A stretch of DNA of 64,000 nucleotides. Origin: Chitinophagaceae bacterium. Its GTDB lineage: Bacteria > Bacteroidota > Bacteroidia > Chitinophagales > Chitinophagaceae. The DNA lies in NCBI GenBank assembly GCA_947381435.1, contig CANCVE010000006.1, forward strand, positions 31,469-95,468. The letters run 5' to 3'. The number at the start of each line of letters is the position of its first letter. Within the stretch, counting starts at the first letter, position 1. A program made the position numbers and the translations under genes. The notes under the pieces were generated by a model. It had not been told where the DNA came from, ran no database searches, and saw only the letters and a list, made by a program, of their open reading frames with translations. Shown in pieces: positions 1-64,000 of the stretch.

Positions 1-1
1 C

Positions 2-40
2 CCTGTGGTGTTGAAAAGAGAAGATATGGTGGCACTGTAA
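2..40 (+). CDS. possible 3' end of an upstream gene (partial)
   Basis: The frame starting at base 2 is open from the window edge and ends at TAA (38-40), giving the plausible C-terminal tail PVVLKREDMVAL. A second open frame from base 1 ends at 61-63, so the frame choice is uncertain. Nothing about function can be said from 12 residues. The remaining bases up to 259 hold only AT-rich DNA and a weak promoter-like box. Confidence 0.25.
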   Translation, partial: PVVLKREDMVAL

Positions 41-210
41 GGCTACAATTTCCAGCTCAATAAGAAAGGTTTTTAGGTGCCTGTTTTAATATCACTCAAC
101 TAATTGTTTTATAAAACAAACTATTAACCTTTCTTACAATCTACATTCAAAAAGTGTATTTATCCCAATAAGTCTCATTATCGAATTAGTGTAAAAGAAA
201 CTAATCTTTA

Positions 211-218
211 TATTTTTG
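211..218 (+). promoter_or_regulatory. putative Bacteroidota -7 box of the 260 gene
   Basis: TATTTTTG matches the TAnnTTTG -7 consensus of the Bacteroidota housekeeping sigma factor and lies about 40 bp before the ATG at 260. No convincing -33 TTTG is visible around 20 bp upstream, so this is a weak prediction. Confidence 0.3.
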
Positions 219-259
219 AGGTTTAAGGTATCTAAAAATATATTAAATAAGATTGCTAA

Positions 260-3121
260 ATGAAATACAACACATTAATCACACTATCACAACAAATTAA
301 GCAGGTATTTTACAAAACCAATTGCCATGTGCTAGCTTTTGCCTTTTTAATTGTTTTTGGCAGTTGCAAATTGAATGCAGCGGTATATTATGCTTCTCCT
401 ACTGGTACAGGAACGGGAACTTTAGCTTCCCCATGTAATCTTATAACGGGTATTGGTAAACTTACTAGGGCAGGGGATACACTATACCTAAGAGGAGGTG
501 TTTATAACCTTACGGCTAAAGTATCTATCAGCAAAAGTGGCACTGCAAAAGCCAGAATTGCTATTATGGCTTATCCTGGTGAGAAACCTATTTTAGATTT
601 CAGTTCAGTACCATACAGCAAATCAAATCCTGGCATTTCGGTTAGTAGTACGTCTAACTATTTGCATATAAAAGGTTTGGTAATTAGGTACGCCGGCGAT
701 ACTGGTATGATAAATAATGGCAGTAATTGTATTATTGAAAACTGTGAGTTTTATGGCAATTGCGATACTGGTTTAACACACAGAACTGGTGGAAATAATT
801 TGATACTTAACTGCGATTCTCACGACAATTTCGATTATCAAAGTGGTGGTATTACGCTTGCCAACTTTGGTGGTAATGCTGATGGTTTTGCAGACAAACT
901 ATACACCAATACAAATCCGAATACATACGATGGTTGCCGCTCTTGGAATAACGCTGATGATGGATGGGACTTTTATCAAAAGCAAGGAAGTACGTATATA
1001 AAGAATTGTATTTGTTATAAAAATGGTCCTTCTTCTTTCAATATGGCAAATCACCCTCGATATCAAGTAGATAAAGCTTGGTTTGATCAGTTTCCATTAA
1101 CTGTAAAGAGTGTGAGAGGAACTAATGATTTGATTAATTTGGCTACCTATAAAAACTATGGTAATGGTAATGGATTTAAACTTGGGGGCAATTTTACGGC
1201 ACATGATGTAACTGTTACTCGTAGTCTTTCTATAGGAAATACCGTTAGAGGATTTGATCAAAACAATAACTATGGTGTAATGACCATTTACAATAACTCC
1301 AGCTATCAAAATGGATTCAATTTCAGGTTTAGTTCTAGTAGTGGAGGCACGTTAGTAATTAAGAATTGTGTTTCGCTTAGCTCATTAGGTTCTAATGATT
1401 TCTCTAGCAAAACAGTTACTAACGAAAATAACAGTTGGAATACCACTGGCGTAACCACAAATAGTGGCGACTTTGTAAGTTTGGACACCTCTTTAATACT
1501 TGCTGCGCGTAATGCTGATGGAAGCTTTACCACTACGTTTATGAATTTAATAGCTGGAAGCGATTTAATTGATGCCGGTTTGGATGTTGGTTTACCTTAT
1601 GCAGGAAAGCATCCAGATTTAGGGTATTATGAGAAGGGTATTATTGATCAATTTCCTCCAGCATTAACTGCACAAAATACAAGTCAAACAGTAACATTAG
1701 GAAGTGCAATTGCTACCATTAAGTATACATGGTCTGGTGGAGCTACGGGCGTTATTACAACCAATATTCCAAAATGGATGAAAACAACACTCGATACCAT
1801 AAATAAAACATTAACCTTACAAGGTACACCTTCGGCTCTAGGAAGCTACACATTTACAGTTACTTCTGTAGGTGGTGCAGGTTCTCCAGTAGTTATCAAT
1901 GGGTCAGTGTTTGTAACATCTTCTACTGGCAAGAAAATAGCTTACTTTACTACTTTGCCAATTTCTGCGGCTGATACAGCTATTTACAATAAACTAACTT
2001 CAAACCCTAGCTTTTCAATTACCCCTGTTGACGCTACATCTACAACGATAGACTATACAGGCTATGATGCAATTGTAATGAGTTCTGTTCCAGGCTCTAC
2101 AGCAGCAGGTTTCCCGGCTTTGGAAGCTGTAGACAAACCAAAATTGCTACTAAAGCCATTCATCCTAAAAACTACTGCTTGGAATTGGATAAACACAACT
2201 AACGCCGTTAATACCAGTGACACAAGTGTAACTATTATTGATACTACTCACCCTATATTTTCTGGATTAACGTTTACAGGTACTGCCAATAATCAATTGC
2301 AATTATTTTCAACACTCAATACAAATGCAGTAACAGGCATAACTAATGCTAGCTGGATTGCTACTCCGGCTATAACGGTATTAGGCAATGCTATCGGAAA
2401 TTCTACTACTAATAGTGTTGTAGAAATACCTGTTGGCACCAATATGAATGGAACCACAACTACAAAACGGTTTATTATGATTGGGCTAAGCGAAAATTCA
2501 ACAGCTAATTTAAATACAACAGGAAAGCAGTTAATAGAAAATTCTTTATACTATATACTTGGGCTTAGTGTTCCGCTTCCAATAGATTTTAAAAGTGTGC
2601 ATGTTAGTGCTAATAATGGGTTTGCTAAAGTATCTTGGAAAGTGGGTGTAGAAGCAAATATTAAGCAATACAAAGTGCAAAGATCTGCAAATGGAGTTGA
2701 TTTCACTACAATTGCAAACCTAGAATCTAAGGGTATTAGTGACTATGCTTATGATGATAATTTGCCATTAAATGGGAAGTACTTTTATAGAATAATAGCA
2801 GAAGAAAAATCGGGTAAAGCACTTTATAGCCCAGTTGTAACACTAGAAAAGTTTCAAGAAAATGTAGGAATAACTATTTTAAACAATCCAACGGTAGATA
2901 AAAAGATTCAACTACAATTAAAAAATGTAGCTAAAGGAAAAGTGGTAGCACGGCTCTTTAATAGTGCAATGAAAGAAGTGTTTACTACAAACTTTAATTA
3001 TGATGGAGGATTAGCACTAAGAACTTTAAATATTCCTACTTCAGCAGCTTCGGGAATGTATGTTATACAAGTTACGGTAAGTTGTGGACAAACATATTGT
3101 AAGTGGGTAATTGTAAAATAG
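260..3121 (+). CDS. PL9-like right-handed beta-helix polysaccharide lyase with T9SS sorting domain
   Basis: Predicted exported protein of 953 aa. An N-terminal hydrophobic segment (about residues 24-40) ends in a Cys-containing stretch. Residues 41-460 read as a right-handed parallel beta-helix, starting YYASPTGTGTG and including the NNADDGWDFYQK segment, which resembles family PL9 pectate lyases (calcium-dependent beta-elimination of polygalacturonate; family knowledge). Residues 463-555 look like a putative Ig (He_PIG) domain. Residues 558-770 form an alpha/beta-looking module opening KKIAYFTTLP that I do not recognise. A fibronectin-like domain starts near 773, and a C-terminal T9SS type A sorting domain (about 872-953) ends CKWVIVK. 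It would therefore be secreted through the outer membrane and cell-attached or released. A strong hairpin follows the stop. Substrate specificity is inference. Confidence 0.8.
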   Translation: MKYNTLITLSQQIKQVFYKTNCHVLAFAFLIVFGSCKLNAAVYYASPTGTGTGTLASPCNLITGIGKLTRAGDTLYLRGGVYNLTAKVSISKSGTAKARIAIMAYPGEKPILDFSSVPYSKSNPGISVSSTSNYLHIKGLVIRYAGDTGMINNGSNCIIENCEFYGNCDTGLTHRTGGNNLILNCDSHDNFDYQSGGITLANFGGNADGFADKLYTNTNPNTYDGCRSWNNADDGWDFYQKQGSTYIKNCICYKNGPSSFNMANHPRYQVDKAWFDQFPLTVKSVRGTNDLINLATYKNYGNGNGFKLGGNFTAHDVTVTRSLSIGNTVRGFDQNNNYGVMTIYNNSSYQNGFNFRFSSSSGGTLVIKNCVSLSSLGSNDFSSKTVTNENNSWNTTGVTTNSGDFVSLDTSLILAARNADGSFTTTFMNLIAGSDLIDAGLDVGLPYAGKHPDLGYYEKGIIDQFPPALTAQNTSQTVTLGSAIATIKYTWSGGATGVITTNIPKWMKTTLDTINKTLTLQGTPSALGSYTFTVTSVGGAGSPVVINGSVFVTSSTGKKIAYFTTLPISAADTAIYNKLTSNPSFSITPVDATSTTIDYTGYDAIVMSSVPGSTAAGFPALEAVDKPKLLLKPFILKTTAWNWINTTNAVNTSDTSVTIIDTTHPIFSGLTFTGTANNQLQLFSTLNTNAVTGITNASWIATPAITVLGNAIGNSTTNSVVEIPVGTNMNGTTTTKRFIMIGLSENSTANLNTTGKQLIENSLYYILGLSVPLPIDFKSVHVSANNGFAKVSWKVGVEANIKQYKVQRSANGVDFTTIANLESKGISDYAYDDNLPLNGKYFYRIIAEEKSGKALYSPVVTLEKFQENVGITILNNPTVDKKIQLQLKNVAKGKVVARLFNSAMKEVFTTNFNYDGGLALRTLNIPTSAASGMYVIQVTVSCGQTYCKWVIVK

Positions 3122-3155
3122 AAGTTACATAGATTATAAATGTTGGTTTTGTAAT

Positions 3156-3196
3156 AAGTAAACGAGGCTGGTCTTTGAGACCTACCTCGTTTACTT
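3156..3196. terminator. bidirectional hairpin between convergent genes
   Basis: A 12-bp perfect stem (AAGTAAACGAGG at 3156-3167 with CCTCGTTTACTT at 3185-3196) is extended by an inner 5-bp stem GGTCT/AGACC around a TTG loop. It lies between the convergent genes ending at 3121 (+) and 3273 (-), so it can end transcripts from both sides. No long T-tract follows. Confidence 0.7.
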
Positions 3197-3272
3197 ATAG
3201 CAACTTCGATTAACAAATTACAGTTACAATATACTGATGATAATATAAAAAAACATTTGCCCACATTTGCCC

Positions 3273-6200
3273 TTACTCCTTGCCAAAATCGTATAGCCTT
3301 TTTACTTCATTAGCATCCAAAAGACGATCAAACAACTGCACACTGTTCACAATTGCTTTATGACCAACAAAGAAGTCGAGGGCATCTGTTGCGATGTCTT
3401 TAGAGCCGATACCTTTTGCAACTTGCTCGCCATTTAGGTATAGTCCAGATTCATTTTCATTTATACTAAATACTACAAACTGCCACTTTCCAGCTTCTAC
3501 TTTTCCACCAGAAATCTTACTCGGTCCTGCACGCAATGTACCGTTGCTTATCTCGCAAGAGACTGTCTTATAGCTCTTTCCAAAGGCAGTATATCCTTCT
3601 TTGCTGAATACTTTGCCATTCTTCTCGTCTGTTTTAAACCACACCGCAACCGTTAATGCATTCTCACGCATCTTTAAATCGTACAACTTAAAAGCAGCCT
3701 TTATAGCTGGACGAGACACATTTACATCTACCAATCTTGCTGTTTCTGTTTCTATTGCCTGAGAGGATAAAGCCTTGTTACTATGCATTCCTGCTGCTAA
3801 AGATGAGGTAGGCGCAACCCATATTTTGTAGGAAGCATCTACAGGATAATCGCCCATAATACCATCCCATTTACTAAAATCGAATTTACCCAAGGTGCCT
3901 GATTCTGGAATCTTAACCAACTTAACGTCCATCTTAGCTGGCAGGGTTAAGACTTTTCCATTAGCAAATATGGAAGCATTGATGGTGGTCGTTTTTGATA
4001 AAGTAAATGGTGCTGTAAATGTAAGCGAGCTTGCACTTGGCACTGAACCATCTAATGTGTAGTGTATCTCTACCTTCTTATCTCCCTTAAAGTCTAAACT
4101 AAACTTAGTTGGATTGTAGATTTCATACAAAGTGAGTGCAGTAGGTTTTCCTTCGGGAAGGATAGAAACCAAAGATGGTCTTGACAGATTATTGCCATTC
4201 AAGTCAACAGCCTGTCCATCCGGGAATACCACTTTACAAGTAGGTTCACTAGGGCCATAACGTAGTGAGATGGTATGCCAGCCTTGCCCTAAATCTTCCT
4301 TTCCATTTAAGTTACGACCATAAACACCACGTTGTGCAATGATGGAATTATCTATCCTCACCTGATTTTGACAAGTAGCTTGCAACGCTCCCAATGGACC
4401 AGATTCCCCATTACGCATAGGCAATTTAAAGGTATAAGTGCCGTTAATTGGGGCATAGAAATAACCATTATATACCCTAACCGTATTGCGGCTACTAGTA
4501 GCTTCCATACTATTAGTTCGCTCACTATGAATGGGTGTTGCAGATTCTATATCCAAGAAGTCATTATCTCGACGCTTGCCACTACGATCATAAATAGCTA
4601 AATCAAGACCTGATTCTAACAAAGGAACATTTGGCAAAGCAGCTAAGGATTTAGTGGCTGATGAAGTACTGATAGCATTATTACTTGCATTCTCAGACAA
4701 TAGTTCATCAACCTTTACTGCTTGGTATTCACCACCATTAATGCCATAAGTAACTTCCAACGGCATGGGGTCTAGACTATTAATATTCCAGAACAATGGA
4801 TCACAAACTACTAAGTTCAGGTAATGCCAACCCATATCCAAAGAAGCTTCCCCCTTGCGGTGCGCTTGGTTTTGATAGAATACACCTGTTGCTTCTATCA
4901 CCGTTTGTTTGCCAATGTCAAACAACACGGGGCCACATGAATTTACATCAAACGTATAAACACCCTTCTCTTTTGCATAGAAATAACCACTAAAGCGATA
5001 GAAGCCCTTGCATTGTTCCTCTAATGGATGGGTGGGTGTAACCTCAGGCAATTCAAAACCATTCGTTTGCTTGGTTATAATTGGCTTCTCCTTGCTAACA
5101 TTAGGCATCATAACTCTTTTGGCATCGAAGAAGCCTTTGTCGTTATACAACTTTGTATTTATTTCATATACCCTAGCTAACAAAGCTCCCTTTGTTCCTT
5201 TTGGTTCTTGTGAGAGTCCCTTTTCAGCAAGGGTAGCTATGAACTTAGCAGTAAATGTTTCACTCTCTTGCGCACCTGCCTCCCATGTTGGGTCTATCGT
5301 TTTTGCTTTAAGAGTGCAACTGTTCTTAACCACAATATCCCTTTCATACAAAGGAGAAGTAGCAGTTGGTTCTGTGCCATCCAATGTGTAATGAATTTGT
5401 GCAGGGGCAGCTACTCGTTGCAATTGCACATTCAGGCTATCACAAACCAAATAGGAAGGCACTTTATCAGCATTGCGGGTATAACGTAAATCATTCTGAT
5501 TAAAGGTTTCTCCTCTTACAATCAAGTTGGGTCGTGCTAGCTTAGCTACACTAGTTGCTGCTTCCTTGCCATTTCTTTTTAGTTCGAATACGGTGCGTCC
5601 ACCATCGGTAGTACTGAAATTATAGACGTCCTTCTGGTTCTTAAACTCTACTGTCAACTGCGTTCTATCCCTGTTCCACAAAGTTTTAGGCACTTCCTCT
5701 CCATATTTATATGGATACACCAATACCTTAAACTCAGGTGACACCGCCCTTGCAGGAATAGTTACCAACGCATAGCCCTCAAACTTTTCTAGCTTAGGTA
5801 CCGGGAAACCATAATCTGTTTTCCTCCACAATACGCGTATCAAACACAATGGGTCGCCTTTCTTCAATATTAATTTACCTGTCTTGGCATCTTTGGCAAT
5901 ATCCCCTTTTGCCAACACAATATCATTCATCCGATTATCGGAAGGCTCTGTATTCTGAAACTGTACTTCGGGCGTAGCTACATCAGCCAATACCGCATCT
6001 ACTGGCACAGATATATTCCAATCGAATTGGTGCAACTGGTTATCTTTCTTGGCATCATCAATTACCAATACGTAAGGATTATCCCCTTTGGCAAACTGCA
6101 CAGTCCGATAGGCTTGCTCCATCGTATTCCACGGTCTGTATCCTTCTACCAACCTTGTTTCTGCACTCCACGGACCATAATCGGTGTGTGCAAAGCCATC

Positions 6201-7898
6201 AGTATAACGAACAGTTCCCGGATGGAAAGCAACCTGTATGTTCCTGTCTAAATCGAAGTTGCCTTCTGCAAACGGGACATAATAAGGAATCTTTGCAGAA
6301 GGAAACGCCAATGGATGCACCTGCATACTCTTATAAAAGGAGTATCCATTCTTGCCATCTCCCACAGCAACTACACCCGTTGGGGTTTCGTGAATGCCCA
6401 ACCAAGTGCCGGGTGCAGGTGGCCAATGGCAACCCTTACCATCAACAGTAAGCATATTCTGCAAGAACGTAGCTTTGGTAGCCAACATATTATTATCCTG
6501 AATCCAGTTTACCCCATCTTTCCAGAGGGTAAGCCTGTTGTTTTCAGAACCTTCATGTCCGCCATAAAAGAAATCTTGCTTACATACAAATCCCACATGC
6601 AAATCTTCTTTCTTCCAGCTATTACGCACCTCCACATAACCACGCATACTATCCTGCCAAGTAGTAGGAAGGTGCAAGCGATTGATATTTTCCTGATCCG
6701 TCCAATCAATCTTTTTACCATTATTCACCAAGCCATCATCGGCATACAACAACAACAATTCATTGCAGATGCCCACTGGGTTAGGCCATTTTGCATTGGG
6801 ATCTGTGAGGAAAGGATGAGTGGAAAAAGTGGACTGATACAAGAAATCTATATATTCATCTTTGGGATGGTAGTAGTGCATCATCCAGATAACATGGAAA
6901 GCAGAAGCACGCATCTCATCACGGATATGCCAAACGCCATCTTCCCAACGGATGGCTGCCCTAAAGAAGTTCATCTTCGCTTGCAAATGGTCATGCATCA
7001 ACAGGTTTCTTTGTCTCAACCCAACAGCAGTAAATGCTGCAACATTCAGCCATCCTTTAATAGATTCATAACACATCCCATCCTTATCCAAATACCAACT
7101 CAACATGGCGTTTGCCTTGTGACAAGCGAGGTCAAACAGCTTTTGGTCGAACCCTTTCTGACCTTCTATTAACAACATCAGCCGTATATACTCCATCCCA
7201 AAACCCTCATGATTATTAATCATCTCATGGTCGGGAACAATCATAAAATTGGAGATACGATGCTTGCAGATACGCCCAATAATATCATTGGCAGATTGTT
7301 GTTCTTCGGGTGTCATCCAATCGTGCAGGTAATCATAATCCAACAAATCCCATATCTCACTCGGTGGGTCGGGGTTGCCAGAAGCCACCACAGAACGCTC
7401 TGCAGACCAAAGATTATCCCTATCCACTTGCTTATCCAACGCCGTAATCTTTGGATCGAGGCTTTTAATCTTAGCCACCAACTCCTTTGCCAACTGCTTC
7501 CCAAGTGTATTATCCTTGGTGACCAATGCATAAAAGGCACTTTTACTGATGGTTACTCGCTGCCACATACTCCTGAAAGCTAGGGGGGCTTTATCGCCCA
7601 AGGCTACCTTGTTTCGGATAGCATCTACATCTTTTGGGGTAAGCAGCACACGAGGATAAACACCTGGAGCAGGTACTTCAGAGAGCCGGCTCTTATCAAA
7701 CGTGGGGTCATTATATGTCAACTTTACCTCTGGTGATTTTGGCCAGAAGTTATTATTAATTGCGTCTTCGTAAGGAAGTGTACCTCTAGGTTTCCAAGTA
7801 GGCTCTTGGTAATATACCCTTTCTTTTTCCTGAGAAAAAGATTGAAAAGAAAGAGCAACTAAAATGGTTGTTACTATTAGAAATCTGTTACACATCAA
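3273..7898 (-). CDS. heparinase II/III-alginate lyase-like multidomain secreted protein
   Basis: Exported 1541-aa protein with a Sec signal peptide (MMCNRFLIVTTILVALSFQSF, cut near SQE). Residues about 70-480 resemble the alpha/alpha toroid of heparinase II/III and alginate-lyase families (motif YPRVLLTPKDVDAIR, then long helices). Residues 480-790 look like the beta-sandwich that usually follows. Downstream modules are a chitobiase-type domain (about 820-870, IHYTLDGTEPTATSPLY), a PA14-like domain (about 960-1050), a second PA14-like domain (about 1130-1225), a second chitobiase-type domain (about 1265-1320, IHYTLDGSVPSASS) and a C-terminal LamG/concanavalin-like lectin domain (about 1345-1541). 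No T9SS tail is visible, so it is probably periplasmic or outer-membrane associated. It lies in a run of minus-strand exported enzymes. A 21-bp tandem array sits directly upstream of its start. The substrate (acidic polysaccharide) is inference. Confidence 0.7.
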   Translation of the reverse strand: MMCNRFLIVTTILVALSFQSFSQEKERVYYQEPTWKPRGTLPYEDAINNNFWPKSPEVKLTYNDPTFDKSRLSEVPAPGVYPRVLLTPKDVDAIRNKVALGDKAPLAFRSMWQRVTISKSAFYALVTKDNTLGKQLAKELVAKIKSLDPKITALDKQVDRDNLWSAERSVVASGNPDPPSEIWDLLDYDYLHDWMTPEEQQSANDIIGRICKHRISNFMIVPDHEMINNHEGFGMEYIRLMLLIEGQKGFDQKLFDLACHKANAMLSWYLDKDGMCYESIKGWLNVAAFTAVGLRQRNLLMHDHLQAKMNFFRAAIRWEDGVWHIRDEMRASAFHVIWMMHYYHPKDEYIDFLYQSTFSTHPFLTDPNAKWPNPVGICNELLLLYADDGLVNNGKKIDWTDQENINRLHLPTTWQDSMRGYVEVRNSWKKEDLHVGFVCKQDFFYGGHEGSENNRLTLWKDGVNWIQDNNMLATKATFLQNMLTVDGKGCHWPPAPGTWLGIHETPTGVVAVGDGKNGYSFYKSMQVHPLAFPSAKIPYYVPFAEGNFDLDRNIQVAFHPGTVRYTDGFAHTDYGPWSAETRLVEGYRPWNTMEQAYRTVQFAKGDNPYVLVIDDAKKDNQLHQFDWNISVPVDAVLADVATPEVQFQNTEPSDNRMNDIVLAKGDIAKDAKTGKLILKKGDPLCLIRVLWRKTDYGFPVPKLEKFEGYALVTIPARAVSPEFKVLVYPYKYGEEVPKTLWNRDRTQLTVEFKNQKDVYNFSTTDGGRTVFELKRNGKEAATSVAKLARPNLIVRGETFNQNDLRYTRNADKVPSYLVCDSLNVQLQRVAAPAQIHYTLDGTEPTATSPLYERDIVVKNSCTLKAKTIDPTWEAGAQESETFTAKFIATLAEKGLSQEPKGTKGALLARVYEINTKLYNDKGFFDAKRVMMPNVSKEKPIITKQTNGFELPEVTPTHPLEEQCKGFYRFSGYFYAKEKGVYTFDVNSCGPVLFDIGKQTVIEATGVFYQNQAHRKGEASLDMGWHYLNLVVCDPLFWNINSLDPMPLEVTYGINGGEYQAVKVDELLSENASNNAISTSSATKSLAALPNVPLLESGLDLAIYDRSGKRRDNDFLDIESATPIHSERTNSMEATSSRNTVRVYNGYFYAPINGTYTFKLPMRNGESGPLGALQATCQNQVRIDNSIIAQRGVYGRNLNGKEDLGQGWHTISLRYGPSEPTCKVVFPDGQAVDLNGNNLSRPSLVSILPEGKPTALTLYEIYNPTKFSLDFKGDKKVEIHYTLDGSVPSASSLTFTAPFTLSKTTTINASIFANGKVLTLPAKMDVKLVKIPESGTLGKFDFSKWDGIMGDYPVDASYKIWVAPTSSLAAGMHSNKALSSQAIETETARLVDVNVSRPAIKAAFKLYDLKMRENALTVAVWFKTDEKNGKVFSKEGYTAFGKSYKTVSCEISNGTLRAGPSKISGGKVEAGKWQFVVFSINENESGLYLNGEQVAKGIGSKDIATDALDFFVGHKAIVNSVQLFDRLLDANEVKRLYDFGKE

Positions 7899-7988
7899 CT
7901 ATCTATTTTTATCTAATTAATTAAAAAAATCCATTATTAGGTTGTTGGTACCCATTTGTATGAAGCAAGTTTAGGTATTAAAGCTTGT

Positions 7989-8198
7989 ATTACATGTATT
8001 ACAGCTTCTATTACATGTAATGAAAGCGCAATTACATGTAATACAACTCCTAGTACATGTCTTGTGAGAGTTTGTACATGTACAAGAGCTCCAATTTCAT
8101 GTATTGCAAGTGTAATTACATGTAATACAACCCCTATTACATGTATTACAGGCGTTATTACATGTAATACAAGCTTTAGTGGGTGTAATAAAAGTAGA
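7989..8198. repeat. tandem array, 10 units of 21 bp, palindromic ATTACATGTAAT core
   Basis: Ten consecutive 21-bp units fill the 5' region of the 3273-7898 gene. Each has a core near ATTACATGTAAT, a perfect 12-bp palindrome in the best copies, followed by about 9 variable bases such as ACAACCCCT. Central units (8052-8114) are the most diverged but keep ACATGT or TCATGT. The stretch is open in frames on both strands only because 21 is a multiple of three. I regard it as non-coding. Confidence 0.9.
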
Positions 8199-8297
8199 GT
8201 TAGTACTCTATTTCCTGCTGAAAACATTATTAAGTTGTTGTTTATTTCAGTTGTGTTTAATCTAGTGTCAGTTTACATAAACAATTCGGTTGAGTCA

Positions 8298-10439
8298 TTA
8301 TTTCCTATCCAATATTGCTTGATTCAAAGATTGACTTCCATCACCATTGCTGAACCTATTTATTTCTTCATCCGTTGGTAATTTCTTTCTGTATTCATCC
8401 AGATACAAACCAATCTTATCCATTGGTATGGCTTTAAATTCTGGCAAATCTTTAAATACTTGTGAAGTAGGTTTCAACCTAAAATCCATTTTAGCCATTG
8501 CCTCAAATCCCGGGTCTGTAGAATAAGCCATATTCCTACCATTGGCTACTGTCGAATCTTTTTTTACCTCCTTTCCATCTGCTGCAACAAACTTATACTC
8601 GATTGGAATACGACAGTTGACAGACACATTATTCTTCCAATTATTTTCGACAGAATCACGGGTCACAAATTCAAACCCTAGTCCGCAGTTTATAGCAATA
8701 TTGTTGTAACAATCCAACGGATAAGAAGTCTTTGGCATAGAACCATGCTTGAACAAATAAGCTGTTCCCCTCTTTCCTCCCCTACTGTTCAATGCCAGCA
8801 CATTTCCATAAACATGCATATTGAAATGGTCGTGGTCAAAATAGATACCATCACCATCATCGCTGTTGTGAATAAAATTATATGCAAATGTATTGTTGCC
8901 AGAACGGGTATAAAGGTCATAACTGTAAAATGCACCCAAATCATTCGACACAGTACACATTCTAAAAATCTCATTATACTCAAATACGTTATCCCAACTA
9001 CCATAGATAATACCTCCATGAGGCGTATCATGAATCAGGTTATGCGCCACATAATTACCCACACAGGTATGGTGTCCACCACCACCTCCGCCAGTAAAAC
9101 CAGCATTAACGGCAGGGGTGTAAATATGAACCAACTGACTAAAATTGTATATATGGTTATTCACAATCCGATGCCCCGCAGGGATACGAGGTGATACCGA
9201 TTCGTCGCCACCTGCAAGCCAAACACCCCCTTCGCCTAGGTTATACAAATCGCAACTTTGAACAGTATGATTGGTACCACCATCAATCTTAACTCCGTAT
9301 TTATTTACGTTTCTAATGGTACAACCAGCAATAGTATTGTTACTGCCCCCTTCGATAGAGATGGCCTCGTTCACACTTTGCTCAATAGTAATTCCCTTGA
9401 TAGTGATGTTAGAAGCGTCCTTCATGGCTATTACCGCTCCTTTGCTATCGGCAATAGCAATAGAACATTGATTAATATCTTTTGGCGGATAGAAATACAG
9501 TTTGTTATCCTTAAAATCAACTGCCCATTCACCAACAATATCTATTTCTTCCAATAGATTTAGTAACCAATATTGTTCTTTTCCATTTCCTTCAGGACGA
9601 GTATATTTATTGCCAATCCCTCCAGGCACAGGCTTCTTAAGTGTAATGGTTTTGGCAAGCGTGTCAATAGAGGCAATTCTTGCGCACTCGTTCTGCCAAG
9701 GTATTCGCCAATAGCCTTTTATCCAAACACCTCTATCTAATTGACCTACCCAATTTGCTGCACGATTGTCCCTATACTCAAATATTCCCGGCCTTGGAGG
9801 TCGTTTTTCCTTACTGCCCGCCGCATAAAAATTTGCCCAATCTTCATTCTTTGCTTCTTGTCCGCCACCATTCACAATCACCTTTTTCATTGCCATATAC
9901 CCCTTGTTAGGATAACGAGAAAGCGGCATTCTTTCTCCATTTGCAAAGAATCCTAAGATTCCACCATCATCATTAAAAATGTCGGGCAATATGTTGGTAT
10001 GATTCAAATTAAGCTCTGATAAATCAAGTGCGTATATCTTGCCCCTCAAAGAAGGTGCAATCCTGTCAAGTGTAGTTTTATCTTTTACAAGTTTAAACTT
10101 TGAGGAGGGGATATTTATTGTTCCGTCAAATACTACCTTTTCATTGGCAGCCGCAGTATAAACCACCGGCATTTCCTTAGTGCCACCATCTTCTTTAGTC
10201 AATTCAAGAGGACTTGTGAAGCGATAAGTTCCTCCCTTTATTACAACAGTTGCACCCATTTTAGCATGATCTATCTTCCTAATTACATCCCTTGCTTTTT
10301 GGACAGTTGCAAAGGGTTTCGTTTTACTGCCGTTGTTGTTATCCAATCCGGTAGGCGAAACATAATAGGTTGGTGAGTTCTGGGCATAAATAGCCGCATT
10401 AATCAACACATTTAGCAAGAAGAGGGTGTACACTTTCAT
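8298..10439 (-). CDS. secreted right-handed beta-helix protein (GH141-like)
   Basis: Exported 713-aa protein with signal peptide MKVYTLFLLNVLINAAIYA followed by QNSPTYYVSPTGLDNNNG. The N-terminal pattern (KPFATVQKARDVIRK, then a GGTYRF segment) is typical of right-handed beta-helix carbohydrate-active proteins, including GH141. The helix body spans roughly residues 330-640 with repeated NNTI/G-C-x-I rungs, for example ITIKGITIEQSVNEAIS and NNTIAGCTIRNVNKYG. The tail has the IGLYLDEYRKKLP element that also occurs in the 25688 protein and in the internal module of the 35833 giant, so the three are paralogous. There is no T9SS tail here. The start is the ATG at 10437-10439. Likely a polysaccharide-degrading enzyme or binder. 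The family-level assignment is moderate and the substrate unknown. Confidence 0.7.
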   Translation of the reverse strand: MKVYTLFLLNVLINAAIYAQNSPTYYVSPTGLDNNNGSKTKPFATVQKARDVIRKIDHAKMGATVVIKGGTYRFTSPLELTKEDGGTKEMPVVYTAAANEKVVFDGTINIPSSKFKLVKDKTTLDRIAPSLRGKIYALDLSELNLNHTNILPDIFNDDGGILGFFANGERMPLSRYPNKGYMAMKKVIVNGGGQEAKNEDWANFYAAGSKEKRPPRPGIFEYRDNRAANWVGQLDRGVWIKGYWRIPWQNECARIASIDTLAKTITLKKPVPGGIGNKYTRPEGNGKEQYWLLNLLEEIDIVGEWAVDFKDNKLYFYPPKDINQCSIAIADSKGAVIAMKDASNITIKGITIEQSVNEAISIEGGSNNTIAGCTIRNVNKYGVKIDGGTNHTVQSCDLYNLGEGGVWLAGGDESVSPRIPAGHRIVNNHIYNFSQLVHIYTPAVNAGFTGGGGGGHHTCVGNYVAHNLIHDTPHGGIIYGSWDNVFEYNEIFRMCTVSNDLGAFYSYDLYTRSGNNTFAYNFIHNSDDGDGIYFDHDHFNMHVYGNVLALNSRGGKRGTAYLFKHGSMPKTSYPLDCYNNIAINCGLGFEFVTRDSVENNWKNNVSVNCRIPIEYKFVAADGKEVKKDSTVANGRNMAYSTDPGFEAMAKMDFRLKPTSQVFKDLPEFKAIPMDKIGLYLDEYRKKLPTDEEINRFSNGDGSQSLNQAILDRK

Positions 10440-10574
10440 AATATAATTTTATCATTCATTTTTATTAATTGACCAATCAGACAATGGGCTTTAAATAAGT
10501 TGTTGGTTAAGAACACATTCAACGTTTATAAAGCTATAAATCCAAAACAGATACTTTTAAGCTCACTCTATGAA

Positions 10575-10640
10575 GAGTTGGGTTCAAAATGCCCACTTTA
10601 AACCCAACTCCTCATGGTTTAAGCGTCAAACCATGAGGAG
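10575..10640 (-). terminator. two adjoining hairpins downstream of the hydrolase gene
   Basis: Immediately after the stop of the 10654-12345 gene is a perfect 13-bp stem: CTCCTCATGGTTT (10608-10620) with AAACCATGAGGAG (10628-10640). A second perfect 10-bp stem, GAGTTGGGTT (10575-10584) with AACCCAACTC (10601-10610), shares three bases with the first, so the outermost pairs of the two stems compete. Probably the terminator of the hydrolase gene. The rest of the gap to 10440 is plain AT-rich DNA. Confidence 0.65.
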
Positions 10641-10653
10641 TGACCTTTTATTC

Positions 10654-12345
10654 CTATCTATTAACTAAAATTATCCTTTCCACTGGCATTGCTGTCTGCA
10701 CCAAAGGGGCTATTCCCCTCCCCCATTGCCAAGCAACCACCGTAATTTTTATTGGATAGTTTGCCCTTACAGGAAGGCTATCCAATATAAGTGTATTGCC
10801 CTTCATACTTGCTGGCCCCTCTTTTACATAATAATAAACAGGCAACCCAGCAGACGAAGTAGCATTCAATTTTATTTCTTTCGTATTTCCACTAATCGCC
10901 GCTATCTCAGGAAAATCAATTGTCTGTGGTGCGCCTTGGGTATTTTTCTCTGGGAACTTTATTTGTGCTGGCTGCTCGGCATATTTGTATGTTTCATCAC
11001 CATCTTTATAGGCCATCACCTGAATATTTGAGCAGAAACGACTAGTACCAAAATGATCGAAATGGATACGAAAACTATCATCAGCTAATTGCTCGCCACC
11101 ACCGCCCCAGCCGCCAATAAGGCTAAACTTTATTTTGCCCTTGTTGCTATGTGAAAGCGGAATGCCCGAACCCGCCACCCCTTCTGGTGTTTGGGTAAGG
11201 AAGCCAGCCTTTACACCAAAAGTAATTCCATCTGCAGAGGGCTGAAAAGCCAATTCATTAATCCATGAGGCAGGAACGGGTTTATCATATTGATTAAAAC
11301 AAACCCGCTGCTCTTTTTTTCCACCATATAATGCAGGAAATGCATCCACAGCCTTTGCCATTTCTTCGTCCAAATGCCAAAAGGCAAGGGTGTTATCTCC
11401 TTTAAAATCTTTAAATAAAATTGGACCAAAGCGATTATTATCCATGATATGAATATCTGTGAGCCATCCTTTGGTTTCATCGAGCGTATTGAGTACCACT
11501 GGATTAATAGTAGAAGAATTTTCCGCAGGGATACGGTAATGTGCAGCTTTCTGAATAAACATAGCACATAGTTTAGCCAATTTATCATCAAAATTAAAAT
11601 GCCCGACACCAGGCTGAACCACCTCACAAACAAGAGAATGGTTATACTTTGCTCGTAAATCTAACAAATCCCCTCGCAACCAACGCCAGTGTTTGTCCAA
11701 TGGTTCCAATGGATTAGCCCACGATTCATACTCTCCAGAAACAGCCATCACTGGTATGCCTTCTATTCTTGCTTTTGGATCATAATCGGGTGGGTTTACC
11801 ATGGCTGCTGCATGTAGTGTCAATATTCCAAAAACCCGTTGGGGCTTGCAATAGGCGATGCTATATGCACCATTTGCCCCACCAGAATGACCAATTGTGA
11901 ACAATGGCGCAGTAGCCACTTCGGTATATCCAGACACGGCCGCCAAATCATCCAATACCTTTTGTATTTGGGCAAAGGTGTTACCACCTTCCTTGTAATT
12001 AAACTGTGTAAACGGCCCTCTAAAAACCAATACTATACCTATACTTTCCTTTGTGCACGCCTCCCTTATTTGTTTATTAGCACAAAAAAGGTCTTCTAAT
12101 ATAACCTGATTGGCAAAAATAAGTCCCCTCACCTGCTTACAGTTTGGCGGCACCCATAGGAACGCCCTTGATTCTTTGTCTTTTCCATTAAGCGCTACAG
12201 ACCATTGATAGATGGCAGCTTGGGTATAAGGCTCTCTCTTTTCATGTGACGGTGCTACTATGGGAGTGATTTGTGCATAGGTGCTAGTAAATGAAGCGGC
12301 AAAATAGACTATTGCCCCTAAACAAATCAGTACCCAATTTTTCAT
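10654..12345 (-). CDS. secreted alpha/beta hydrolase (esterase-like)
   Basis: Exported 563-aa protein with signal peptide MKNWVLICLGAIVYFAASFTS ending at TYAQ. Residues about 60-270 form an alpha/beta-hydrolase domain with nucleophile elbow GHSGGANGAYS near residue 150. The probable acid and His lie in VMAVSGEYESW and PGVGHFNF. The remaining ~290 residues are beta-rich and end in a small Ig-like domain (about 480-563). Similar layouts occur in polysaccharide de-acetylating and PHB-depolymerase-like esterases, so removal of acetyl or feruloyl groups from plant polymers is a reasonable inference from its neighbours. It is transcribed with the other minus-strand enzymes but separated from the 8298 gene by strong hairpins, which suggests its own transcription unit. 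Confidence 0.7.
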   Translation of the reverse strand: MKNWVLICLGAIVYFAASFTSTYAQITPIVAPSHEKREPYTQAAIYQWSVALNGKDKESRAFLWVPPNCKQVRGLIFANQVILEDLFCANKQIREACTKESIGIVLVFRGPFTQFNYKEGGNTFAQIQKVLDDLAAVSGYTEVATAPLFTIGHSGGANGAYSIAYCKPQRVFGILTLHAAAMVNPPDYDPKARIEGIPVMAVSGEYESWANPLEPLDKHWRWLRGDLLDLRAKYNHSLVCEVVQPGVGHFNFDDKLAKLCAMFIQKAAHYRIPAENSSTINPVVLNTLDETKGWLTDIHIMDNNRFGPILFKDFKGDNTLAFWHLDEEMAKAVDAFPALYGGKKEQRVCFNQYDKPVPASWINELAFQPSADGITFGVKAGFLTQTPEGVAGSGIPLSHSNKGKIKFSLIGGWGGGGEQLADDSFRIHFDHFGTSRFCSNIQVMAYKDGDETYKYAEQPAQIKFPEKNTQGAPQTIDFPEIAAISGNTKEIKLNATSSAGLPVYYYVKEGPASMKGNTLILDSLPVRANYPIKITVVAWQWGRGIAPLVQTAMPVERIILVNR

Positions 12346-12562
12346 AGTGTTTACAATATTTAAATAATTACTTTGTCAACCTTATTGAAACCAAACATTG
12401 CTTTATTCATAAAACAATCCCCCGAAGCCATTATTAGACAAGGGGGGATATGTTTAATTCGTTATGTTGGTTACTATAATTACAACCAAAACTCTAAGCT
12501 ATAGCGGAGAAAAACTTTAAAAGCAACGAACCTTTTTAATCATTACAAATAATCAATGTTCT
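12346..12562. other. intergenic stretch with a short hairpin
   Basis: AT-rich spacer between the 12563 gene and the start of the hydrolase gene at 12345. The only structure seen is TCCCCC (12418-12423) facing GGGGGGA (12442-12448), a 6-bp G/C stem with an 18-base loop. No open frame of note. Confidence 0.4.
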
Positions 12563-12811
12563 TTAGTTGAGCTTTAATGCTGAATTCTTTTTAGATGCAT
12601 AAGCAATTCCACTTGCCGCTAAAATCAAACTCATGCCGCCATCAAAAGGAACAACAGGACCACCATCTCCACTCGGACCATTGCCGGGAGAACCTGGTCC
12701 ACCAATACCTGGATCGTCGGCAGGGCTTTGTGCATTAACGGTTGTATTTACACAGAGGCTAAGCATTAAAGCTAAACCAAATATCCCCAGTCTTTTTGCT
12801 ATTGTAAGCAT
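12563..12811 (-). CDS. small exported protein with PID-CTERM-like tail
   Basis: An 82-aa protein. A Sec signal peptide (about residues 1-27, ending VNAQ) is followed by a Gly/Pro/Asp-rich linker (residues 28-52: repeated GPGSPGNGPSGDGGP-like motifs) and then VPFDGGMSLILAASG, a short hydrophobic segment and the basic tail YASKKNSALKLN. The VP(I/F)DGG-hydrophobic-basic pattern matches the PID-CTERM sorting signal described for short Bacteroidota proteins. Function unknown; a surface or membrane-anchored small protein is the natural inference. A 21-bp tandem array lies 75-214 bp upstream of its start. Confidence 0.7.
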   Translation of the reverse strand: MLTIAKRLGIFGLALMLSLCVNTTVNAQSPADDPGIGGPGSPGNGPSGDGGPVVPFDGGMSLILAASGIAYASKKNSALKLN

Positions 12812-12885
12812 TGTAATTATTATTAATGTTGATTAAAAATGACTGTATCAATAATTCCATAGCCCAAATTGAAGATAAAAACGAC

Positions 12886-13025
12886 TTCTTTGAAGGGCTA
12901 AAAGAACACTTTCAAGAGCTAAAAAAACACTTTCAAGAGCTGAAAGAACTCTTTCAAGAGCTGAAAGAACACTTTGAAGAGCTAAAAGAACTCTTTGAAG
13001 AGCTGAAAGAACTCTTTGAAGAGTC
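12886..13025. repeat. tandem array, about 6.5 units of 21 bp
   Basis: Units follow CTCTTTGAAGAGCTGAAAGAA, with C/G and A/C variants at a few positions and TTCTTT/AAAGAA dyad symmetry within the unit. On the plus strand one frame (ATG at 12826, stop at 13113) reads as a heptad-like coiled coil (ELKELFE repeated), but the flanking residues look random. Arrays of the same period elsewhere in the window do not encode plausible proteins, so I treat it as non-coding. Lies between the giant gene's 3' end and the 12563-12811 gene's 5' end. Confidence 0.85.
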
Positions 13026-13106
13026 CAATGTTCTCAGTGGAGCGTTCAATGAACCACTTTTGTTGCCTTTTCTATCTTCTAAAAAGAACTTCCAGTTGTT
13101 AAAGCC

Positions 13107-13136
13107 GGGTTGACAACTCTTGCTAGTTATCAACCC
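13107..13136 (-). terminator. hairpin after the 13163 giant gene
   Basis: GGGTTGA (13107-13113) plus AACT pairs with AGTT plus TCAACCC (13130-13136), with one C-A mismatch and a 6-base loop. It sits about 25 bp past the stop of the minus-strand giant gene. A modest T-run follows on that strand. Confidence 0.5.
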
Positions 13137-13162
13137 AATACTATAACGTGCCTCTCACTTAT

Positions 13163-16100
13163 CTAAGGTTGAACTGATAAATTTGATTGATAAACAGCCT
13201 GACCATTTGCATCTCTTACAGTTACACTATAAGTTCCTGCTGCTATGGTACTGTTAACTGTCAATGCATGACTACCGTTGCCACCTGCATGGCTGATAGC
13301 AACTTCTTGAACTCTTTGTCCTAATACATTATTAATAACAACGGTATAATTACCAGCCGCTACATTAGTCAAACTAACATTTACCACTTTCGTTCCCTTC
13401 AAAGGATTAGGGTAAAGGCTGTAAGACGGTAAACGGTTATCGGAAGACACTTTAACAATGTTACTATAGCTAACTGTTCCTACTTCGCTAATTGCCTTGA
13501 TACGATAGTAATTGGTTGCGGCACTGATGTTATTATCAGAAGTATTATAGCTAGCTATAGATGTATTCTTTGCATTTACCTGACCAATCTTAACGAAGCT
13601 CTTAGCATCGGTAGATTTCTCTACTTCAAATCTAGAAACTCCCTTCTCTCCTACTGTGTTCCAACTGACATTGGCAATCTTATTGTTTAAAGTTGCAGTT
13701 GCTACTATGCTGTTTACTGCCAAGGTGGTTGCTTTGAAAACAATGCTGAACCTGTTTGAATAAGTTGCAGCTATCGAAGTATCTACTGTAAAATTAATTG
13801 TATCTATACCAGTTGATAACGACTTGATAACACCTCTATAGCTATCTTTCAACATTGGCACGAATCCATTAATTTCATATACACTTGCATTAATTACCAA
13901 TTTATAGTTCTTACCACTCAACTTACTCAAGGCAATCGGCAATACATCACTAGCGGTGGCTGGTAATCTACCATCAATACTCAAGTTTTTACCCTTATCA
14001 GAGATGAACAAATTATCGTTTGCACCCGTAAACTTTAACGCATCTTGTGGTCCATAAAAGGTATTACCGAAGCTAGCTGCAAAAGCAATAGCTGCTCCAT
14101 CCTTACGGGCATAAAAAGTAACACTATCCTCTTTCATTAAAGAAAGATAAATCTTACTCATTGGTTTACTTACCCCAAAAACAGAAGTCTTAGTAGAATT
14201 TACAGCTTTACAATTTTCTGTAAACACAACACTTGGGCTTGCTGAACTACTCTGTACAAAGAACGCTTGGCCCGGTTGTATGTAACCCGCTGCATTATTT
14301 GTAGTTCCGTTAAATGAACCTGGATATGTTGAACCTCCTACAGTTGCACTACCAGTAATAGCATTGAAAGCAATATACTTACCAGAAGCACTAGCCGTAG
14401 GATCGAGATACCAATAGCTACCATTTACATTGCTCGAGTTACCAAACACTGTGTTTGTATTTCCTGTTTGTGTTCCAGTTACACCAGTTCCCCAAAGTAC
14501 TGGACATACATAAGGATTAGCAATCATACTGAATCCATTTGTAGTTGAAGCAGTAAGACCATTTGTAGAAAGCAAAGTTGCTGCACTTCCATTAACTGTA
14601 GCTGTAACACCACTAGGATCGTAAGTTACATCGCCATAAACAAGGTTTCCAGTGGCTCGAAGTTTGGTATCATTTACCATTCTTAACCCAATATTATAAT
14701 AGTCAACAATTGGTGTAGTAGCCAAATTAAAACTTCTATCACCTCTAACCAGTACCCTATATCCACTAAAGGCATCTAGTGTAGTGGTTTTAGTATTGGC
14801 AATGGCGTTAAACCCAGCATTATATGCAGAGCCATTAGTATAACTATACGCAGAAACATTGCCGTTAATACTGTAATCTAAACCATTGGCATCTGGTGCA
14901 GGTTGTGAGTTGTAGAAACCACCAGAATTGGCATGTAACGCTGTTGTACCTGTTATAAAGATTCCTGACCCACTAGTTAATGAACCGTTTTCTTGCCAGT
15001 TTAAGAACATGCTTCCCGCATTATAAACTTCAGGAGCAATATCACGATAGCCACGGAAACCAGCAGGTATAAATCGTTCTACCTGAACAGTACCTTGTAA
15101 TGATCCCAAAACCTTGTCAACAATTGCAGTATTTGAAATAGAAGTTGATTTTAAAATAAGTCTATTTGTACCTGTATTAAAGTTTCCGTTCGAAATAGTT
15201 AAAACCCCTGTAAGAGATTGTGCTCCTCCAGTGATAGTAGCCCCTAAACTATTGTTCAGAGTCAGATTAGTTATTGATCCATTTCCAGAGATCGTTTGAG
15301 CAGCAGTACCTACTAAATTGGTATTACCAGTACTAGTAATTGAGCTATTGTTTGTAAGAGTACTAAATAAATTGGTAGTACCAGAACCTGTAATTGTGCC
15401 ATTGTTTGTAAGTGCTCCAACTAAATTAAATGTTCCATTATTTGTAACTGTACCTCCAGAATTTACTGTCATAGTAGTAGGAGAATAGAATGTCTTACCG
15501 GAAGGAATAGTCACTTTACCGTTGTAGGCACCATTATTCAAGTTAAATACTGGATAGAATGACAAGCTACTTGAAGTTGAACTTGTTGCTGCTGATGAAA
15601 TAGTAATTGAACCAGTACCGATTGTACTGATAGTAGCACCAGTTGGAATTCCAGAGCCAATAACAATCATTCCAATATCCAACCCAGTTGTTGGACATGT
15701 AACAGTGGTACTAGCAGAAACTAGTGTAGCACTAACATTCAATACAGGTGATAATGATCCTGATAGATTAATGTTATTACCAATTGAAGCTGCAGAGGTA
15801 GTATGGTTAATAGTAAGATTACCAGGAATTGTAATTGTACCTCCACTTGCAAATGCTATATTATTAGTTGTCCTTGTACCTCCAATACTTAAGCTGTAAT
15901 AATTAAAGACAGGGATAGTCTGTGTATTAGAATTACTGAAAGTAATTGTTCCTGCAGTTACACCAGTAGTGTTATTCGGTGTAAATATGTTCTGCACAGT
16001 CATACCGCTACCTGCTTGCATGTTAGTGTTAGTGCCAAATGATACATTATAGAATCTCATGTTTGCACAAGCAGGTAAAACCTGATTTGTACCAGTAAAA

Positions 16101-19100
16101 TTGACTGTTGTTAAAGTAGCTAGCACGAAATTATTAGTTGGTGACATTCTGAATGTTCCTGAAATATTAAACACTGCAGTGGAAGATGAACCGCCAATTC
16201 CATCCAATTGTATCGAGTGACCAGTTACTCCATTATCAACGTCTAAGTTATAGTAAGTACCAGGAACTAAACGGTTATTTATCGGACCTCCATAAACAAC
16301 GCTTCCTCCCCATGTCTTATTTGCAGGATATTGATAACCTCCTGCACCATTACTCATAGTCAATAATGTCCCTTGTATTCCACTTGGATTAATAGTGGAT
16401 GCAGAAGCAATACCAAAAGTTGAGATATTTAAGGTATGACCACTACCAATTAACAAGGCACCATTAACTGTAATTACACCACTTGTCGTATTTGTTCCAC
16501 TTGTACCGGCACTATTCAATGTGCCATTGTAAGTACCTGCCATCACTGTCTGTGTACCAGATGCGTTGTTATAAGTAACTCCAAAATTCCAAGTTCTGCC
16601 TGTTGGTATCGGTGTAGAAGTAGTATTTTGTGTTTTAAGCGTACCAGTTCCAGTACCACCACCGTTTGAAGTAGTGAGTGAAGAACCTGTTAATTGATTG
16701 CTAACCAAATCTAAAGTAGCACCATCATTTATTTGTAAAGAGGTATTGACTAATAATGCTCCAGCAGCTGTAGAAATGATTCCATTACTGTTTGCAACAA
16801 TTAAGTTGGTAAACGTAAATGCAGGAACACTTTGGGCAGAGCTGCCATTAAAGCTAAATGTATTGCTAGTAACTACATAAGAACCCGATGTAAGTGTACC
16901 CGGAGTAAATGTTCCAGCTACACTTATAGTTCCACCACTTATCAATGTTACATTACTACCAGTTCTTGCAGCAACAGTAAGGTTATTGTAAGCGCCTGCC
17001 ACTACCGTCTGAGCACCTGTTCCAGTATAATTTACGGAACCAGCCCAAGTTACTCCAGAAGGTATTGGGGTAGTAGAATTTGCACCTGCAAGTAATGTTC
17101 CTGAACCCAACTGTTGAGTCATTGCACCACTTAGGATATTAGTTCCCATATCTAATGTTGATCCAGATGCTATGGTCAATTGACCATTTACTGTTAAAGC
17201 CCCTGGCGCAGTATTAGATGAAGCATTGTTGATAGTCAGATTATAATATGTACTAGAAACAGGTGTAGGTATTGTTTGAGCAATAGTGCCATTAAACACT
17301 ACGGTTCCAGCAGAAGCAGTTAGTGTTCCTGTGTTTGTAAATGTGCCCTTAATAGTCAAAGTTCCGCCAGAGGCCATAGAAATTGATCCTGCATTGGTTA
17401 GTGCAGTATTAACAGTTAATGAACCTGATGCACCATAAGTAATACTCGAACCACTCACCACAGTCACATTAGTAGGCGTTTTGGTAACTGTACCATTAAT
17501 GGTAATTGCATGTCTTACAAACACATTTGCACTTGCTACAGGCACAACATTTCCCAACCATGTAGTAGTAGTATTCCAATCAGATGCTGCATTGGTAACA
17601 TAACCAAGTACTGTAAATGAAGTATTATCTGATTGTGCACCATCAGTAACTACCAAATTACCTGACGCAGCACTTGCTGCAGGAACTTTGGCTGTTAATT
17701 GAGTCGTTGTATGTGTAAGAACGGTTGCGGCGGCTCCGTTGATAGTAACGGTAGTACTACCTGTAAAACCATTTCCGTTGATAGTTATTGTTTGTCCATA
17801 ATAACCAGTTGCTGTAGCCTGTCCTGCGAATGTAGGGCTTGAAGCGGCAACTGCTCCTAATGAAACACCAGGTATTAAACCTACTGCAAAGTATTGTGTA
17901 GCACCAGTACCTATTGTTGCAGTACTAGTTACTGTACCAGAGGAAGATGAACCTCCTTTACTAGTATAAGTTCCACCTGTGCTACGTGCTACTACACTAC
18001 TATTAGCTACAGAAGCACTTGTTAACGCTACGTTTCCAACTCCGGTGTAATTACCAGTTGTATTTAACGACCAATATTCGCCGTTCACTGCAGATAAAGT
18101 ACCATCTACACCTCCGGTGCTTCCAGCATCAAAAGCCTCAACTTTTGCCGAAACTGTACCACTACCTGTAGTAGGGTTAACTAAAGCAAATTTCAAGTAC
18201 GTTCCATTCTTACCAACAGGGTAAGTATAAGTAGCCGCACTTGAGAAATTAGAAGGCAAATTCCATTTCAATGGCCCTTCTACATACGAGCTGCTATTAC
18301 CGCCACTTACGCCACTATTTGAAGTGTTGGTTATGGTTAGTAAATTAGAACTTGTACTTGTTAGTACACCATTTGTAAGTGTGAGAATATTACTAACGCT
18401 AACAGGACTACTTAAGGTAACACCTGCAGCATCATTAACTTGCAAATTATAGAAAGTTTCTGGGGTTGTAATTGAAGACGCTGAACTACCTCCAAATATT
18501 ACTGTATTCGAACCAGGTGTAAATGCTCCGTTATTTGCCCAGTTACCATTTACTTGTATATCACCTCCCAAAGCAAGTGTACCATTCGTTATAGTCAAAT
18601 CTCCAACTACAGTTCTTAATATACCAGGGGTAGTAACTGTTCCACTTACAGCGTCAATCGTAACTGTTTGAGGAACACCGCTTCCCAATGTACCACCTGC
18701 TATCCACTCATTACCAACTGTTGCAGTGGCCTTGTAAACTAATGAAGAAGTACCAGAATAAACTGGAGAAGCAGTAACACTTCCACCATTTATTTGCAAA
18801 ACACCGTTTTGAGTAAGCCCACCAGTATTTGTGTAAGTTGATCCTAATGATAGGGTTGCACCATTACTAATAGTAGCTAATCCACTAGCTGTAGTAGCAG
18901 CATTAATATTCAGTGTACCACTAGTAACGTTTAGTATTTGATGCGTAAATGGTGAGGAAATAGTAGAACTGCCACTACCATTTAAATTTAATGTGTTACC
19001 TGATGTGGTAAAACTAACTGCACCAGTTTGACTAGTACTAAAAAAACCAGCTACATTTATTGTTCCGCTAGGTAAAGTAATAATTGGGGTTCCAGACCTT

Positions 19101-22100
19101 GTTCCAGCAATTGTTAGATTATTGTAATTGAATAACAATACACTTTGCGCACCTGTACCATTATAGCTAATTGTACTTCCTGTTGTTACAAGAGCAGCAG
19201 GTGAAGTGTAGGTAGCCGAATTGGTAAAGGTTCCAGCAATCCCTATTGTACCACTACTTGCCAATGTAACGTTACCACTCCTACTAGTACCACTAATAGT
19301 CAGGTTATTGTAGTTGAAGGCAGGAACAGTTTGTGCATGTGTACCGGTAAAGTTAATTGTACCTTGTGTAGCACCTGCTACACCATTTGTATTAAAATTA
19401 TTCTGAATAGAAACTGAACCAGTAGGGAAGGTAGTTCCTGTTCCTAGTGTTAGATTATAGAAATTGGTATTACCAGGTACAGATTGACTGCTACCATTGA
19501 ATATTACAGTTGTAAAATTCGGAGTAGAAATTGAACTACTAGCGTTGTTTAAAGTAACAGTTCCATTGAATGTATAAGTAGCACTAGAGTTGGCTACATT
19601 ATCCATTACAATGCCATTATTAATACCAAAGTCTAAATTCACATTATTAAAAGTACCCGGAGTAATACGCGTATTGTTTGTGGTAGGGGCATAATACTCT
19701 AAAGTACCTCCCCAAGTAAGGTTAGCAGGGAAAGGATACTGATAAGCAGTGGTGCTGTTGGTACCGCTACGTATAGTTCCATTAGTAGATGATGTATTCA
19801 ATGTACCAGTGGAAAAAATACCTGTAGTAGCCAAATCAAGTGTTGCACCAGAATTTACTATCAAAGTACCGCCACCACTATTGTTACCCATATAAACTTG
19901 TCCACCGTTTAATAAGAATGTTCCGCTATTAATATTTAAGGTACCACTACAAGCCCTTCCAGAATTATTCACACTTGTTATGGTGTTACCACTACCTGCA
20001 TCTACAGTTACATTAGGTGGTATGCCTAATCCTACTGAAGGAATGGCAACTACCGATGCTGTAGTAGTACTAGTACCTGTAACTGTACAACCCGTAGTAG
20101 TATAACCAGATCCTCCTGAAGTTACAGTTACACCAAAAACACCCAAACTAGCAGTTGCAGATGTTAATGAACCTCCACCTCCAGTTACATTAACGGTAGG
20201 AACAGAGGTGTATCCAGAACCATTGCTCGTAACTGAAATGCTTAATACCCCAGCTTTTATATAAGCTACGGCTGTAGCACCAGAACCGCCGCCGCCTGTA
20301 ATGCTTACAGATGGTATACTTGTGTAGCCCGAAGAACCTACTACGGCAATTGTTGCTACACCCAAACTTGCAGTAGCAGTTAAACCTGTACCACCAGTGC
20401 CAGTAATGGTTGGTACGGAGGTATAGCCACTACCAGGAGCAAGTATTGATATGGTATTGATGGCACCAGTTCTAAAGTTTGCCCATTCGTTTCCTACTGT
20501 TCTAGGTCCAGCCTTGTACACCAATGTAGCACTGCTACCATAAGTAGGCGCTGAACTAAGTGAACTAGTTGTAGTATTTAAAACTAAGTTGTTATTGATT
20601 GTTGGAGAACTTGGCGTAGAAGAAACGGTTAAAGTACCATTGAGTGTAATATTATAAAATGAAGGTGTAGTTCCAGTAATAGTACCTGTACCACCAAATA
20701 TAACAGTACCAACTCCAGCTGTAAACGTGCCTGAATTTGCAAAGCTAGCACCACTTGATAGTGTTAGTGTACCACCCGAAGTTTGATTGATAGTACCACT
20801 ATTACTTAATGAAGTTGTAATGGTTATAGAACCAGATGCACCAAAAGTAAGACTACTGCCCGATTGTACAGTAAGCGTACCAGGATTGTTGGTAGCTGTA
20901 GCAGCTAAAGTAACCGCATTATTTACTGCAACTGTTGCCCCGCTTGATGGCACATTACCACCTAACCAAGTTGAACCTGTATTCCAATCTGTAGAAGCGT
21001 TAGAAACAAAACCTGTAACTGTAAATGCAGATGATTTTGGTGTTACACCATCAGTTATTACAACATTACCACTCAATGCAGCATCAGAAGGAACATTTAC
21101 TGTAATTAATGTTGATGATTGAGATACAAAAGATGCAGCCGCAATACTTGCAGAACCATTAACTGTCAAAGAAGTAACAGTATTTAACCCCGAACCATTA
21201 ATGCTGATTGTTTGTCCATAATAAGCTGCTGCCAATCCTCCATTTTGAAATGAGTAGGCAGACGTTGGTACTATGGAAGTGATACCATAAGCCTGTGGCA
21301 AAATACCTAAAGCAAAAAATTGATTTGAAGAAGTAATTGGTGAACTACTCATTAAAACAGAATTGCTTAGAGCGCCTGCTCCTATTGAAGAATAAGTACC
21401 AGCTTGAGTACCAGATGTTCCAATAGTATTATTGTTAGATCCTGAAGCTGTTGCACTTGATAGTGCAATATTATCAGCACCACTAAAACTGCCAGTATAA
21501 GCTAAACTCCAGTATTCAGAAGTGTTTATAGAAGCTAAAGATGCATCTATTGAACCTCCAGTTAGAGATTGAAACGCAGTAGCAGTTATTGTTGTTGCAG
21601 AACCTCCAGTTGTTGGATTAACTAAACTAAGTCCATAATAATAATCAGTTCCACCAGTAAATAATCCTATAGGAAATACTAATGTAGAGGGCGTACTATA
21701 GCTTGCCGGCAAACTCCACCTGAATGGTCCATTTATGTAAGATGTAGTGCTTGCAGTAGAAACTGTAGCACCAGATGACGCAATTAATATATTAGTAGCA
21801 GTTGTTGTTACTCGTCCAGAGGTGAGTGTCAATGTTCCTGCTACAGTAACTGGCATACTCAATGTAACACCAGCACTATTAGCAATTGTAAGGTTATTCA
21901 CACCACCAGGGTTTGGATAAGTAAAGTTATTTATGGTTTGTGCAGAGGTACCTGAATAAACTACAGTAGCAGAAGCATTAGAAGCATTGATGCTTCCTGC
22001 GGCAATACCACTTGTAATGTTTACTGCTCCCTTCAAGGTAAGTGTATTAGCTCCAACTGTAAGCACTGTAGTACCATTGCCAAATGAAAGTGTACCACCA

Positions 22101-24829
22101 ATCGTAGCATCCCCACCTAATGTTACACCTGCTGTATTTGTAAGTGTAACAGCCCCATACGTTGCAGTTGGCATTGTTTGAGCCCCAGAACCTAAAAATT
22201 GTACAGACCCTGTATTGCTTGCTCCAGAATAATCTAAACTTGAAGTTATTGGTGTTGTTGAGGTTGACGTAGTACTTATAGTACCACCATTTGAAACCGC
22301 AGCAGTTGATAGCGTAAAGGCACCTAAAGCTAAAGTACCACCAGAAGTAGTAGTTAGCGTACCAGTAACTGTAAGGTTGGCATCATTGGTTAATGAACCA
22401 GATGCATTTAAAGTAGTAAGGTTGGTATAAGATGTTGCACTAACTATATGTCCAGATGTACCAGCATACTGCACTATACCAGGCCAAGCCTTACCAGTTG
22501 GTAGTGGAGTGGTGCCTGTATTTGAAGTTTTAATGATACCAGAATTAGTTAATGGAGATAGAGTTCCAGCAGTGTTTTCCGATATAGTGAAAGTACTTGC
22601 ATTTAGCTGACCACCAGCATTATTAACCACAAGACCATCTAGTGATACATTCGAACCCAAGGTATAAGTGAAAGCACCATTTACTGTAAGCGTGCCTATC
22701 TTTCCAGTTGTTCCTAGAATTTCATTACCTGATGTTACAGCACTATTAATAATTACCGCAACCCTATCTGTAGATGCAGACCCAAATACAGGTGCTGCAG
22801 ATAACGAGCCTGCTCCGCGACTTATAGTTGCTCCATTATTTAATGTGATTGTAGCAGAACTATTGTTCAATGTCCCTGCTTTTAAAAATAACGAATTGCC
22901 ATTTTTTATTGTAATTGCTCCAGTTAGAGCCAAGGTACCTGTAGCACTGTCTGTGAAATCTTTTAAATTTGTACCAGCACCTGTAATTTCAAAGGAAGCT
23001 GTCGTTGTTGACGAATTGAAATAATTAAGGCTAATAGGACTGCCTGACCAAGTAGGACTGTTTGTATTAAAACCTCCGGTACCTGTTGCTGTTTGAGAGA
23101 AATATGAAACAATTACAGGATTTGTTCCATCACCAATGGTCAAGCCTGTACCATTGAACGCACTTCCATTTGTAAAAGTTAAACGTTTTAAAACATTAAC
23201 CTTGCTAGAGCCATTAACGGTTACTGTGAACACAGTAGTGGAACCTCCTGTTAATTCCAAGCTGTCTATATTTATCACACTACTAGTATTTGAATTTATA
23301 AAAGCAATCTGATTTCCTGTAACCGACCTTGCTAGCTGTAATTTCCCACCTGTAGAAACCAAATTGACTGTAGTTGCAACGGCTGCTGAAGAGTTTATTG
23401 CATTACCACCGCCAAATGAATAAACATTTCCACCATCATCAATCTGATTGGTGTATGGCCCACCTGATGCAGGGCTAACTGTTAGTGTACCTGCGAATGT
23501 GATTTTCTTATTAGTACATGTTCCAAATTTTATACTACAATTAGCAAGTCTTCCAATGGCTATATTTGTTAAACTACAGGCATTCGCATTAGAAGTTGGG
23601 AAATTAAGAGTTTGTACACTACCCACATTTACAGAACCATTAAATTGAATGCTACCGCCAGTGAATACAGAGGTAGTTGATGGGCCGACACCTCCGCTCA
23701 ACGTACCTCCAGAGGTAACTAAAGTACCTGTGTTGCCAGATGTTGATGTACTTGTAGCGTTAAAAAAAAGAGAACGAGCATTTAATGCCAAATTACCAGA
23801 TGTTTTCAAGTCAAGTTGCCCATTTACCTGAAAGTTCATATTTGCAGCTAAAAGAATATTTGCTCCGTTTGAAATATCCATATTACCAACACTCAATGTA
23901 CTACCATTATTTGTTAGGGCAATGGCATTTACTAAGTTTGCAGTAAAACTACCACCAGTACCACCAGCTACGGTCACTGTTGGTGCACTTGTATATCCAC
24001 ATCCACCTTGTGAAATAGTAAAAGCTTGTGCTGTAGTGCTTTGAGCACCAGCAGCAGTATTACTTGCAGTGGCTGCAATACCTGCAAAAGTAAAGACAGC
24101 ATTACCCCCTGTTGCGTTAACGGAGCCTCCAAAATGAGTTGGTGCTACAGTACCACCAGTAGTTCCTGAACTAATTGTATAAAGATACCCCCCATTAGAA
24201 ACCTGCTGACCAGTAGTGTAAGTGGTACCGGTTACCCAAGCAGTACCAATTGTTGTAGAAGTTATTGTATATCCACTACCTGCAGAACTTACACTAATAT
24301 AGCCTAATGAAGATTTCGTAGCTGTACCATCCATCACAATTTTCCCTGTACCTGAATGTACAGTAACACCACCTGTATTGGCGGCAGCTAAAGATCCTTT
24401 TATAATAAATGTATTACCACCATCAGCCAAAGTACAGCTCGCGGACAATGCCACATCGTTGTTTACAGTCAAGGTTGCACTGTTACTGCTAAAGGTCACA
24501 GTAGTAGCAGTTGAAGCTTTTTGGTTGATGTATAAATACCCAATAGTTTCAGTAGAAAGATTAGAGATAGTAATAGCAGAGGCTGTAACTGCGCTACCAA
24601 CATTATTTCCATCAATTACCAAAATATCATTTGTTGCTGGAGTTCTGGTTGTACCAGTACCTCCTCTCGTTGTACTCCATGTAGAACCGGTATAACTACC
24701 ACTAGCCCCACCTACCCAGAAGTACGTTGTTTGTGCATGTAGCAATGCAGTAAAGCAAAGCATAACCACCAACAACGAAATTTTGCCTAACCTAGAGGCA
24801 CTAGTCTTTTTTGAGAAACTCTGTTTCAT
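13163..24829 (-). CDS. giant T9SS-secreted surface protein with beta-strand repeats
   Basis: Predicted 3888 aa. I choose the ATG at 24829 because it opens a clean signal peptide (KISLLVVMLCFTALLHAQ), while the longer frame from 24970 would begin upstream of the promoter box at 24955-24962. The body is low-complexity Ser/Thr/Gly/Asn beta-strand repeats, many reading like TLTVNNG or NLTINN, as in filamentous surface adhesins. Two IPT/TIG-like domains appear near residues 1180-1233 and 2326-2376, each with YYGQTI(S/T)INGxG. A GSGYTS-x-P-(T/S)-V-x-(I/V)-T-GGGG repeat region lies near 1456-1596. A fibronectin-like domain near 3706 precedes a T9SS type A tail (about 3796-3888, SLYPNPLKG to LSVQP). 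Probably a cell-surface adhesin or matrix protein. The role is inference. Confidence 0.85.
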   Translation of the reverse strand: MKQSFSKKTSASRLGKISLLVVMLCFTALLHAQTTYFWVGGASGSYTGSTWSTTRGGTGTTRTPATNDILVIDGNNVGSAVTASAITISNLSTETIGYLYINQKASTATTVTFSSNSATLTVNNDVALSASCTLADGGNTFIIKGSLAAANTGGVTVHSGTGKIVMDGTATKSSLGYISVSSAGSGYTITSTTIGTAWVTGTTYTTGQQVSNGGYLYTISSGTTGGTVAPTHFGGSVNATGGNAVFTFAGIAATASNTAAGAQSTTAQAFTISQGGCGYTSAPTVTVAGGTGGSFTANLVNAIALTNNGSTLSVGNMDISNGANILLAANMNFQVNGQLDLKTSGNLALNARSLFFNATSTSTSGNTGTLVTSGGTLSGGVGPSTTSVFTGGSIQFNGSVNVGSVQTLNFPTSNANACSLTNIAIGRLANCSIKFGTCTNKKITFAGTLTVSPASGGPYTNQIDDGGNVYSFGGGNAINSSAAVATTVNLVSTGGKLQLARSVTGNQIAFINSNTSSVINIDSLELTGGSTTVFTVTVNGSSKVNVLKRLTFTNGSAFNGTGLTIGDGTNPVIVSYFSQTATGTGGFNTNSPTWSGSPISLNYFNSSTTTASFEITGAGTNLKDFTDSATGTLALTGAITIKNGNSLFLKAGTLNNSSATITLNNGATISRGAGSLSAAPVFGSASTDRVAVIINSAVTSGNEILGTTGKIGTLTVNGAFTYTLGSNVSLDGLVVNNAGGQLNASTFTISENTAGTLSPLTNSGIIKTSNTGTTPLPTGKAWPGIVQYAGTSGHIVSATSYTNLTTLNASGSLTNDANLTVTGTLTTTSGGTLALGAFTLSTAAVSNGGTISTTSTSTTPITSSLDYSGASNTGSVQFLGSGAQTMPTATYGAVTLTNTAGVTLGGDATIGGTLSFGNGTTVLTVGANTLTLKGAVNITSGIAAGSINASNASATVVYSGTSAQTINNFTYPNPGGVNNLTIANSAGVTLSMPVTVAGTLTLTSGRVTTTATNILIASSGATVSTASTTSYINGPFRWSLPASYSTPSTLVFPIGLFTGGTDYYYGLSLVNPTTGGSATTITATAFQSLTGGSIDASLASINTSEYWSLAYTGSFSGADNIALSSATASGSNNNTIGTSGTQAGTYSSIGAGALSNSVLMSSSPITSSNQFFALGILPQAYGITSIVPTSAYSFQNGGLAAAYYGQTISINGSGLNTVTSLTVNGSASIAAASFVSQSSTLITVNVPSDAALSGNVVITDGVTPKSSAFTVTGFVSNASTDWNTGSTWLGGNVPSSGATVAVNNAVTLAATATNNPGTLTVQSGSSLTFGASGSITITTSLSNSGTINQTSGGTLTLSSGASFANSGTFTAGVGTVIFGGTGTITGTTPSFYNITLNGTLTVSSTPSSPTINNNLVLNTTTSSLSSAPTYGSSATLVYKAGPRTVGNEWANFRTGAINTISILAPGSGYTSVPTITGTGGTGLTATASLGVATIAVVGSSGYTSIPSVSITGGGGSGATAVAYIKAGVLSISVTSNGSGYTSVPTVNVTGGGGSLTSATASLGVFGVTVTSGGSGYTTTGCTVTGTSTTTASVVAIPSVGLGIPPNVTVDAGSGNTITSVNNSGRACSGTLNINSGTFLLNGGQVYMGNNSGGGTLIVNSGATLDLATTGIFSTGTLNTSSTNGTIRSGTNSTTAYQYPFPANLTWGGTLEYYAPTTNNTRITPGTFNNVNLDFGINNGIVMDNVANSSATYTFNGTVTLNNASSSISTPNFTTVIFNGSSQSVPGNTNFYNLTLGTGTTFPTGSVSIQNNFNTNGVAGATQGTINFTGTHAQTVPAFNYNNLTISGTSRSGNVTLASSGTIGIAGTFTNSATYTSPAALVTTGSTISYNGTGAQSVLLFNYNNLTIAGTRSGTPIITLPSGTINVAGFFSTSQTGAVSFTTSGNTLNLNGSGSSTISSPFTHQILNVTSGTLNINAATTASGLATISNGATLSLGSTYTNTGGLTQNGVLQINGGSVTASPVYSGTSSLVYKATATVGNEWIAGGTLGSGVPQTVTIDAVSGTVTTPGILRTVVGDLTITNGTLALGGDIQVNGNWANNGAFTPGSNTVIFGGSSASSITTPETFYNLQVNDAAGVTLSSPVSVSNILTLTNGVLTSTSSNLLTITNTSNSGVSGGNSSSYVEGPLKWNLPSNFSSAATYTYPVGKNGTYLKFALVNPTTGSGTVSAKVEAFDAGSTGGVDGTLSAVNGEYWSLNTTGNYTGVGNVALTSASVANSSVVARSTGGTYTSKGGSSSSGTVTSTATIGTGATQYFAVGLIPGVSLGAVAASSPTFAGQATATGYYGQTITINGNGFTGSTTVTINGAAATVLTHTTTQLTAKVPAASAASGNLVVTDGAQSDNTSFTVLGYVTNAASDWNTTTTWLGNVVPVASANVFVRHAITINGTVTKTPTNVTVVSGSSITYGASGSLTVNTALTNAGSISMASGGTLTIKGTFTNTGTLTASAGTVVFNGTIAQTIPTPVSSTYYNLTINNASSNTAPGALTVNGQLTIASGSTLDMGTNILSGAMTQQLGSGTLLAGANSTTPIPSGVTWAGSVNYTGTGAQTVVAGAYNNLTVAARTGSNVTLISGGTISVAGTFTPGTLTSGSYVVTSNTFSFNGSSAQSVPAFTFTNLIVANSNGIISTAAGALLVNTSLQINDGATLDLVSNQLTGSSLTTSNGGGTGTGTLKTQNTTSTPIPTGRTWNFGVTYNNASGTQTVMAGTYNGTLNSAGTSGTNTTSGVITVNGALLIGSGHTLNISTFGIASASTINPSGIQGTLLTMSNGAGGYQYPANKTWGGSVVYGGPINNRLVPGTYYNLDVDNGVTGHSIQLDGIGGSSSTAVFNISGTFRMSPTNNFVLATLTTVNFTGTNQVLPACANMRFYNVSFGTNTNMQAGSGMTVQNIFTPNNTTGVTAGTITFSNSNTQTIPVFNYYSLSIGGTRTTNNIAFASGGTITIPGNLTINHTTSAASIGNNINLSGSLSPVLNVSATLVSASTTVTCPTTGLDIGMIVIGSGIPTGATISTIGTGSITISSAATSSTSSSLSFYPVFNLNNGAYNGKVTIPSGKTFYSPTTMTVNSGGTVTNNGTFNLVGALTNNGTITGSGTTNLFSTLTNNSSITSTGNTNLVGTAAQTISGNGSITNLTLNNSLGATITGGAQSLTGVLTISNGNFNTGTNRLILKSTSISNTAIVDKVLGSLQGTVQVERFIPAGFRGYRDIAPEVYNAGSMFLNWQENGSLTSGSGIFITGTTALHANSGGFYNSQPAPDANGLDYSINGNVSAYSYTNGSAYNAGFNAIANTKTTTLDAFSGYRVLVRGDRSFNLATTPIVDYYNIGLRMVNDTKLRATGNLVYGDVTYDPSGVTATVNGSAATLLSTNGLTASTTNGFSMIANPYVCPVLWGTGVTGTQTGNTNTVFGNSSNVNGSYWYLDPTASASGKYIAFNAITGSATVGGSTYPGSFNGTTNNAAGYIQPGQAFFVQSSSASPSVVFTENCKAVNSTKTSVFGVSKPMSKIYLSLMKEDSVTFYARKDGAAIAFAASFGNTFYGPQDALKFTGANDNLFISDKGKNLSIDGRLPATASDVLPIALSKLSGKNYKLVINASVYEINGFVPMLKDSYRGVIKSLSTGIDTINFTVDTSIAATYSNRFSIVFKATTLAVNSIVATATLNNKIANVSWNTVGEKGVSRFEVEKSTDAKSFVKIGQVNAKNTSIASYNTSDNNISAATNYYRIKAISEVGTVSYSNIVKVSSDNRLPSYSLYPNPLKGTKVVNVSLTNVAAGNYTVVINNVLGQRVQEVAISHAGGNGSHALTVNSTIAAGTYSVTVRDANGQAVYQSNLSVQP

Positions 24830-24954
24830 ACTGCTTTTTTTAGAAAACGAAAACGGTAAAGAAGAATGGAGGTTATCCCTCATAAATTTTGAAATTGTTG
24901 TTACAATCGTATACATAGCAAGCGTGTGTTCGTTATAAACATTAAATACCGATG

Positions 24955-24962
24955 CAAAGTTA
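24955..24962 (-). promoter_or_regulatory. putative -7 box of the giant gene
   Basis: On the minus strand TAACTTTG is an exact match to TAnnTTTG. It would start transcription near 24948, leaving a leader of about 120 bases to the ATG at 24829. No clear -33 element is seen. The box supports the shorter gene start. Confidence 0.5.
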
Positions 24963-25227
24963 CCAAACACTATGCTGCATCCACTTGTTCGGATGTTGCA
25001 ACTAATTGTCTTTTTCGTTCAATAACGGTCAATTGGGTATATTCCAGTATTTAGCACTACATCACTTCTTTCAACAGATGTTGGTCATTGTTATGAAATA
25101 ACATTTTCTATATCTCCTTTCCTTTTTCTTAAAGAACAAGCGGTACCATGTTTATTACGTGCCTATGAAAACCTATGTGTTGAATCTTTTTTTACTTGTC
25201 TACAAGTCCAATAACTCGAAACATTAA

Positions 25228-25578
25228 TGGCAAACCTAGTAGACTCAGATGGCAAACCAAGTAGATTCCGATGGCAAACCGAGTAGACACGAATGCCAAA
25301 CTAAGTAGACACAGATGGCAAAGAGAGTAGACACGATGGCAAACAATGTAGACGTCGATGGCAAAGGGAGTAGACGCTGATGGCAAAGGGAGTAGACGTC
25401 GATGGCAAAGAGAGTAGACGCGAATGGCAAAGGGAGTAGACGCGAATGGCAAAGAGAGTAGACGCGAATGGCAAAGAGAGTAGACGCGACTGGCAAAGGG
25501 AGTAGACGTGAATGGCAAACCGAGTAGACATCGATGGCAAAGAGAATAGACGCGAATGGCAAACAGAGTAGACATTAA
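25228..25578. repeat. tandem array, 16 units of 22 bp
   Basis: Sixteen direct units follow TGGCAAAgrGAGTAGACgcgaa. TGGCAAA and AGTAGAC are nearly invariant, while the three bases between them and the last five bases vary from unit to unit (unit 5 is one base shorter). Because 22 is not a multiple of three, all three minus-strand frames give similar repeated peptides; none looks like a gene. The array fills the divergent intergenic region between the giant (-, start 24829) and the beta-helix gene (+, start 25688). Bases 24963-25227 hold no other recognisable feature. Confidence 0.93.
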
Positions 25579-25687
25579 TATGAAAGATTCAGACTGTCAA
25601 TTGCAACACTGGGTTTGTATTGAATGGCCTAAAATCCTTTTCTTCGAGGTTTAATAAATTGAATAAAACATTACATTCAACATTGCC

Positions 25688-28600
25688 ATGTTTAAATACC
25701 TGCGTACTTGCTTAATTCAACCTATCTATTTTTTATTGTTGACCGTTGTATTGATAATTGGTGTTACCAATAAAACAATTGCTCAAGGAGTAAACATTTA
25801 TGCATCTACCATTGGTGTAGATACGGGTAATGGCACAAGCCTTTCTACTGCTGTAAACATAAAAAGAGCATCTCTTATTGCCAAAAACTACACAAAAGAT
25901 ACGGTTACTATATTGCTAACAGATGGTATTTACTCTACCTTATCGCTTGATAGTACAAATAGCAGGAGCTCAACTACCCCAGTTATTTACAAAGCAATCA
26001 ATCGTGGCAAAGCCATTTTCGAACCTATCATCAACCTCAGCACCACCGCCTTTCAACCTATTCCAGATAGCATCAAAAGCAGGATTATTGACAGTGCAGC
26101 AAAGGATAAAGTGAAACAGTTACCGCTTGCGGCCTTGAAACTAAAGAACATGAACACTTGGCCTAATAGCTTTGGAGTAGCCAACTTAAATGCCCCCAAA
26201 TTTTACAACAATGGAGTGGTTTTGCCCATGTCGCGTTACCCTAAGGATAGCAACATGACCATGAAAAAGGTTTTGTCAAACGGTACAGGAGGCAAGTTGC
26301 CAGGTGGAACGTTTATGTTTCGAAATAACCGATGTAAATATTGGGTCAAAGAAATAAATGATGCAGGTTTATACCTCAGTGGTGCTTGGCGTGTACCTTG
26401 GCAGATTGATGTGGTTAAAACTCAACTGATAGATACAATAGGAGATAGCATTCAACAGGTAGTGGGTGTTTCGGGAGGCATTGGCGACAAATATTCCCGC
26501 CCTGCCGGCAATGGAAAGGAACCTTATTGGGCAATAAACTTGGTGGAAGAAATAAGTATGCCGGGCGAATGGAGTATAAATTTCCGAACAAAAATGCTCT
26601 ATATGTGGTTGCCCGACAGTGCTGCAATCCAAGTGGCAAGCGACCCGACACTATCAGCCATTAGTCTTTCTGGTGTAAACAACACTTCATTTATAGGCGT
26701 TAGCATTATTGGTGGAGCAGGCGACGGTTTCACTTTGGTTAATTGCAGCAACATCAAAATTGGCGGGTGTGAAATAGCCAATTGTTCTGGAAATGCTATT
26801 ACCATTACAGGAGGTAAAAACTGTACAGTACAAAGTTGCACCATCCATTCTATAGGTGGTGCGGGGGTAAAGATTGCATCTGCCAACTATAATTCCGACC
26901 AAAAGAATGTAACACTTTGCAACCATCAGGTAATTAATAACCACATCTACACAGTTGGTGTAGAGAAGCAAGTGTATTATCCTTCCATCGATATTTCTAC
27001 TAGCATTGGGGCTTATGTAGCTCATAACTTACTAAATGATGCACCGCAGATTTGCATTTATTTTGGAGGTAACAGTAACATAATCGAATATAATGAAGCC
27101 TATAATGTGGCTAACAAATATGGCGGTGCCTCTGCATTTTACCGAACAGGAAACTTTGCCGATAGGGGCAATAAGGTTAGGTATAACTACATTCATGAAA
27201 GTCCGTTGAGTGGTGGTGTATCGGAAGACAATTGGGGTTCGGGAGATAGTATTTACTACAACATCATCGCCAATACTTTTCTCGGTACTAATAACAACGG
27301 AGGATTTGCCGATGTTTTTGCCAATAATATCTATATAAACAATGTACCCGCACACTCTAGTGCTATTGAGCGGGATACAACAGCCAATTACAAAAAGTTT
27401 TATTCCAACCTACAAACCATCTACAATAGTAGTGTTGCTTACAGGGCAGCCTACCCAGATGCAGCCGCCATGCTAGATACGGTAAACAAGGCAAATAAAG
27501 CTTTCAAATCTTTGCAATGGAATCAATTTAATTGCAACGTACTAATCAATAACTCTCAGGTGTTTTGGGGCATTAAAGACACTGCATTCTTCGATACCAA
27601 TGGTACACAAAAAACAAGTTCTACCCTTGCTACCGCACCTGCATTTAAGAATTATGGCACCGTGGTGCATGACAATTATAAGATAAACGGAAGACTTACA
27701 AATTCAATTTCTCCTTTCCGTATTGACAGTTTAAAAAGTGTTGCTGCCTTTAATAAGACCTGTGGTAAGAATTGGCATATAAACAGAATTGGTTTGTATA
27801 TAGACGAATACAGACCTGAAGTAGATAGCAATTTCACAAAGGATGTTTGTCCCAAGATTACTTGGCAAAAGAATAGTATCTATAATGATACGGCTATTGT
27901 TACTGCCATCATCATGAATCCAAATATTGCAAACTGTATATCATCCTGGCAGTTTTACTTGGATAGTGCGGCAGTAACTCCACTTAGCAGTACAACTACA
28001 AGTATTTCTTATGATACTCTTCTGTTGAAGGCTGTCTTTACGGGGTTAACAGAGGGCAATCATTCTGTAAGTTTAACCATTTTCGATACCCCAAACTGGA
28101 AATACAACTCAGGGCTAGATACTTTTACTGTTAGTCAAACACTGCCAATTGATTTTACTTCATTAACCGGAAACGTGGATGACTGTACTGTAAACCTACA
28201 TTGGCACTCTAAAAATGAGAACAATATTAATAACTATGAAGTACAGCAAAGTATTGACGGCAAAGCCTTTGAAACCATAAAAACAATTCTACCCAAAAAG
28301 AAGCAACCTAATAATGGCTATGAAATTGCTTTAAACCAATTGGCAGCCCCTATGTCGTATTTCCGCTTAAAAATAACTGACATGGAAGGAGATATTCGTT
28401 ACAGTAATGTCGTTTCAATAAAGGCAAACTGCTCAGATTTAACATCATTAACAGCTTATCCTAATCCTGCTAATTCCGTTTTGAACGTTAATTATACTAC
28501 AAATAAGAACATTCAAAATGGATTAATAGTGTTAACTGATGTAAACGGCAAACAGATTATCAATCTACCAAGTTCTTTTAATAAAGGAAAAAATGAAATG

Positions 28601-28699
28601 AGTATAAATTTGAAGTCTATCCCTTTTGGTACTTATTTATTGTTGCTAAAGGACTCAAATGGAATATTGGCACAGAAAACAATCGTGAAAACGAGGTAA
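25688..28699 (+). CDS. right-handed beta-helix protein with T9SS sorting domain
   Basis: Exported 1003-aa protein with an N-terminal signal segment (about residues 12-33, ending IAQG). Residues 35-700 are a beta-helix protein paralogous to the 8298-10439 product and to the module inside the 35833 giant. Shared landmarks are FQPIPDSIKSRIIDSAAKDK (residues 121-140), the MSRYPKDSNMTMKKV segment, GAWRVPWQ, NGKEPYW, and HINRIGLYIDEYRPE near 697-711. An Ig-like domain follows (about 720-815), then a fibronectin-like domain (about 818-910) and a T9SS type A tail (about 918-1003, TAYPNPANS to AQKTIVKTR). Likely a surface-exposed or secreted carbohydrate-active protein. The GH3 gene starts 98 bp downstream on the same strand, so the two may be co-transcribed. 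Confidence 0.75.
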   Translation: MFKYLRTCLIQPIYFLLLTVVLIIGVTNKTIAQGVNIYASTIGVDTGNGTSLSTAVNIKRASLIAKNYTKDTVTILLTDGIYSTLSLDSTNSRSSTTPVIYKAINRGKAIFEPIINLSTTAFQPIPDSIKSRIIDSAAKDKVKQLPLAALKLKNMNTWPNSFGVANLNAPKFYNNGVVLPMSRYPKDSNMTMKKVLSNGTGGKLPGGTFMFRNNRCKYWVKEINDAGLYLSGAWRVPWQIDVVKTQLIDTIGDSIQQVVGVSGGIGDKYSRPAGNGKEPYWAINLVEEISMPGEWSINFRTKMLYMWLPDSAAIQVASDPTLSAISLSGVNNTSFIGVSIIGGAGDGFTLVNCSNIKIGGCEIANCSGNAITITGGKNCTVQSCTIHSIGGAGVKIASANYNSDQKNVTLCNHQVINNHIYTVGVEKQVYYPSIDISTSIGAYVAHNLLNDAPQICIYFGGNSNIIEYNEAYNVANKYGGASAFYRTGNFADRGNKVRYNYIHESPLSGGVSEDNWGSGDSIYYNIIANTFLGTNNNGGFADVFANNIYINNVPAHSSAIERDTTANYKKFYSNLQTIYNSSVAYRAAYPDAAAMLDTVNKANKAFKSLQWNQFNCNVLINNSQVFWGIKDTAFFDTNGTQKTSSTLATAPAFKNYGTVVHDNYKINGRLTNSISPFRIDSLKSVAAFNKTCGKNWHINRIGLYIDEYRPEVDSNFTKDVCPKITWQKNSIYNDTAIVTAIIMNPNIANCISSWQFYLDSAAVTPLSSTTTSISYDTLLLKAVFTGLTEGNHSVSLTIFDTPNWKYNSGLDTFTVSQTLPIDFTSLTGNVDDCTVNLHWHSKNENNINNYEVQQSIDGKAFETIKTILPKKKQPNNGYEIALNQLAAPMSYFRLKITDMEGDIRYSNVVSIKANCSDLTSLTAYPNPANSVLNVNYTTNKNIQNGLIVLTDVNGKQIINLPSSFNKGKNEMSINLKSIPFGTYLLLLKDSNGILAQKTIVKTR

Positions 28700-28720
28700 T
28701 TGATAATTGATTTCAATAAT

Positions 28721-28765
28721 CTTAGTGTACTTTGTTTTTTCCTTGTGTCCTTTGTGGTAAAGAAG
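28721..28765 (+). repeat. half copy of the TTTACCAC.AAGGACACAA interspersed repeat
   Basis: The segment CTTAGTGTACTTTG through CCTTTGTGGTAAAG matches one arm of the inverted repeat at 34564-34684. It lies in the 97-bp gap between the beta-helix and GH3 genes. Confidence 0.6.
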
Positions 28766-28796
28766 TTGAGTAAGAATAATGTTTAATTAAAGAATA

Positions 28797-31025
28797 ATGA
28801 TGAAAAAAAACGCTTGCATCAGTTTAGCTGTTATGCTATCAATCAGTTTCAGTCTATCGGCACAGAACGATAGTACAAAAAATAAGTTGTACACCTTTCA
28901 GAATACTTCCCTCACTTTTGAACAAAGGGCTACCGAATTAGTAAAGCAGCTAACCCTACAAGAGAAGCTGGCATTGATGCAAAACGATGCAAAGCCCGTT
29001 GATAGGCTAGGTATTCCTGCCTATAATTGGTGGAACGAATGTTTACATGGTGTGGCACGCGATGGAATTGCTACCGTATTTCCGCAGGCAATTGGGTTTG
29101 CTGCCACTTGGAATCCTAACTTAATTTTTAAAGTGGCAGACGCTATCTCAACAGAAGCTCGTGCAAAGCATGAAGAACATGTTAGAAAAGGTGAACGTAA
29201 AATTTACCAAGGACTAACCATGTGGACGCCCAACATCAACATATTCCGAGATCCTCGTTGGGGGCGCGGACAAGAGACTTATGGTGAAGATCCTTTTTTA
29301 ACAGCCCGAACAGGGGTTTCATTCGTAAAGGGTTTGCAAGGTAATGACCCTAAATACTTTAAAGTAATTGCAACTGCCAAACATTATGCAGTGCATAGCG
29401 GTAGCGAACATAACCGTCACATATTTGATGCCGTTGTTAGTAAAGCCGACATGTTTGACACCTACCTACCCGCCTTCGAAAGTCTGGTAAAGGAAGGAAA
29501 GGTTTATAGCATCATGGGTGCTTACAATAGAGTAAATGGTGCCCCTGCCTGTGCTAGTAACTACTTACTAGATTCGGTTCTCCGCAAAAAATGGGGTTTC
29601 AAGGGTTATGTGGTTTCTGATTGTGGGGCAATTGGCGACATATTTAGAAACCATCATTATGCCAAATCACAACCAGAAGCTTCTGCCCTAGCCGTAAAAG
29701 CAGGATGCGACCTTACCTGTGGAGGCGAATACTTGAGCATGGAGAAGGCCGTGGCTAATGGTACAATTACAGAGAAAGAATTAGATATTTCGGTAAATAG
29801 ATTAATGCTTGCTCTGTTTAAGTTGGGCATGTTTGATGATAACTCAATGGTTAGTTATAGCAAGATCCCTTTTAGCGAGAACAATACACCCGAGCATGAT
29901 GCCCTTGCAAAACAAACAGCCTTAGAAAGCATGGTATTGTTACAAAATAAAAGTAAGCTGCTACCACTCTCCCCTACTGCTTTAAGTAACGGCGGCAATA
30001 AACAAACTATTGCCATCATTGGGCCTTTTGCCAATGACAAGTACGTATTGAATGGCAATTATAATGGCACCCCCTCCTCCCCTGTTACTTTTTTGCAGGG
30101 ATTGCAAAACAAATTGGGTTCATCTGCTACTATCATTACCAATAACTTTATAAAGAAACCTGAAAAGGTATATTCTAGCGAGGCAAATAGGGATGATAGT
30201 ATAGCCAAAGCGGTTTCTGCATGCAAGGATGCCGACTTAGTAATTTTTTGTGGAGGTATTGATGCAAGTGTGGAAGGCGAAGAAAGCAAGATTGATATGA
30301 AGGGTTTTTACAAGGGCGACCGTACAGATCTTAACCTACCCGAAGTGCAATTAAATGCTTTAAAGGCTTTGAAAGCGGCTGGCAAAAAGGTAATATTAGT
30401 TGTTACCAACGGTAGTGCTTTAGCCCTCAATTGGGAAAATGAAAACTTAGATGGCATTGTAGAAGCTTGGTATCCTGGTCAGCAAGGGGGAAATGCCTTA
30501 GCAGAAATATTGACGGGAGAATATAATCCAACTGGAAGATTACCACTTACCTTTTATAAATCGGAGAAAGACTTGCCCGAATTTGAGGATTATAATATGA
30601 AAGGAAGAACCTACAAGTATTTTACAGGTACGCCGTTGTATCCTTTTGGGTATGGGTTGAGTTATGCCGATTTTAGTTTTAATAATTTAAGCTTATCTAA
30701 AAATACAGCTATCAAAAATGATTCTATAACAGTTACTGTAGACGTGAAAAACACTTCAGCTGTTGATGGCTCCGAAGTAGTAGAAGTATATGCTAGTGCC
30801 AAGAATATCACTCAGTATCGTGCTGTAAAGTCCTTGATTGGTTTTGTAAAATTACCAGTTAAAGCTGGCGAAACACAGAAGGCAACTATCAGGATAGCAG
30901 TAAACTCTTTACGCCAGTTTGATGAAAAATTGAATGATTACAAGGTTTATTCTGGTGAATACCAAATTGGAGTAGGCAAATCATCAAGTGATATTGTATT
31001 GAATGCGAAGTTGAAGGTTAACTAA
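28797..31025 (+). CDS. glycoside hydrolase family 3 beta-glycosidase
   Basis: Exported 742-aa GH3 enzyme that would release non-reducing-end beta-linked sugars; the NWWNECLHGVAR motif is typical of the beta-xylosidase/alpha-arabinofuranosidase/beta-glucosidase branch. Signal peptide MMKKNACISLAVMLSISFSL, cut after SAQ. The N-terminal TIM-barrel has WTPNINIFRDPRWGRGQETY, the KHYAVHSG motif and the nucleophile Asp in VVSDCGAI (near residue 275). The middle alpha/beta domain has the GGIDASVEGEE segment with a candidate acid-base Glu. The C-terminal fibronectin-III-like domain covers about 620-742. Length is usual for the family. A good terminator follows. The oligosaccharide handled is unknown. 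Confidence 0.88.
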   Translation: MMKKNACISLAVMLSISFSLSAQNDSTKNKLYTFQNTSLTFEQRATELVKQLTLQEKLALMQNDAKPVDRLGIPAYNWWNECLHGVARDGIATVFPQAIGFAATWNPNLIFKVADAISTEARAKHEEHVRKGERKIYQGLTMWTPNINIFRDPRWGRGQETYGEDPFLTARTGVSFVKGLQGNDPKYFKVIATAKHYAVHSGSEHNRHIFDAVVSKADMFDTYLPAFESLVKEGKVYSIMGAYNRVNGAPACASNYLLDSVLRKKWGFKGYVVSDCGAIGDIFRNHHYAKSQPEASALAVKAGCDLTCGGEYLSMEKAVANGTITEKELDISVNRLMLALFKLGMFDDNSMVSYSKIPFSENNTPEHDALAKQTALESMVLLQNKSKLLPLSPTALSNGGNKQTIAIIGPFANDKYVLNGNYNGTPSSPVTFLQGLQNKLGSSATIITNNFIKKPEKVYSSEANRDDSIAKAVSACKDADLVIFCGGIDASVEGEESKIDMKGFYKGDRTDLNLPEVQLNALKALKAAGKKVILVVTNGSALALNWENENLDGIVEAWYPGQQGGNALAEILTGEYNPTGRLPLTFYKSEKDLPEFEDYNMKGRTYKYFTGTPLYPFGYGLSYADFSFNNLSLSKNTAIKNDSITVTVDVKNTSAVDGSEVVEVYASAKNITQYRAVKSLIGFVKLPVKAGETQKATIRIAVNSLRQFDEKLNDYKVYSGEYQIGVGKSSSDIVLNAKLKVN

Positions 31026-31029
31026 ACCG

Positions 31030-31080
31030 ACATTACATAAAATACGTTTCAAACAACTGTAGGTATGTGATGTTTTTTTA
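31030..31080 (+). terminator. rho-independent terminator of the GH3 gene
   Basis: ACATTACATA (31030-31039) pairs with TATGTGATGT (31064-31073) with a single G-T wobble, immediately followed by a run of T. It starts five bases after the GH3 stop codon. Confidence 0.75.
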
Positions 31081-31348
31081 ATTTATAAATTACATCCCCT
31101 ATTTTCATACTAATTTTAATCTTTTGTTAGCAATTTTTTCTCCTATGTTCGATAGTGCTTTTATTTTCTGCTAAACGCCACATCTTAAATTCCTATTTAG
31201 ACATAGAGCGTTAAGGCTGCCATTAATCAAGTTTTTTATACTATTGAATTAGTTGAATCTTTTTTAATCACATCGTTTAATGATAATAGTCATAATTTTC
31301 CAAAGACCATCTATCTACTTTCGCCAAACAACACAATATGAGTAGTTT
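31081..31348. other. upstream region of the formate module
   Basis: AT-rich, with no open frame. TACTTTCG at 31316-31323 resembles a -7 box about 25 bp before the FocA-like gene. I searched by eye for an FNR/CRP-type TTGAT-N4-ATCAA site and found none convincing. Confidence 0.3.
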
Positions 31349-32152
31349 ATGAGTTATCTGGTCCCTTCCGAAATTGCAGTTCAATTTTCCAAAAGTGCTC
31401 AACAAAAAAATGCTTTTACCAATACTAAATTATTAGTTTATTCCTTTCTAGGTGGTTCTTACATTGCTTTGGGTGGATTATTATCCTTAGTAGTTGTTGG
31501 CGGAATGCCTGGCATAGCAGCTACCAATCCGGGTATTACCAAGTTTCTTTTTGGCTCTTTATTTCCAGTGGGACTAATATTAGTTGTGATTGGTGGCGCA
31601 GAATTATTTACTAGCGACTGTGCTGTTATTCCTTTTGGTGTGTTCCATAAACAATTACCCGTAAAAAGTATATTCAGAGTTTGGAGTATTGTCTATCTAG
31701 GCAATTTCATCGGTGCGTTGTTTGTCGCTTATTTTATTGCCTTTCAAACAGGTATTTTAACTGCTGATTCATGGAGGAATTCAACTATAAAACTTGCAGA
31801 ACATAAAATAGAAGCCTGCTTTTGGGTCACATTTATTAAAGGCGTTGTAGCCAACTGGCTGGTATGTATGGCAGTATGGATTTCCTATTCGGCAAAGGAA
31901 ATAGGTGGAAAAATACTTGCACTTTGGTTTCCAGTAATGTGTTTTGTAGTATTTGGGATGGAACATAGTGTTGCAAATATGTTCTTTTTTCCTACAGCAA
32001 TGCTTTTGGGCGCTCATATCAGCATGTATCAATTTTTAATTATCAACCTATTGCCAGCTACACTTGGAAATATTGTTGGGGGTGTTGTACTGGTAGCTTT
32101 ACCTTACTGGTTCATGTTTAATCAACAGGTAAAAGAGGTAGGAATAAGTTAG
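31349..32152 (+). CDS. focA: formate/nitrite transporter family protein (FocA-like)
   Basis: A 267-aa integral membrane protein with about six hydrophobic helices, typical of the pentameric FNT channels that move formate (or nitrite) across the inner membrane. It shows FNT landmarks: GGSYIALGG in the first helix, GGAELFTSDC near residues 85-94, GNFIGAL, and FGMEHSVANMFFFP near 200, which carries the conserved central His. The next gene is pyruvate formate-lyase 66 bp downstream on the same strand, so formate is the likely substrate. The gene name is assigned from this context. Confidence 0.87.
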   Translation: MSYLVPSEIAVQFSKSAQQKNAFTNTKLLVYSFLGGSYIALGGLLSLVVVGGMPGIAATNPGITKFLFGSLFPVGLILVVIGGAELFTSDCAVIPFGVFHKQLPVKSIFRVWSIVYLGNFIGALFVAYFIAFQTGILTADSWRNSTIKLAEHKIEACFWVTFIKGVVANWLVCMAVWISYSAKEIGGKILALWFPVMCFVVFGMEHSVANMFFFPTAMLLGAHISMYQFLIINLLPATLGNIVGGVVLVALPYWFMFNQQVKEVGIS

Positions 32153-32218
32153 AATTATTGAAATTAATACTGTTGAAAAAGAGAAAAAGAGATATAATAA
32201 CAATTTAAAAATACAATT

Positions 32219-34459
32219 ATGGAACACGTAACAGAAAATCTTGTGATGGGCTTTGAACAAGGCTCATGGAACAAGCGAATTGATGTAAAAGATTTTGTAA
32301 AAAGAAACATTACCCCTTACCATGGAGATGCTGAATTTTTAGAAGAGGCAACTCCTGCCACTAAACAACTATGGAATATTTGTTTGGATGCAATGAAAAA
32401 AGAAAGAGAAAATAATGGATGCCTAGCCATAGATGCTCAAAAGATTTCAACAATAACTAGTCATGAAGCTGGCTATATTGATATAAATCTTGAAAAAATT
32501 GTGGGCTTACAAACAGATCAATTACTAAAAAGAGCTATTAAGCCGTTTGGGGGAATCAGGGTTGTTGAAAATGCAGCGAAGGAAAGAGGAGAAAATGTGG
32601 CGTATGAAGTGAAGCGAATTTTTGACTATGTTAAAGACCATAATAGCGCAGTGTTCTCTGCTTATGATGCTGAAATAATGGCTTTTCGTTCAAAAGGAAT
32701 CTTAACAGGATTACCAGATAACTATGCAAGAGGTCGCATTATTGGCGACTATCGCCGTTTGGCATTGTACGGTTGCGATGCTTTAATTACTGCAAAACAA
32801 GCTGATAAACAAGCTATTGATGGAGAATTGACCGAGCATCAAATTAGATTAAGAGAGGAAGTGAACGACCAGATAACTGCCCTGAAAGACACTATAGAAC
32901 TAGGTGCAATTTATGGTTTGGAACTAAACAGACCAGCTGAAACTGCACAAGAAGCCGTGCAATGGGTTTACATGGCTTATTTAGCAGCAGTAAAAGAACA
33001 GGATGGTGCGGCAATGTCTTTGGGAAATGTAGCTTCTTTTCTTGATATTTATATTGAAAAAGATATAGCAGAAGGAAAGTTGGATGAAATAGGTGCACAG
33101 GAATTAATAGACCAATTTGTAATGAAATTACGCATGGTTCGCCATTTACGCCCCGGAGCTTATGATGATATTTTTGGTGGCGACCCTACTTGGGTAACCG
33201 AAGCTTTGGGAGGACAATTTGACGATGGCAGAACAAAAGTGACCAAGTCCTCCTTCAGATTCTTGCAAACATTGTACAATCTTGGTGCTTCTCCCGAACC
33301 AAATCTTACTGTATTGTGGAGTAAAAACTTACCAGAAGGGTTTAAAGAATTTTGTGCTAAGGTTTCTATAGACACGTCTTCTATTCAATATGAAAATGAT
33401 GACTTGATGCGTCCAAACAGACATTCAGACGATTATGGAATTGCATGTTGTGTATCTTATCAAGAAATTGGCAAGCGCATTCAGTTCTTTGGAGCAAGAA
33501 CGAACCTACCAAAAACATTGTTGCTAGCACTAAATGGTGGTCGGGAAGAAAAGGATGGAGTACCTGTTTTGAAAGGAATACCTGCATTGAAAGACGATGT
33601 TTTAAATTATGACGAAGTACTTGCCAACTTTAAATTAACAATGAAGGAAGTAGCAAGAGTATATAGTAAGGCGATGAACATCATTCATTATATGCACGAT
33701 AAGTATTACTATGAAAAATCTCAGATGGCTTTTATAGATACTGATCCAGGGATTGACATTGCTTATGGTGCCGCAGGAATTTCTATTATAGCAGATTCAC
33801 TTTCTGCCATAAAGTATGCAAAAGTAAAAGCAGTTAGAAATGAATTAGGATTGACTACTTCATTTGAAATAGAAGGAGATTTCCCAAAATATGGTAATGA
33901 TGATGATAGGGTTGATATTATCTCACAGGAAATTGCTGAATTCTTTTTCAACGAATTAAAGTCACACAAAACGTACAAGAACGCCGCCCCTACTATGTCT
34001 TTGCTAACCATTACCTCAAATGTAATGTATGGTAAAATGACAGGTGCCACACCCGATGGAAGAAATGCAGGAGAACCATTTGCTCCAGGTGCAAACCCAA
34101 TGCATGGTAGAGATACAAATGGTGCCATTGCATCATTGAATACTGTTGCTAAACTGGAATACAGATATGCACAGGATGGCATTTCAAACTCTTTTTCTAT
34201 TGTTCCTAAATCTTTAGGCAACACCCTTTCGGTTCAAGTAGAGAATCTTGTTACATTATTGGATGGTTATTTCTTCAAGAATGCGCAACACCTTAATGTG
34301 AATGTACTTGATAGAGAAACATTGATGGATGCCTATCAACATCCCGAAAAGTATCCTCAATTAACAATAAGGGTTTCTGGATATGCTGTAAACTTTATTC
34401 GCTTATCAAAAGCACATCAACTAGAAGTTATAGCACGTACTTTTCACGAAAGCTTATAA
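32219..34459 (+). CDS. pflB: formate C-acetyltransferase (pyruvate formate-lyase)
   Basis: A 746-aa cytoplasmic glycyl-radical enzyme that converts pyruvate and CoA to acetyl-CoA and formate under anoxia. The catalytic adjacent cysteines are in IACCVSYQ (C410 and C411). The radical-bearing glycine is in RVSGYAV (G721), 26 residues from the C-terminus, as in the E. coli enzyme (760 aa, C418/C419, G734). The substrate-binding segment [19 protein letters not shown] is also intact. It lies between a FocA-like channel and the activating enzyme, a complete functional set. A clear terminator follows the stop codon. Confidence 0.96.
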
Positions 34460-34491
34460 CGTTTTCTGTTTTTTCATTTGATTATTATATT

Positions 34492-34524
34492 CAAAAGGGG
34501 CTTGTCTAAGTCCCTTTTGTTTTA
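34492..34524 (+). terminator. rho-independent terminator of pflB
   Basis: CAAAAGGG (34492-34499) and CCCTTTTG (34512-34519) form a perfect 8-bp stem with a T-rich tail (TTTTAC). It would separate pflB from pflA unless read through, so pflA may be expressed at lower level or from its own promoter. Confidence 0.75.
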
Positions 34525-34563
34525 CTATTTTTGAAAATAAAAGTTGTTATTATCTAGAGCATT

Positions 34564-34684
34564 TTTACCACAAAGGACACAATGGTTTTCACCAAGAACA
34601 CAAGGATTATTTTGTATTAATTTTACAGAAATAACAACAAAACTTAGTGTCCTTAGTTTTTTAATTGTGTTCTTAGTGGTAAAG
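34564..34684. repeat. imperfect inverted repeat, 42-bp arms
   Basis: The left arm (34564-34605, TTTACCACAAAGGACACAA onward) and right arm (34643-34684, ending TTCTTAGTGGTAAAG) are reverse complements with a few mismatches. A related half copy lies at 28721-28765 and a related inverted pair (TGCCACAGATGACACAG type) at 55562-55655. It behaves as a small non-autonomous hairpin repeat inserted between pflB and pflA. Confidence 0.7.
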
Positions 34685-34716
34685 CTCCTAAAAAGTAACC
34701 ATAAATTTATTAAAGT

Positions 34717-35508
34717 ATGCAGATACCCGAAGGGTGGCTTTTACCACAGGAAACAAATTTAGATCATGCAGACCGCCCAGATTATTTAAGGATACACTCC
34801 ATAGAAACTTTTGGAACTCATGATGGCCCAGGAATCAGGATGGTTGTTTTTGCACAGGGCTGTCAGTTTCGTTGTTTGTACTGCGCCAATCCTGACACTT
34901 GGGATATTTATGGTGGCACATTTAAATCGATAGAGGAAATTGTACAACTTGCTATTCATGAAAAACCTTATTTTGGAAAACAGGGTGGAGTAACAATTTC
35001 TGGTGGAGAACCAACATTGCAACGAAACAAGCTGCTAACTTTATTTAAAAGATTACACGAAGAAGGCATAAATACAGCTTTAGATTCTAATGGAAGACTT
35101 TTGAACCATGAAGTAGAAGCATTGTTTGAAGAGACAGATTATCTACTATTGGATATAAAACACATTAACGATGATTGGCACCATAAACTGACTGGTGTAT
35201 CTAACAATAGCGTACTTAAAGTTGCAGAATACAGGGAAAGCACTGGAAAACCTATGTGGTTAAGGTATGTTTTGGTGCCGGGTTGGAGTGACCAAGAAGA
35301 ATACTTACATGAACTTGGAAGGCATTTTCAACATTATAAAACCATTGAGAAAATAGAAATTCAACCTTATCATTTATTGGGGGTGCAAAAATGGGAAGCT
35401 TTGAAGATGGAATATTTACTAAAGGATGTGCCTTCGCCTTCAAGAGAAATAATCAATAAAACAGAAGCTATCTTCAAACAATATTTTAAGGAAGTAAAGG
35501 TAAACTAG
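34717..35508 (+). CDS. pflA: pyruvate formate-lyase activating enzyme (radical SAM)
   Basis: A 263-aa cytoplasmic radical-SAM protein that uses a [4Fe-4S] cluster and S-adenosylmethionine to place the glycyl radical on PflB. The cluster motif CX3CX2C is CQFRCLYC (C49, C53, C56). It is preceded by HSIETFGTHDGPGIRMVVF and followed by the SAM-binding GGVTISGGEPTLQ segment. The N-terminus is about 19 residues longer than in the E. coli enzyme; the ATG at 34717 is the only one in frame before the catalytic motif. It is 257 bp from pflB, separated by a terminator and a hairpin repeat. Confidence 0.93.
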   Translation: MQIPEGWLLPQETNLDHADRPDYLRIHSIETFGTHDGPGIRMVVFAQGCQFRCLYCANPDTWDIYGGTFKSIEEIVQLAIHEKPYFGKQGGVTISGGEPTLQRNKLLTLFKRLHEEGINTALDSNGRLLNHEVEALFEETDYLLLDIKHINDDWHHKLTGVSNNSVLKVAEYRESTGKPMWLRYVLVPGWSDQEEYLHELGRHFQHYKTIEKIEIQPYHLLGVQKWEALKMEYLLKDVPSPSREIINKTEAIFKQYFKEVKVN

Positions 35509-35668
35509 GCTATAATTAGAAGCATAGTATAAGGCGTTGATTCAGGTTTCTCACTATTTCATTCAAAGCATGAATATTGGATTAGTTGGACGTTTTAGTT
35601 CAGTTAATCAATGCCCAGAAAAATTTACTAAAAAAAATGAATTGATTGTTGCTTTTATTAACAAGGCT

Positions 35669-35763
35669 GTATAAATAATCTTCGCTACAACCTATTCGAT
35701 GACTAACCCTATAATGGCTCTATGCCCTTATAGGGTTTTGGTGTATGCGAAAATTATTTATAC
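35669..35763. repeat. nested inverted repeats
   Basis: The outer arms GTATAAATAATCTTCGC (35669-35685) and GCGAAAATTATTTATAC (35747-35763) match at 16 of 17 positions. Inside them lies the perfect 10-bp stem listed separately. This is about a 95-bp hairpin-like element in the 324-bp gap between pflA and the giant gene's 3' end. The rest of the gap shows nothing recognisable. Confidence 0.6.
35705..35737. terminator. hairpin between pflA and the giant gene
   Basis: AACCCTATAA (35705-35714) and TTATAGGGTT (35728-35737) form a perfect 10-bp stem around a 13-base loop. It sits between convergent genes and may stop transcription from either side. TTGG rather than a long T-run follows on the plus strand. 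Confidence 0.5.
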
Positions 35764-35832
35764 ACCCGTTAACAATTAGGGTACATACAGTTAGACAACA
35801 GCCCTTACTAGGTATACAATATGCCAATCCCA

Positions 35833-38800
35833 CTACTCTACCACTACTTTCACCCTTTTGATATTGATGCCAGCACTATTGGCAACCTGCACTTCATAAG
35901 CACCTACTGCTACTCGGGCGTTGCCAAAGTTTATCAATCTGATCTCCTCTCCTTCTGCCATTTGTATGCCTTTGCTGAACACCTTCTGACCGAGCAGGTT
36001 GTAAACAACTACCCTGTAAGTGCCAGTAGGAATGTTTTTACAATGCAGGTTGAAGGCATGATTTGCTATCAGGGTAGGGTAAATACTTAGTTGTGGAGCA
36101 TTGCCATCTGATTCTACTTTTATTGATTTACTATAACTAATGCTACCACCTATGCCCACGGCCTTTATTCTGTAGTAGTTAATTCCCTCCACCGGATTTG
36201 CATCAATAGTTGAATAAGTAGTAGAAGATTTGTTGGCTGATTTAACATCTGCAATACACTTATAATCGACTCCATTTACGCTTCTCTCCACCACATAATC
36301 CTTGATGTATACCTCATTGGCAACAGACCAACTTAGTTCTATCCTACCACTAATCAGTTTACCCGATAAGCCAGTAAAGGTTAGTGGCAATGTGCTTTGC
36401 CCGCCTATCTCCAGTACAAAACGTCCAGAGCCCTTGCTGTTTGTATCGGCAGTGATGGCAAAGTCATAGATTGGATTGATGGAAACATCCTGACTTGCAT
36501 CCAGATAATTGTCTCTCAATATTATAGTAGTTGAACTGTCGAAGCCTGACAATCCCGTGAATTGCAGGCGAAAATTGGCCGCTGTAGTGCTTCTTACAGA
36601 CAAGGGTACGGTATCGTTCTTCAATGCTATCGGGCGGGTGGCTATTGCCAACAGGTTACTACCTGTTTTCTGAATGGCTAATTTCTGTCCACCACCACTA
36701 AATGAGGCGGCATCCCAAGCAGCATTGTATTCTTTTGTACCTTGACTGTTGTAGCGTAGTGCCACCTCATCCAACAATCTATTGGCAGTGGTGTATAATC
36801 CCATCCTGATTATCCGCTCATTATTCAATCCAAAATAATTGAAGTTAGGTATGGTTGAATCAACCTTGTATGTTTCTCTGAAGGTAACAGAGGTACCTGT
36901 CTTATTGGCTTCTACAAAGAATGCCTGACCAATGGCAATAAAATCTCCCTTGGTATTATTGTATCCTGTTGCTGCATTGGTGACCAATCCATTAGAGTAA
37001 GTGGTAAAGTTACCATTGCCATAAGGAGTAAAAGTCCACATTTTGTTGTTGATGGCTGTATTAGCCGCTTGGAATGTACTGAACCGCATCTGATTAGGGT
37101 ATGGGTTGGCAAGCAATGTAAACAGGTGCTTGGTGGTATCGTTTAATGAAACAGTAAGTGGCCCTTGTGTCAGCAATCCTGTTGCACTCAGCACCACGCT
37201 TACGGGTGCAGTCGGGGTATTGCTATTTAGTTGGTCGGTACAAGTTCCTACATTCCTGTCGCCCCTAATATTGATTTCATAACCCGTACCCGGTGATAGA
37301 CTGGTGGCATTGGTATTGGGGATTGATACATATCTATTGCCATTTACCGCTGTTGCACTGTAGGTAAACATGCTTGACTTGTAGGTGGCGGTGGCATCAA
37401 AACCATTGCTGTTGTACTGTGTGCCGCCTGTGCCACAGACAACTCCACCAGTACCTGAACCTGTAATGTAAATCTGTTGTTGCCAAGCACTATCTATCCG
37501 TTGTGCAACCGCGCTGCCTATAAAGCTGAAACGTCTGGCAGTCTTGTTGGGTATATATAATTGCTGGGTAACCTTTCCTGTGATGTAACCACCATTAGTT
37601 GCCCCTTGAGATACCCTTGCCGTACCTGTTGTAGCATTGGATATAAGGGTTAGGTTGCCACCCGATGCCAATATGCCCGCCGTAGGTTTTACAAGGTTCA
37701 GCACATTCAACGCATTGCCCAAAGTAACGGTTCCGCTGCTGTTTACTATTAAAGTATCTAACACATTAGTGGTGCCAGGAGTGGTCTGGTCGAAGTAGAG
37801 CGTACCTGTACCCAACACATTCAGTCCTGAAGTAGCAGAACCTGTGATGGAGCCTGTACCTGTAACCGTTCCGTTTACGGTAAGGGTGTATCCATTTAGG
37901 TTTAGTCCTGAAGAAATGGACAAGTTGTTTACCGATAGATTTGAAGTAAGTTTAGGAACATTGGTGGCAATAACCACATTGGTGGATGAAGTTGGAAGAT
38001 CTCCGCACCAATTACCAGACAGGTTGGCATCACCATCATTGGCGCCTACATAGCTACCAGTGGTACAATTAATGGAACCCGTATTGCCTATCACGTTTAA
38101 ATAAGTGGCATTGGCTGTAAATGCCAATCCTGTTTTGGTGAGTGCAAAGGAACTGCCATTAGCGGAAGGTGTACCGACACTGCTAACGCTATAGGATGAG
38201 GTGTAAATCCCTAACTCGCATGCAGATGCAGTGGAGAACGCACTTGCCTTGTCTGCCGTATTAAACTGATAAACAATGGATGAATTAGTAGTGGCAGTTG
38301 CCGCTGCTACTGACCATTGAAGGTTGACAATCTTGGTGTTATCGTTCACGCCATTTGTCAGGGTAGGACTAACGCCCACCGTCATATCCGAAGCAGTGTT
38401 GTTGGTAATCGTTAGCGGAGTATGAGAACTAGCTGTTCCGATTGGGAAAGCTGTGGCAGTAGAAACCGCCTTTCTGATTAATCGTCCTGTTCCATTTGTA
38501 ATAATATAACTGCTTGAAGAAGGCGTTGAAATGGTTGCACCACTATTGACCGTTAGGTTATTGCTTCCCAACGACAAGTTGCCTGCCGTTAAGGTTAAGG
38601 TGGAGGCAATGGTGGTTGCATTATTTAAAATAACGCCCCCACTTCCAGAAGTATTAATCGTTAAGTTATTAAAGGTCTCCCCTCCTGTCTTAGTGATTGT
38701 CTGGGCAGTAGCTGTTGTACCATTAAATGTAACAGTAGTATTGGTATTAGTGAATGTTCCTGCATTACTCCAGTTGCCTGTAAGCGCAATAGAAGTACCT

Positions 38801-41800
38801 ACAGTTCCGGCTGCAAGGGTGCCATTAGCACCGATAGATACATTTCCATTTACCGTGGTTGCCCCTGCCGTAGTAAAGCCAACATTTAGTGAAGCTGCAG
38901 TGGTATTGACTATATTTCCATTAAAGTTATAGGAGCCACCCACCTGTAGGGCTCCATAAGAATTGGTAGCATTGTTTAAACGTACTGAACCAGAACCTGT
39001 ATTTAATACAATGAATGAATTAGAGATTGTATTAAGACCAGTAATAGATAAATTGCCTGTTTGAGAAGTACTATTCCATACTATATTGCCAAAGGTTTGG
39101 GAGATATTAGTAGGATTACCTGAAGTAACTCCAGTAATGTATACAAAAGAAGAATCATCCCAAGTTGCGGATGGAATAGCAGGAGAAGCATTAGCTACTT
39201 CCAATACCGAATTTGCCTGCATAGCCAGACTTCCAGTATTAAGTAAAACAACATTAGCAGCAGACATCTTTATGTAACCATAATTATTGACTGTACCCGT
39301 ATCATTCAATGCTCCACTTGTAACCAATAAACTGGCATTGGAAGCAGTGGTTGCAGGTGCAGATAATACAGCAGAACCTACATTGAGTATACCCGTACTA
39401 TTGACAGTAACCGTCGAGGAACTTTGAATCTGACCGCCATCGGCAATGTTAAGGATACCAATTACTTTCAATCCATTGCTTTGGAATGTAGTGGAGGAGG
39501 GTATAGAAAGTGTGTACCCATTACTTACGGTTAAAGCCCCAGAACATTTATAAGAGTTGCCCGACACAAGACTTACAGTAGATCCTGCATTTCCATTACC
39601 TATTTGTACAGCCGCCGGCACGCCTGCACCAGAACTAGTATTGGGCTTCCACTCTGAACCAATAGTTTGCGATGCACCAGTGTTGTAATACAAATTTCCA
39701 CCATAAGTTGGGTAATTACCTGTAACAGTAAAGTTGGAGTTTAAAGAGAAGTTGCCATTTAAGTATGGAGCGGTATTGAATGTAATAATACCTGGTGTAG
39801 CTGTATTTGTAGTCAAGGAGTTGATGGTATCCACATTTGAACCATTGAATGTTATACTTCCATTTAAGTAGAACCCTGTTGCAGTATGTTTAAAGTAACC
39901 ATTATTGGTGATAGTGCCGCTCATGGTAATAGATGCAGAGCTGATAATTACACTATCCCCAGCATTATTGGTCAGGTTTACGTTTACATAACTCTGTCCA
40001 CCTAATGTTACTTTCCCATTATTCACCAAGGTTAAGTTGGTGTACACACTACTATTATTACTAGAGTAAGTGCCATTATTAGTTAAAGTAGCCCCAGAAT
40101 TGAAAGTAGTACCCACATTTGAAGTAGTATAAGACGCACCCGCATTGATGGTAAGGGTTTGAATACCGCTCACAGATGTTGCCATTGTAACCACATTATT
40201 TATGGTAATAGTATCTTTAAAAGAAGTTCCATTAGGAGGCTGCACCCCACCCAACCATGTAGTTCCTGTATTCCAAGAGCCATCATATCTGGATACATAA
40301 CCTGGCACAAACGTTCCATTAAAATTAGTACTGCCCACCTTTATAGCCCCAGTAGATGCGGTACTACTTACCAATACCTTCATCATGGTAGGTAAACTAG
40401 ACTGCGCCGTTAATACAGTGGCAACTTGTCCGCCCACAATTACATTGGTAGAAGTTTGAAAGTAGTTGCCCGTAATAGTGAGGGTATCACGTGGAAAGAA
40501 TGTTCCGGCAGCAATTCCCGGCAAGCAAGAGACAATGGAAGTAATAGTTGGACTAGGGTAATAAGCTGCCACAAACCAAGAAGGCGTATTAGCGGCTAAC
40601 ACTATCCCCGAAGTTGCAATACTTGTTTGTGTAGCAATACCTCCTACCGAAGCATACACACCATTTACGGTACTACTTTGGCCAAGTACATTGTTTGTGG
40701 ACAAACTTGCCGGGGTAACAGTCATGGCAATGGTATTAGCCACAGATGATTGTACACTCCAGTAATCAGCAGTATTGATGCTAGTAAGTGTAGAATTGTA
40801 CGTTCCGCCACTATTTCCCTTAAAGGCAGTTACGGTTACAACACCTGCATTGGCTACAGTGGTAATGGTATCGGGCAAGTATTGCGAAGAAGCATTGTAA
40901 TCACCAACAGCAAAAACGTAACTATTGCTACCTGCCGCCGCATTCCAGCTAAGTGGCCCATCCACATAAGCCGAAGCACCTACAGTGGTAACAGCCGATG
41001 TTGCTGCATTGCTTATAGTTAGTGAATTGGTTGCGGTGCTAACTATCCGTCCAGAAGTGAGCGTTAAATTATTAGATACCGTAACGGCCGCACCCAATGT
41101 AAGCGGATTAACAACGCCTGATTTGTTTAATTGTAAATTATAAAAGCCAACTGCACCGCTAATAGCCTGTGATCCACTACCGTTAAATTGTACAGTGGAT
41201 GTACCGGCAGTTACAGTGGTTGAACCTAGTACTAAATCTCCCGAAACAGCAGTAGTGCCTGTACTAGATAAAGTTGAATTGCCACCTGACAGGTCGAGTT
41301 TGGTATAATTACCAGACACAACAGTTTGTCCACTTGCACCATAATAAACCGTTACACCCCAGTTTTGCCCTGCCGACAATGGAGTGGTCGTGGTACTCAA
41401 TGCTTGCAAAACCCCATTACCTGAGAAAGTACCAGCAGATTGTATATCGCCAGTAACAGCAAGGGTATCATTAGTATTTTGCAAGGTTATACTGCTACCT
41501 GTTTTTAACGTGAATCTCTTTACCGTCTTAGTTCCATTATTAACAACAGGCATTCTGCTAACCGAACCCGGAATAGTAACTACATCAGTGGTTAATGGTG
41601 TACGATTATTCGACCAGTTAGAAGCTGTATTCCAATCCGTGCTTGTATTACCCGTCCACGTCATAGCACTATCTGTAGTAAATGTAAACGGCGTAGAAGT
41701 ATATTGCCAATAAGGTGCATCGGTCAATTTACAAGTAATGGAATGATTACCCAATGCTGCACCAGTGTATGTAATTGAGTAGGTTACGGTATCATAAGAT

Positions 41801-44800
41801 ACAGTGGTTTTACTCACAGTAAATCCATTTAATGCAGTTCCATTATCATAAAACTGAATACCTGAAAAGCAATTAGCTGCATTAGGCAATACTACTCGTG
41901 CCGTGAGAATGCTTGTATCAGGAATGATATGATTAGTGGTACTATTGACAGATAAATTAATAAACGGCGCAATTCCTTTAACACCTATTGAAGAAATATC
42001 CGTTCTGAATGAGTCAACATAAACACCAATACGATTGATATGCCAGTCGGTAGCACCCGCATAAGTTAATAGTCCCGGACTTCTTAAACTATCCATTAAG
42101 AATGGATAAATTGGGTTCTTTAGCTTATTGTAAACCTTATAATTGTCCTGAAACACCATTCCCCATCTTGTAAAAGGATCACCTGTTCGTGCATACGTAT
42201 TATTGGTAGATCCATCAGCATTAAACAAGCTAGCATCATTTACATAAGTAAATGTCTGACCAGAGAAATTAGGGCCGAAAGTGTAGAAGGTATTGTTTTT
42301 CATCTGACTCCAATACTGAGAAGTATAGGATTTATTAACCCCATTCACAGAATCTACCAAGTCTATCAGTTCTGGGAAAGTAGATTGCCAAACGGGGTTA
42401 CTATACCATAGGTTTTTGATTACAGGATAATTTCTGACAAAATCTATAATGGTATCAGCGGTATAATTTCCTACGGCAGGTCTTTCCTGATTTACGAATA
42501 TATTGTTGTAGAACCGATTATAGTTTCCTCCATTGTTACCCATTCCCCAAATAGAATTGGCTACGATATTATATACACAAGTATCCCCTGAGGTATTGTT
42601 ATCCATATACAAACCATTGGCACCAAGTATGTCGTGTAAGTAGTTATGGTTCAACTTATGCCCCCTGTCTTTCCAAACGCCCGTACCATATAAAGCACCC
42701 ATATCAGAATAAACCAACACCACACTATCTACCTCATTGTATTCAAAAGTAGATAGATCGCCTCCACCAAAACCATAAGCAATACCTATGTGAGGACACT
42801 TTCTCACCTTGTTATTTGCCACATAAACCCCGATACATCCTCCAGGATCAATGGCTGCATTGTACAAAGGTGTTTGTTGGGCATAATCATAAAAGTAGTT
42901 ATTGATTACCGTATCATAGCCACGCTTCAAGGTATTAATATCCGTATTGTAACTGTTATTAAACATTGCCACGCCACCAGCTCCAACTTGGTGTATATCA
43001 TTACTCTGCACTGCCGAATAAGTTACATCAGTCAGCACTATCGCATCATCGGTGCATTGGGTAATATCGCAACCAGCTATCCGAACATGATGAGCACTAC
43101 TTACATTAATGGCATTGCCTGCACCGCCTATAAAATTAATATTCTGGAACTGTGTGTAGTTTGCACCTGTAGCAGATATTGCTGGCATGGTGAGTGAGTC
43201 TGCGTACTGAATAACTCCAGTATCTGGCACCCACATATACAACATCTTATTATTGAAATTGATGCTAAACTCTCCAACGGTATCAATTTCCTCATAAAGA
43301 TTAGATACAAAATAAGGCTCCTCATAGTTTCCTGCATAAGCTGCAAACTTGTTACCAATGCCTAATTGAACGCCATCTTTTTGATAGATAATTTTATTTA
43401 CCGTATCAATGGTTTTTGTCTTAATAAACTGAATTACAAACGATACCCGCCAGTTACCTGCCAGCCAAACACCTTCATCATTCATGGCATTTACCCAACG
43501 ATTAGTTCTGGTATCACTATAATAAAATATACCTCCACTATCTGTCTTATTGGTTCCTTTGTAAATTACCCCATTCATACTCATGGTGGTATCATTGGGG
43601 TAACGGGACAACATCAATGGCGTAGTATTCTGGTAAAATATTGGATACTTAGGGGTATTATTAACCACAGTAGCCCACGGTGTAGTACTCTGAGGATTGA
43701 TATTGTACGATGCAAGGTTCAACTGCATCACCTTACCTTTTGCACTAGGGTCGATAATCCTTTGTTTTACGCTATCAGGTATTGGCTGAAAGTCTGCCCT
43801 ATTAATAACTTTCAGTGGTTGAAAGATTGCCTTCCCCTTATTGATGGCTTTATAAATGGCTGGGGCATTGGCCGTACGGGCATCTGCACTAGTAAGAGTT
43901 AATTGATAGTAAGTACCATCTTTTAGTAAAACATTTATTGGATTATTAGGATAATTCTGCGCCACCACTCTTGCACGAGCCAAATTTACTGGCAGGTTAA
44001 AAGTAGCACCACTACCTACACCGCTACCATTAGGAGCAGCATAAATATTTACAGTTTGCCCTGCGCTATAGCTAGGTAATGATCCTGCACCAACAGGATT
44101 ACAAGAATAACTTCCCGCACCTGTTGTGGTAAGGCTTCCAAAAAGGGTGTCATTGCAAAGAGCAGCAACGCCCCCAACAGATATATTATAAAAGTAATTT
44201 TGATTGGAAAACGTGTTAGAAACTGTTCCATTCATGGCTACCGTTCCTATTCCGTAAGTAAACGTACCATTATTGGTAACAGTTGGTGTAGCACCCGTCA
44301 TGGTTAAAACGCCCCCACTCGTCATTCTTATTGTACCATTATTAACTAATGAATTTACAGATAAGGTATCTGTATTTCCGAAGGTTATTGTGCCTCCACT
44401 AGATATGGTAAGGTTGCTGCTGGATGTAGCATAATTGGCGGTACTGATAGTAACCGAATGGGCAATGGTTACGGTTGAACCCGTAGGTGGTATCGCCCCT
44501 CCTACCCAAGTTGAAGGACTACTCCAGTCGCCGGCTTGAGCAGAAATATATCCTAGAATACTAAAGGCGTAACCATTAGTAACCGTTCCGCTTACAGTAG
44601 CAGTAACATTTCCAGAAGTGGCATTGGCAGGTATAGTTGTTCTTACTTGGGTACTACTTACAAAAGTGGTTGCATTGGCACTGCCTCCATTAAAAGCAAA
44701 AGTGGTACCCGAAACAAAGTTTGCTCCATTGATGGTTAATAATTGTCCGACATATCCTGAGTTAGTAGTAGCCCCACCTGTAATACCAGTGATAGTTGGC

Positions 44801-47800
44801 GTAGTAGAATAAGTTCCTAATACAAAATAACTGGTGCTTCCATTGGTGATTGTTGCAATACTGTTTGAGGTAGTGATAGCACTTCCACTTGCCGTTCCGG
44901 CAATGGACGAATAAGTTCCTGAAAGAGAACTACTTTTTGCCATCAAGTTATACGGTGCTATAGCAACGCCTGTTCTGGTAAGGGATATATTGCCTGCTGT
45001 GATATTACCAACCGATGCAGCAATACTCCAATACTCAGTTCCACTAATGGCAGAGACAGTGGTATTGTCAGCTGTACCTCCGCTATTACTAAGCGTTGTC
45101 TGTACGGTAGCTACAGTAGTTCCGCTTGTACTCGTAGTAGGACTATTTAATGCTAATGGATAATAGCTTGTACCCGAACCAACTGGAAATAAATAAGTGT
45201 TACCACTACTAGCAGGTAATGTCCAGGCAAGTATTCCATTAACAAAACAGGTAGAGCTAAATGAACCAGTAAAGGCCGAAGTAGCAGTATTAGTTATTGC
45301 AATCTGGTTGGCATTGGTGGTAACTATTCCATTGTTTAGTGTTAGGGTGTTGGTTACTGTTACCGAACTGTTTAAACTAACCCCTCCATTGGTATTACTG
45401 ATGGTAAGATTAGGAAAAGACTCACTACTCGAATTGGTGTTTGAGATGGTTTGCGCAATGCTTCCATTCAAGAAAACCGTTCTATTGTTGGGAGTGAATG
45501 TTCCTGCCCCATGCGACCAATTTCCACCTACATAAATATCTCCACCAGAAAGATTTCCTAAGGATAAATTACCATTCGCCGTAACATTTCCGCCTACAGT
45601 CAAAGCCCCCGTACTCGTTGTTGGTGTTCCATAATCCATAGAAAAAGATGAACCTGCATCAACAGTTAAATATCCTGCTAGCGTTCTTGCTGGCGATACA
45701 TTTCCATTAGGATAATTTAGTGTGGTGTTATTACTTACTTGTACACTTTGTGGCAATCCTGCTGTGGTACCAACCGTTCCTGTGGTAGCACTCCATTCAT
45801 TTCCTCGGTTAAATACCCCTCCAGTATTATATTTCAATAATGAAGATGATCCATAGACAGGAACATTTGCAAATGAGCCTCCGGTATTCAATTGAGCCGC
45901 TCCATTAAGAGTTAAGGTAGCACTAGGAAAAGAAACCGTAGCTGCTGTTTGAAACACCCCGCTTACTGTTCTGTTTGCACCTGTGTTTAGCGCTAATCCA
46001 CCTTGAAGTATGGTTATATTGGTAGGACTACTTGTTGCTGGCCAATAAATATCTGCATTGTTTACAGTGGTAACTCCAGAAGTATTAAATACTAATGAAC
46101 CGTTACTATATACCCACGTACCACTACCCGCAACTAATCCACCAGTATTTAACTGAAAATTTCCATTACAATTTACACTTCCATTAGTAGTAAATGCTAC
46201 ACCGGTAGCCAAGGTAGCACCTGCATCGATGGTGGTAGTACCAGCTGTTGAGGCAGTGGTACTAAGTGTAACCACCCCAGTGTTACTTACGTTGAGTGCA
46301 TTAAAAGCAAGTGCATTGCTAGAGGTAGAAGAGATGGATTGATTAGTACCATTAAACACAACCGTACCGCTATTATGGGTAAAGTTGCTGGTATTAGCCA
46401 TCGTAAAATCTTTTCCTACAATGAGTTGAAAGCCCACACCGGGTGCTTTCAAAATTTCTGTATTGGAGATGGCTAAAGTACCGGCAACTTCTACCGAATT
46501 TACTAGGGTATGTGTGGCGGTACCACTAAAGTTCACATTATAAAAGGCATTGCTACCCGTTAGCGTACCGGTGATATTTCTGCTAGCACCTGCATTAAAA
46601 TTAATCGTACCGCTATTATGGGTAAAGGCAGTACCAGTAAAGGTGAAAGCATCGCCAACAGACATGGTAGTGGGTGCGGTGAATGCCCCCGAAATAGTAA
46701 TGGCATTAAAATTATAAGCGCCCGTTCCACTCAAAACATTGGTTCCTATAAAGTTTAAAGTAGAGGATGTATTGGCGAAAGATGTTCCATTATTTACAAT
46801 ATTTCCATTGATATTATTACCTGTAACTGCTGTGGTAAAAGTTGCCCCACTAGTTAAGGCTATATTATTAAACGTAGTGGCGTTTCCGCTGAAAGTTGTT
46901 GTACCACCAAAACTAATTGTACCACTGTTGTGGGTAAATGTTCCATTGTTTAGTAGGTTACCATTAATGCCCATCGTACCCGATGGAGCAACCAATGTAG
47001 TACCACTAACAATATTTATATCATTAAAAGTAAAAGTTCCATTGCCAGTAATGTTCGCTGTGCCACTTCCAGTAAAGTAGGTATTACACTTCGGCGTTCC
47101 CGATAAAGTAATAGTACCGCTATTATTGATAACTGTTCCCGTACCCGACAATACCAAAGTATGTGAAGTGCCTGTAGAACCCAATACTAAAGAGGCATTA
47201 CTTGCAACGGTTAAAGCACCCACAGAGAGCGCTCTGCTAGTTGAAGTATTACCAATAGTAAGCGTAGCATTGGTATAAGTGAAACCCGTACCTGCATTGG
47301 TACTAGTTGAATTGTTAATAAAGAGATTGGTGATAACCGCCGTATTAGATGCATCTACCGTAGTGCTATGGTTGATGTACATGTTAGTGATGGTGCTGCT
47401 TGCGGCATAAAAGCTAAGGGTAGTACTAGAGGAAACAGTAGTAGCACCCTGAGACATCACTAGCTGCTGACCAGAAATAGACGACACATACGTTCCACCA
47501 GGAATATTGCTACCTATAACTAACTGTCCTACTGCTACAGAAGCATTGCTGGCACTTAAATAAACCCTGTTATTGGAAGGCTGCAAACCACCAACGGTAA
47601 TGAAATTGCTAGGGCGGGTAGAGGATGGCCCACTACTTATCTGGATACAGTTTGCATTGCCTCCAATGTTTATAGCCGTAACATAGTTTGTACCTGCAAT
47701 ACCAGTGGCACTAATGGGCATACCCACTGCCACGCCTGAAGCACTTTGCAGTTCTATAATGTTGTTACTAGCTACCTGACCGCCAAAAGTGAGGGCTACA

Positions 47801-48477
47801 CCCGTGGCAGTGGCAGTAGCATTTGCCGAAATAACCATACTTGGCGTAGCAGCATTGTAAGAAACGATATAGCTATTGGCAGGAATACCGCTACCAGTAA
47901 TGGGCTGCCCGGCAACGATGTTTGCATTGGCGGCTGTAAGTGTAATGGTAGATGAACCCGAAGTGGTACTACCTGTAGCAGTATTGGGGGTGGAAAGTGT
48001 AAGTGTAATACCCGATCCCGTACCAGCAGCAGCCGATGAAAGAGTGATGGAGGTATTGGCAACAAAAGAAACCACCGTGGCATTACTTGGTATATTGGTA
48101 CCACTAACCACCTGCCCCACCACCACGCCACTAGTAGAACTTACACTAACTGTTGTGGAAGAATTAGTAGAGGCATTGGCAATAGTGGTAACTGTATTAC
48201 CAATAGTACTTTTAACTACAAAACTAGTATTTGATGCCTGCGTAGTAACAGTGGTAGCCGCATTTGCCGGAGCTACGGTTGCAGTTTGCCAAGTACTATT
48301 TGCAGTAGGTGTATTATACGTTTGCCAGTTGGTAGTGGTACTAAAACTAGCCGTACCTATGGTGCGGTAATCGCCGGTTTGCTGTGCGCTTAGTTTCACG
48401 CAAATGTTCATTAACAACAAAAGGAAGAAAGACCTGAACAGTATAGAATTTGAAGAAATAAGGTGATTAAATTTCAT
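35833..48477 (-). CDS. giant T9SS surface protein with internal beta-helix module
   Basis: A 4214-aa exported protein. The signal peptide is the hydrophobic run SFFLLLLMNICVKLSAQ after MKFNHLISSNSILFR. Residues 35-1470 are Ser/Thr/Gly beta-strand repeats with an IPT/TIG-like domain near 1229. Residues about 1476-2150 form a complete beta-helix module paralogous to the 25688 protein, opening VNIYAAPNGSGVG, with FQPIPDSVKQRIIDPSAKGK, and closing at HINRIGVYVDSFRTD. An Ig-like domain follows, as in that protein. Beta-strand repeats resume (about 2270-4000) with a second IPT-like domain near 2646. A fibronectin-like domain (about 4031) and a T9SS type A tail (about 4130-4214) end the protein. It probably combines an adhesive or filamentous scaffold with a carbohydrate-active module at the cell surface. 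Confidence 0.85.
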   Translation of the reverse strand: MKFNHLISSNSILFRSFFLLLLMNICVKLSAQQTGDYRTIGTASFSTTTNWQTYNTPTANSTWQTATVAPANAATTVTTQASNTSFVVKSTIGNTVTTIANASTNSSTTVSVSSTSGVVVGQVVSGTNIPSNATVVSFVANTSITLSSAAAGTGSGITLTLSTPNTATGSTTSGSSTITLTAANANIVAGQPITGSGIPANSYIVSYNAATPSMVISANATATATGVALTFGGQVASNNIIELQSASGVAVGMPISATGIAGTNYVTAINIGGNANCIQISSGPSSTRPSNFITVGGLQPSNNRVYLSASNASVAVGQLVIGSNIPGGTYVSSISGQQLVMSQGATTVSSSTTLSFYAASSTITNMYINHSTTVDASNTAVITNLFINNSTSTNAGTGFTYTNATLTIGNTSTSRALSVGALTVASNASLVLGSTGTSHTLVLSGTGTVINNSGTITLSGTPKCNTYFTGSGTANITGNGTFTFNDINIVSGTTLVAPSGTMGINGNLLNNGTFTHNSGTISFGGTTTFSGNATTFNNIALTSGATFTTAVTGNNINGNIVNNGTSFANTSSTLNFIGTNVLSGTGAYNFNAITISGAFTAPTTMSVGDAFTFTGTAFTHNSGTINFNAGASRNITGTLTGSNAFYNVNFSGTATHTLVNSVEVAGTLAISNTEILKAPGVGFQLIVGKDFTMANTSNFTHNSGTVVFNGTNQSISSTSSNALAFNALNVSNTGVVTLSTTASTAGTTTIDAGATLATGVAFTTNGSVNCNGNFQLNTGGLVAGSGTWVYSNGSLVFNTSGVTTVNNADIYWPATSSPTNITILQGGLALNTGANRTVSGVFQTAATVSFPSATLTLNGAAQLNTGGSFANVPVYGSSSLLKYNTGGVFNRGNEWSATTGTVGTTAGLPQSVQVSNNTTLNYPNGNVSPARTLAGYLTVDAGSSFSMDYGTPTTSTGALTVGGNVTANGNLSLGNLSGGDIYVGGNWSHGAGTFTPNNRTVFLNGSIAQTISNTNSSSESFPNLTISNTNGGVSLNSSVTVTNTLTLNNGIVTTNANQIAITNTATSAFTGSFSSTCFVNGILAWTLPASSGNTYLFPVGSGTSYYPLALNSPTTSTSGTTVATVQTTLSNSGGTADNTTVSAISGTEYWSIAASVGNITAGNISLTRTGVAIAPYNLMAKSSSLSGTYSSIAGTASGSAITTSNSIATITNGSTSYFVLGTYSTTPTITGITGGATTNSGYVGQLLTINGANFVSGTTFAFNGGSANATTFVSSTQVRTTIPANATSGNVTATVSGTVTNGYAFSILGYISAQAGDWSSPSTWVGGAIPPTGSTVTIAHSVTISTANYATSSSNLTISSGGTITFGNTDTLSVNSLVNNGTIRMTSGGVLTMTGATPTVTNNGTFTYGIGTVAMNGTVSNTFSNQNYFYNISVGGVAALCNDTLFGSLTTTGAGSYSCNPVGAGSLPSYSAGQTVNIYAAPNGSGVGSGATFNLPVNLARARVVAQNYPNNPINVLLKDGTYYQLTLTSADARTANAPAIYKAINKGKAIFQPLKVINRADFQPIPDSVKQRIIDPSAKGKVMQLNLASYNINPQSTTPWATVVNNTPKYPIFYQNTTPLMLSRYPNDTTMSMNGVIYKGTNKTDSGGIFYYSDTRTNRWVNAMNDEGVWLAGNWRVSFVIQFIKTKTIDTVNKIIYQKDGVQLGIGNKFAAYAGNYEEPYFVSNLYEEIDTVGEFSINFNNKMLYMWVPDTGVIQYADSLTMPAISATGANYTQFQNINFIGGAGNAINVSSAHHVRIAGCDITQCTDDAIVLTDVTYSAVQSNDIHQVGAGGVAMFNNSYNTDINTLKRGYDTVINNYFYDYAQQTPLYNAAIDPGGCIGVYVANNKVRKCPHIGIAYGFGGGDLSTFEYNEVDSVVLVYSDMGALYGTGVWKDRGHKLNHNYLHDILGANGLYMDNNTSGDTCVYNIVANSIWGMGNNGGNYNRFYNNIFVNQERPAVGNYTADTIIDFVRNYPVIKNLWYSNPVWQSTFPELIDLVDSVNGVNKSYTSQYWSQMKNNTFYTFGPNFSGQTFTYVNDASLFNADGSTNNTYARTGDPFTRWGMVFQDNYKVYNKLKNPIYPFLMDSLRSPGLLTYAGATDWHINRIGVYVDSFRTDISSIGVKGIAPFINLSVNSTTNHIIPDTSILTARVVLPNAANCFSGIQFYDNGTALNGFTVSKTTVSYDTVTYSITYTGAALGNHSITCKLTDAPYWQYTSTPFTFTTDSAMTWTGNTSTDWNTASNWSNNRTPLTTDVVTIPGSVSRMPVVNNGTKTVKRFTLKTGSSITLQNTNDTLAVTGDIQSAGTFSGNGVLQALSTTTTPLSAGQNWGVTVYYGASGQTVVSGNYTKLDLSGGNSTLSSTGTTAVSGDLVLGSTTVTAGTSTVQFNGSGSQAISGAVGFYNLQLNKSGVVNPLTLGAAVTVSNNLTLTSGRIVSTATNSLTISNAATSAVTTVGASAYVDGPLSWNAAAGSNSYVFAVGDYNASSQYLPDTITTVANAGVVTVTAFKGNSGGTYNSTLTSINTADYWSVQSSVANTIAMTVTPASLSTNNVLGQSSTVNGVYASVGGIATQTSIATSGIVLAANTPSWFVAAYYPSPTITSIVSCLPGIAAGTFFPRDTLTITGNYFQTSTNVIVGGQVATVLTAQSSLPTMMKVLVSSTASTGAIKVGSTNFNGTFVPGYVSRYDGSWNTGTTWLGGVQPPNGTSFKDTITINNVVTMATSVSGIQTLTINAGASYTTSNVGTTFNSGATLTNNGTYSSNNSSVYTNLTLVNNGKVTLGGQSYVNVNLTNNAGDSVIISSASITMSGTITNNGYFKHTATGFYLNGSITFNGSNVDTINSLTTNTATPGIITFNTAPYLNGNFSLNSNFTVTGNYPTYGGNLYYNTGASQTIGSEWKPNTSSGAGVPAAVQIGNGNAGSTVSLVSGNSYKCSGALTVSNGYTLSIPSSTTFQSNGLKVIGILNIADGGQIQSSSTVTVNSTGILNVGSAVLSAPATTASNASLLVTSGALNDTGTVNNYGYIKMSAANVVLLNTGSLAMQANSVLEVANASPAIPSATWDDSSFVYITGVTSGNPTNISQTFGNIVWNSTSQTGNLSITGLNTISNSFIVLNTGSGSVRLNNATNSYGALQVGGSYNFNGNIVNTTAASLNVGFTTAGATTVNGNVSIGANGTLAAGTVGTSIALTGNWSNAGTFTNTNTTVTFNGTTATAQTITKTGGETFNNLTINTSGSGGVILNNATTIASTLTLTAGNLSLGSNNLTVNSGATISTPSSSSYIITNGTGRLIRKAVSTATAFPIGTASSHTPLTITNNTASDMTVGVSPTLTNGVNDNTKIVNLQWSVAAATATTNSSIVYQFNTADKASAFSTASACELGIYTSSYSVSSVGTPSANGSSFALTKTGLAFTANATYLNVIGNTGSINCTTGSYVGANDGDANLSGNWCGDLPTSSTNVVIATNVPKLTSNLSVNNLSISSGLNLNGYTLTVNGTVTGTGSITGSATSGLNVLGTGTLYFDQTTPGTTNVLDTLIVNSSGTVTLGNALNVLNLVKPTAGILASGGNLTLISNATTGTARVSQGATNGGYITGKVTQQLYIPNKTARRFSFIGSAVAQRIDSAWQQQIYITGSGTGGVVCGTGGTQYNSNGFDATATYKSSMFTYSATAVNGNRYVSIPNTNATSLSPGTGYEINIRGDRNVGTCTDQLNSNTPTAPVSVVLSATGLLTQGPLTVSLNDTTKHLFTLLANPYPNQMRFSTFQAANTAINNKMWTFTPYGNGNFTTYSNGLVTNAATGYNNTKGDFIAIGQAFFVEANKTGTSVTFRETYKVDSTIPNFNYFGLNNERIIRMGLYTTANRLLDEVALRYNSQGTKEYNAAWDAASFSGGGQKLAIQKTGSNLLAIATRPIALKNDTVPLSVRSTTAANFRLQFTGLSGFDSSTTIILRDNYLDASQDVSINPIYDFAITADTNSKGSGRFVLEIGGQSTLPLTFTGLSGKLISGRIELSWSVANEVYIKDYVVERSVNGVDYKCIADVKSANKSSTTYSTIDANPVEGINYYRIKAVGIGGSISYSKSIKVESDGNAPQLSIYPTLIANHAFNLHCKNIPTGTYRVVVYNLLGQKVFSKGIQMAEGEEIRLINFGNARVAVGAYEVQVANSAGINIKRVKVVVE

Positions 48478-48569
48478 TCGTGCAATCGATTATTTAATTA
48501 TTTCTGGGCAATGACAAATAGAAATATAAAATAACGACACAAAAAAGTAGCAGGATAATCCTCATGTTG

Positions 48570-48576
48570 CAAAGTA
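48570..48576 (-). promoter_or_regulatory. possible -7 box of the second giant gene
   Basis: The minus strand reads ATACTTTGCAAC, close to the TAnnTTTG consensus and similar in context to the exact box before the other giant gene (TAACTTTGCATC). It lies about 95 bp before the ATG. One T short of consensus, so tentative. Confidence 0.3.
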
Positions 48577-48718
48577 TGTTCCCTAACAATCAAATTGGTT
48601 ATTACACGCTAGGAAGTTGTTTTGAAGAGAACTATTTATGTGAATGATTTAGTGGATTATACTTGTATTTTCCGCTGTTTTATTGATGCCAATAGTAGTG
48701 TTTTCCTTACGATTTAGT

Positions 48719-48970
48719 CGGAGTATCGTTCTCTTTTGCCAGAGAATCGTTCTCTTGTGTCGGAGAACCTTTCTCTTGTGTCGGAGGATCGTTCTCTTTG
48801 GTCGGAGGATCGTTCTCTTGTATCGGAGTATCGTTCTCTTGCATCGGAGAACCGTTCTCTTGTGTCGGAGTATCGTTCTCTTGCGTCGGAGGATCGTTCT
48901 CTTGTATCGGAGGATCGTTCTCTTGTATCGGAGGATCGTTCTCTTTGGTCGGAGGATCGTTCTCTTTGGT
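48719..48970. repeat. tandem array, 12 units of 21 bp
   Basis: Twelve direct units follow CGGAGGATCGTTCTCTTGTAT. CGGAG, TCGTTCTCTT or close variants are constant; variation is concentrated at positions 6-8 and 17-21. Some copies contain GAGAACCGTTCTC, an exact dyad around a central base. Open frames on both strands are a by-product of the period. The array lies about 240 bp 5' of the 35833-48477 gene. Confidence 0.92.
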
Positions 48971-49074
48971 AAATCTCTTAGAAAATAAAGATGATTGTTA
49001 CGCTGAGGCATTAATTAGTGATTCTCAAGTTTGTTGTAAATGACAATTCGCTTAGTTCTACTTCATAATCGTCG

Positions 49075-49158
49075 CGTCATTGCGAGGAACGAAGCAACCT
49101 TTTTTAGGATTAGTACGCTTAATCTTATTAAAAGGTTGCTTCGTTCCTCGCAATGACG
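49075..49158. repeat. interspersed hairpin repeat, copy 1 (CGTCATTGCGAGG family)
   Basis: Arms of 25 bp are exact reverse complements: CGTCATTGCGAGGAACGAAG plus CAACC at 49075-49099, mirrored at 49134-49158, around a 34-base spacer. The flank GGGGAGACCTGAGCGATTTT recurs with the other copies. Confidence 0.85.
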
Positions 49159-49178
49159 GGGAGACCTGAGCGATTTTA

Positions 49179-49400
49179 AAAGATGTCATTGGTAGCTTGT
49201 CGAAGCGCAAACAGTTTAAACATATTTTCCCGCCTTCGACTAGGTACTAATGACATCTTTACAAAAGTTTGAAATTCAATATTGATAATTTAGCCCATTT
49301 GCGCTTCGACAAGCTGCTAATGACAAGTTTGGAAATGTTTGAAAATCAATAGTGACAATTTAAGATGTTTGCCCTTCGACAGGCTCAGGGTGACAATCTC
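49179..49400. repeat. cluster of CTTCGACAAGCT-type repeats
   Basis: An inverted pair with ~28-bp arms (49179-49206, AAAGATGTCATTGGTAGCTT and on; 49232-49260) is followed by two further half copies containing CTTCGACAAGCTGCTAATGACA (near 49304) and CTTCGACAGGCTCAGGGTGACA (near 49373). No coding potential is seen in this stretch. Confidence 0.6.
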
Positions 49401-49701
49401 GTGATATTCCAAATGAGCTTTTTGTCATCTTCAACAAACTTGAGATTCTCTAATAAATGCCTCTGGGTGACGTTCTGATTTTAAATGTGTACTTGCATTA
49501 AAACGCCCACTCCATACAAACCATTTACACCCTGTAGGCGGCTAAAGTCCTTTCCTTTTGGAGAGAATTTAGTTGAGTTTACATTTATTTTTCACACAGT
49601 GTCATTTTTTTGTCAATAATTCCCCACCTTTACAGCATTGGTAAGAGAAGTGTCCGTTGAAAATCTATCCGAGAGAACCTTCTTTTCCTGAAGTTTTATT
49701 G

Positions 49702-49731
49702 AAGCGAATTCCAGTTACAAACTGGTTCGAC
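49702..49731 (+). repeat. palindromic repeat CCAGTT-ACA-AACTGG, copy E1
   Basis: AAGCGAATTCCAGTTACAAA followed by CTGGTTCGAC; the centre is a 6+6 palindrome around ACA. It continues into a conserved tail with CAAGTG/CACTTG pairing (49741-49760). Related copies: 50171-50200 (diverged), 50606-50625 (truncated), 53900-53929 and 55466-55491 (inverted), 62345-62374. Confidence 0.75.
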
Positions 49732-49855
49732 TATTACACACAAGTGATGCTTCGCAACACTTGCGCTAGAAGATAAATCACATTGCTACAACCTAAAACA
49801 GACAAAAACAAAACCAATTTACGCTTGACGGCATCTAATTCTCCCATAATCTGCC

Positions 49856-49941
49856 CGTCATTGCGAGGCACGAAGCAACCCTTTATAATAAATTTAAGTG
49901 TCCTAGTCCTAAAAAAGGTTGCTTCGTGCCTCGCAATGACG
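49856..49941. repeat. interspersed hairpin repeat, copy 2
   Basis: Same family as 49075-49158. The 25-bp arms CGTCATTGCGAGGCACGAAG plus CAACC are mirrored exactly at 49917-49941. Part of tandem unit 2. Confidence 0.85.
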
Positions 49942-50289
49942 GGCAGACCTAAGCGATTTCACACAATGCCCCCCTTCTCAAATAACCAACCATTTACACC
50001 TAGCAGGCGGCTCAAGTCTTCTCTTTTTGGAGAGAATTTAGTTAAGTTTATATTTATTTTTCACACAGTGTCATTTTTTTGTCAATAATTCTCCACCTTT
50101 ACAGCATTGGTAAGAGAAGTGTCCGTTGAAAATCTGTCCGAGAGAACCTTCTTTTCCTGAAGTTTTATTGAAACGAATTTTAGTTATAAATTGGTTTGAC
50201 TGGTACACACTAGTGATGCTACGGAAGATTTGCGCGAGAGAGAAATCCAATTTACACTAGACGTCATCTAATTCTCTCCATAATCTGCC

Positions 50290-50375
50290 CGTCATTGCGA
50301 GGCACGAAGCAACCCTTTATAATAAATTTAAGTGTCCTAGTCCTAAAAAAGGTTGCTTCGTGCCTCGCAATGACG
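50290..50375. repeat. interspersed hairpin repeat, copy 3
   Basis: Identical arms to copy 2, 434 bp downstream, as expected for a recent tandem duplication. Confidence 0.85.
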
Positions 50376-50641
50376 GGGAGACCTAAGCGATTTCACACAA
50401 TGCCCCCCCTTCTCAAATAACCAACCATTTACACCTAGTAGGCGGCTCAAGTCCTCTCTTTTTGGAGAGAATTTAGTTGAGTTTGCATTTATTTTCCACA
50501 CAGTGTCATTTTTTTGTCAATAATTCCCCACCTTTACAGCATTGGTAAAAGAAGTGGCCGTTGAAAATCTATCCGAGAGAACCTTCTTTTCCTGAAGTTT
50601 TATTGAAGCGAATTCCAGTTACAAAAAATAGAACAAAAAAT

Positions 50642-53600
50642 ATGATTTCTTATAAACAATTAAACTCGTCAAATAAGATATTGATTGGGGAGTTACCCAC
50701 TAAAGCCGATTTAGCAATTGTATCAATTGATGAAGATGGAAATGCAGGAAGGTTGAACTTGTTTGTTTTGAAAGAATATGGCTATTCAATTAAAGACATA
50801 CCTAAAAAAGAACAATTAGGATATGGATTCAGCTACTTATCCTCTAATAATAGAAAATCGATTCTTTTTGTTGTAACAATTAGTGGAAAAGATGATTCAA
50901 AAAACAATTTGAAGCAAAATCTTTTTAAAGCCTTGATAAACTCTAAAGATAGACTTGAAAACAAAGTTGTTTGGTTGCCTTTAATGGGTACTGGTGATGG
51001 TGGGCTATCATTTAAAGAAAGTCTATTTATAACAGTTGATACGATTAATCTGTTTTTAGAAAATAATCCAACCGAAATTGTATTTTCAATCTCCTTGCCT
51101 AATAATGATGAGGGAAAAGAGTTCTTAGAAATTATTCGTGAAGAGCAAGAAGAATATTTAGAAGACTATTTGAAGATATCTTCCGCAGTAAAAAAGGAAA
51201 ATATCCAATATTGGTTATTAAAATTAAATCCTGATTCTTTTGACTTTGATAATTTTGAGGAGGGTGAAGAAATCTGGTTTGGTACATTAAATACTAAATT
51301 TCATAAAAGACCCGAATATGATTTGTTTTTTAAAATAAAAAAAGGAGATAAGGTAATAGGTTATGGAACAGGAAAGTATCAGGCAATTATATGGATTTTG
51401 GAAATAGTCGATGAGGCAAAAAACCATGACGCTTTTGGAGAATCTATTAAACTAGAGATATTAGAAATAAAAAATCCACCTATAAGTTTTAATTCATTTA
51501 GTAACTATTTATCTGATTCTACAAAATCAGAGATTACTGAAAATTCTCCAAAGCGCCTATTTAGTATTGATGCTAAAACTTTTCGTCAACTTTCAAAAAG
51601 CTCTACTAATATTGGTGAAAAGAAATATTCTTATAATTTTCCTAGAATTCCATTGACAGATAATGAAAAAAAATACTTAGAAATCATTTACAAAAATTTT
51701 CTTGCTGCTAAAGAAATTGATACCCCACTTTCTCTTCAAGAAGTATGGAATGACTTTCCACCTGAATTTGACGCTTACAAAATAAATCACCTTTTAGTAA
51801 GTGGAGGACGTGACATAACACTTTGGGGGATATGGCACATACATCCTGAATCAGATATATTTGAGAAAGTCGATAAGGTAATTAATGAAATAAAAAATAT
51901 TTTAAGTAAAGGTGATTTGCAACAGGCAATAATTTCAAAGCAAATTCAATTCATTTTACCTTATAGCGATCTAGAGCTTTTTCAGTTATTTAAATTAATA
52001 TCGCAATTCGGAAACCTGAGTAATGGAACTGGTCGAGATAAAAGCCTAAACTCATCCCTTAATATAAATAGCACTATAATTTATGAACAATATAGAAGGT
52101 ATTCTGGGCTTCAATCGTTTATGAATGACTTTTTAAGTAAGAATGGTGTGGATTTTAATGCATTTGGTTTCAATATAAACTTAGATGAACCAAAAATAGA
52201 TTCAGCTATTTCTTATTCCAAAACACAAATATTAAGAAAGCATAGTAAGGATTTTGTTCCTGTGATGGGGGTAAAAGATTTAGCCAATGATTTGGCAGAA
52301 ATTATTAATGCCTTACCTGAAGAAAAAGGCCAAATGATTGGAATTTTTGGAAAATGGGGCAGAGGGAAATCATTTTTAATGGAAGAATTATGGAAGGTAT
52401 TAGATAAGGGCTTTTATATTCGAGTGGATTATCATGCTTGGAAGTATCAACAAACACCTGCATCATGGGCTTATTTATATGAAATATTAGCTAAAAAATA
52501 TGTAAATAAGCCTGAATTAGAATTTACATTTAAATGTTTATGGAAATTAGTTTGTTATTATCGAAGGGTAATCTGGCTAAACATAAAAAGAAAGGGAGTG
52601 TCTCCAATTTTCAAATTTTTATTTGCTATAATCCCAACAATAGCTACTTGGATTATATCTTACAAGAAATTAGGTCTTGGGTATACTCTTGTAACAGGTT
52701 CCGTAACTTCATTAGGGTTTATGGCTTTTCTAAAAAAGCTGAGCAAAGACAATTCAACTAAGGCAGTGGACTTAATAAAGAAGTTTACTGCTATGCATTC
52801 CTTTAAAGAAAAAATGGGTATTCAAGCTGACATTCAGGATGAATTAATTAAACTTCTCAAAGTATGGATGCCAGAAAACGGTGAGAAGAAGCAAAAAGTA
52901 TTACTTGTTGTAGAGGATATTGATCGTTGTACAGAGGAAAGAATAATTCAAAATATTGATGCTTTAAGGGTAATGCTTGATGATGAAGAAATAAGTAAAC
53001 GATTAATTATAATCACTGCAATTGATGAAAGAATTTTAAAAAATGCTATTGAAACTAAATATAATTCACTATTTGCAAATAACGAAAAATATAGTAACAT
53101 TGAAAATAATGATGAAAACAGTATATATGATAAATCATTAAAAAATGAACTAATATCAGAATATCTTGATAAGCTTTTTATTTCTGCAATCAAATTAGGA
53201 GGTTTGAATAATATACAAAGACAAGAGTTTCTGGATGAATTAATAAAAGACCATAGTGGAAAACAAATTGATAAAGAACTCAAAAATGAAATTGAAAACC
53301 AGGCAGAAGTAGAGAAAGAAAATAGAGAAAAAAGTAGTTTAGCTAACTACGGTTCATCTTTTGATATTGCGATAAGAAATGGTGACTTTGTAATAAAAGA
53401 TGGAGATATTTCCCTTGAAGATACTAACGGAAACTTAGTTAGTAGTTTAGATTTGGAAATTAATACTCAAAACAAGTGGGAAAAATTAAATCCTATTGAA
53501 GTCACATTTCTTGGAGATATAATTAAAGACTGGTCAGAAGCTACCCCAAGAAGAATTAGCATTTTTTATTTTCGCTATCTGCTTTGTAAAAATCTTCTGA

Positions 53601-53851
53601 TTAGTAAATATGCCTTAACTAAAGAACCAAATGGCTGGCAAGAAACACAAGGAATAAAAGCATTGATGATACTTTTACTTGAACATAGTAATAAGTATAA
53701 TCCAGATGAGATTTTAGAAGAAAAAAACAGAATAGTTAAACTTCCTGATTCAAATGAATTCATAACCTTAGAGTCAATTGCAAACTTTTCAATAAATAGA
53801 AAAGACTATTTGTATTTATTAGAAATATTTGAATTAGTAATAGCTTATTAA
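50642..53851 (+). CDS. KAP-family P-loop NTPase with macro-like and EVE/PUA-like N-terminal regions
   Basis: Predicted 1069 aa. The frame extends to 50561, but those codons belong to the repeat unit, so I choose the ATG at 50642. Residues about 10-165 resemble a macro domain (LPLMGTGDGGLSFKESL at 112-128, then a helix and a strand VFSI). Residues about 189-278 resemble an EVE/PUA-like fold (YWLLKLNPDSF, IWFGTLNTKFHKRPEYD, VIGYGTGKY). A linker of ~290 residues includes a possible winged helix. The KAP NTPase has Walker A GKWGRGKS (570-577), two likely membrane segments between Walker A and B (about 656-698) and Walker B LLVVEDIDRC (754-763). KAP NTPases are membrane-associated and several act in phage exclusion; an antiphage role is inference. 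The gene is visibly more AT-rich than its neighbours and is bounded by repeats. Confidence 0.75.
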   Translation: MISYKQLNSSNKILIGELPTKADLAIVSIDEDGNAGRLNLFVLKEYGYSIKDIPKKEQLGYGFSYLSSNNRKSILFVVTISGKDDSKNNLKQNLFKALINSKDRLENKVVWLPLMGTGDGGLSFKESLFITVDTINLFLENNPTEIVFSISLPNNDEGKEFLEIIREEQEEYLEDYLKISSAVKKENIQYWLLKLNPDSFDFDNFEEGEEIWFGTLNTKFHKRPEYDLFFKIKKGDKVIGYGTGKYQAIIWILEIVDEAKNHDAFGESIKLEILEIKNPPISFNSFSNYLSDSTKSEITENSPKRLFSIDAKTFRQLSKSSTNIGEKKYSYNFPRIPLTDNEKKYLEIIYKNFLAAKEIDTPLSLQEVWNDFPPEFDAYKINHLLVSGGRDITLWGIWHIHPESDIFEKVDKVINEIKNILSKGDLQQAIISKQIQFILPYSDLELFQLFKLISQFGNLSNGTGRDKSLNSSLNINSTIIYEQYRRYSGLQSFMNDFLSKNGVDFNAFGFNINLDEPKIDSAISYSKTQILRKHSKDFVPVMGVKDLANDLAEIINALPEEKGQMIGIFGKWGRGKSFLMEELWKVLDKGFYIRVDYHAWKYQQTPASWAYLYEILAKKYVNKPELEFTFKCLWKLVCYYRRVIWLNIKRKGVSPIFKFLFAIIPTIATWIISYKKLGLGYTLVTGSVTSLGFMAFLKKLSKDNSTKAVDLIKKFTAMHSFKEKMGIQADIQDELIKLLKVWMPENGEKKQKVLLVVEDIDRCTEERIIQNIDALRVMLDDEEISKRLIIITAIDERILKNAIETKYNSLFANNEKYSNIENNDENSIYDKSLKNELISEYLDKLFISAIKLGGLNNIQRQEFLDELIKDHSGKQIDKELKNEIENQAEVEKENREKSSLANYGSSFDIAIRNGDFVIKDGDISLEDTNGNLVSSLDLEINTQNKWEKLNPIEVTFLGDIIKDWSEATPRRISIFYFRYLLCKNLLISKYALTKEPNGWQETQGIKALMILLLEHSNKYNPDEILEEKNRIVKLPDSNEFITLESIANFSINRKDYLYLLEIFELVIAY

Positions 53852-54292
53852 TTTACCAACCTTCTAGCACAAGACTTCTGTAAGATGACTTGTGTACAAG
53901 TCGAACCAGTTTGTAACTGGAATACGCTTAAATAAAAGCACTTGTTCTGTAACATCACTTGGTTTAAAACTCACCAAATCCTCCACTCAAAAAAATCTTT
54001 ATTTAGTAAACCAAAATAAAGTTGTTTCATTAGGTTCTAACTACCATACCTTTGGTGTTCTGAAGTTTTAGATGGTCGTGGGTTCGGCTGTTTAAATCGT
54101 TCGCCTTTCTATAAGGAATGTACCACCTATAACTATGCTTCCAAAAGAACCCGCACGCAATTTCTACTAGCTAAGTTTCCCAGCGTTTTTAGCAGAACAA
54201 ATCAGTTAACAGTAACCAGTTAACAGTAACTTTTCACTTATGGCTTTCGACTACTATCTACTATCTAATAACTCATATCTAAAGGATTTACA
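53852..54292. other. intergenic region with an inverted repeat copy
   Basis: Contains the inverted copy E4 of the palindromic repeat (53900-53929), preceded by GACTTG-TGTA-CAAGTC (53886-53901), a possible terminator of the KAP gene. Near 54204 AGTTAACAGTAAC is directly repeated. AAAGGA at 54281-54286 is a plausible ribosome binding site for the next gene. No credible gene. Confidence 0.5.
53900..53929 (-). repeat. palindromic repeat, inverted copy E4
   Basis: GTCGAACCAGTTTGTAACTG and on to CGCTT is the reverse complement of copy E1 with few changes. Together with the truncated E3 (50606-50625) it brackets the KAP gene in inverted orientation. Confidence 0.7.
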
Positions 54293-55375
54293 ATGACAAA
54301 TTATCAACAGGCACAAATGACAAGGAATACTGGTACATGCGTTTATCTGGCTGCAAACACTGCTGCCACTGTTGATGATATTCCGTTTATTGCCGCAGCC
54401 TCTAAAATGGAAACAGATACGGCCGCAGCGGATGTTTCGGCAGATGCAGCAGCGACAGACAATACTGGTTATAGCTTGGATAAGGAAATAGAAAAGGATG
54501 AGGTTAGCCAAATGGCCGCACAGTTATGTGCAAGCAGTAAGGTGAAGATGGATAAGGATGGTAACAATGTGGTATCGAATGCGTTGAAAGATTCGGTGAC
54601 CTATTATTTAAGGGCATCGGATGCGGTATGTGTCACCCGTTTGATGAGTGTATATAATACAATGCTTACTAATATACTATTGATAACTTCCGATTATCTG
54701 ACCGAGGCACAACTGGCTACTTTTTTAACTAAGATAAATTCTTTCCGCACCTTGAAGGGCTCTACCACTTTGGTGAACACTAACATGCCCCTACTTACTG
54801 CCCAGCTAAAAACAGACCTGAAGCAGACATGTGCTGACATAGTGGTTTTGAAGATGTTGCTAAAAAAATACAAGCTTACAAACCCAACATTTTATAATGG
54901 CTTGAGGGCGGCTTGCAAGATGCCAGCCGTAACCATATTGCACACTACAGTTTACATTATAGTTATTGATGCAAGCACAACAGGTGTACTTGCTGGTGTG
55001 CAAGGAACACTTACAAGATCTAAGCAACTACCTGTGACAAATGTGGGAGGTGTAATGGTTTATACTACTGTAGGGGCAGGTATGGCAACGGGGACTTTTG
55101 CTAAACAGGGGTTTGTTACTAAGATTGTGAAAATGACCATTTTGAGTGGCAAGAAAAATACTTTCACCGTAGCACTGACCCCCGGAATAATGACCGCCGA
55201 ACAGGAAGCCGCCGTAATAGCTACCGTAGCAAAGATTGTTGCAGATGAAAAAGCCGCAAAAGCTACCAAGGCAAAACTAAAAAAGGAAGCCAAGGCCGCT
55301 GCCGCACTTGTGGCAGTAACAGTAGTGGAGCCAGAAGCAATAGTGCCGAAAACAACGGAAGACGGGGCTGTATGA
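54293..55375 (+). CDS. hypothetical Ala/Thr-rich protein with carboxypeptidase-regulatory-like segment
   Basis: A 360-aa protein I do not recognise; a ribosome site AAAGGA lies 7 bp before its ATG. No signal peptide is visible. Residues 1-80 are Ala/Thr/Asp-rich. Residues about 85-215 are predicted helical and Leu/Thr-rich. Residues about 217-300 (VYIIVIDASTTGVLAGVQGT to TFTVALTPG) look like a beta-sandwich of the carboxypeptidase-regulatory-like type. The C-terminus (about 305-345) is an Ala/Lys-rich helix (KAAKATKAKLKKEAKAAAAL). It stands alone between repeat regions, convergent with the GH106-like gene. Composition and codon usage are consistent with a real gene, but the function is unknown. 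Confidence 0.6.
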   Translation: MTNYQQAQMTRNTGTCVYLAANTAATVDDIPFIAAASKMETDTAAADVSADAAATDNTGYSLDKEIEKDEVSQMAAQLCASSKVKMDKDGNNVVSNALKDSVTYYLRASDAVCVTRLMSVYNTMLTNILLITSDYLTEAQLATFLTKINSFRTLKGSTTLVNTNMPLLTAQLKTDLKQTCADIVVLKMLLKKYKLTNPTFYNGLRAACKMPAVTILHTTVYIIVIDASTTGVLAGVQGTLTRSKQLPVTNVGGVMVYTTVGAGMATGTFAKQGFVTKIVKMTILSGKKNTFTVALTPGIMTAEQEAAVIATVAKIVADEKAAKATKAKLKKEAKAAAALVAVTVVEPEAIVPKTTEDGAV

Positions 55376-55465
55376 AATTAATTTTCGATTTTAAGGTGGA
55401 TTGTAATGCGTTTCTACCAAAAAACAGCTTTCAGCGATGGCTGGTTACTTGTTTCTAGCATTTGA

Positions 55466-55491
55466 ACCAGTTTGTAACTGGATTTCGCTAC
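55466..55491 (-). repeat. palindromic repeat, inverted copy E5
   Basis: GAACCAGTTTGTAACTGG followed by ATTTCGCT, reverse complement of the E1 core. Confidence 0.65.
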
Positions 55492-55561
55492 AACAAAACA
55501 TTTGATTAATGAAATCCATTCTAATTAACTAATAGACATCTTCGACAATTCATTTCATATT

Positions 55562-55655
55562 CTCTTTTCTGTTTTCTCAGTGCCTCTGTGGCATTTTTTA
55601 TTTGATTTATGGGTATTCCATTTGCCACAGATGACACAGAAAGAACAGAGAAAAG
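55562..55655. repeat. inverted repeat with ~32-bp arms (TGTGGCA/TGCCACA type)
   Basis: The left arm CTCTTTTCTGTTTTCTCAGT and on to TGTGGCA (55562-55593) is mirrored by TGCCACAGATGACACAGAAA and on (55623-55655), with several mismatches. Distant relative of the 34564-34684 element. It occupies the gap between the convergent 54293 and 55712 genes; nothing else is seen there apart from copy E5. Confidence 0.65.
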
Positions 55656-55711
55656 AAATATTTATTCTATTTTTATTCACGAAAACCAATTGTCGAAGAG
55701 GTCTAATGTAG

Positions 55712-58700
55712 TTACTCCTTTATTTCTAACCGCACCGGACCTAAAAGACCTGCAACTTCGAGTGGAGAGTCTTTCTCAAAAAAGTTCCAAGTGGTAAAAG
55801 TGAACCGCTCTTTTACTGGTCTTGCTGCACCCGTCCATATCCAATCTGGAATTTCTTTTAATCGGTATCCCTGCAACTGTTTTTCCTTATAAACCATTTT
55901 TTTATCCCAGTTGCCTTCTTTAGCATATTGCTCATCTCCTATCAATCGGTTGTTCCATGTATTGGTAATCTTAACTTCTATTAGGTTGTTTCCTTTTTTA
56001 ATTAAGGAGGTTATGTTTGCTGCAAAGGGAGGTTTCCAATAGATACCTACGGAAGTTCCATTAACCAGAATCTCTGCAATATTTCTTACTTTACCAAGGT
56101 TTAACCATACTTCCTTATTTCTATCAATATTTTTATCAATGTAAATACTCGTTGAATAATTGGCTGTACCAGAATAGTATTTGATGCCTGCATTTTCATT
56201 AGTTGTCCAAGAACCTACACCTAAATAGGTACTATCCGGCGCTCCCCAACCTTTTGCAAAACGGACTAACCACTTTTGTTCCAATGGGATTGTTTTGGCA
56301 ATGGACTTGTTTTTTAAGACTGGTAAATATTTTATTGACGCCTGTTTTGAAGTAAATACGATAAACATAGATTCGTAAGGCGAGAGAGGGAGTGTGATAT
56401 TGGTACACCCATTTACTACTTTCCAATTGTTTGGCTTCATGACAAGTCCGCTTTCTGGCAACCAAAGCTGTGGTTCCTTACCAGTAACACGAAAAGAAAT
56501 TTCAGCATTCATTTGAGATGCAACGGCGCTTGCCACAAAATAAATATCACTATCACCCGCTATTCTATGTACCCAATTAATAGCATCATTATTCTCTCTG
56601 ATGCCACACACGGTTTCTTCAAAGCCACCCCATACCATGGCTGTCCCTTTTGCTTGTAAAACATTTACATCTGGCTTTAATTGTAATGACTGCAACTTGA
56701 GCATGAAGCCTTTGCTCCAATGATTTGTTTGTGCGGGTTTATTATAAAAAGCTTTACCTACAGGCCTGTCCTTCAAAAGCCATTCTGTTTCTGGATCATT
56801 AACCGACGAATATGCTTCCATCCAAATTAGCTGTCCATTACCTACTTGATTTTTTAAAACATTTACGCCATCAGCATTACCCCATAACTGCGATACTATG
56901 TTTTTTACAACAACTTCAGATTGCGGATAATTGGATAACCCAGTTGAAGTATAGGGTTTGTCCTGACAAATAATTGTTCCTCCTTTTTTTGCTAGCAACA
57001 ACAACTTCTTTGCAGTTTCTACCGTAATACTTCCATTTGTTTTAGGCAACAAGAGTACCTTGTATTTAGCACCAGAAGGGAGCGTGAAACAACCATCTTC
57101 CCAATTCATTTCCTGCACCAACAGCTCTTCGGTAATGTGGTCATAGTTATAGTATTGATGCATTCCTTCTGGTGTAGATTCTTTCCAGTTTACGGTTGGC
57201 ATTAAAACGGCTATGTCAGCTACATTAATACCTTGCCTCAATAGGTATTGGCATCTTGAAATGTAATCTGTAAATGGTTTACCTTGTTGCCACCAAGTTT
57301 GCCCCGGCAGAAACATAGTTCCCCAGAAGTGCATTGGCATACCGGGTTTTACATCAATACCCCAAGGTTGCAAAGCAGCACCATGCAATACAAACCTATT
57401 AATGCCGTTGCAAAATGCGAGATCCCCCACCCTTTTCAATCCATAAGGATCCATTCGCCAATTGCCATCGCACCACCGTCCAGTAAAGGCCTCGGCGCCT
57501 ATCACTTTTCTGCCATAAGTATGCCCAGCACTTGCAGCCCATCTAGTAGAGTTCATACAGTCTCCACTTGCCCAAAACTCACCCATCGGTATATGTGTTC
57601 TGCCTCCACATCTCACTGGGTCAAAAGGACCATAATAAGGCTCAGTCATAAATAGCATTCCTTTTTGTTCGCACTTTTCTTTCATGTGCGAAAAGAAATT
57701 ATCGGCAAATAAATCTGTTTGTGTAAGGTAAACGTCGCTGTTGAACCTGTCGGTTAAATTTTTATCCTCTACAATTTGATTTGTTTTATAGGTAATAAGC
57801 CAAGGGGTAGGATTGTAGCCGCGTCTTTTTATAAATTCGGCTGCAAACTTGGGCGACCATTCCGGATTGCCCACTTCCCAACTATCTGCTTCTATTCCTT
57901 TAATGGTAGTACCCACTAGTTTGGGGGAGTTTTTAATAAACTTCCCTACCATCCCCTCAAAAATGGAATCCACGGCTGCTTTATCAAGTTTGTCACACTC
58001 AAATCCTTTTCCTCCTTCTGGTGCAGGTCTATTATACGCCAACGCATTTTGCATGGCATACCTTCTCACAATCCATTTGCCATCTGGAACAATCCATTCT
58101 ATTTTTCCATTATTATTTTGTGCCGTTAAATCGATTATTTCATTGATTTTTACAATGGGTTTATCAGGATATGCAACTACTGCTATGTCTGCAGTAAAGT
58201 TTTTAAATCCTGGTCTTATTAAAGTGGTCTCTTCTTTATTACCCCCACTGCCAACTAAATTATACCCATCAGTTAATGCCTCTTTTGTAAAATTAAATTG
58301 TTCAATAGATGAAGATGCAGTTACCACTGCATTGCTTGCAACATTATCGTTGCCCTTAAATACTTCCATTTCTCCCAGTGCCAGAAAGTATTGGTACTTA
58401 TTCTCTTTACTAATCGAGAAATTTTCAATAGAAGTAAACCTAACATATCTACCCTTGTACCTTCTACCATCGATATGAACTGAATGATTTTTAGGATTTG
58501 GAAAGATTGATGAGGTCTGTTCGAACAAAATTTGTGGGGAAATAAACGCTTCATTATCGGCTATTTCTAATTTGAATTTCTTTGGAAACCCAAAACCATC
58601 TATGCCATTATTGGTTAATGGATGCAAAATAACTGAGTCGATACTTTTACTTTCCCCTAAATCAACCTGAACCCATTGTAGGGTATCTTTAGTAGCTAGT

Positions 58701-59218
58701 TCTGAGTGGAAGCCAATGCCTTTGCCATTTGTTTTATTGTCTAGTAATATTGACGCAGTTTGCTTATGACCTTCAATTTTGGTTTCCGAAAAAGCAATAT
58801 GCTGTACTGCTTGCTCAGGTTTTATCCAAGGGCCTCCACTATGGCTCCACCCCGGTCCTGGCTGAGAGGAAATAGTTAGTCCAAGTCTATTAGACTCTTC
58901 GGCTGCAAACTCCCATGCACTAAAAAACTCAGGTGACATACATTTAATTGAGTTTGGGATAGGTTTATCCTGTCCCATTTTCATGCCGCCATCATTTCCC
59001 CCTACTAGCATTATTAAAGTGCCCGCTATGCCGAATTGTTTAAACTGCTCTAAATCGGATGTAATTCCTTTTTTGGATATCATGTCATTCATCCAGTCCC
59101 AAAATATCCAAGGTCTGAATTCATTTGTAGGATGCTCAAACTCTTTAGTGGACAAGCGTTGAGTAAATCCAGTATAACAGATGATTAGTAGTATCGGGAG
59201 TAAACTTATTTTTTTCAT
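55712..59218 (-). CDS. GH106-like alpha-L-rhamnosidase
   Basis: Exported 1168-aa enzyme with signal peptide MKKISLLPILLIICYTGFTQ. It begins the mature part with FRPWIFWDWMNDMISKKGI, the typical N-terminal signature of GH106 rhamnosidases. It continues with a TIM-barrel region including GTTIKGIEADSWEVGNPEW and MTEPYYGPFD (candidate catalytic or metal-binding acids), a galactose-binding-like insert (about residues 130-330), and a C-terminal GH2-type sugar-binding domain (about 990-1168, LGKVRNIAEILVNGTSVGI, ending GLLGPVRLEI). Length fits the family. Expected to remove alpha-L-rhamnose from rhamnogalacturonan or similar glycans in the periplasm. It stands alone here but fits with the PL9-like and esterase genes at the other end of the window. 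Confidence 0.85.
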   Translation of the reverse strand: MKKISLLPILLIICYTGFTQRLSTKEFEHPTNEFRPWIFWDWMNDMISKKGITSDLEQFKQFGIAGTLIMLVGGNDGGMKMGQDKPIPNSIKCMSPEFFSAWEFAAEESNRLGLTISSQPGPGWSHSGGPWIKPEQAVQHIAFSETKIEGHKQTASILLDNKTNGKGIGFHSELATKDTLQWVQVDLGESKSIDSVILHPLTNNGIDGFGFPKKFKLEIADNEAFISPQILFEQTSSIFPNPKNHSVHIDGRRYKGRYVRFTSIENFSISKENKYQYFLALGEMEVFKGNDNVASNAVVTASSSIEQFNFTKEALTDGYNLVGSGGNKEETTLIRPGFKNFTADIAVVAYPDKPIVKINEIIDLTAQNNNGKIEWIVPDGKWIVRRYAMQNALAYNRPAPEGGKGFECDKLDKAAVDSIFEGMVGKFIKNSPKLVGTTIKGIEADSWEVGNPEWSPKFAAEFIKRRGYNPTPWLITYKTNQIVEDKNLTDRFNSDVYLTQTDLFADNFFSHMKEKCEQKGMLFMTEPYYGPFDPVRCGGRTHIPMGEFWASGDCMNSTRWAASAGHTYGRKVIGAEAFTGRWCDGNWRMDPYGLKRVGDLAFCNGINRFVLHGAALQPWGIDVKPGMPMHFWGTMFLPGQTWWQQGKPFTDYISRCQYLLRQGINVADIAVLMPTVNWKESTPEGMHQYYNYDHITEELLVQEMNWEDGCFTLPSGAKYKVLLLPKTNGSITVETAKKLLLLAKKGGTIICQDKPYTSTGLSNYPQSEVVVKNIVSQLWGNADGVNVLKNQVGNGQLIWMEAYSSVNDPETEWLLKDRPVGKAFYNKPAQTNHWSKGFMLKLQSLQLKPDVNVLQAKGTAMVWGGFEETVCGIRENNDAINWVHRIAGDSDIYFVASAVASQMNAEISFRVTGKEPQLWLPESGLVMKPNNWKVVNGCTNITLPLSPYESMFIVFTSKQASIKYLPVLKNKSIAKTIPLEQKWLVRFAKGWGAPDSTYLGVGSWTTNENAGIKYYSGTANYSTSIYIDKNIDRNKEVWLNLGKVRNIAEILVNGTSVGIYWKPPFAANITSLIKKGNNLIEVKITNTWNNRLIGDEQYAKEGNWDKKMVYKEKQLQGYRLKEIPDWIWTGAARPVKERFTFTTWNFFEKDSPLEVAGLLGPVRLEIKE

Positions 59219-59326
59219 TATGACCTATAAATTACAACAAGCTATTTTATCTTTTGCCTCAAAGCCGGCAGGCTACCCCAACCCCTGAAGGGGCAATATG
59301 TCTACAACACCACTACGGTTAACCAT

Positions 59327-59359
59327 TTGAGAAAAATATCCCTTCGGATTTTTCTCAAT
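59327..59359. terminator. hairpin between pirin and GH106 genes
   Basis: TTGAGAAAAAT (59327-59337) and ATTTTTCTCAA (59349-59359) form a perfect 11-bp stem with an 11-base loop. A small CCCCTGAAGGGG hairpin lies at 59282-59293. Probably terminates the pirin transcript on the minus strand. Confidence 0.5.
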
Positions 59360-59473
59360 TTTAGCTGCGCTAAAACCGGATTTCCCTAAGGTGGCTTATG
59401 TAAGTACTGGTGGAAGAGCGGGAATTAATTATTGTAACCATTTTATTTTTTATGCGTTTGCTCCACTAAACCA

Positions 59474-60214
59474 TCAGTTTCTTTCTTCCCAAACAACCCT
59501 ATAATCAGGCACTTTTGGTGTTTGAATATAAAACAATTCACCTTCAAAGTCTAGGTCAAGATGTGCAGTATCAAATATCCTGATGGCATCATCTTTTTCA
59601 ATTATTTGACTATCTGCCAAACCACTTCCATTCAACACATAAAAGGTATAACTGCTATGCTCATCTAAAGGTAAACTAACTTTTGTTTGTTTATCAAATA
59701 TTAGTTTTTTGATAGTTAAATGAGGTGTTAAGGCAAAAGCTGTACTCCCTTCGCCCACATAACTCGTCGTTTTTATTCCATTTTCAGTTACAGTGGTAAA
59801 ATCCTTGCTTTGATAGTCTGTGTAATTTGGATTTAGTTTAATGGATTCGTAAAAATTCGGATCAAACCAAATCTGAAAACTCCTTGTTCCTTTTGCAATT
59901 CGTTCTTGGTGTTGAATGCCTTTATTAGATTGTATTACCTGAAAATCGCCCGTTTCTAGTGGCGTCCAAACTTTCGATGCCGTATCATAGTGAGAGACTT
60001 TGCCTTCCAAAATAAAAGTCATTATCTCAAACCCTTGGTGTGGATGCAGACCAAATTCGCATTCATCGAGTGCTACTGCATGACTCCAATAAAACAAATT
60101 TGAATACGGTGCTACTGCTTTACTCGTTCCGCTAGCAACAGGTTTGTTCACTACAAATCTGCCATTAAAAATGGTTGTATTAAACTGGTCAACTTTTTTT
60201 TGAATCTGTATCAT
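59474..60214 (-). CDS. pirin family protein
   Basis: A 246-aa cytoplasmic bicupin. The pirin metal-site motifs are present: HPHQGFEIMTF near residues 58-68 supplies two His, and GIQHQE near 102-107 supplies His and Glu. Pirins bind iron or other metals; some have quercetinase activity or act as redox-sensitive regulators (family knowledge). The ATG overlaps the stop codon of the upstream gene by one base (TAATG at 60212-60216), which indicates translational coupling with that small outer-membrane-type protein. Confidence 0.9.
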   Translation of the reverse strand: MIQIQKKVDQFNTTIFNGRFVVNKPVASGTSKAVAPYSNLFYWSHAVALDECEFGLHPHQGFEIMTFILEGKVSHYDTASKVWTPLETGDFQVIQSNKGIQHQERIAKGTRSFQIWFDPNFYESIKLNPNYTDYQSKDFTTVTENGIKTTSYVGEGSTAFALTPHLTIKKLIFDKQTKVSLPLDEHSSYTFYVLNGSGLADSQIIEKDDAIRIFDTAHLDLDFEGELFYIQTPKVPDYRVVWEERN

Positions 60215-60861
60215 TATTTAAAATTAAAACGTAAAAAAATACCATAGTTATCTTTGTAAACTCTAGCAGGACCATAATAATCTACATTGGCTGCTAACCC
60301 AAATTGACAGTTGCCCATGCCTACCCCCAAACGAAATTGTTGGTAACTTCTTTCGTGTTTACTGGTTTCCAAATTTTGGTTATATAAAGTTTGAAAGCGG
60401 CTATACAAATTTACTTTCTCGGTTAGCTTTGGTTTGTATTCTAGCAAAGCCAATCCCTCTAAATTCTTATTTTTAGATAGATGATAGGTAGGCGTTAGTA
60501 CCAACAAAATTTCTTTGTTTGCCAGAACATATTCTAGTCCCACAACAGGTGTTAAGCCCGAAACCCTATTTACCGACAGACCTGTCGCAATGCCAAAACC
60601 TTTATAGATTTCATAGCCAATTTGAGAATTATTTATGAAATCAAGGTTGTTAAGGTCATTGTTGAAACTACTTTCAAAACTTGTAACGGATAGAAAGGAA
60701 AACTTACTTTCCGGTGCAAAATGCCTGTTCATTAAAAATTGCAACCCGAAACGATTGTTGCCAACATTTAATTCTACCGGACTTGGTGCTTCCTTATTTA
60801 TTTGCTGTGCATTCAACAAACTGGAGCAAAGCAGCATGATGAATAATAATTTATACTTCAT
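60214..60861 (-). CDS. hypothetical outer-membrane beta-barrel-like protein
   Basis: A 215-aa exported protein. I choose the ATG at 60861 because it opens a good signal peptide (MKYKLLFIMLLCSSLLNAQ). The mature part alternates hydrophobic and polar residues with strand-like segments such as GFGIATGLSVNRVSGLTPVVG and ends in FLRFNFK, with a terminal aromatic segment typical of outer-membrane barrels. No family recognised. Coupled to pirin downstream and probably transcribed from the isochorismatase side, although a hairpin lies between. Confidence 0.65.
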   Translation of the reverse strand: MKYKLLFIMLLCSSLLNAQQINKEAPSPVELNVGNNRFGLQFLMNRHFAPESKFSFLSVTSFESSFNNDLNNLDFINNSQIGYEIYKGFGIATGLSVNRVSGLTPVVGLEYVLANKEILLVLTPTYHLSKNKNLEGLALLEYKPKLTEKVNLYSRFQTLYNQNLETSKHERSYQQFRLGVGMGNCQFGLAANVDYYGPARVYKDNYGIFLRFNFK

Positions 60862-60881
60862 TATTTTTTCACTTAGTGTAA

Positions 60882-60918
60882 GCAAAACTGCATTGCTTAT
60901 TCTACAAGGCAGTTTTGC
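60882..60918 (-). terminator. hairpin between isochorismatase and barrel genes
   Basis: GCAAAACTGC (60882-60891) and GCAGTTTTGC (60909-60918) form a perfect 10-bp stem, 20 bp past the stop of the 60939 gene. Could end or attenuate that transcript before the barrel-pirin pair. Confidence 0.6.
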
Positions 60919-60938
60919 AATTATTAGATTACTGTATT

Positions 60939-61613
60939 TTACTTTCCCAATTTAGAAACTACTTCTTCTAAATTTATTTTCATTGCTTTTTGCCCTTCTG
61001 GAGAGCCAAAGTCAGTATATAACTCTGATAAAACAGCATTAGCAGAAACAACATAAACGCCCAATTGACGCAGGTAATCAAAACTTAAATCATCAGCTAG
61101 TTTGTTCATACTTCCACAGGCATCAGCCACAACCATTACCTCATAACCATTGCGCAGTGCACCTTGTACGGTGTGTAACAAACATATATCTGTTGTTAAC
61201 CCACAAATAATAAGCTTCTTTTTATCCAATGCCTTCACTGCTGCATTAAATTTAGGGTCGATAAAACAGTTGATAGTACCCCCACGTTTAATGCGATTTC
61301 CATATTGGGTTGGTGCAAATTTCTGGATGCCTTCCCAAGTTGGTCCCACTTGCTCTTCCATTGTAGTGGTTATCAACATGGGCACTTTTTGTTCTGCACC
61401 AATACGAGCCAACATCCTTAAGTTGTTTTCTACATTTTTTTTGTCTTGGCTGTAAATCCAATTCATCGTCATTGTTTGATGATCTACCAAGAGGATGGCA
61501 GAGTTTTGTGGTGTAAACTGTGTAGGCACCTTTGTTAATTGTCCAAAGCTAACTGCCGTAATCATTGTTGCTACTACAATAAGTAGTGTTGTTTTAAATA
61601 CTTTCATTTTCAT
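60939..61613 (-). CDS. exported isochorismatase-fold cysteine hydrolase
   Basis: A 224-aa protein of the isochorismatase/YcaC-like superfamily. Catalytic residues appear as D44 (LLVDHQ), K109 or its neighbour (RIKRGGTINCF) and C144 (GLTTDICLLHT); the cis-peptide region ICGLTTD is intact. Unusually it carries an N-terminal signal peptide (MKMKVFKTTLLIVVATMITA, cut near SFGQ), so it should act in the periplasm. The substrate is unknown; YcaC relatives are amidase-like. It diverges from an HxlR regulator with palindromic sites between them, which suggests it is controlled by that protein. The ATG at 61607 is an alternative start. Confidence 0.85.
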   Translation of the reverse strand: MKMKVFKTTLLIVVATMITAVSFGQLTKVPTQFTPQNSAILLVDHQTMTMNWIYSQDKKNVENNLRMLARIGAEQKVPMLITTTMEEQVGPTWEGIQKFAPTQYGNRIKRGGTINCFIDPKFNAAVKALDKKKLIICGLTTDICLLHTVQGALRNGYEVMVVADACGSMNKLADDLSFDYLRQLGVYVVSANAVLSELYTDFGSPEGQKAMKINLEEVVSKLGK

Positions 61614-61633
61614 TTTTTTTGTTGATGATGAAG

Positions 61634-61641
61634 CAAAAGTA
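61634..61641 (-). promoter_or_regulatory. putative -7 box of the isochorismatase gene
   Basis: The minus strand reads TACTTTTG, an exact TAnnTTTG match, 20 bp before the ATG. The operator-like palindromes at 61670-61701 lie just upstream of the expected -33 position. Confidence 0.5.
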
Positions 61642-61669
61642 TTTAGCTTTACTTTCTAAAGTATAGTTG

Positions 61670-61701
61670 TTACCTTTTTGTAAGTAGTTACCTACAGGTA
61701 A
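61670..61701. promoter_or_regulatory. candidate HxlR operator (two TTACC-GTAA sites)
   Basis: TTACCTACAGGTAA (61688-61701) is a perfect 5+5 palindrome around TACA, and TTACCTTTTTGTAA (61670-61683) is a related imperfect copy 18 bp away. HxlR proteins bind such short palindromes as dimers, often in their own divergent promoter regions (family knowledge). Confidence 0.5.
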
Positions 61702-61716
61702 GTAAAATAATAAAAA

Positions 61717-62064
61717 ATGGCAAGAGAAATAACAGAAGTGGCTTGTCCGCACAGATTAAAAGCTTCGAGAGATGCATTAGATGTGATTCAGGGAAAGTGG
61801 AGAATACCAATAATCATCTCACTGACTTATGGGAAAAAGCGATTTGGAGAAATCAATAAAGACATTGCTGACATCTCCCCCAAAATGTTATCGCAAGAGT
61901 TAAAGGCATTAGAAGAAAACAAGATTATTGTACGTACCCTTTACGACAGTATGCCTGTAACGGTAGAATATTCATTAACCGAACTTGGCCTATCGCTCAA
62001 TAAATTGCTAGAGGAACTACTAATTTGGGGCATCCATTTCCGTGAGACGATAGTGGGCAAGTAA
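61717..62064 (+). CDS. HxlR family transcriptional regulator
   Basis: A 115-aa winged-helix DNA-binding protein. Residues 9-100 cover the HxlR domain: ACPHRLKASRDALDVIQGKW (residues 9-28), then the recognition region FGEINKDIADISPKMLSQEL and the wing VEYSLTELG. C10 matches the position of the conserved N-terminal Cys that some members (YodB, HypR) use to sense thiol-reactive or redox stress, so oxidative or electrophile sensing is a reasonable inference. Transcribed divergently from the isochorismatase-pirin cluster. Confidence 0.93.
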   Translation: MAREITEVACPHRLKASRDALDVIQGKWRIPIIISLTYGKKRFGEINKDIADISPKMLSQELKALEENKIIVRTLYDSMPVTVEYSLTELGLSLNKLLEELLIWGIHFRETIVGK

Positions 62065-62127
62065 AGGAATTTACTGGTAATGGTTTTAGTGATGTTAGTT
62101 TTAACCTTCTCAAACCCTGTGAACGTC

Positions 62128-62158
62128 ATGTCGATCCCGAAGTTTCGGGAGGAGACAT
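62128..62158. repeat. short hairpin ATGTC-CCCGAA-TTCGGG-GACAT
   Basis: Two nested stems: ATGTC/GACAT outside and CCCGAA/TTCGGG inside. Lies 64 bp after the HxlR stop. Could be its terminator or an interspersed repeat. Confidence 0.45.
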
Positions 62159-62237
62159 CTAACTGAAAACAGGTCATGTACTTGTAATCAATGCAGAAAG
62201 CTGCTAATTATATCCTTTAAAATCGCTAGGGTCTCCC

Positions 62238-62323
62238 CGTCTTTGCGAGGTACGAAGCAACCCTTTTCAATACGCTCAAGCGTAATAATCCTAAAAAAGG
62301 TTTCTTCGTACCTCGCAATGACG
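62238..62323. repeat. interspersed hairpin repeat, copy 4
   Basis: Member of the CGTCATTGCGAGG family in opposite orientation to copies 1-3. The arms (62238-62262 and 62299-62323) have two mismatches, and the GGGGAGACC-AGCGATT flank is inverted. A palindromic-repeat copy (62345-62374) follows, so this gap (62065-62414) is made of the same pieces as 49.5-50.6 kb. Confidence 0.8.
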
Positions 62324-62344
62324 GGGAGATTATGGAGAGTATGT

Positions 62345-62374
62345 AAGCGAATTCCAGTTTGAAACGGGTCTGAC
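62345..62374 (+). repeat. palindromic repeat, copy E6
   Basis: AAGCGAATTCCAGTTTGAAA followed by CGGGTCTGAC. Diverged from E1 at the second half of the palindrome; the same CATGCAAGGGAAGAATGCGCGAGAG-type tail follows. Confidence 0.6.
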
Positions 62375-62414
62375 TATTACACGTCATGCAAGGGAAGAAT
62401 GCGCGAGAGGACAA

Positions 62415-63098
62415 TCATTGGCTAATTGTCCTGTTTGTTTCGCCATATATGGTCCAATTTAATTTAAAGGTTGATAGTTTGTCGTACTCAGCAATTTTTG
62501 ATATTATCGACTTTCTATGACCAGAACCAAGTAAAAAAACAGCTTTGGTATATTGATTTTCTTTACTGTAATTGTAAATGTTATGTAGCATAGCTTTTTC
62601 ACGAATGTCATTCTGCTCATTAAATAAGTGATGAATACGAAATAGTTCATTTTTGTTAATATCAATTCCTAAAATATTTTTTATTACGATATTCTTTTGT
62701 TTAGATAAATACAAATTTTTGTCACTATTCAGGAAGTTAAAACCATGATGTGCAGTCAACAATGATTGTTCATTATCTATTTTGTTATAATCATCGTATT
62801 TTTCAAATGTGTCATACATCCAATTTTGTTCATTATCGGATATGTATCTTATATCTACATCAACTGGAACGTGTTTGATTTTATGGTTTTGTAAATACTT
62901 TTTGACACATTTTATTTCAGTGACTACATCAGGTTTTGAATTAAGCGAGTTGGCATTATAGATGATGTTAAATGATTCGATCGGTAGTTCCTCAAAAATC
63001 ACATCTGGATTTATCAATTCGATTATTTTATATAACTCCTCGGAATTGCATTTTCCTAATTCCCGATGTTGGGTTCCAATGAAAGTAATGTTGTACAT
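62415..63098 (-). CDS. TraB/EreA-like domain protein
   Basis: A 227-aa cytoplasmic protein. I prefer the ATG at 63098 over a GTG at 63125, because the conserved strand (MYNITFIGTQHRELGKCNSE) begins there. The pattern GTxH followed by a helix and DVIFEELP near residues 34-41, with KAVFLLGSGHRKSIISKI near the C-terminus (about 190-207), matches the TraB/GumN/EreA-ChaN superfamily, which has two GxxH motifs and an acidic residue at a hydrolase-like or haem-binding site. Precise function unknown. AT-rich, like the partial gene beyond it, and surrounded by repeats. Confidence 0.55.
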   Translation of the reverse strand: MYNITFIGTQHRELGKCNSEELYKIIELINPDVIFEELPIESFNIIYNANSLNSKPDVVTEIKCVKKYLQNHKIKHVPVDVDIRYISDNEQNWMYDTFEKYDDYNKIDNEQSLLTAHHGFNFLNSDKNLYLSKQKNIVIKNILGIDINKNELFRIHHLFNEQNDIREKAMLHNIYNYSKENQYTKAVFLLGSGHRKSIISKIAEYDKLSTFKLNWTIYGETNRTISQ

Positions 63099-63144
63099 AT
63101 TTTTGCTATTGAAAGTGTTATTCACCGTTAGTCCGAGTAAGATT

Positions 63145-63294
63145 CGCTAAAATCTTCGCTGCTACCGCACGTGTTTCACGTGTGGATTTGCTACAATTAA
63201 ATAGTAATTACAACAATATTACACCGAAATACCGACAGCTATCTTAGCGAACCCACACGTGAAACGCGTGCGGCAGCCCTTGTAGATTTTAGCG
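63145..63294. repeat. 150-bp inverted repeat with ~48-bp arms
   Basis: The left arm CGCTAAAATCTTCGCTGCTA and on to GTGGATTTGCT (63145-63192) is mirrored imperfectly at 63246-63294 (AGCGAACCCACACGTGAAAC to TTTTAGCG). CACGTG motifs occur in both arms. A MITE-like hairpin in the gap between two minus-strand genes. Confidence 0.7.
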
Positions 63295-63367
63295 ATTGAC
63301 GTGGACTAGCTGGGAACTATCAGGCGTGCAAGATTAAAGGTCTATCTGGCGCAGTAGCAGCCAATGC

Positions 63368-64000
63368 CTACTTCTGTTCAGGATACAATCTATTTAAAAA
63401 ATCATTTAGCCTTGTTGGAATCATGATTCTAGGTCCAATAATTTCTATTGCATTGCTACAGTTGATATTAGTTGTTACTTTAGAATTGTGGGAAAAATTA
63501 GTTAGCAAGAAATTATTTAGTTTATTAAAAAATGTAATCATAAACCATAGTTCATATTTACCTCGTAAGTAATGTTTATAACTAGGCTGATTATTAATTA
63601 CCAAATACCAGCTCTTAAATACAGACAAATATACTTTGGGCGTTTTAATATGAGTTACTTTTTCCAAGTATGCAAGTTTATCTTCATCATGTATATTAAA
63701 ACTTAAATCATCCTTAATTGAAAAAAGTTTTGCTAAATCAATCATATTCAAATTTGCTTTTAATCTATTATTGCGAATAATCAAAATCCAAGCAATTATA
63801 GGTTTGATAGCCTTTAAAAAAGTTGACAACTCTTTTTCATATTTATCAATAATTTTTTTTATCTCAATATCATCATGATAGTGAAGGATTTCATTTATGA
63901 GTCTTCTTAAGGTATTGATATTTGATACATAATTTTCGATGGAATAATATGATGTTTCATAAATATTATTATCTTCTGGTATCAATTCGCCTAATATTCT
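63368..64000 (-). CDS. DUF4435-like protein, 5' end outside the window (partial)
   Basis: The frame is open from the window edge to the TAG at 63368-63370, giving at least 211 residues; an apparent start at 63985 would be TTG and the frame continues upstream as RILGELIPEDNN. The YETSYYSIENYVSN segment near the visible N-terminus resembles the T-x-YSIENY motif of DUF4435 proteins, which often accompany OLD/ABC-type ATPases in defence contexts (family knowledge). The rest is helical and Lys/Asn/Ile-rich. A moderate assignment. Confidence 0.55.
   Translation of the reverse strand, partial: RILGELIPEDNNIYETSYYSIENYVSNINTLRRLINEILHYHDDIEIKKIIDKYEKELSTFLKAIKPIIAWILIIRNNRLKANLNMIDLAKLFSIKDDLSFNIHDEDKLAYLEKVTHIKTPKVYLSVFKSWYLVINNQPSYKHYLRGKYELWFMITFFNKLNNFLLTNFSHNSKVTTNINCSNAIEIIGPRIMIPTRLNDFLNRLYPEQK

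Follow-up and report, generated by a model that had tools for sequence, protein, structure and literature searches.

The four tandem arrays of 21/22-bp units in the window, as we call the whole 64-kb stretch of DNA analysed here, are a few members of a set that extends through the genome. Our preferred reading, held tentatively, is that this is a genus-wide, satellite-like set of intergenic arrays with a unit of two helical turns and a turning-over sequence, likely chromosome organisers acting at the DNA level and read probably by their spacing and two-fold symmetry.

Results

Four arrays in the window

All four arrays described in an earlier sequence-only reading were present in the window, with mutually dissimilar units (Table 1); within the limits given in the table, the repeats were confirmed over 7975-8176, 12887-13023, 25226-25573 and 48717-48966. 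The units run head to tail, as seen by TRF and by unit listing, and combine a core with variable bases; in being head-to-tail copies of short units they resemble bacterial minisatellites. Every array is on the 5' side of one gene or more; arrays 1 and 2 are just as much on the 3' side of the adjacent gene.

Table 1. Tandem arrays in the 64-kb window
Array	Position	Strand	Unit	Other features
1	7975..8198	.	21-bp units around palindrome ATTACATGTAAT	higher-order periods 42 and 84 bp
2	12887..13025	.	21-bp units, CTTTGAAGAGCTAAAAGAACA type	higher-order periods 42 and 63 bp
3	25226..25578	.	22-bp units, TGGCAAAGAGAGTAGACGCGAA type	16 units, one of them 21 bp
4	48717..48970	.	21-bp units, GTCGGAGGATCGTTCTCTTGT type	~12 units

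Array 1 has a 35-bp match on contig C3, where a related array also sits, and array 2 has relatives on contigs C126 and C41. The flanks of array 2 are shared, at ~75% identity, with locus L013 on C126, so that neighbourhood was duplicated. Arrays 3 and 4 belong to families of eight genome loci and five loci, respectively, each count including the array itself; when array 3 was compared with 12 congeners, matches were found only in G009 and G001. In these two families similarity stops at the array edge, and there were no shared flanks among the matches listed. A mobile element carrying the array was rejected as an explanation, common flanks being absent from the two families and array 2 with L013 being the exception.

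A period set genome-wide

Periods were surveyed in 1.26 Mb, or 26% of the source draft genome (G000, 231 contigs), with gene positions from a simple purpose-made gene caller. Periods of 21-22 bp, 41-44 bp or multiples of these characterized 89 of the 106 strong tandem arrays, a label (21-type) assigned by TRF periods, under which a small number of composite arrays also fell, together with one coding repeat (C7 3529-7231); a length limit removed the latter from the dyad, family, spacing and curvature analyses. The arrays had a median length of 193 bp, and 84 of the 89 were entirely intergenic. Exact 8-mers in intergenic DNA recurred at lag 21 at 6.94 per kb, versus ~0.05-0.15 per kb at most other lags, which places the window arrays far above chance. 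Recurrence peaked at lags 21, 22 and 41-44, and also at 63 and 84; the one-turn lags 10 and 11, lag 23 and the three-turn lags 31 and 32 gave baseline values only. The earlier suggestion of a single process behind arrays alike in geometry and unlike in sequence was supported: periods were not broadly distributed in the 1.26 Mb, and the same period set recurs in most of the congeners sampled. Within genes, lag-21 recurrence was 0.14 per kb, a level also seen at other multiples of three, and in-frame 21-bp duplications showed no enrichment. A smaller lag-21 peak (0.62 per kb) persisted after the strong arrays were masked.

These values bear on the main rival reading, in which the arrays are neutral or selfish minisatellites: lineage-specific slippage or repair would make two-turn tandem duplications that expand, homogenise and decay in tolerant intergenic DNA, with no function. 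We regard this as a serious possibility, short of probable. The higher-order periods and graded decay seen in the arrays resemble ordinary satellite dynamics, and the peak remaining after masking fits births or remnants. The lack of in-frame enrichment in genes argues against it, and on its own it leaves unexplained why units of two turns occur without units of one or three.

The reading of the arrays as coding heptad repeats, in which 21 bp specify seven residues of small coiled-coil-like proteins, draws on an open frame through array 2 that reads LFEELKE-like and on coiled-coil profile matches, which were weak and all far below the cut-off. Periods of 22, 41, 43 and 44 bp break the frame, the coding score called no genes in these frames and left 84 of the 89 arrays outside called genes, and array 2 changes at first, second and third codon positions. 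We therefore rejected this reading, and coding repeats in general, as very improbable.

Placement among genes

The 82 arrays that could be placed lay between 41 co-directional, 31 divergent and 10 convergent gene pairs, compared with 157, 83 and 42, respectively, for gaps of at least 250 bp. All gap types were represented, and several arrays were located at contig ends. The sequence-only reading had placed such arrays 5' of exported-protein genes; neither the 5' preference nor the restriction to exported proteins held, since neighbours include mraY/murD, hemB/hemF, murG and PEPCK genes. Phase-variable expression, another suggestion made for the four arrays, is unlikely because arrays adjoin housekeeping genes in every orientation.

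Sequence families, symmetry and curvature

In the 26% sample, 88 arrays gave 29 related pairs and 63 clusters, none with more than three arrays; permuted controls gave no related pairs. The largest family in the whole genome has eight loci. Such small families could be regulons, each serving a single DNA-binding regulator through a run of many sites, and the occurrence of similar units at a few loci with unshared flanks, like the make-up of the unit from a core and variable bases, is what operator arrays would show. We consider this improbable: arrays also lie between convergent genes and in cell-wall and haem clusters, in proportion to gap numbers, 63 clusters in 26% of a genome would demand very many regulators, and close species differ in units at one orthologous gap.

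Three of the four cores had been described as dyad-symmetric. In column-shuffle tests at the single-unit period, array 1 was symmetric (p 0.015) and array 3 borderline (p 0.06), and arrays 2 and 4 were not symmetric (p 0.20 and 0.22), so by this test the earlier description goes too far. In the wider sample, symmetry was far commoner than expected. Dyads at p≤0.05 were found in 22 of 63 tests at the 20-22-bp period and 37 of 60 at the 41-44-bp period in G000, with ~3 expected in each; the corresponding fractions in the congener G005 were 10/25 and 19/24. Many arrays have no detectable dyad. The suggestion that the sites lie on one DNA face holds roughly, with families of 22-bp and 41-bp period losing phase along a long array.

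Dyad-symmetric units could also work in RNA, where they would form stems, between genes or behind them, for processing, stabilisation or attenuation. Some arrays lie within likely operons (e.g., mraY-murD, hemB-hemF), and in co-directional contexts stem mismatches on the sense strand were more often G.T than A.C (34 vs 20). That bias is weak (54 vs 45 where the sense strand is undefined), divergent genes flank 31 of the 82 arrays, stems in RNA need no fixed 21-bp step, many arrays are dyad-free, and there was no Rfam match in the window; transcribed hairpin arrays therefore seem unlikely to account for the set. Compensatory changes inside arrays were rare (16 cells in 38 arrays), so the claim of covariation stands on one between-species site, the mraY-murD array. 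Stem positions appear to covary between species there, in a comparison of 30 units chosen largely by TTT-N11-AAA, with most G006 units omitted, so that the outer pairs are partly selected; pairs changed on both sides numbered 2, versus 2.1 in shuffles, which is no excess.

Predicted curvature was higher in arrays than in array-free intergenic DNA (56.7 vs 45.5), and among steps of 19-24 bp the 21-bp step yielded the highest value, in a rough wedge-angle model. The ratio of real to column-permuted arrays was 0.95, and intrinsic curvature was rejected as a selected trait.

Probable conservation of position with turnover of sequence

Most of the genus members sampled carry arrays. G005 has the same array density (39 in 0.6 Mb, all 39 without gene overlap), and its lag and period pattern matches that of G000. 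Eighty loci from other Bacteroidota (1.39 Mb) contained almost none of the arrays: of their 14 strong arrays two carry the 21-type label, L161, a 42-bp repeat of 1.9 copies, and L138, a 66-bp array made of 7-bp units.

With one genome per species compared, 20 of the 29 orthologous gaps were occupied by an array in relatives, a set of gaps chosen for the presence of an array in G000 and drawn from related species; the arrays often differ in sequence. Four more G000 array sites, including PEPCK-AspK, were left uncounted, no relative having kept both flanks in the loci compared. After murG an array is present in 6/6 relatives examined, with different units, and beside a mutL-like gene, whose copies in G000 and G005 share 95% identity, the adjoining arrays are unrelated. 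In random stretches of G000 and G005, 33 conserved neighbour pairs included 16 gaps of at least 100 bp, none with arrays, so this comparison carries no weight either way. We infer that position and geometry persist as the sequence changes, with a chromosome-organising role at the DNA level the most likely reason. The rapid turnover also suits the minisatellite reading, as do the orthologous gaps that are empty and the families that recur in several congeners at different places. Array length and presence vary between species. The minisatellite reading alone does not explain why close relatives have unrelated arrays in a shared gap, or why all six relatives examined have one after murG.

Spacing along the chromosome

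Arrays are more evenly spaced than expected. The CV of spacing was 0.634 in G000, versus 0.83-0.86 by chance (P 0.001-0.003), and 0.498 in G005, versus 0.82-0.86 (P≤0.0007). The evenness is driven mainly by a scarcity of pairs 2-4 kb apart (5 observed, 14.3 expected); in G005 the shares below 4 and 6 kb are borderline on their own (P 0.04-0.09). The cell-wall cluster holds two arrays with 4 kb between them. Minisatellite dynamics alone leave even spacing in two genomes unexplained. Nucleoid organisation, one of several roles the sequence-only reading had listed, gains indirect support from the even spacing; the array-binding protein is putative.

Discussion

The chromosome-organising reading is favoured by the locked period, the intergenic placement, the small families, the dyads, the near absence outside the genus as sampled, the occupancy of orthologous gaps, the apparent covariation of stem positions at mraY-murD and the even spacing. 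Against it count the periods of 22 and 41 bp, which lack exact helical phase, and the many dyad-free arrays. A putative protein, probably a dimer spanning about two turns, would bind the arrays cooperatively. Block exchange, two to four units at a time, may homogenise each array, as the higher-order periods of 42, 63 and 84 bp suggest. Sequence diversity would be tolerated, and perhaps favoured because it would limit recombination between hundreds of sites. In its most specific form, which we think possible though less likely than not, the set would be a geometry-coded satellitome: one nucleoid protein of the genus would package or anchor the chromosome at about one array per 12 kb, recognising two-turn periodicity and dyads regardless of sequence, with selection holding position and period as sequence diverges and inter-site recombination is avoided.

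Bacterial repeat families are usually recognised by common sequence; ordinary repeat annotation therefore misses a class whose members have only their unit length in common. If they have a function, the arrays would parallel, in a bacterium, those satellites in which unit size reflects the packaging of DNA, and would serve as natural position markers in studies of chromosome domains. If they are neutral, they would expose a mutational process working in two-turn steps, of which our searches of an open-access library found no description.

Comparison with known systems

CRISPR arrays alternate constant repeats with unique spacers of ~25-60 bp; the units here run head to tail at a 21-22-bp period, with few variable bases. 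The REP/BIME literature describes short extragenic palindromes, numerous and often clustered, which in E. coli are gyrase targets (PMC3733652, PMC12306157). REPs as described there are defined by shared sequence and the tags GTAG and CGTC, whereas the present arrays share no sequence and have a fixed unit length (PMC3733652, PMC12306157). In place of a single high-copy family there are 63 clusters among 88 arrays, with eight loci in the best family, and palindromic units of the 20-40-bp kind occur in only part of the set (the 22/63 and 37/60 tests above). The heptamer direct repeats (e.g., TAACTGA) noted in two reports are intergenic, occur in Bacteroidota and other phyla, have a role given as unknown, and differ from the two-turn arrays in their 7-bp units (PMC4679880, PMC6344855). 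A 7-bp direct-repeat class (lags 7, 14) is separately present in G000 and in the 80 other Bacteroidota loci.

Also within Bacteroidota, and similar in unit length, are the intergenic tandem repeats of Porphyromonas gingivalis, the BrickBuilt MITE and the 464/PgRS repeats, with repeats of 23 and 41 nt, with 22 nt also reported, in several copies per genome (PMC4596501). BrickBuilt is described there as one sequence, with 19 copies in one strain and a leader, tail and inverted ends, unlike the many families here, which lack common flanks in the two families compared (PMC4596501). Within the two families to which arrays 3 and 4 belong, the matches listed had no common ends around the array.

In the iterons of plasmid origins, too, the repeats are direct, about two helical turns long and occupied in register by a protein. 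Iterons lie at the origin together with their cognate Rep protein, whereas the present arrays have many sequences and are spread over chromosomal contigs; instead of a single origin beside a rep gene there are 89 arrays in 1.26 Mb, many by housekeeping genes. Eukaryotic satellites show higher-order repeats and family turnover. In those with nucleosome-length monomers, unit length is tied to chromatin geometry (PMC8122249). The arrays described here, for which the packaging protein is putative, are unlike them in being short (median 193 bp), dispersed and bacterial.

Tandem arrays in the window

An initial sequence-only reading had proposed that the window holds four tandem arrays of unrelated sequence with a common 21/22-bp period, each 5' of an exported-protein gene. 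The four arrays and their unrelated units were confirmed; the gene association proved local, as described below.

Repeats and a neighboring gene in the window (dyad symmetry tested by shuffling columns at the period of one unit)
Feature	Position	Period or length	Dyad symmetry p	Remarks
Array 1	7975..8198	21 bp	0.015	unit core is the palindrome ATTACATGTAAT
Array 2	12887..13025	21 bp	0.20	
Array 3	25226..25578	22 bp	0.06	
Array 4	48717..48970	21 bp	0.22	
Inverted repeat	49084-49149	20 bp		GAGGAACGAAGCAACC type, near array 4; looks like a dispersed palindromic element
Tandem repeat	49233-49385	70 bp		2.2 copies, adjoins array 4; outside the 21-bp series
Gene	50561-53851			may encode a defence protein; EVE and KAP-NTPase domains, QatA-like match (E 1e-11)
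Heptamer-class repeat	54203-54230	14 bp		

Abundance and period

The window is part of contig C6 in a draft genome (G000) of 4.88 Mb and 231 contigs. Tandem Repeats Finder, applied to 1.259 Mb of this genome including the window, gave 106 strong arrays (score at least 100), 89 of which had periods in the 21-bp series (21-22 bp, 41-44 bp or multiples); extrapolation suggests ~340 arrays genome-wide. Exact 8-mer recurrences per kb of intergenic DNA in the same sample were 6.94 at lag 21, 1.13 at lag 22, 2.87, 7.86, 0.69 and 1.24 at lags 41, 42, 43 and 44, 4.64 at lag 63 and 5.06 at lag 84, versus only 0.04-0.09 at lags 10, 11, 23, 31 and 32 and 0.14 at lag 20. Alternation of variant units gives rise to higher-order repeats, seen as the 42-, 63- and 84-bp periods. 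The lag-21 peak was smaller yet present (0.62) with strong arrays masked, and a separate heptamer class raised recurrence at lags 7 and 14 (0.40 and 0.74), lags that are likewise elevated in the 80 Bacteroidota loci described below.

MraY relatives in named records indicate Chitinophagaceae, e.g., Sediminibacterium (71-75% identity). In the congener G005, a 600-kb sample contained 39 arrays, all clear of called genes, and arrays also occurred in small samples of G001, G003, G006, G007, G010 and G011; there were none in 60 kb of G012, 20 kb of G022, 9 kb of G008 or 1 kb of G019. In 80 MraY-type loci from other Bacteroidota (1.386 Mb), only two of 14 strong arrays were labelled as 21-bp series, namely a 1.9-copy 42-bp repeat and a 66-bp array of 7-bp units. 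Counted over all sequence, recurrences at lag 21 came to 1.59 per kb for G000, 1.89 for G005 and 0.22 for these 80 loci, where lags 7 and 14 were close to it (0.26, 0.28).

Placement and spacing

With genes called by simple codon statistics (coding fraction 0.78), 84 of 89 arrays in the G000 sample had no gene overlap. The genes flanking the 82 placed arrays were co-directional in 41 cases, divergent in 31 and convergent in 10, compared with 157, 83 and 42 for gaps of at least 250 bp. Pfam matches among array neighbors included an MraY-type transferase with a MurD-type ligase, ALAD (hemB) with coproporphyrinogen oxidase (hemF), a mutL-like protein, a MurG-type transferase, PEPCK with an amino-acid kinase, and a transketolase-type subunit with TauE, as well as secreted beta-helix, sulfatase and SusD proteins. 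Given these neighbors, the link to exported genes is a local feature of the window.

Occupied gaps were more evenly spaced than under random placement on gaps. The coefficient of variation of neighbor distances was 0.634 in G000 (null 0.83-0.86, P 0.001-0.003; mean distance 12.4 kb) and 0.498 in G005 (null 0.82-0.86, P ≤0.0007; mean 13.3 kb). This mainly reflects a deficit of pairs 2-4 kb apart (5 versus 14.3 expected); the G005 shares below 4 and 6 kb, taken alone, were borderline (P 0.04-0.09).

Sequence families and orthologous gaps

BLAST (E 1e-5) found 29 related pairs among 88 arrays in this 26% sample of G000, and none in column-permuted controls; the arrays formed 63 clusters of at most three members. 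Genome-wide, the array 3 and array 4 families have eight and five loci, window included, with similarity stopping at the array edge among the matches listed. The flanks of array 2 and of the related array on contig C126 (L012, L013) are about 75% identical, so that this array was duplicated together with its neighborhood and then kept. Across genomes there were 15 related pairs, and 13 of 39 G005 arrays had a relative in the G000 sample. Several arrays are found close to the end of a contig or right at it (L002, L004, L005, L008, G009:C531:1-155, G001:C44:4-154), and arrays may thus break short-read assemblies.

Array presence in orthologous gaps was decided by reading the sequence. Between mraY and murD, five of eight congeners read have arrays (G005, G001, G002 with three units, and G006 and G009, decayed); G010, G011 and G008 have none, nor do the more distant G004, G012 and G022. 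The G003 spacer was left out. All six gaps read 3' of murG, before what is presumably murC, have a 21-bp-period spacer, weak in G001, with units unlike those of G000. The hemB-hemF gap holds unrelated arrays in G002 and G006 and none in G001, G010 or G005; G005 (L284/L293) has 532 bp of other sequence at the array position, flanked by short repeats and perhaps containing a small gene. The transketolase-TauE gap has an array in G005 and none in G003, and the CN-hydrolase-amidohydrolase gap has one family common to G003 and G010 with a palindromic variant in G006. At the mutL-like site, G005 and G003 (about three units) have one family, G006 has another, and G001 and G002 have no array; the G000 and G005 arrays differ despite 95% identity of the neighboring gene. 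Arrays of 42 and 21 bp also lie 3' of PEPCK in G003 (L316) and G006 (L318), where the next gene is possibly not that of G000.

In total, 20 of 29 orthologous gaps have an array, versus 81 of 333 gaps of at least 200 bp in G000; no P value is attached because the species are related and each gap was picked for its G000 array. The simplest interpretation is retention of period and position without retention of sequence. On the sequence evidence, a peculiar mutational process behind the arrays is only a little less probable than a function.

Dyad symmetry and a possible mechanism

Dyad symmetry (p≤0.05) was found in 22 of 63 G000 arrays at a 20-22-bp period and in 37 of 60 at 41-44 bp, with ~3 expected in each case from shuffled column orders; the G005 counts were 10 of 25 and 19 of 24. 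Of the 26 arrays that show the longer period alone, half (13) were symmetric, and direct half-unit similarity was ≤0.12 in 23. In 30 mraY-murD units from five species, 85.6% of stem cells were paired and 16 cells had changes on both sides versus 7.7 in shuffles (0 of 500). Counted by pairs, both-side changes did not exceed the shuffled level (2 versus 2.1).

That the arrays are functional is a tentative reading, to which we give somewhat less than even weight. They might be bound cooperatively by a putative dyad-preferring protein covering two helical turns, which would account for the absence of one- and three-turn units. Intrinsic curvature as a selected trait was rejected on a curvature comparison.

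Comparison with known repeats

We found no description of such a system in searches of open-access papers. These arrays differ from REP elements (PMC3733652, PMC12306157), from the repeats of the SPADE survey (PMC6344855) and from TAACTGA repeats (PMC4679880), and the nearest described case is Porphyromonas gingivalis, with tandem repeats of 22, 23 and 41 nt (PMC4596501).
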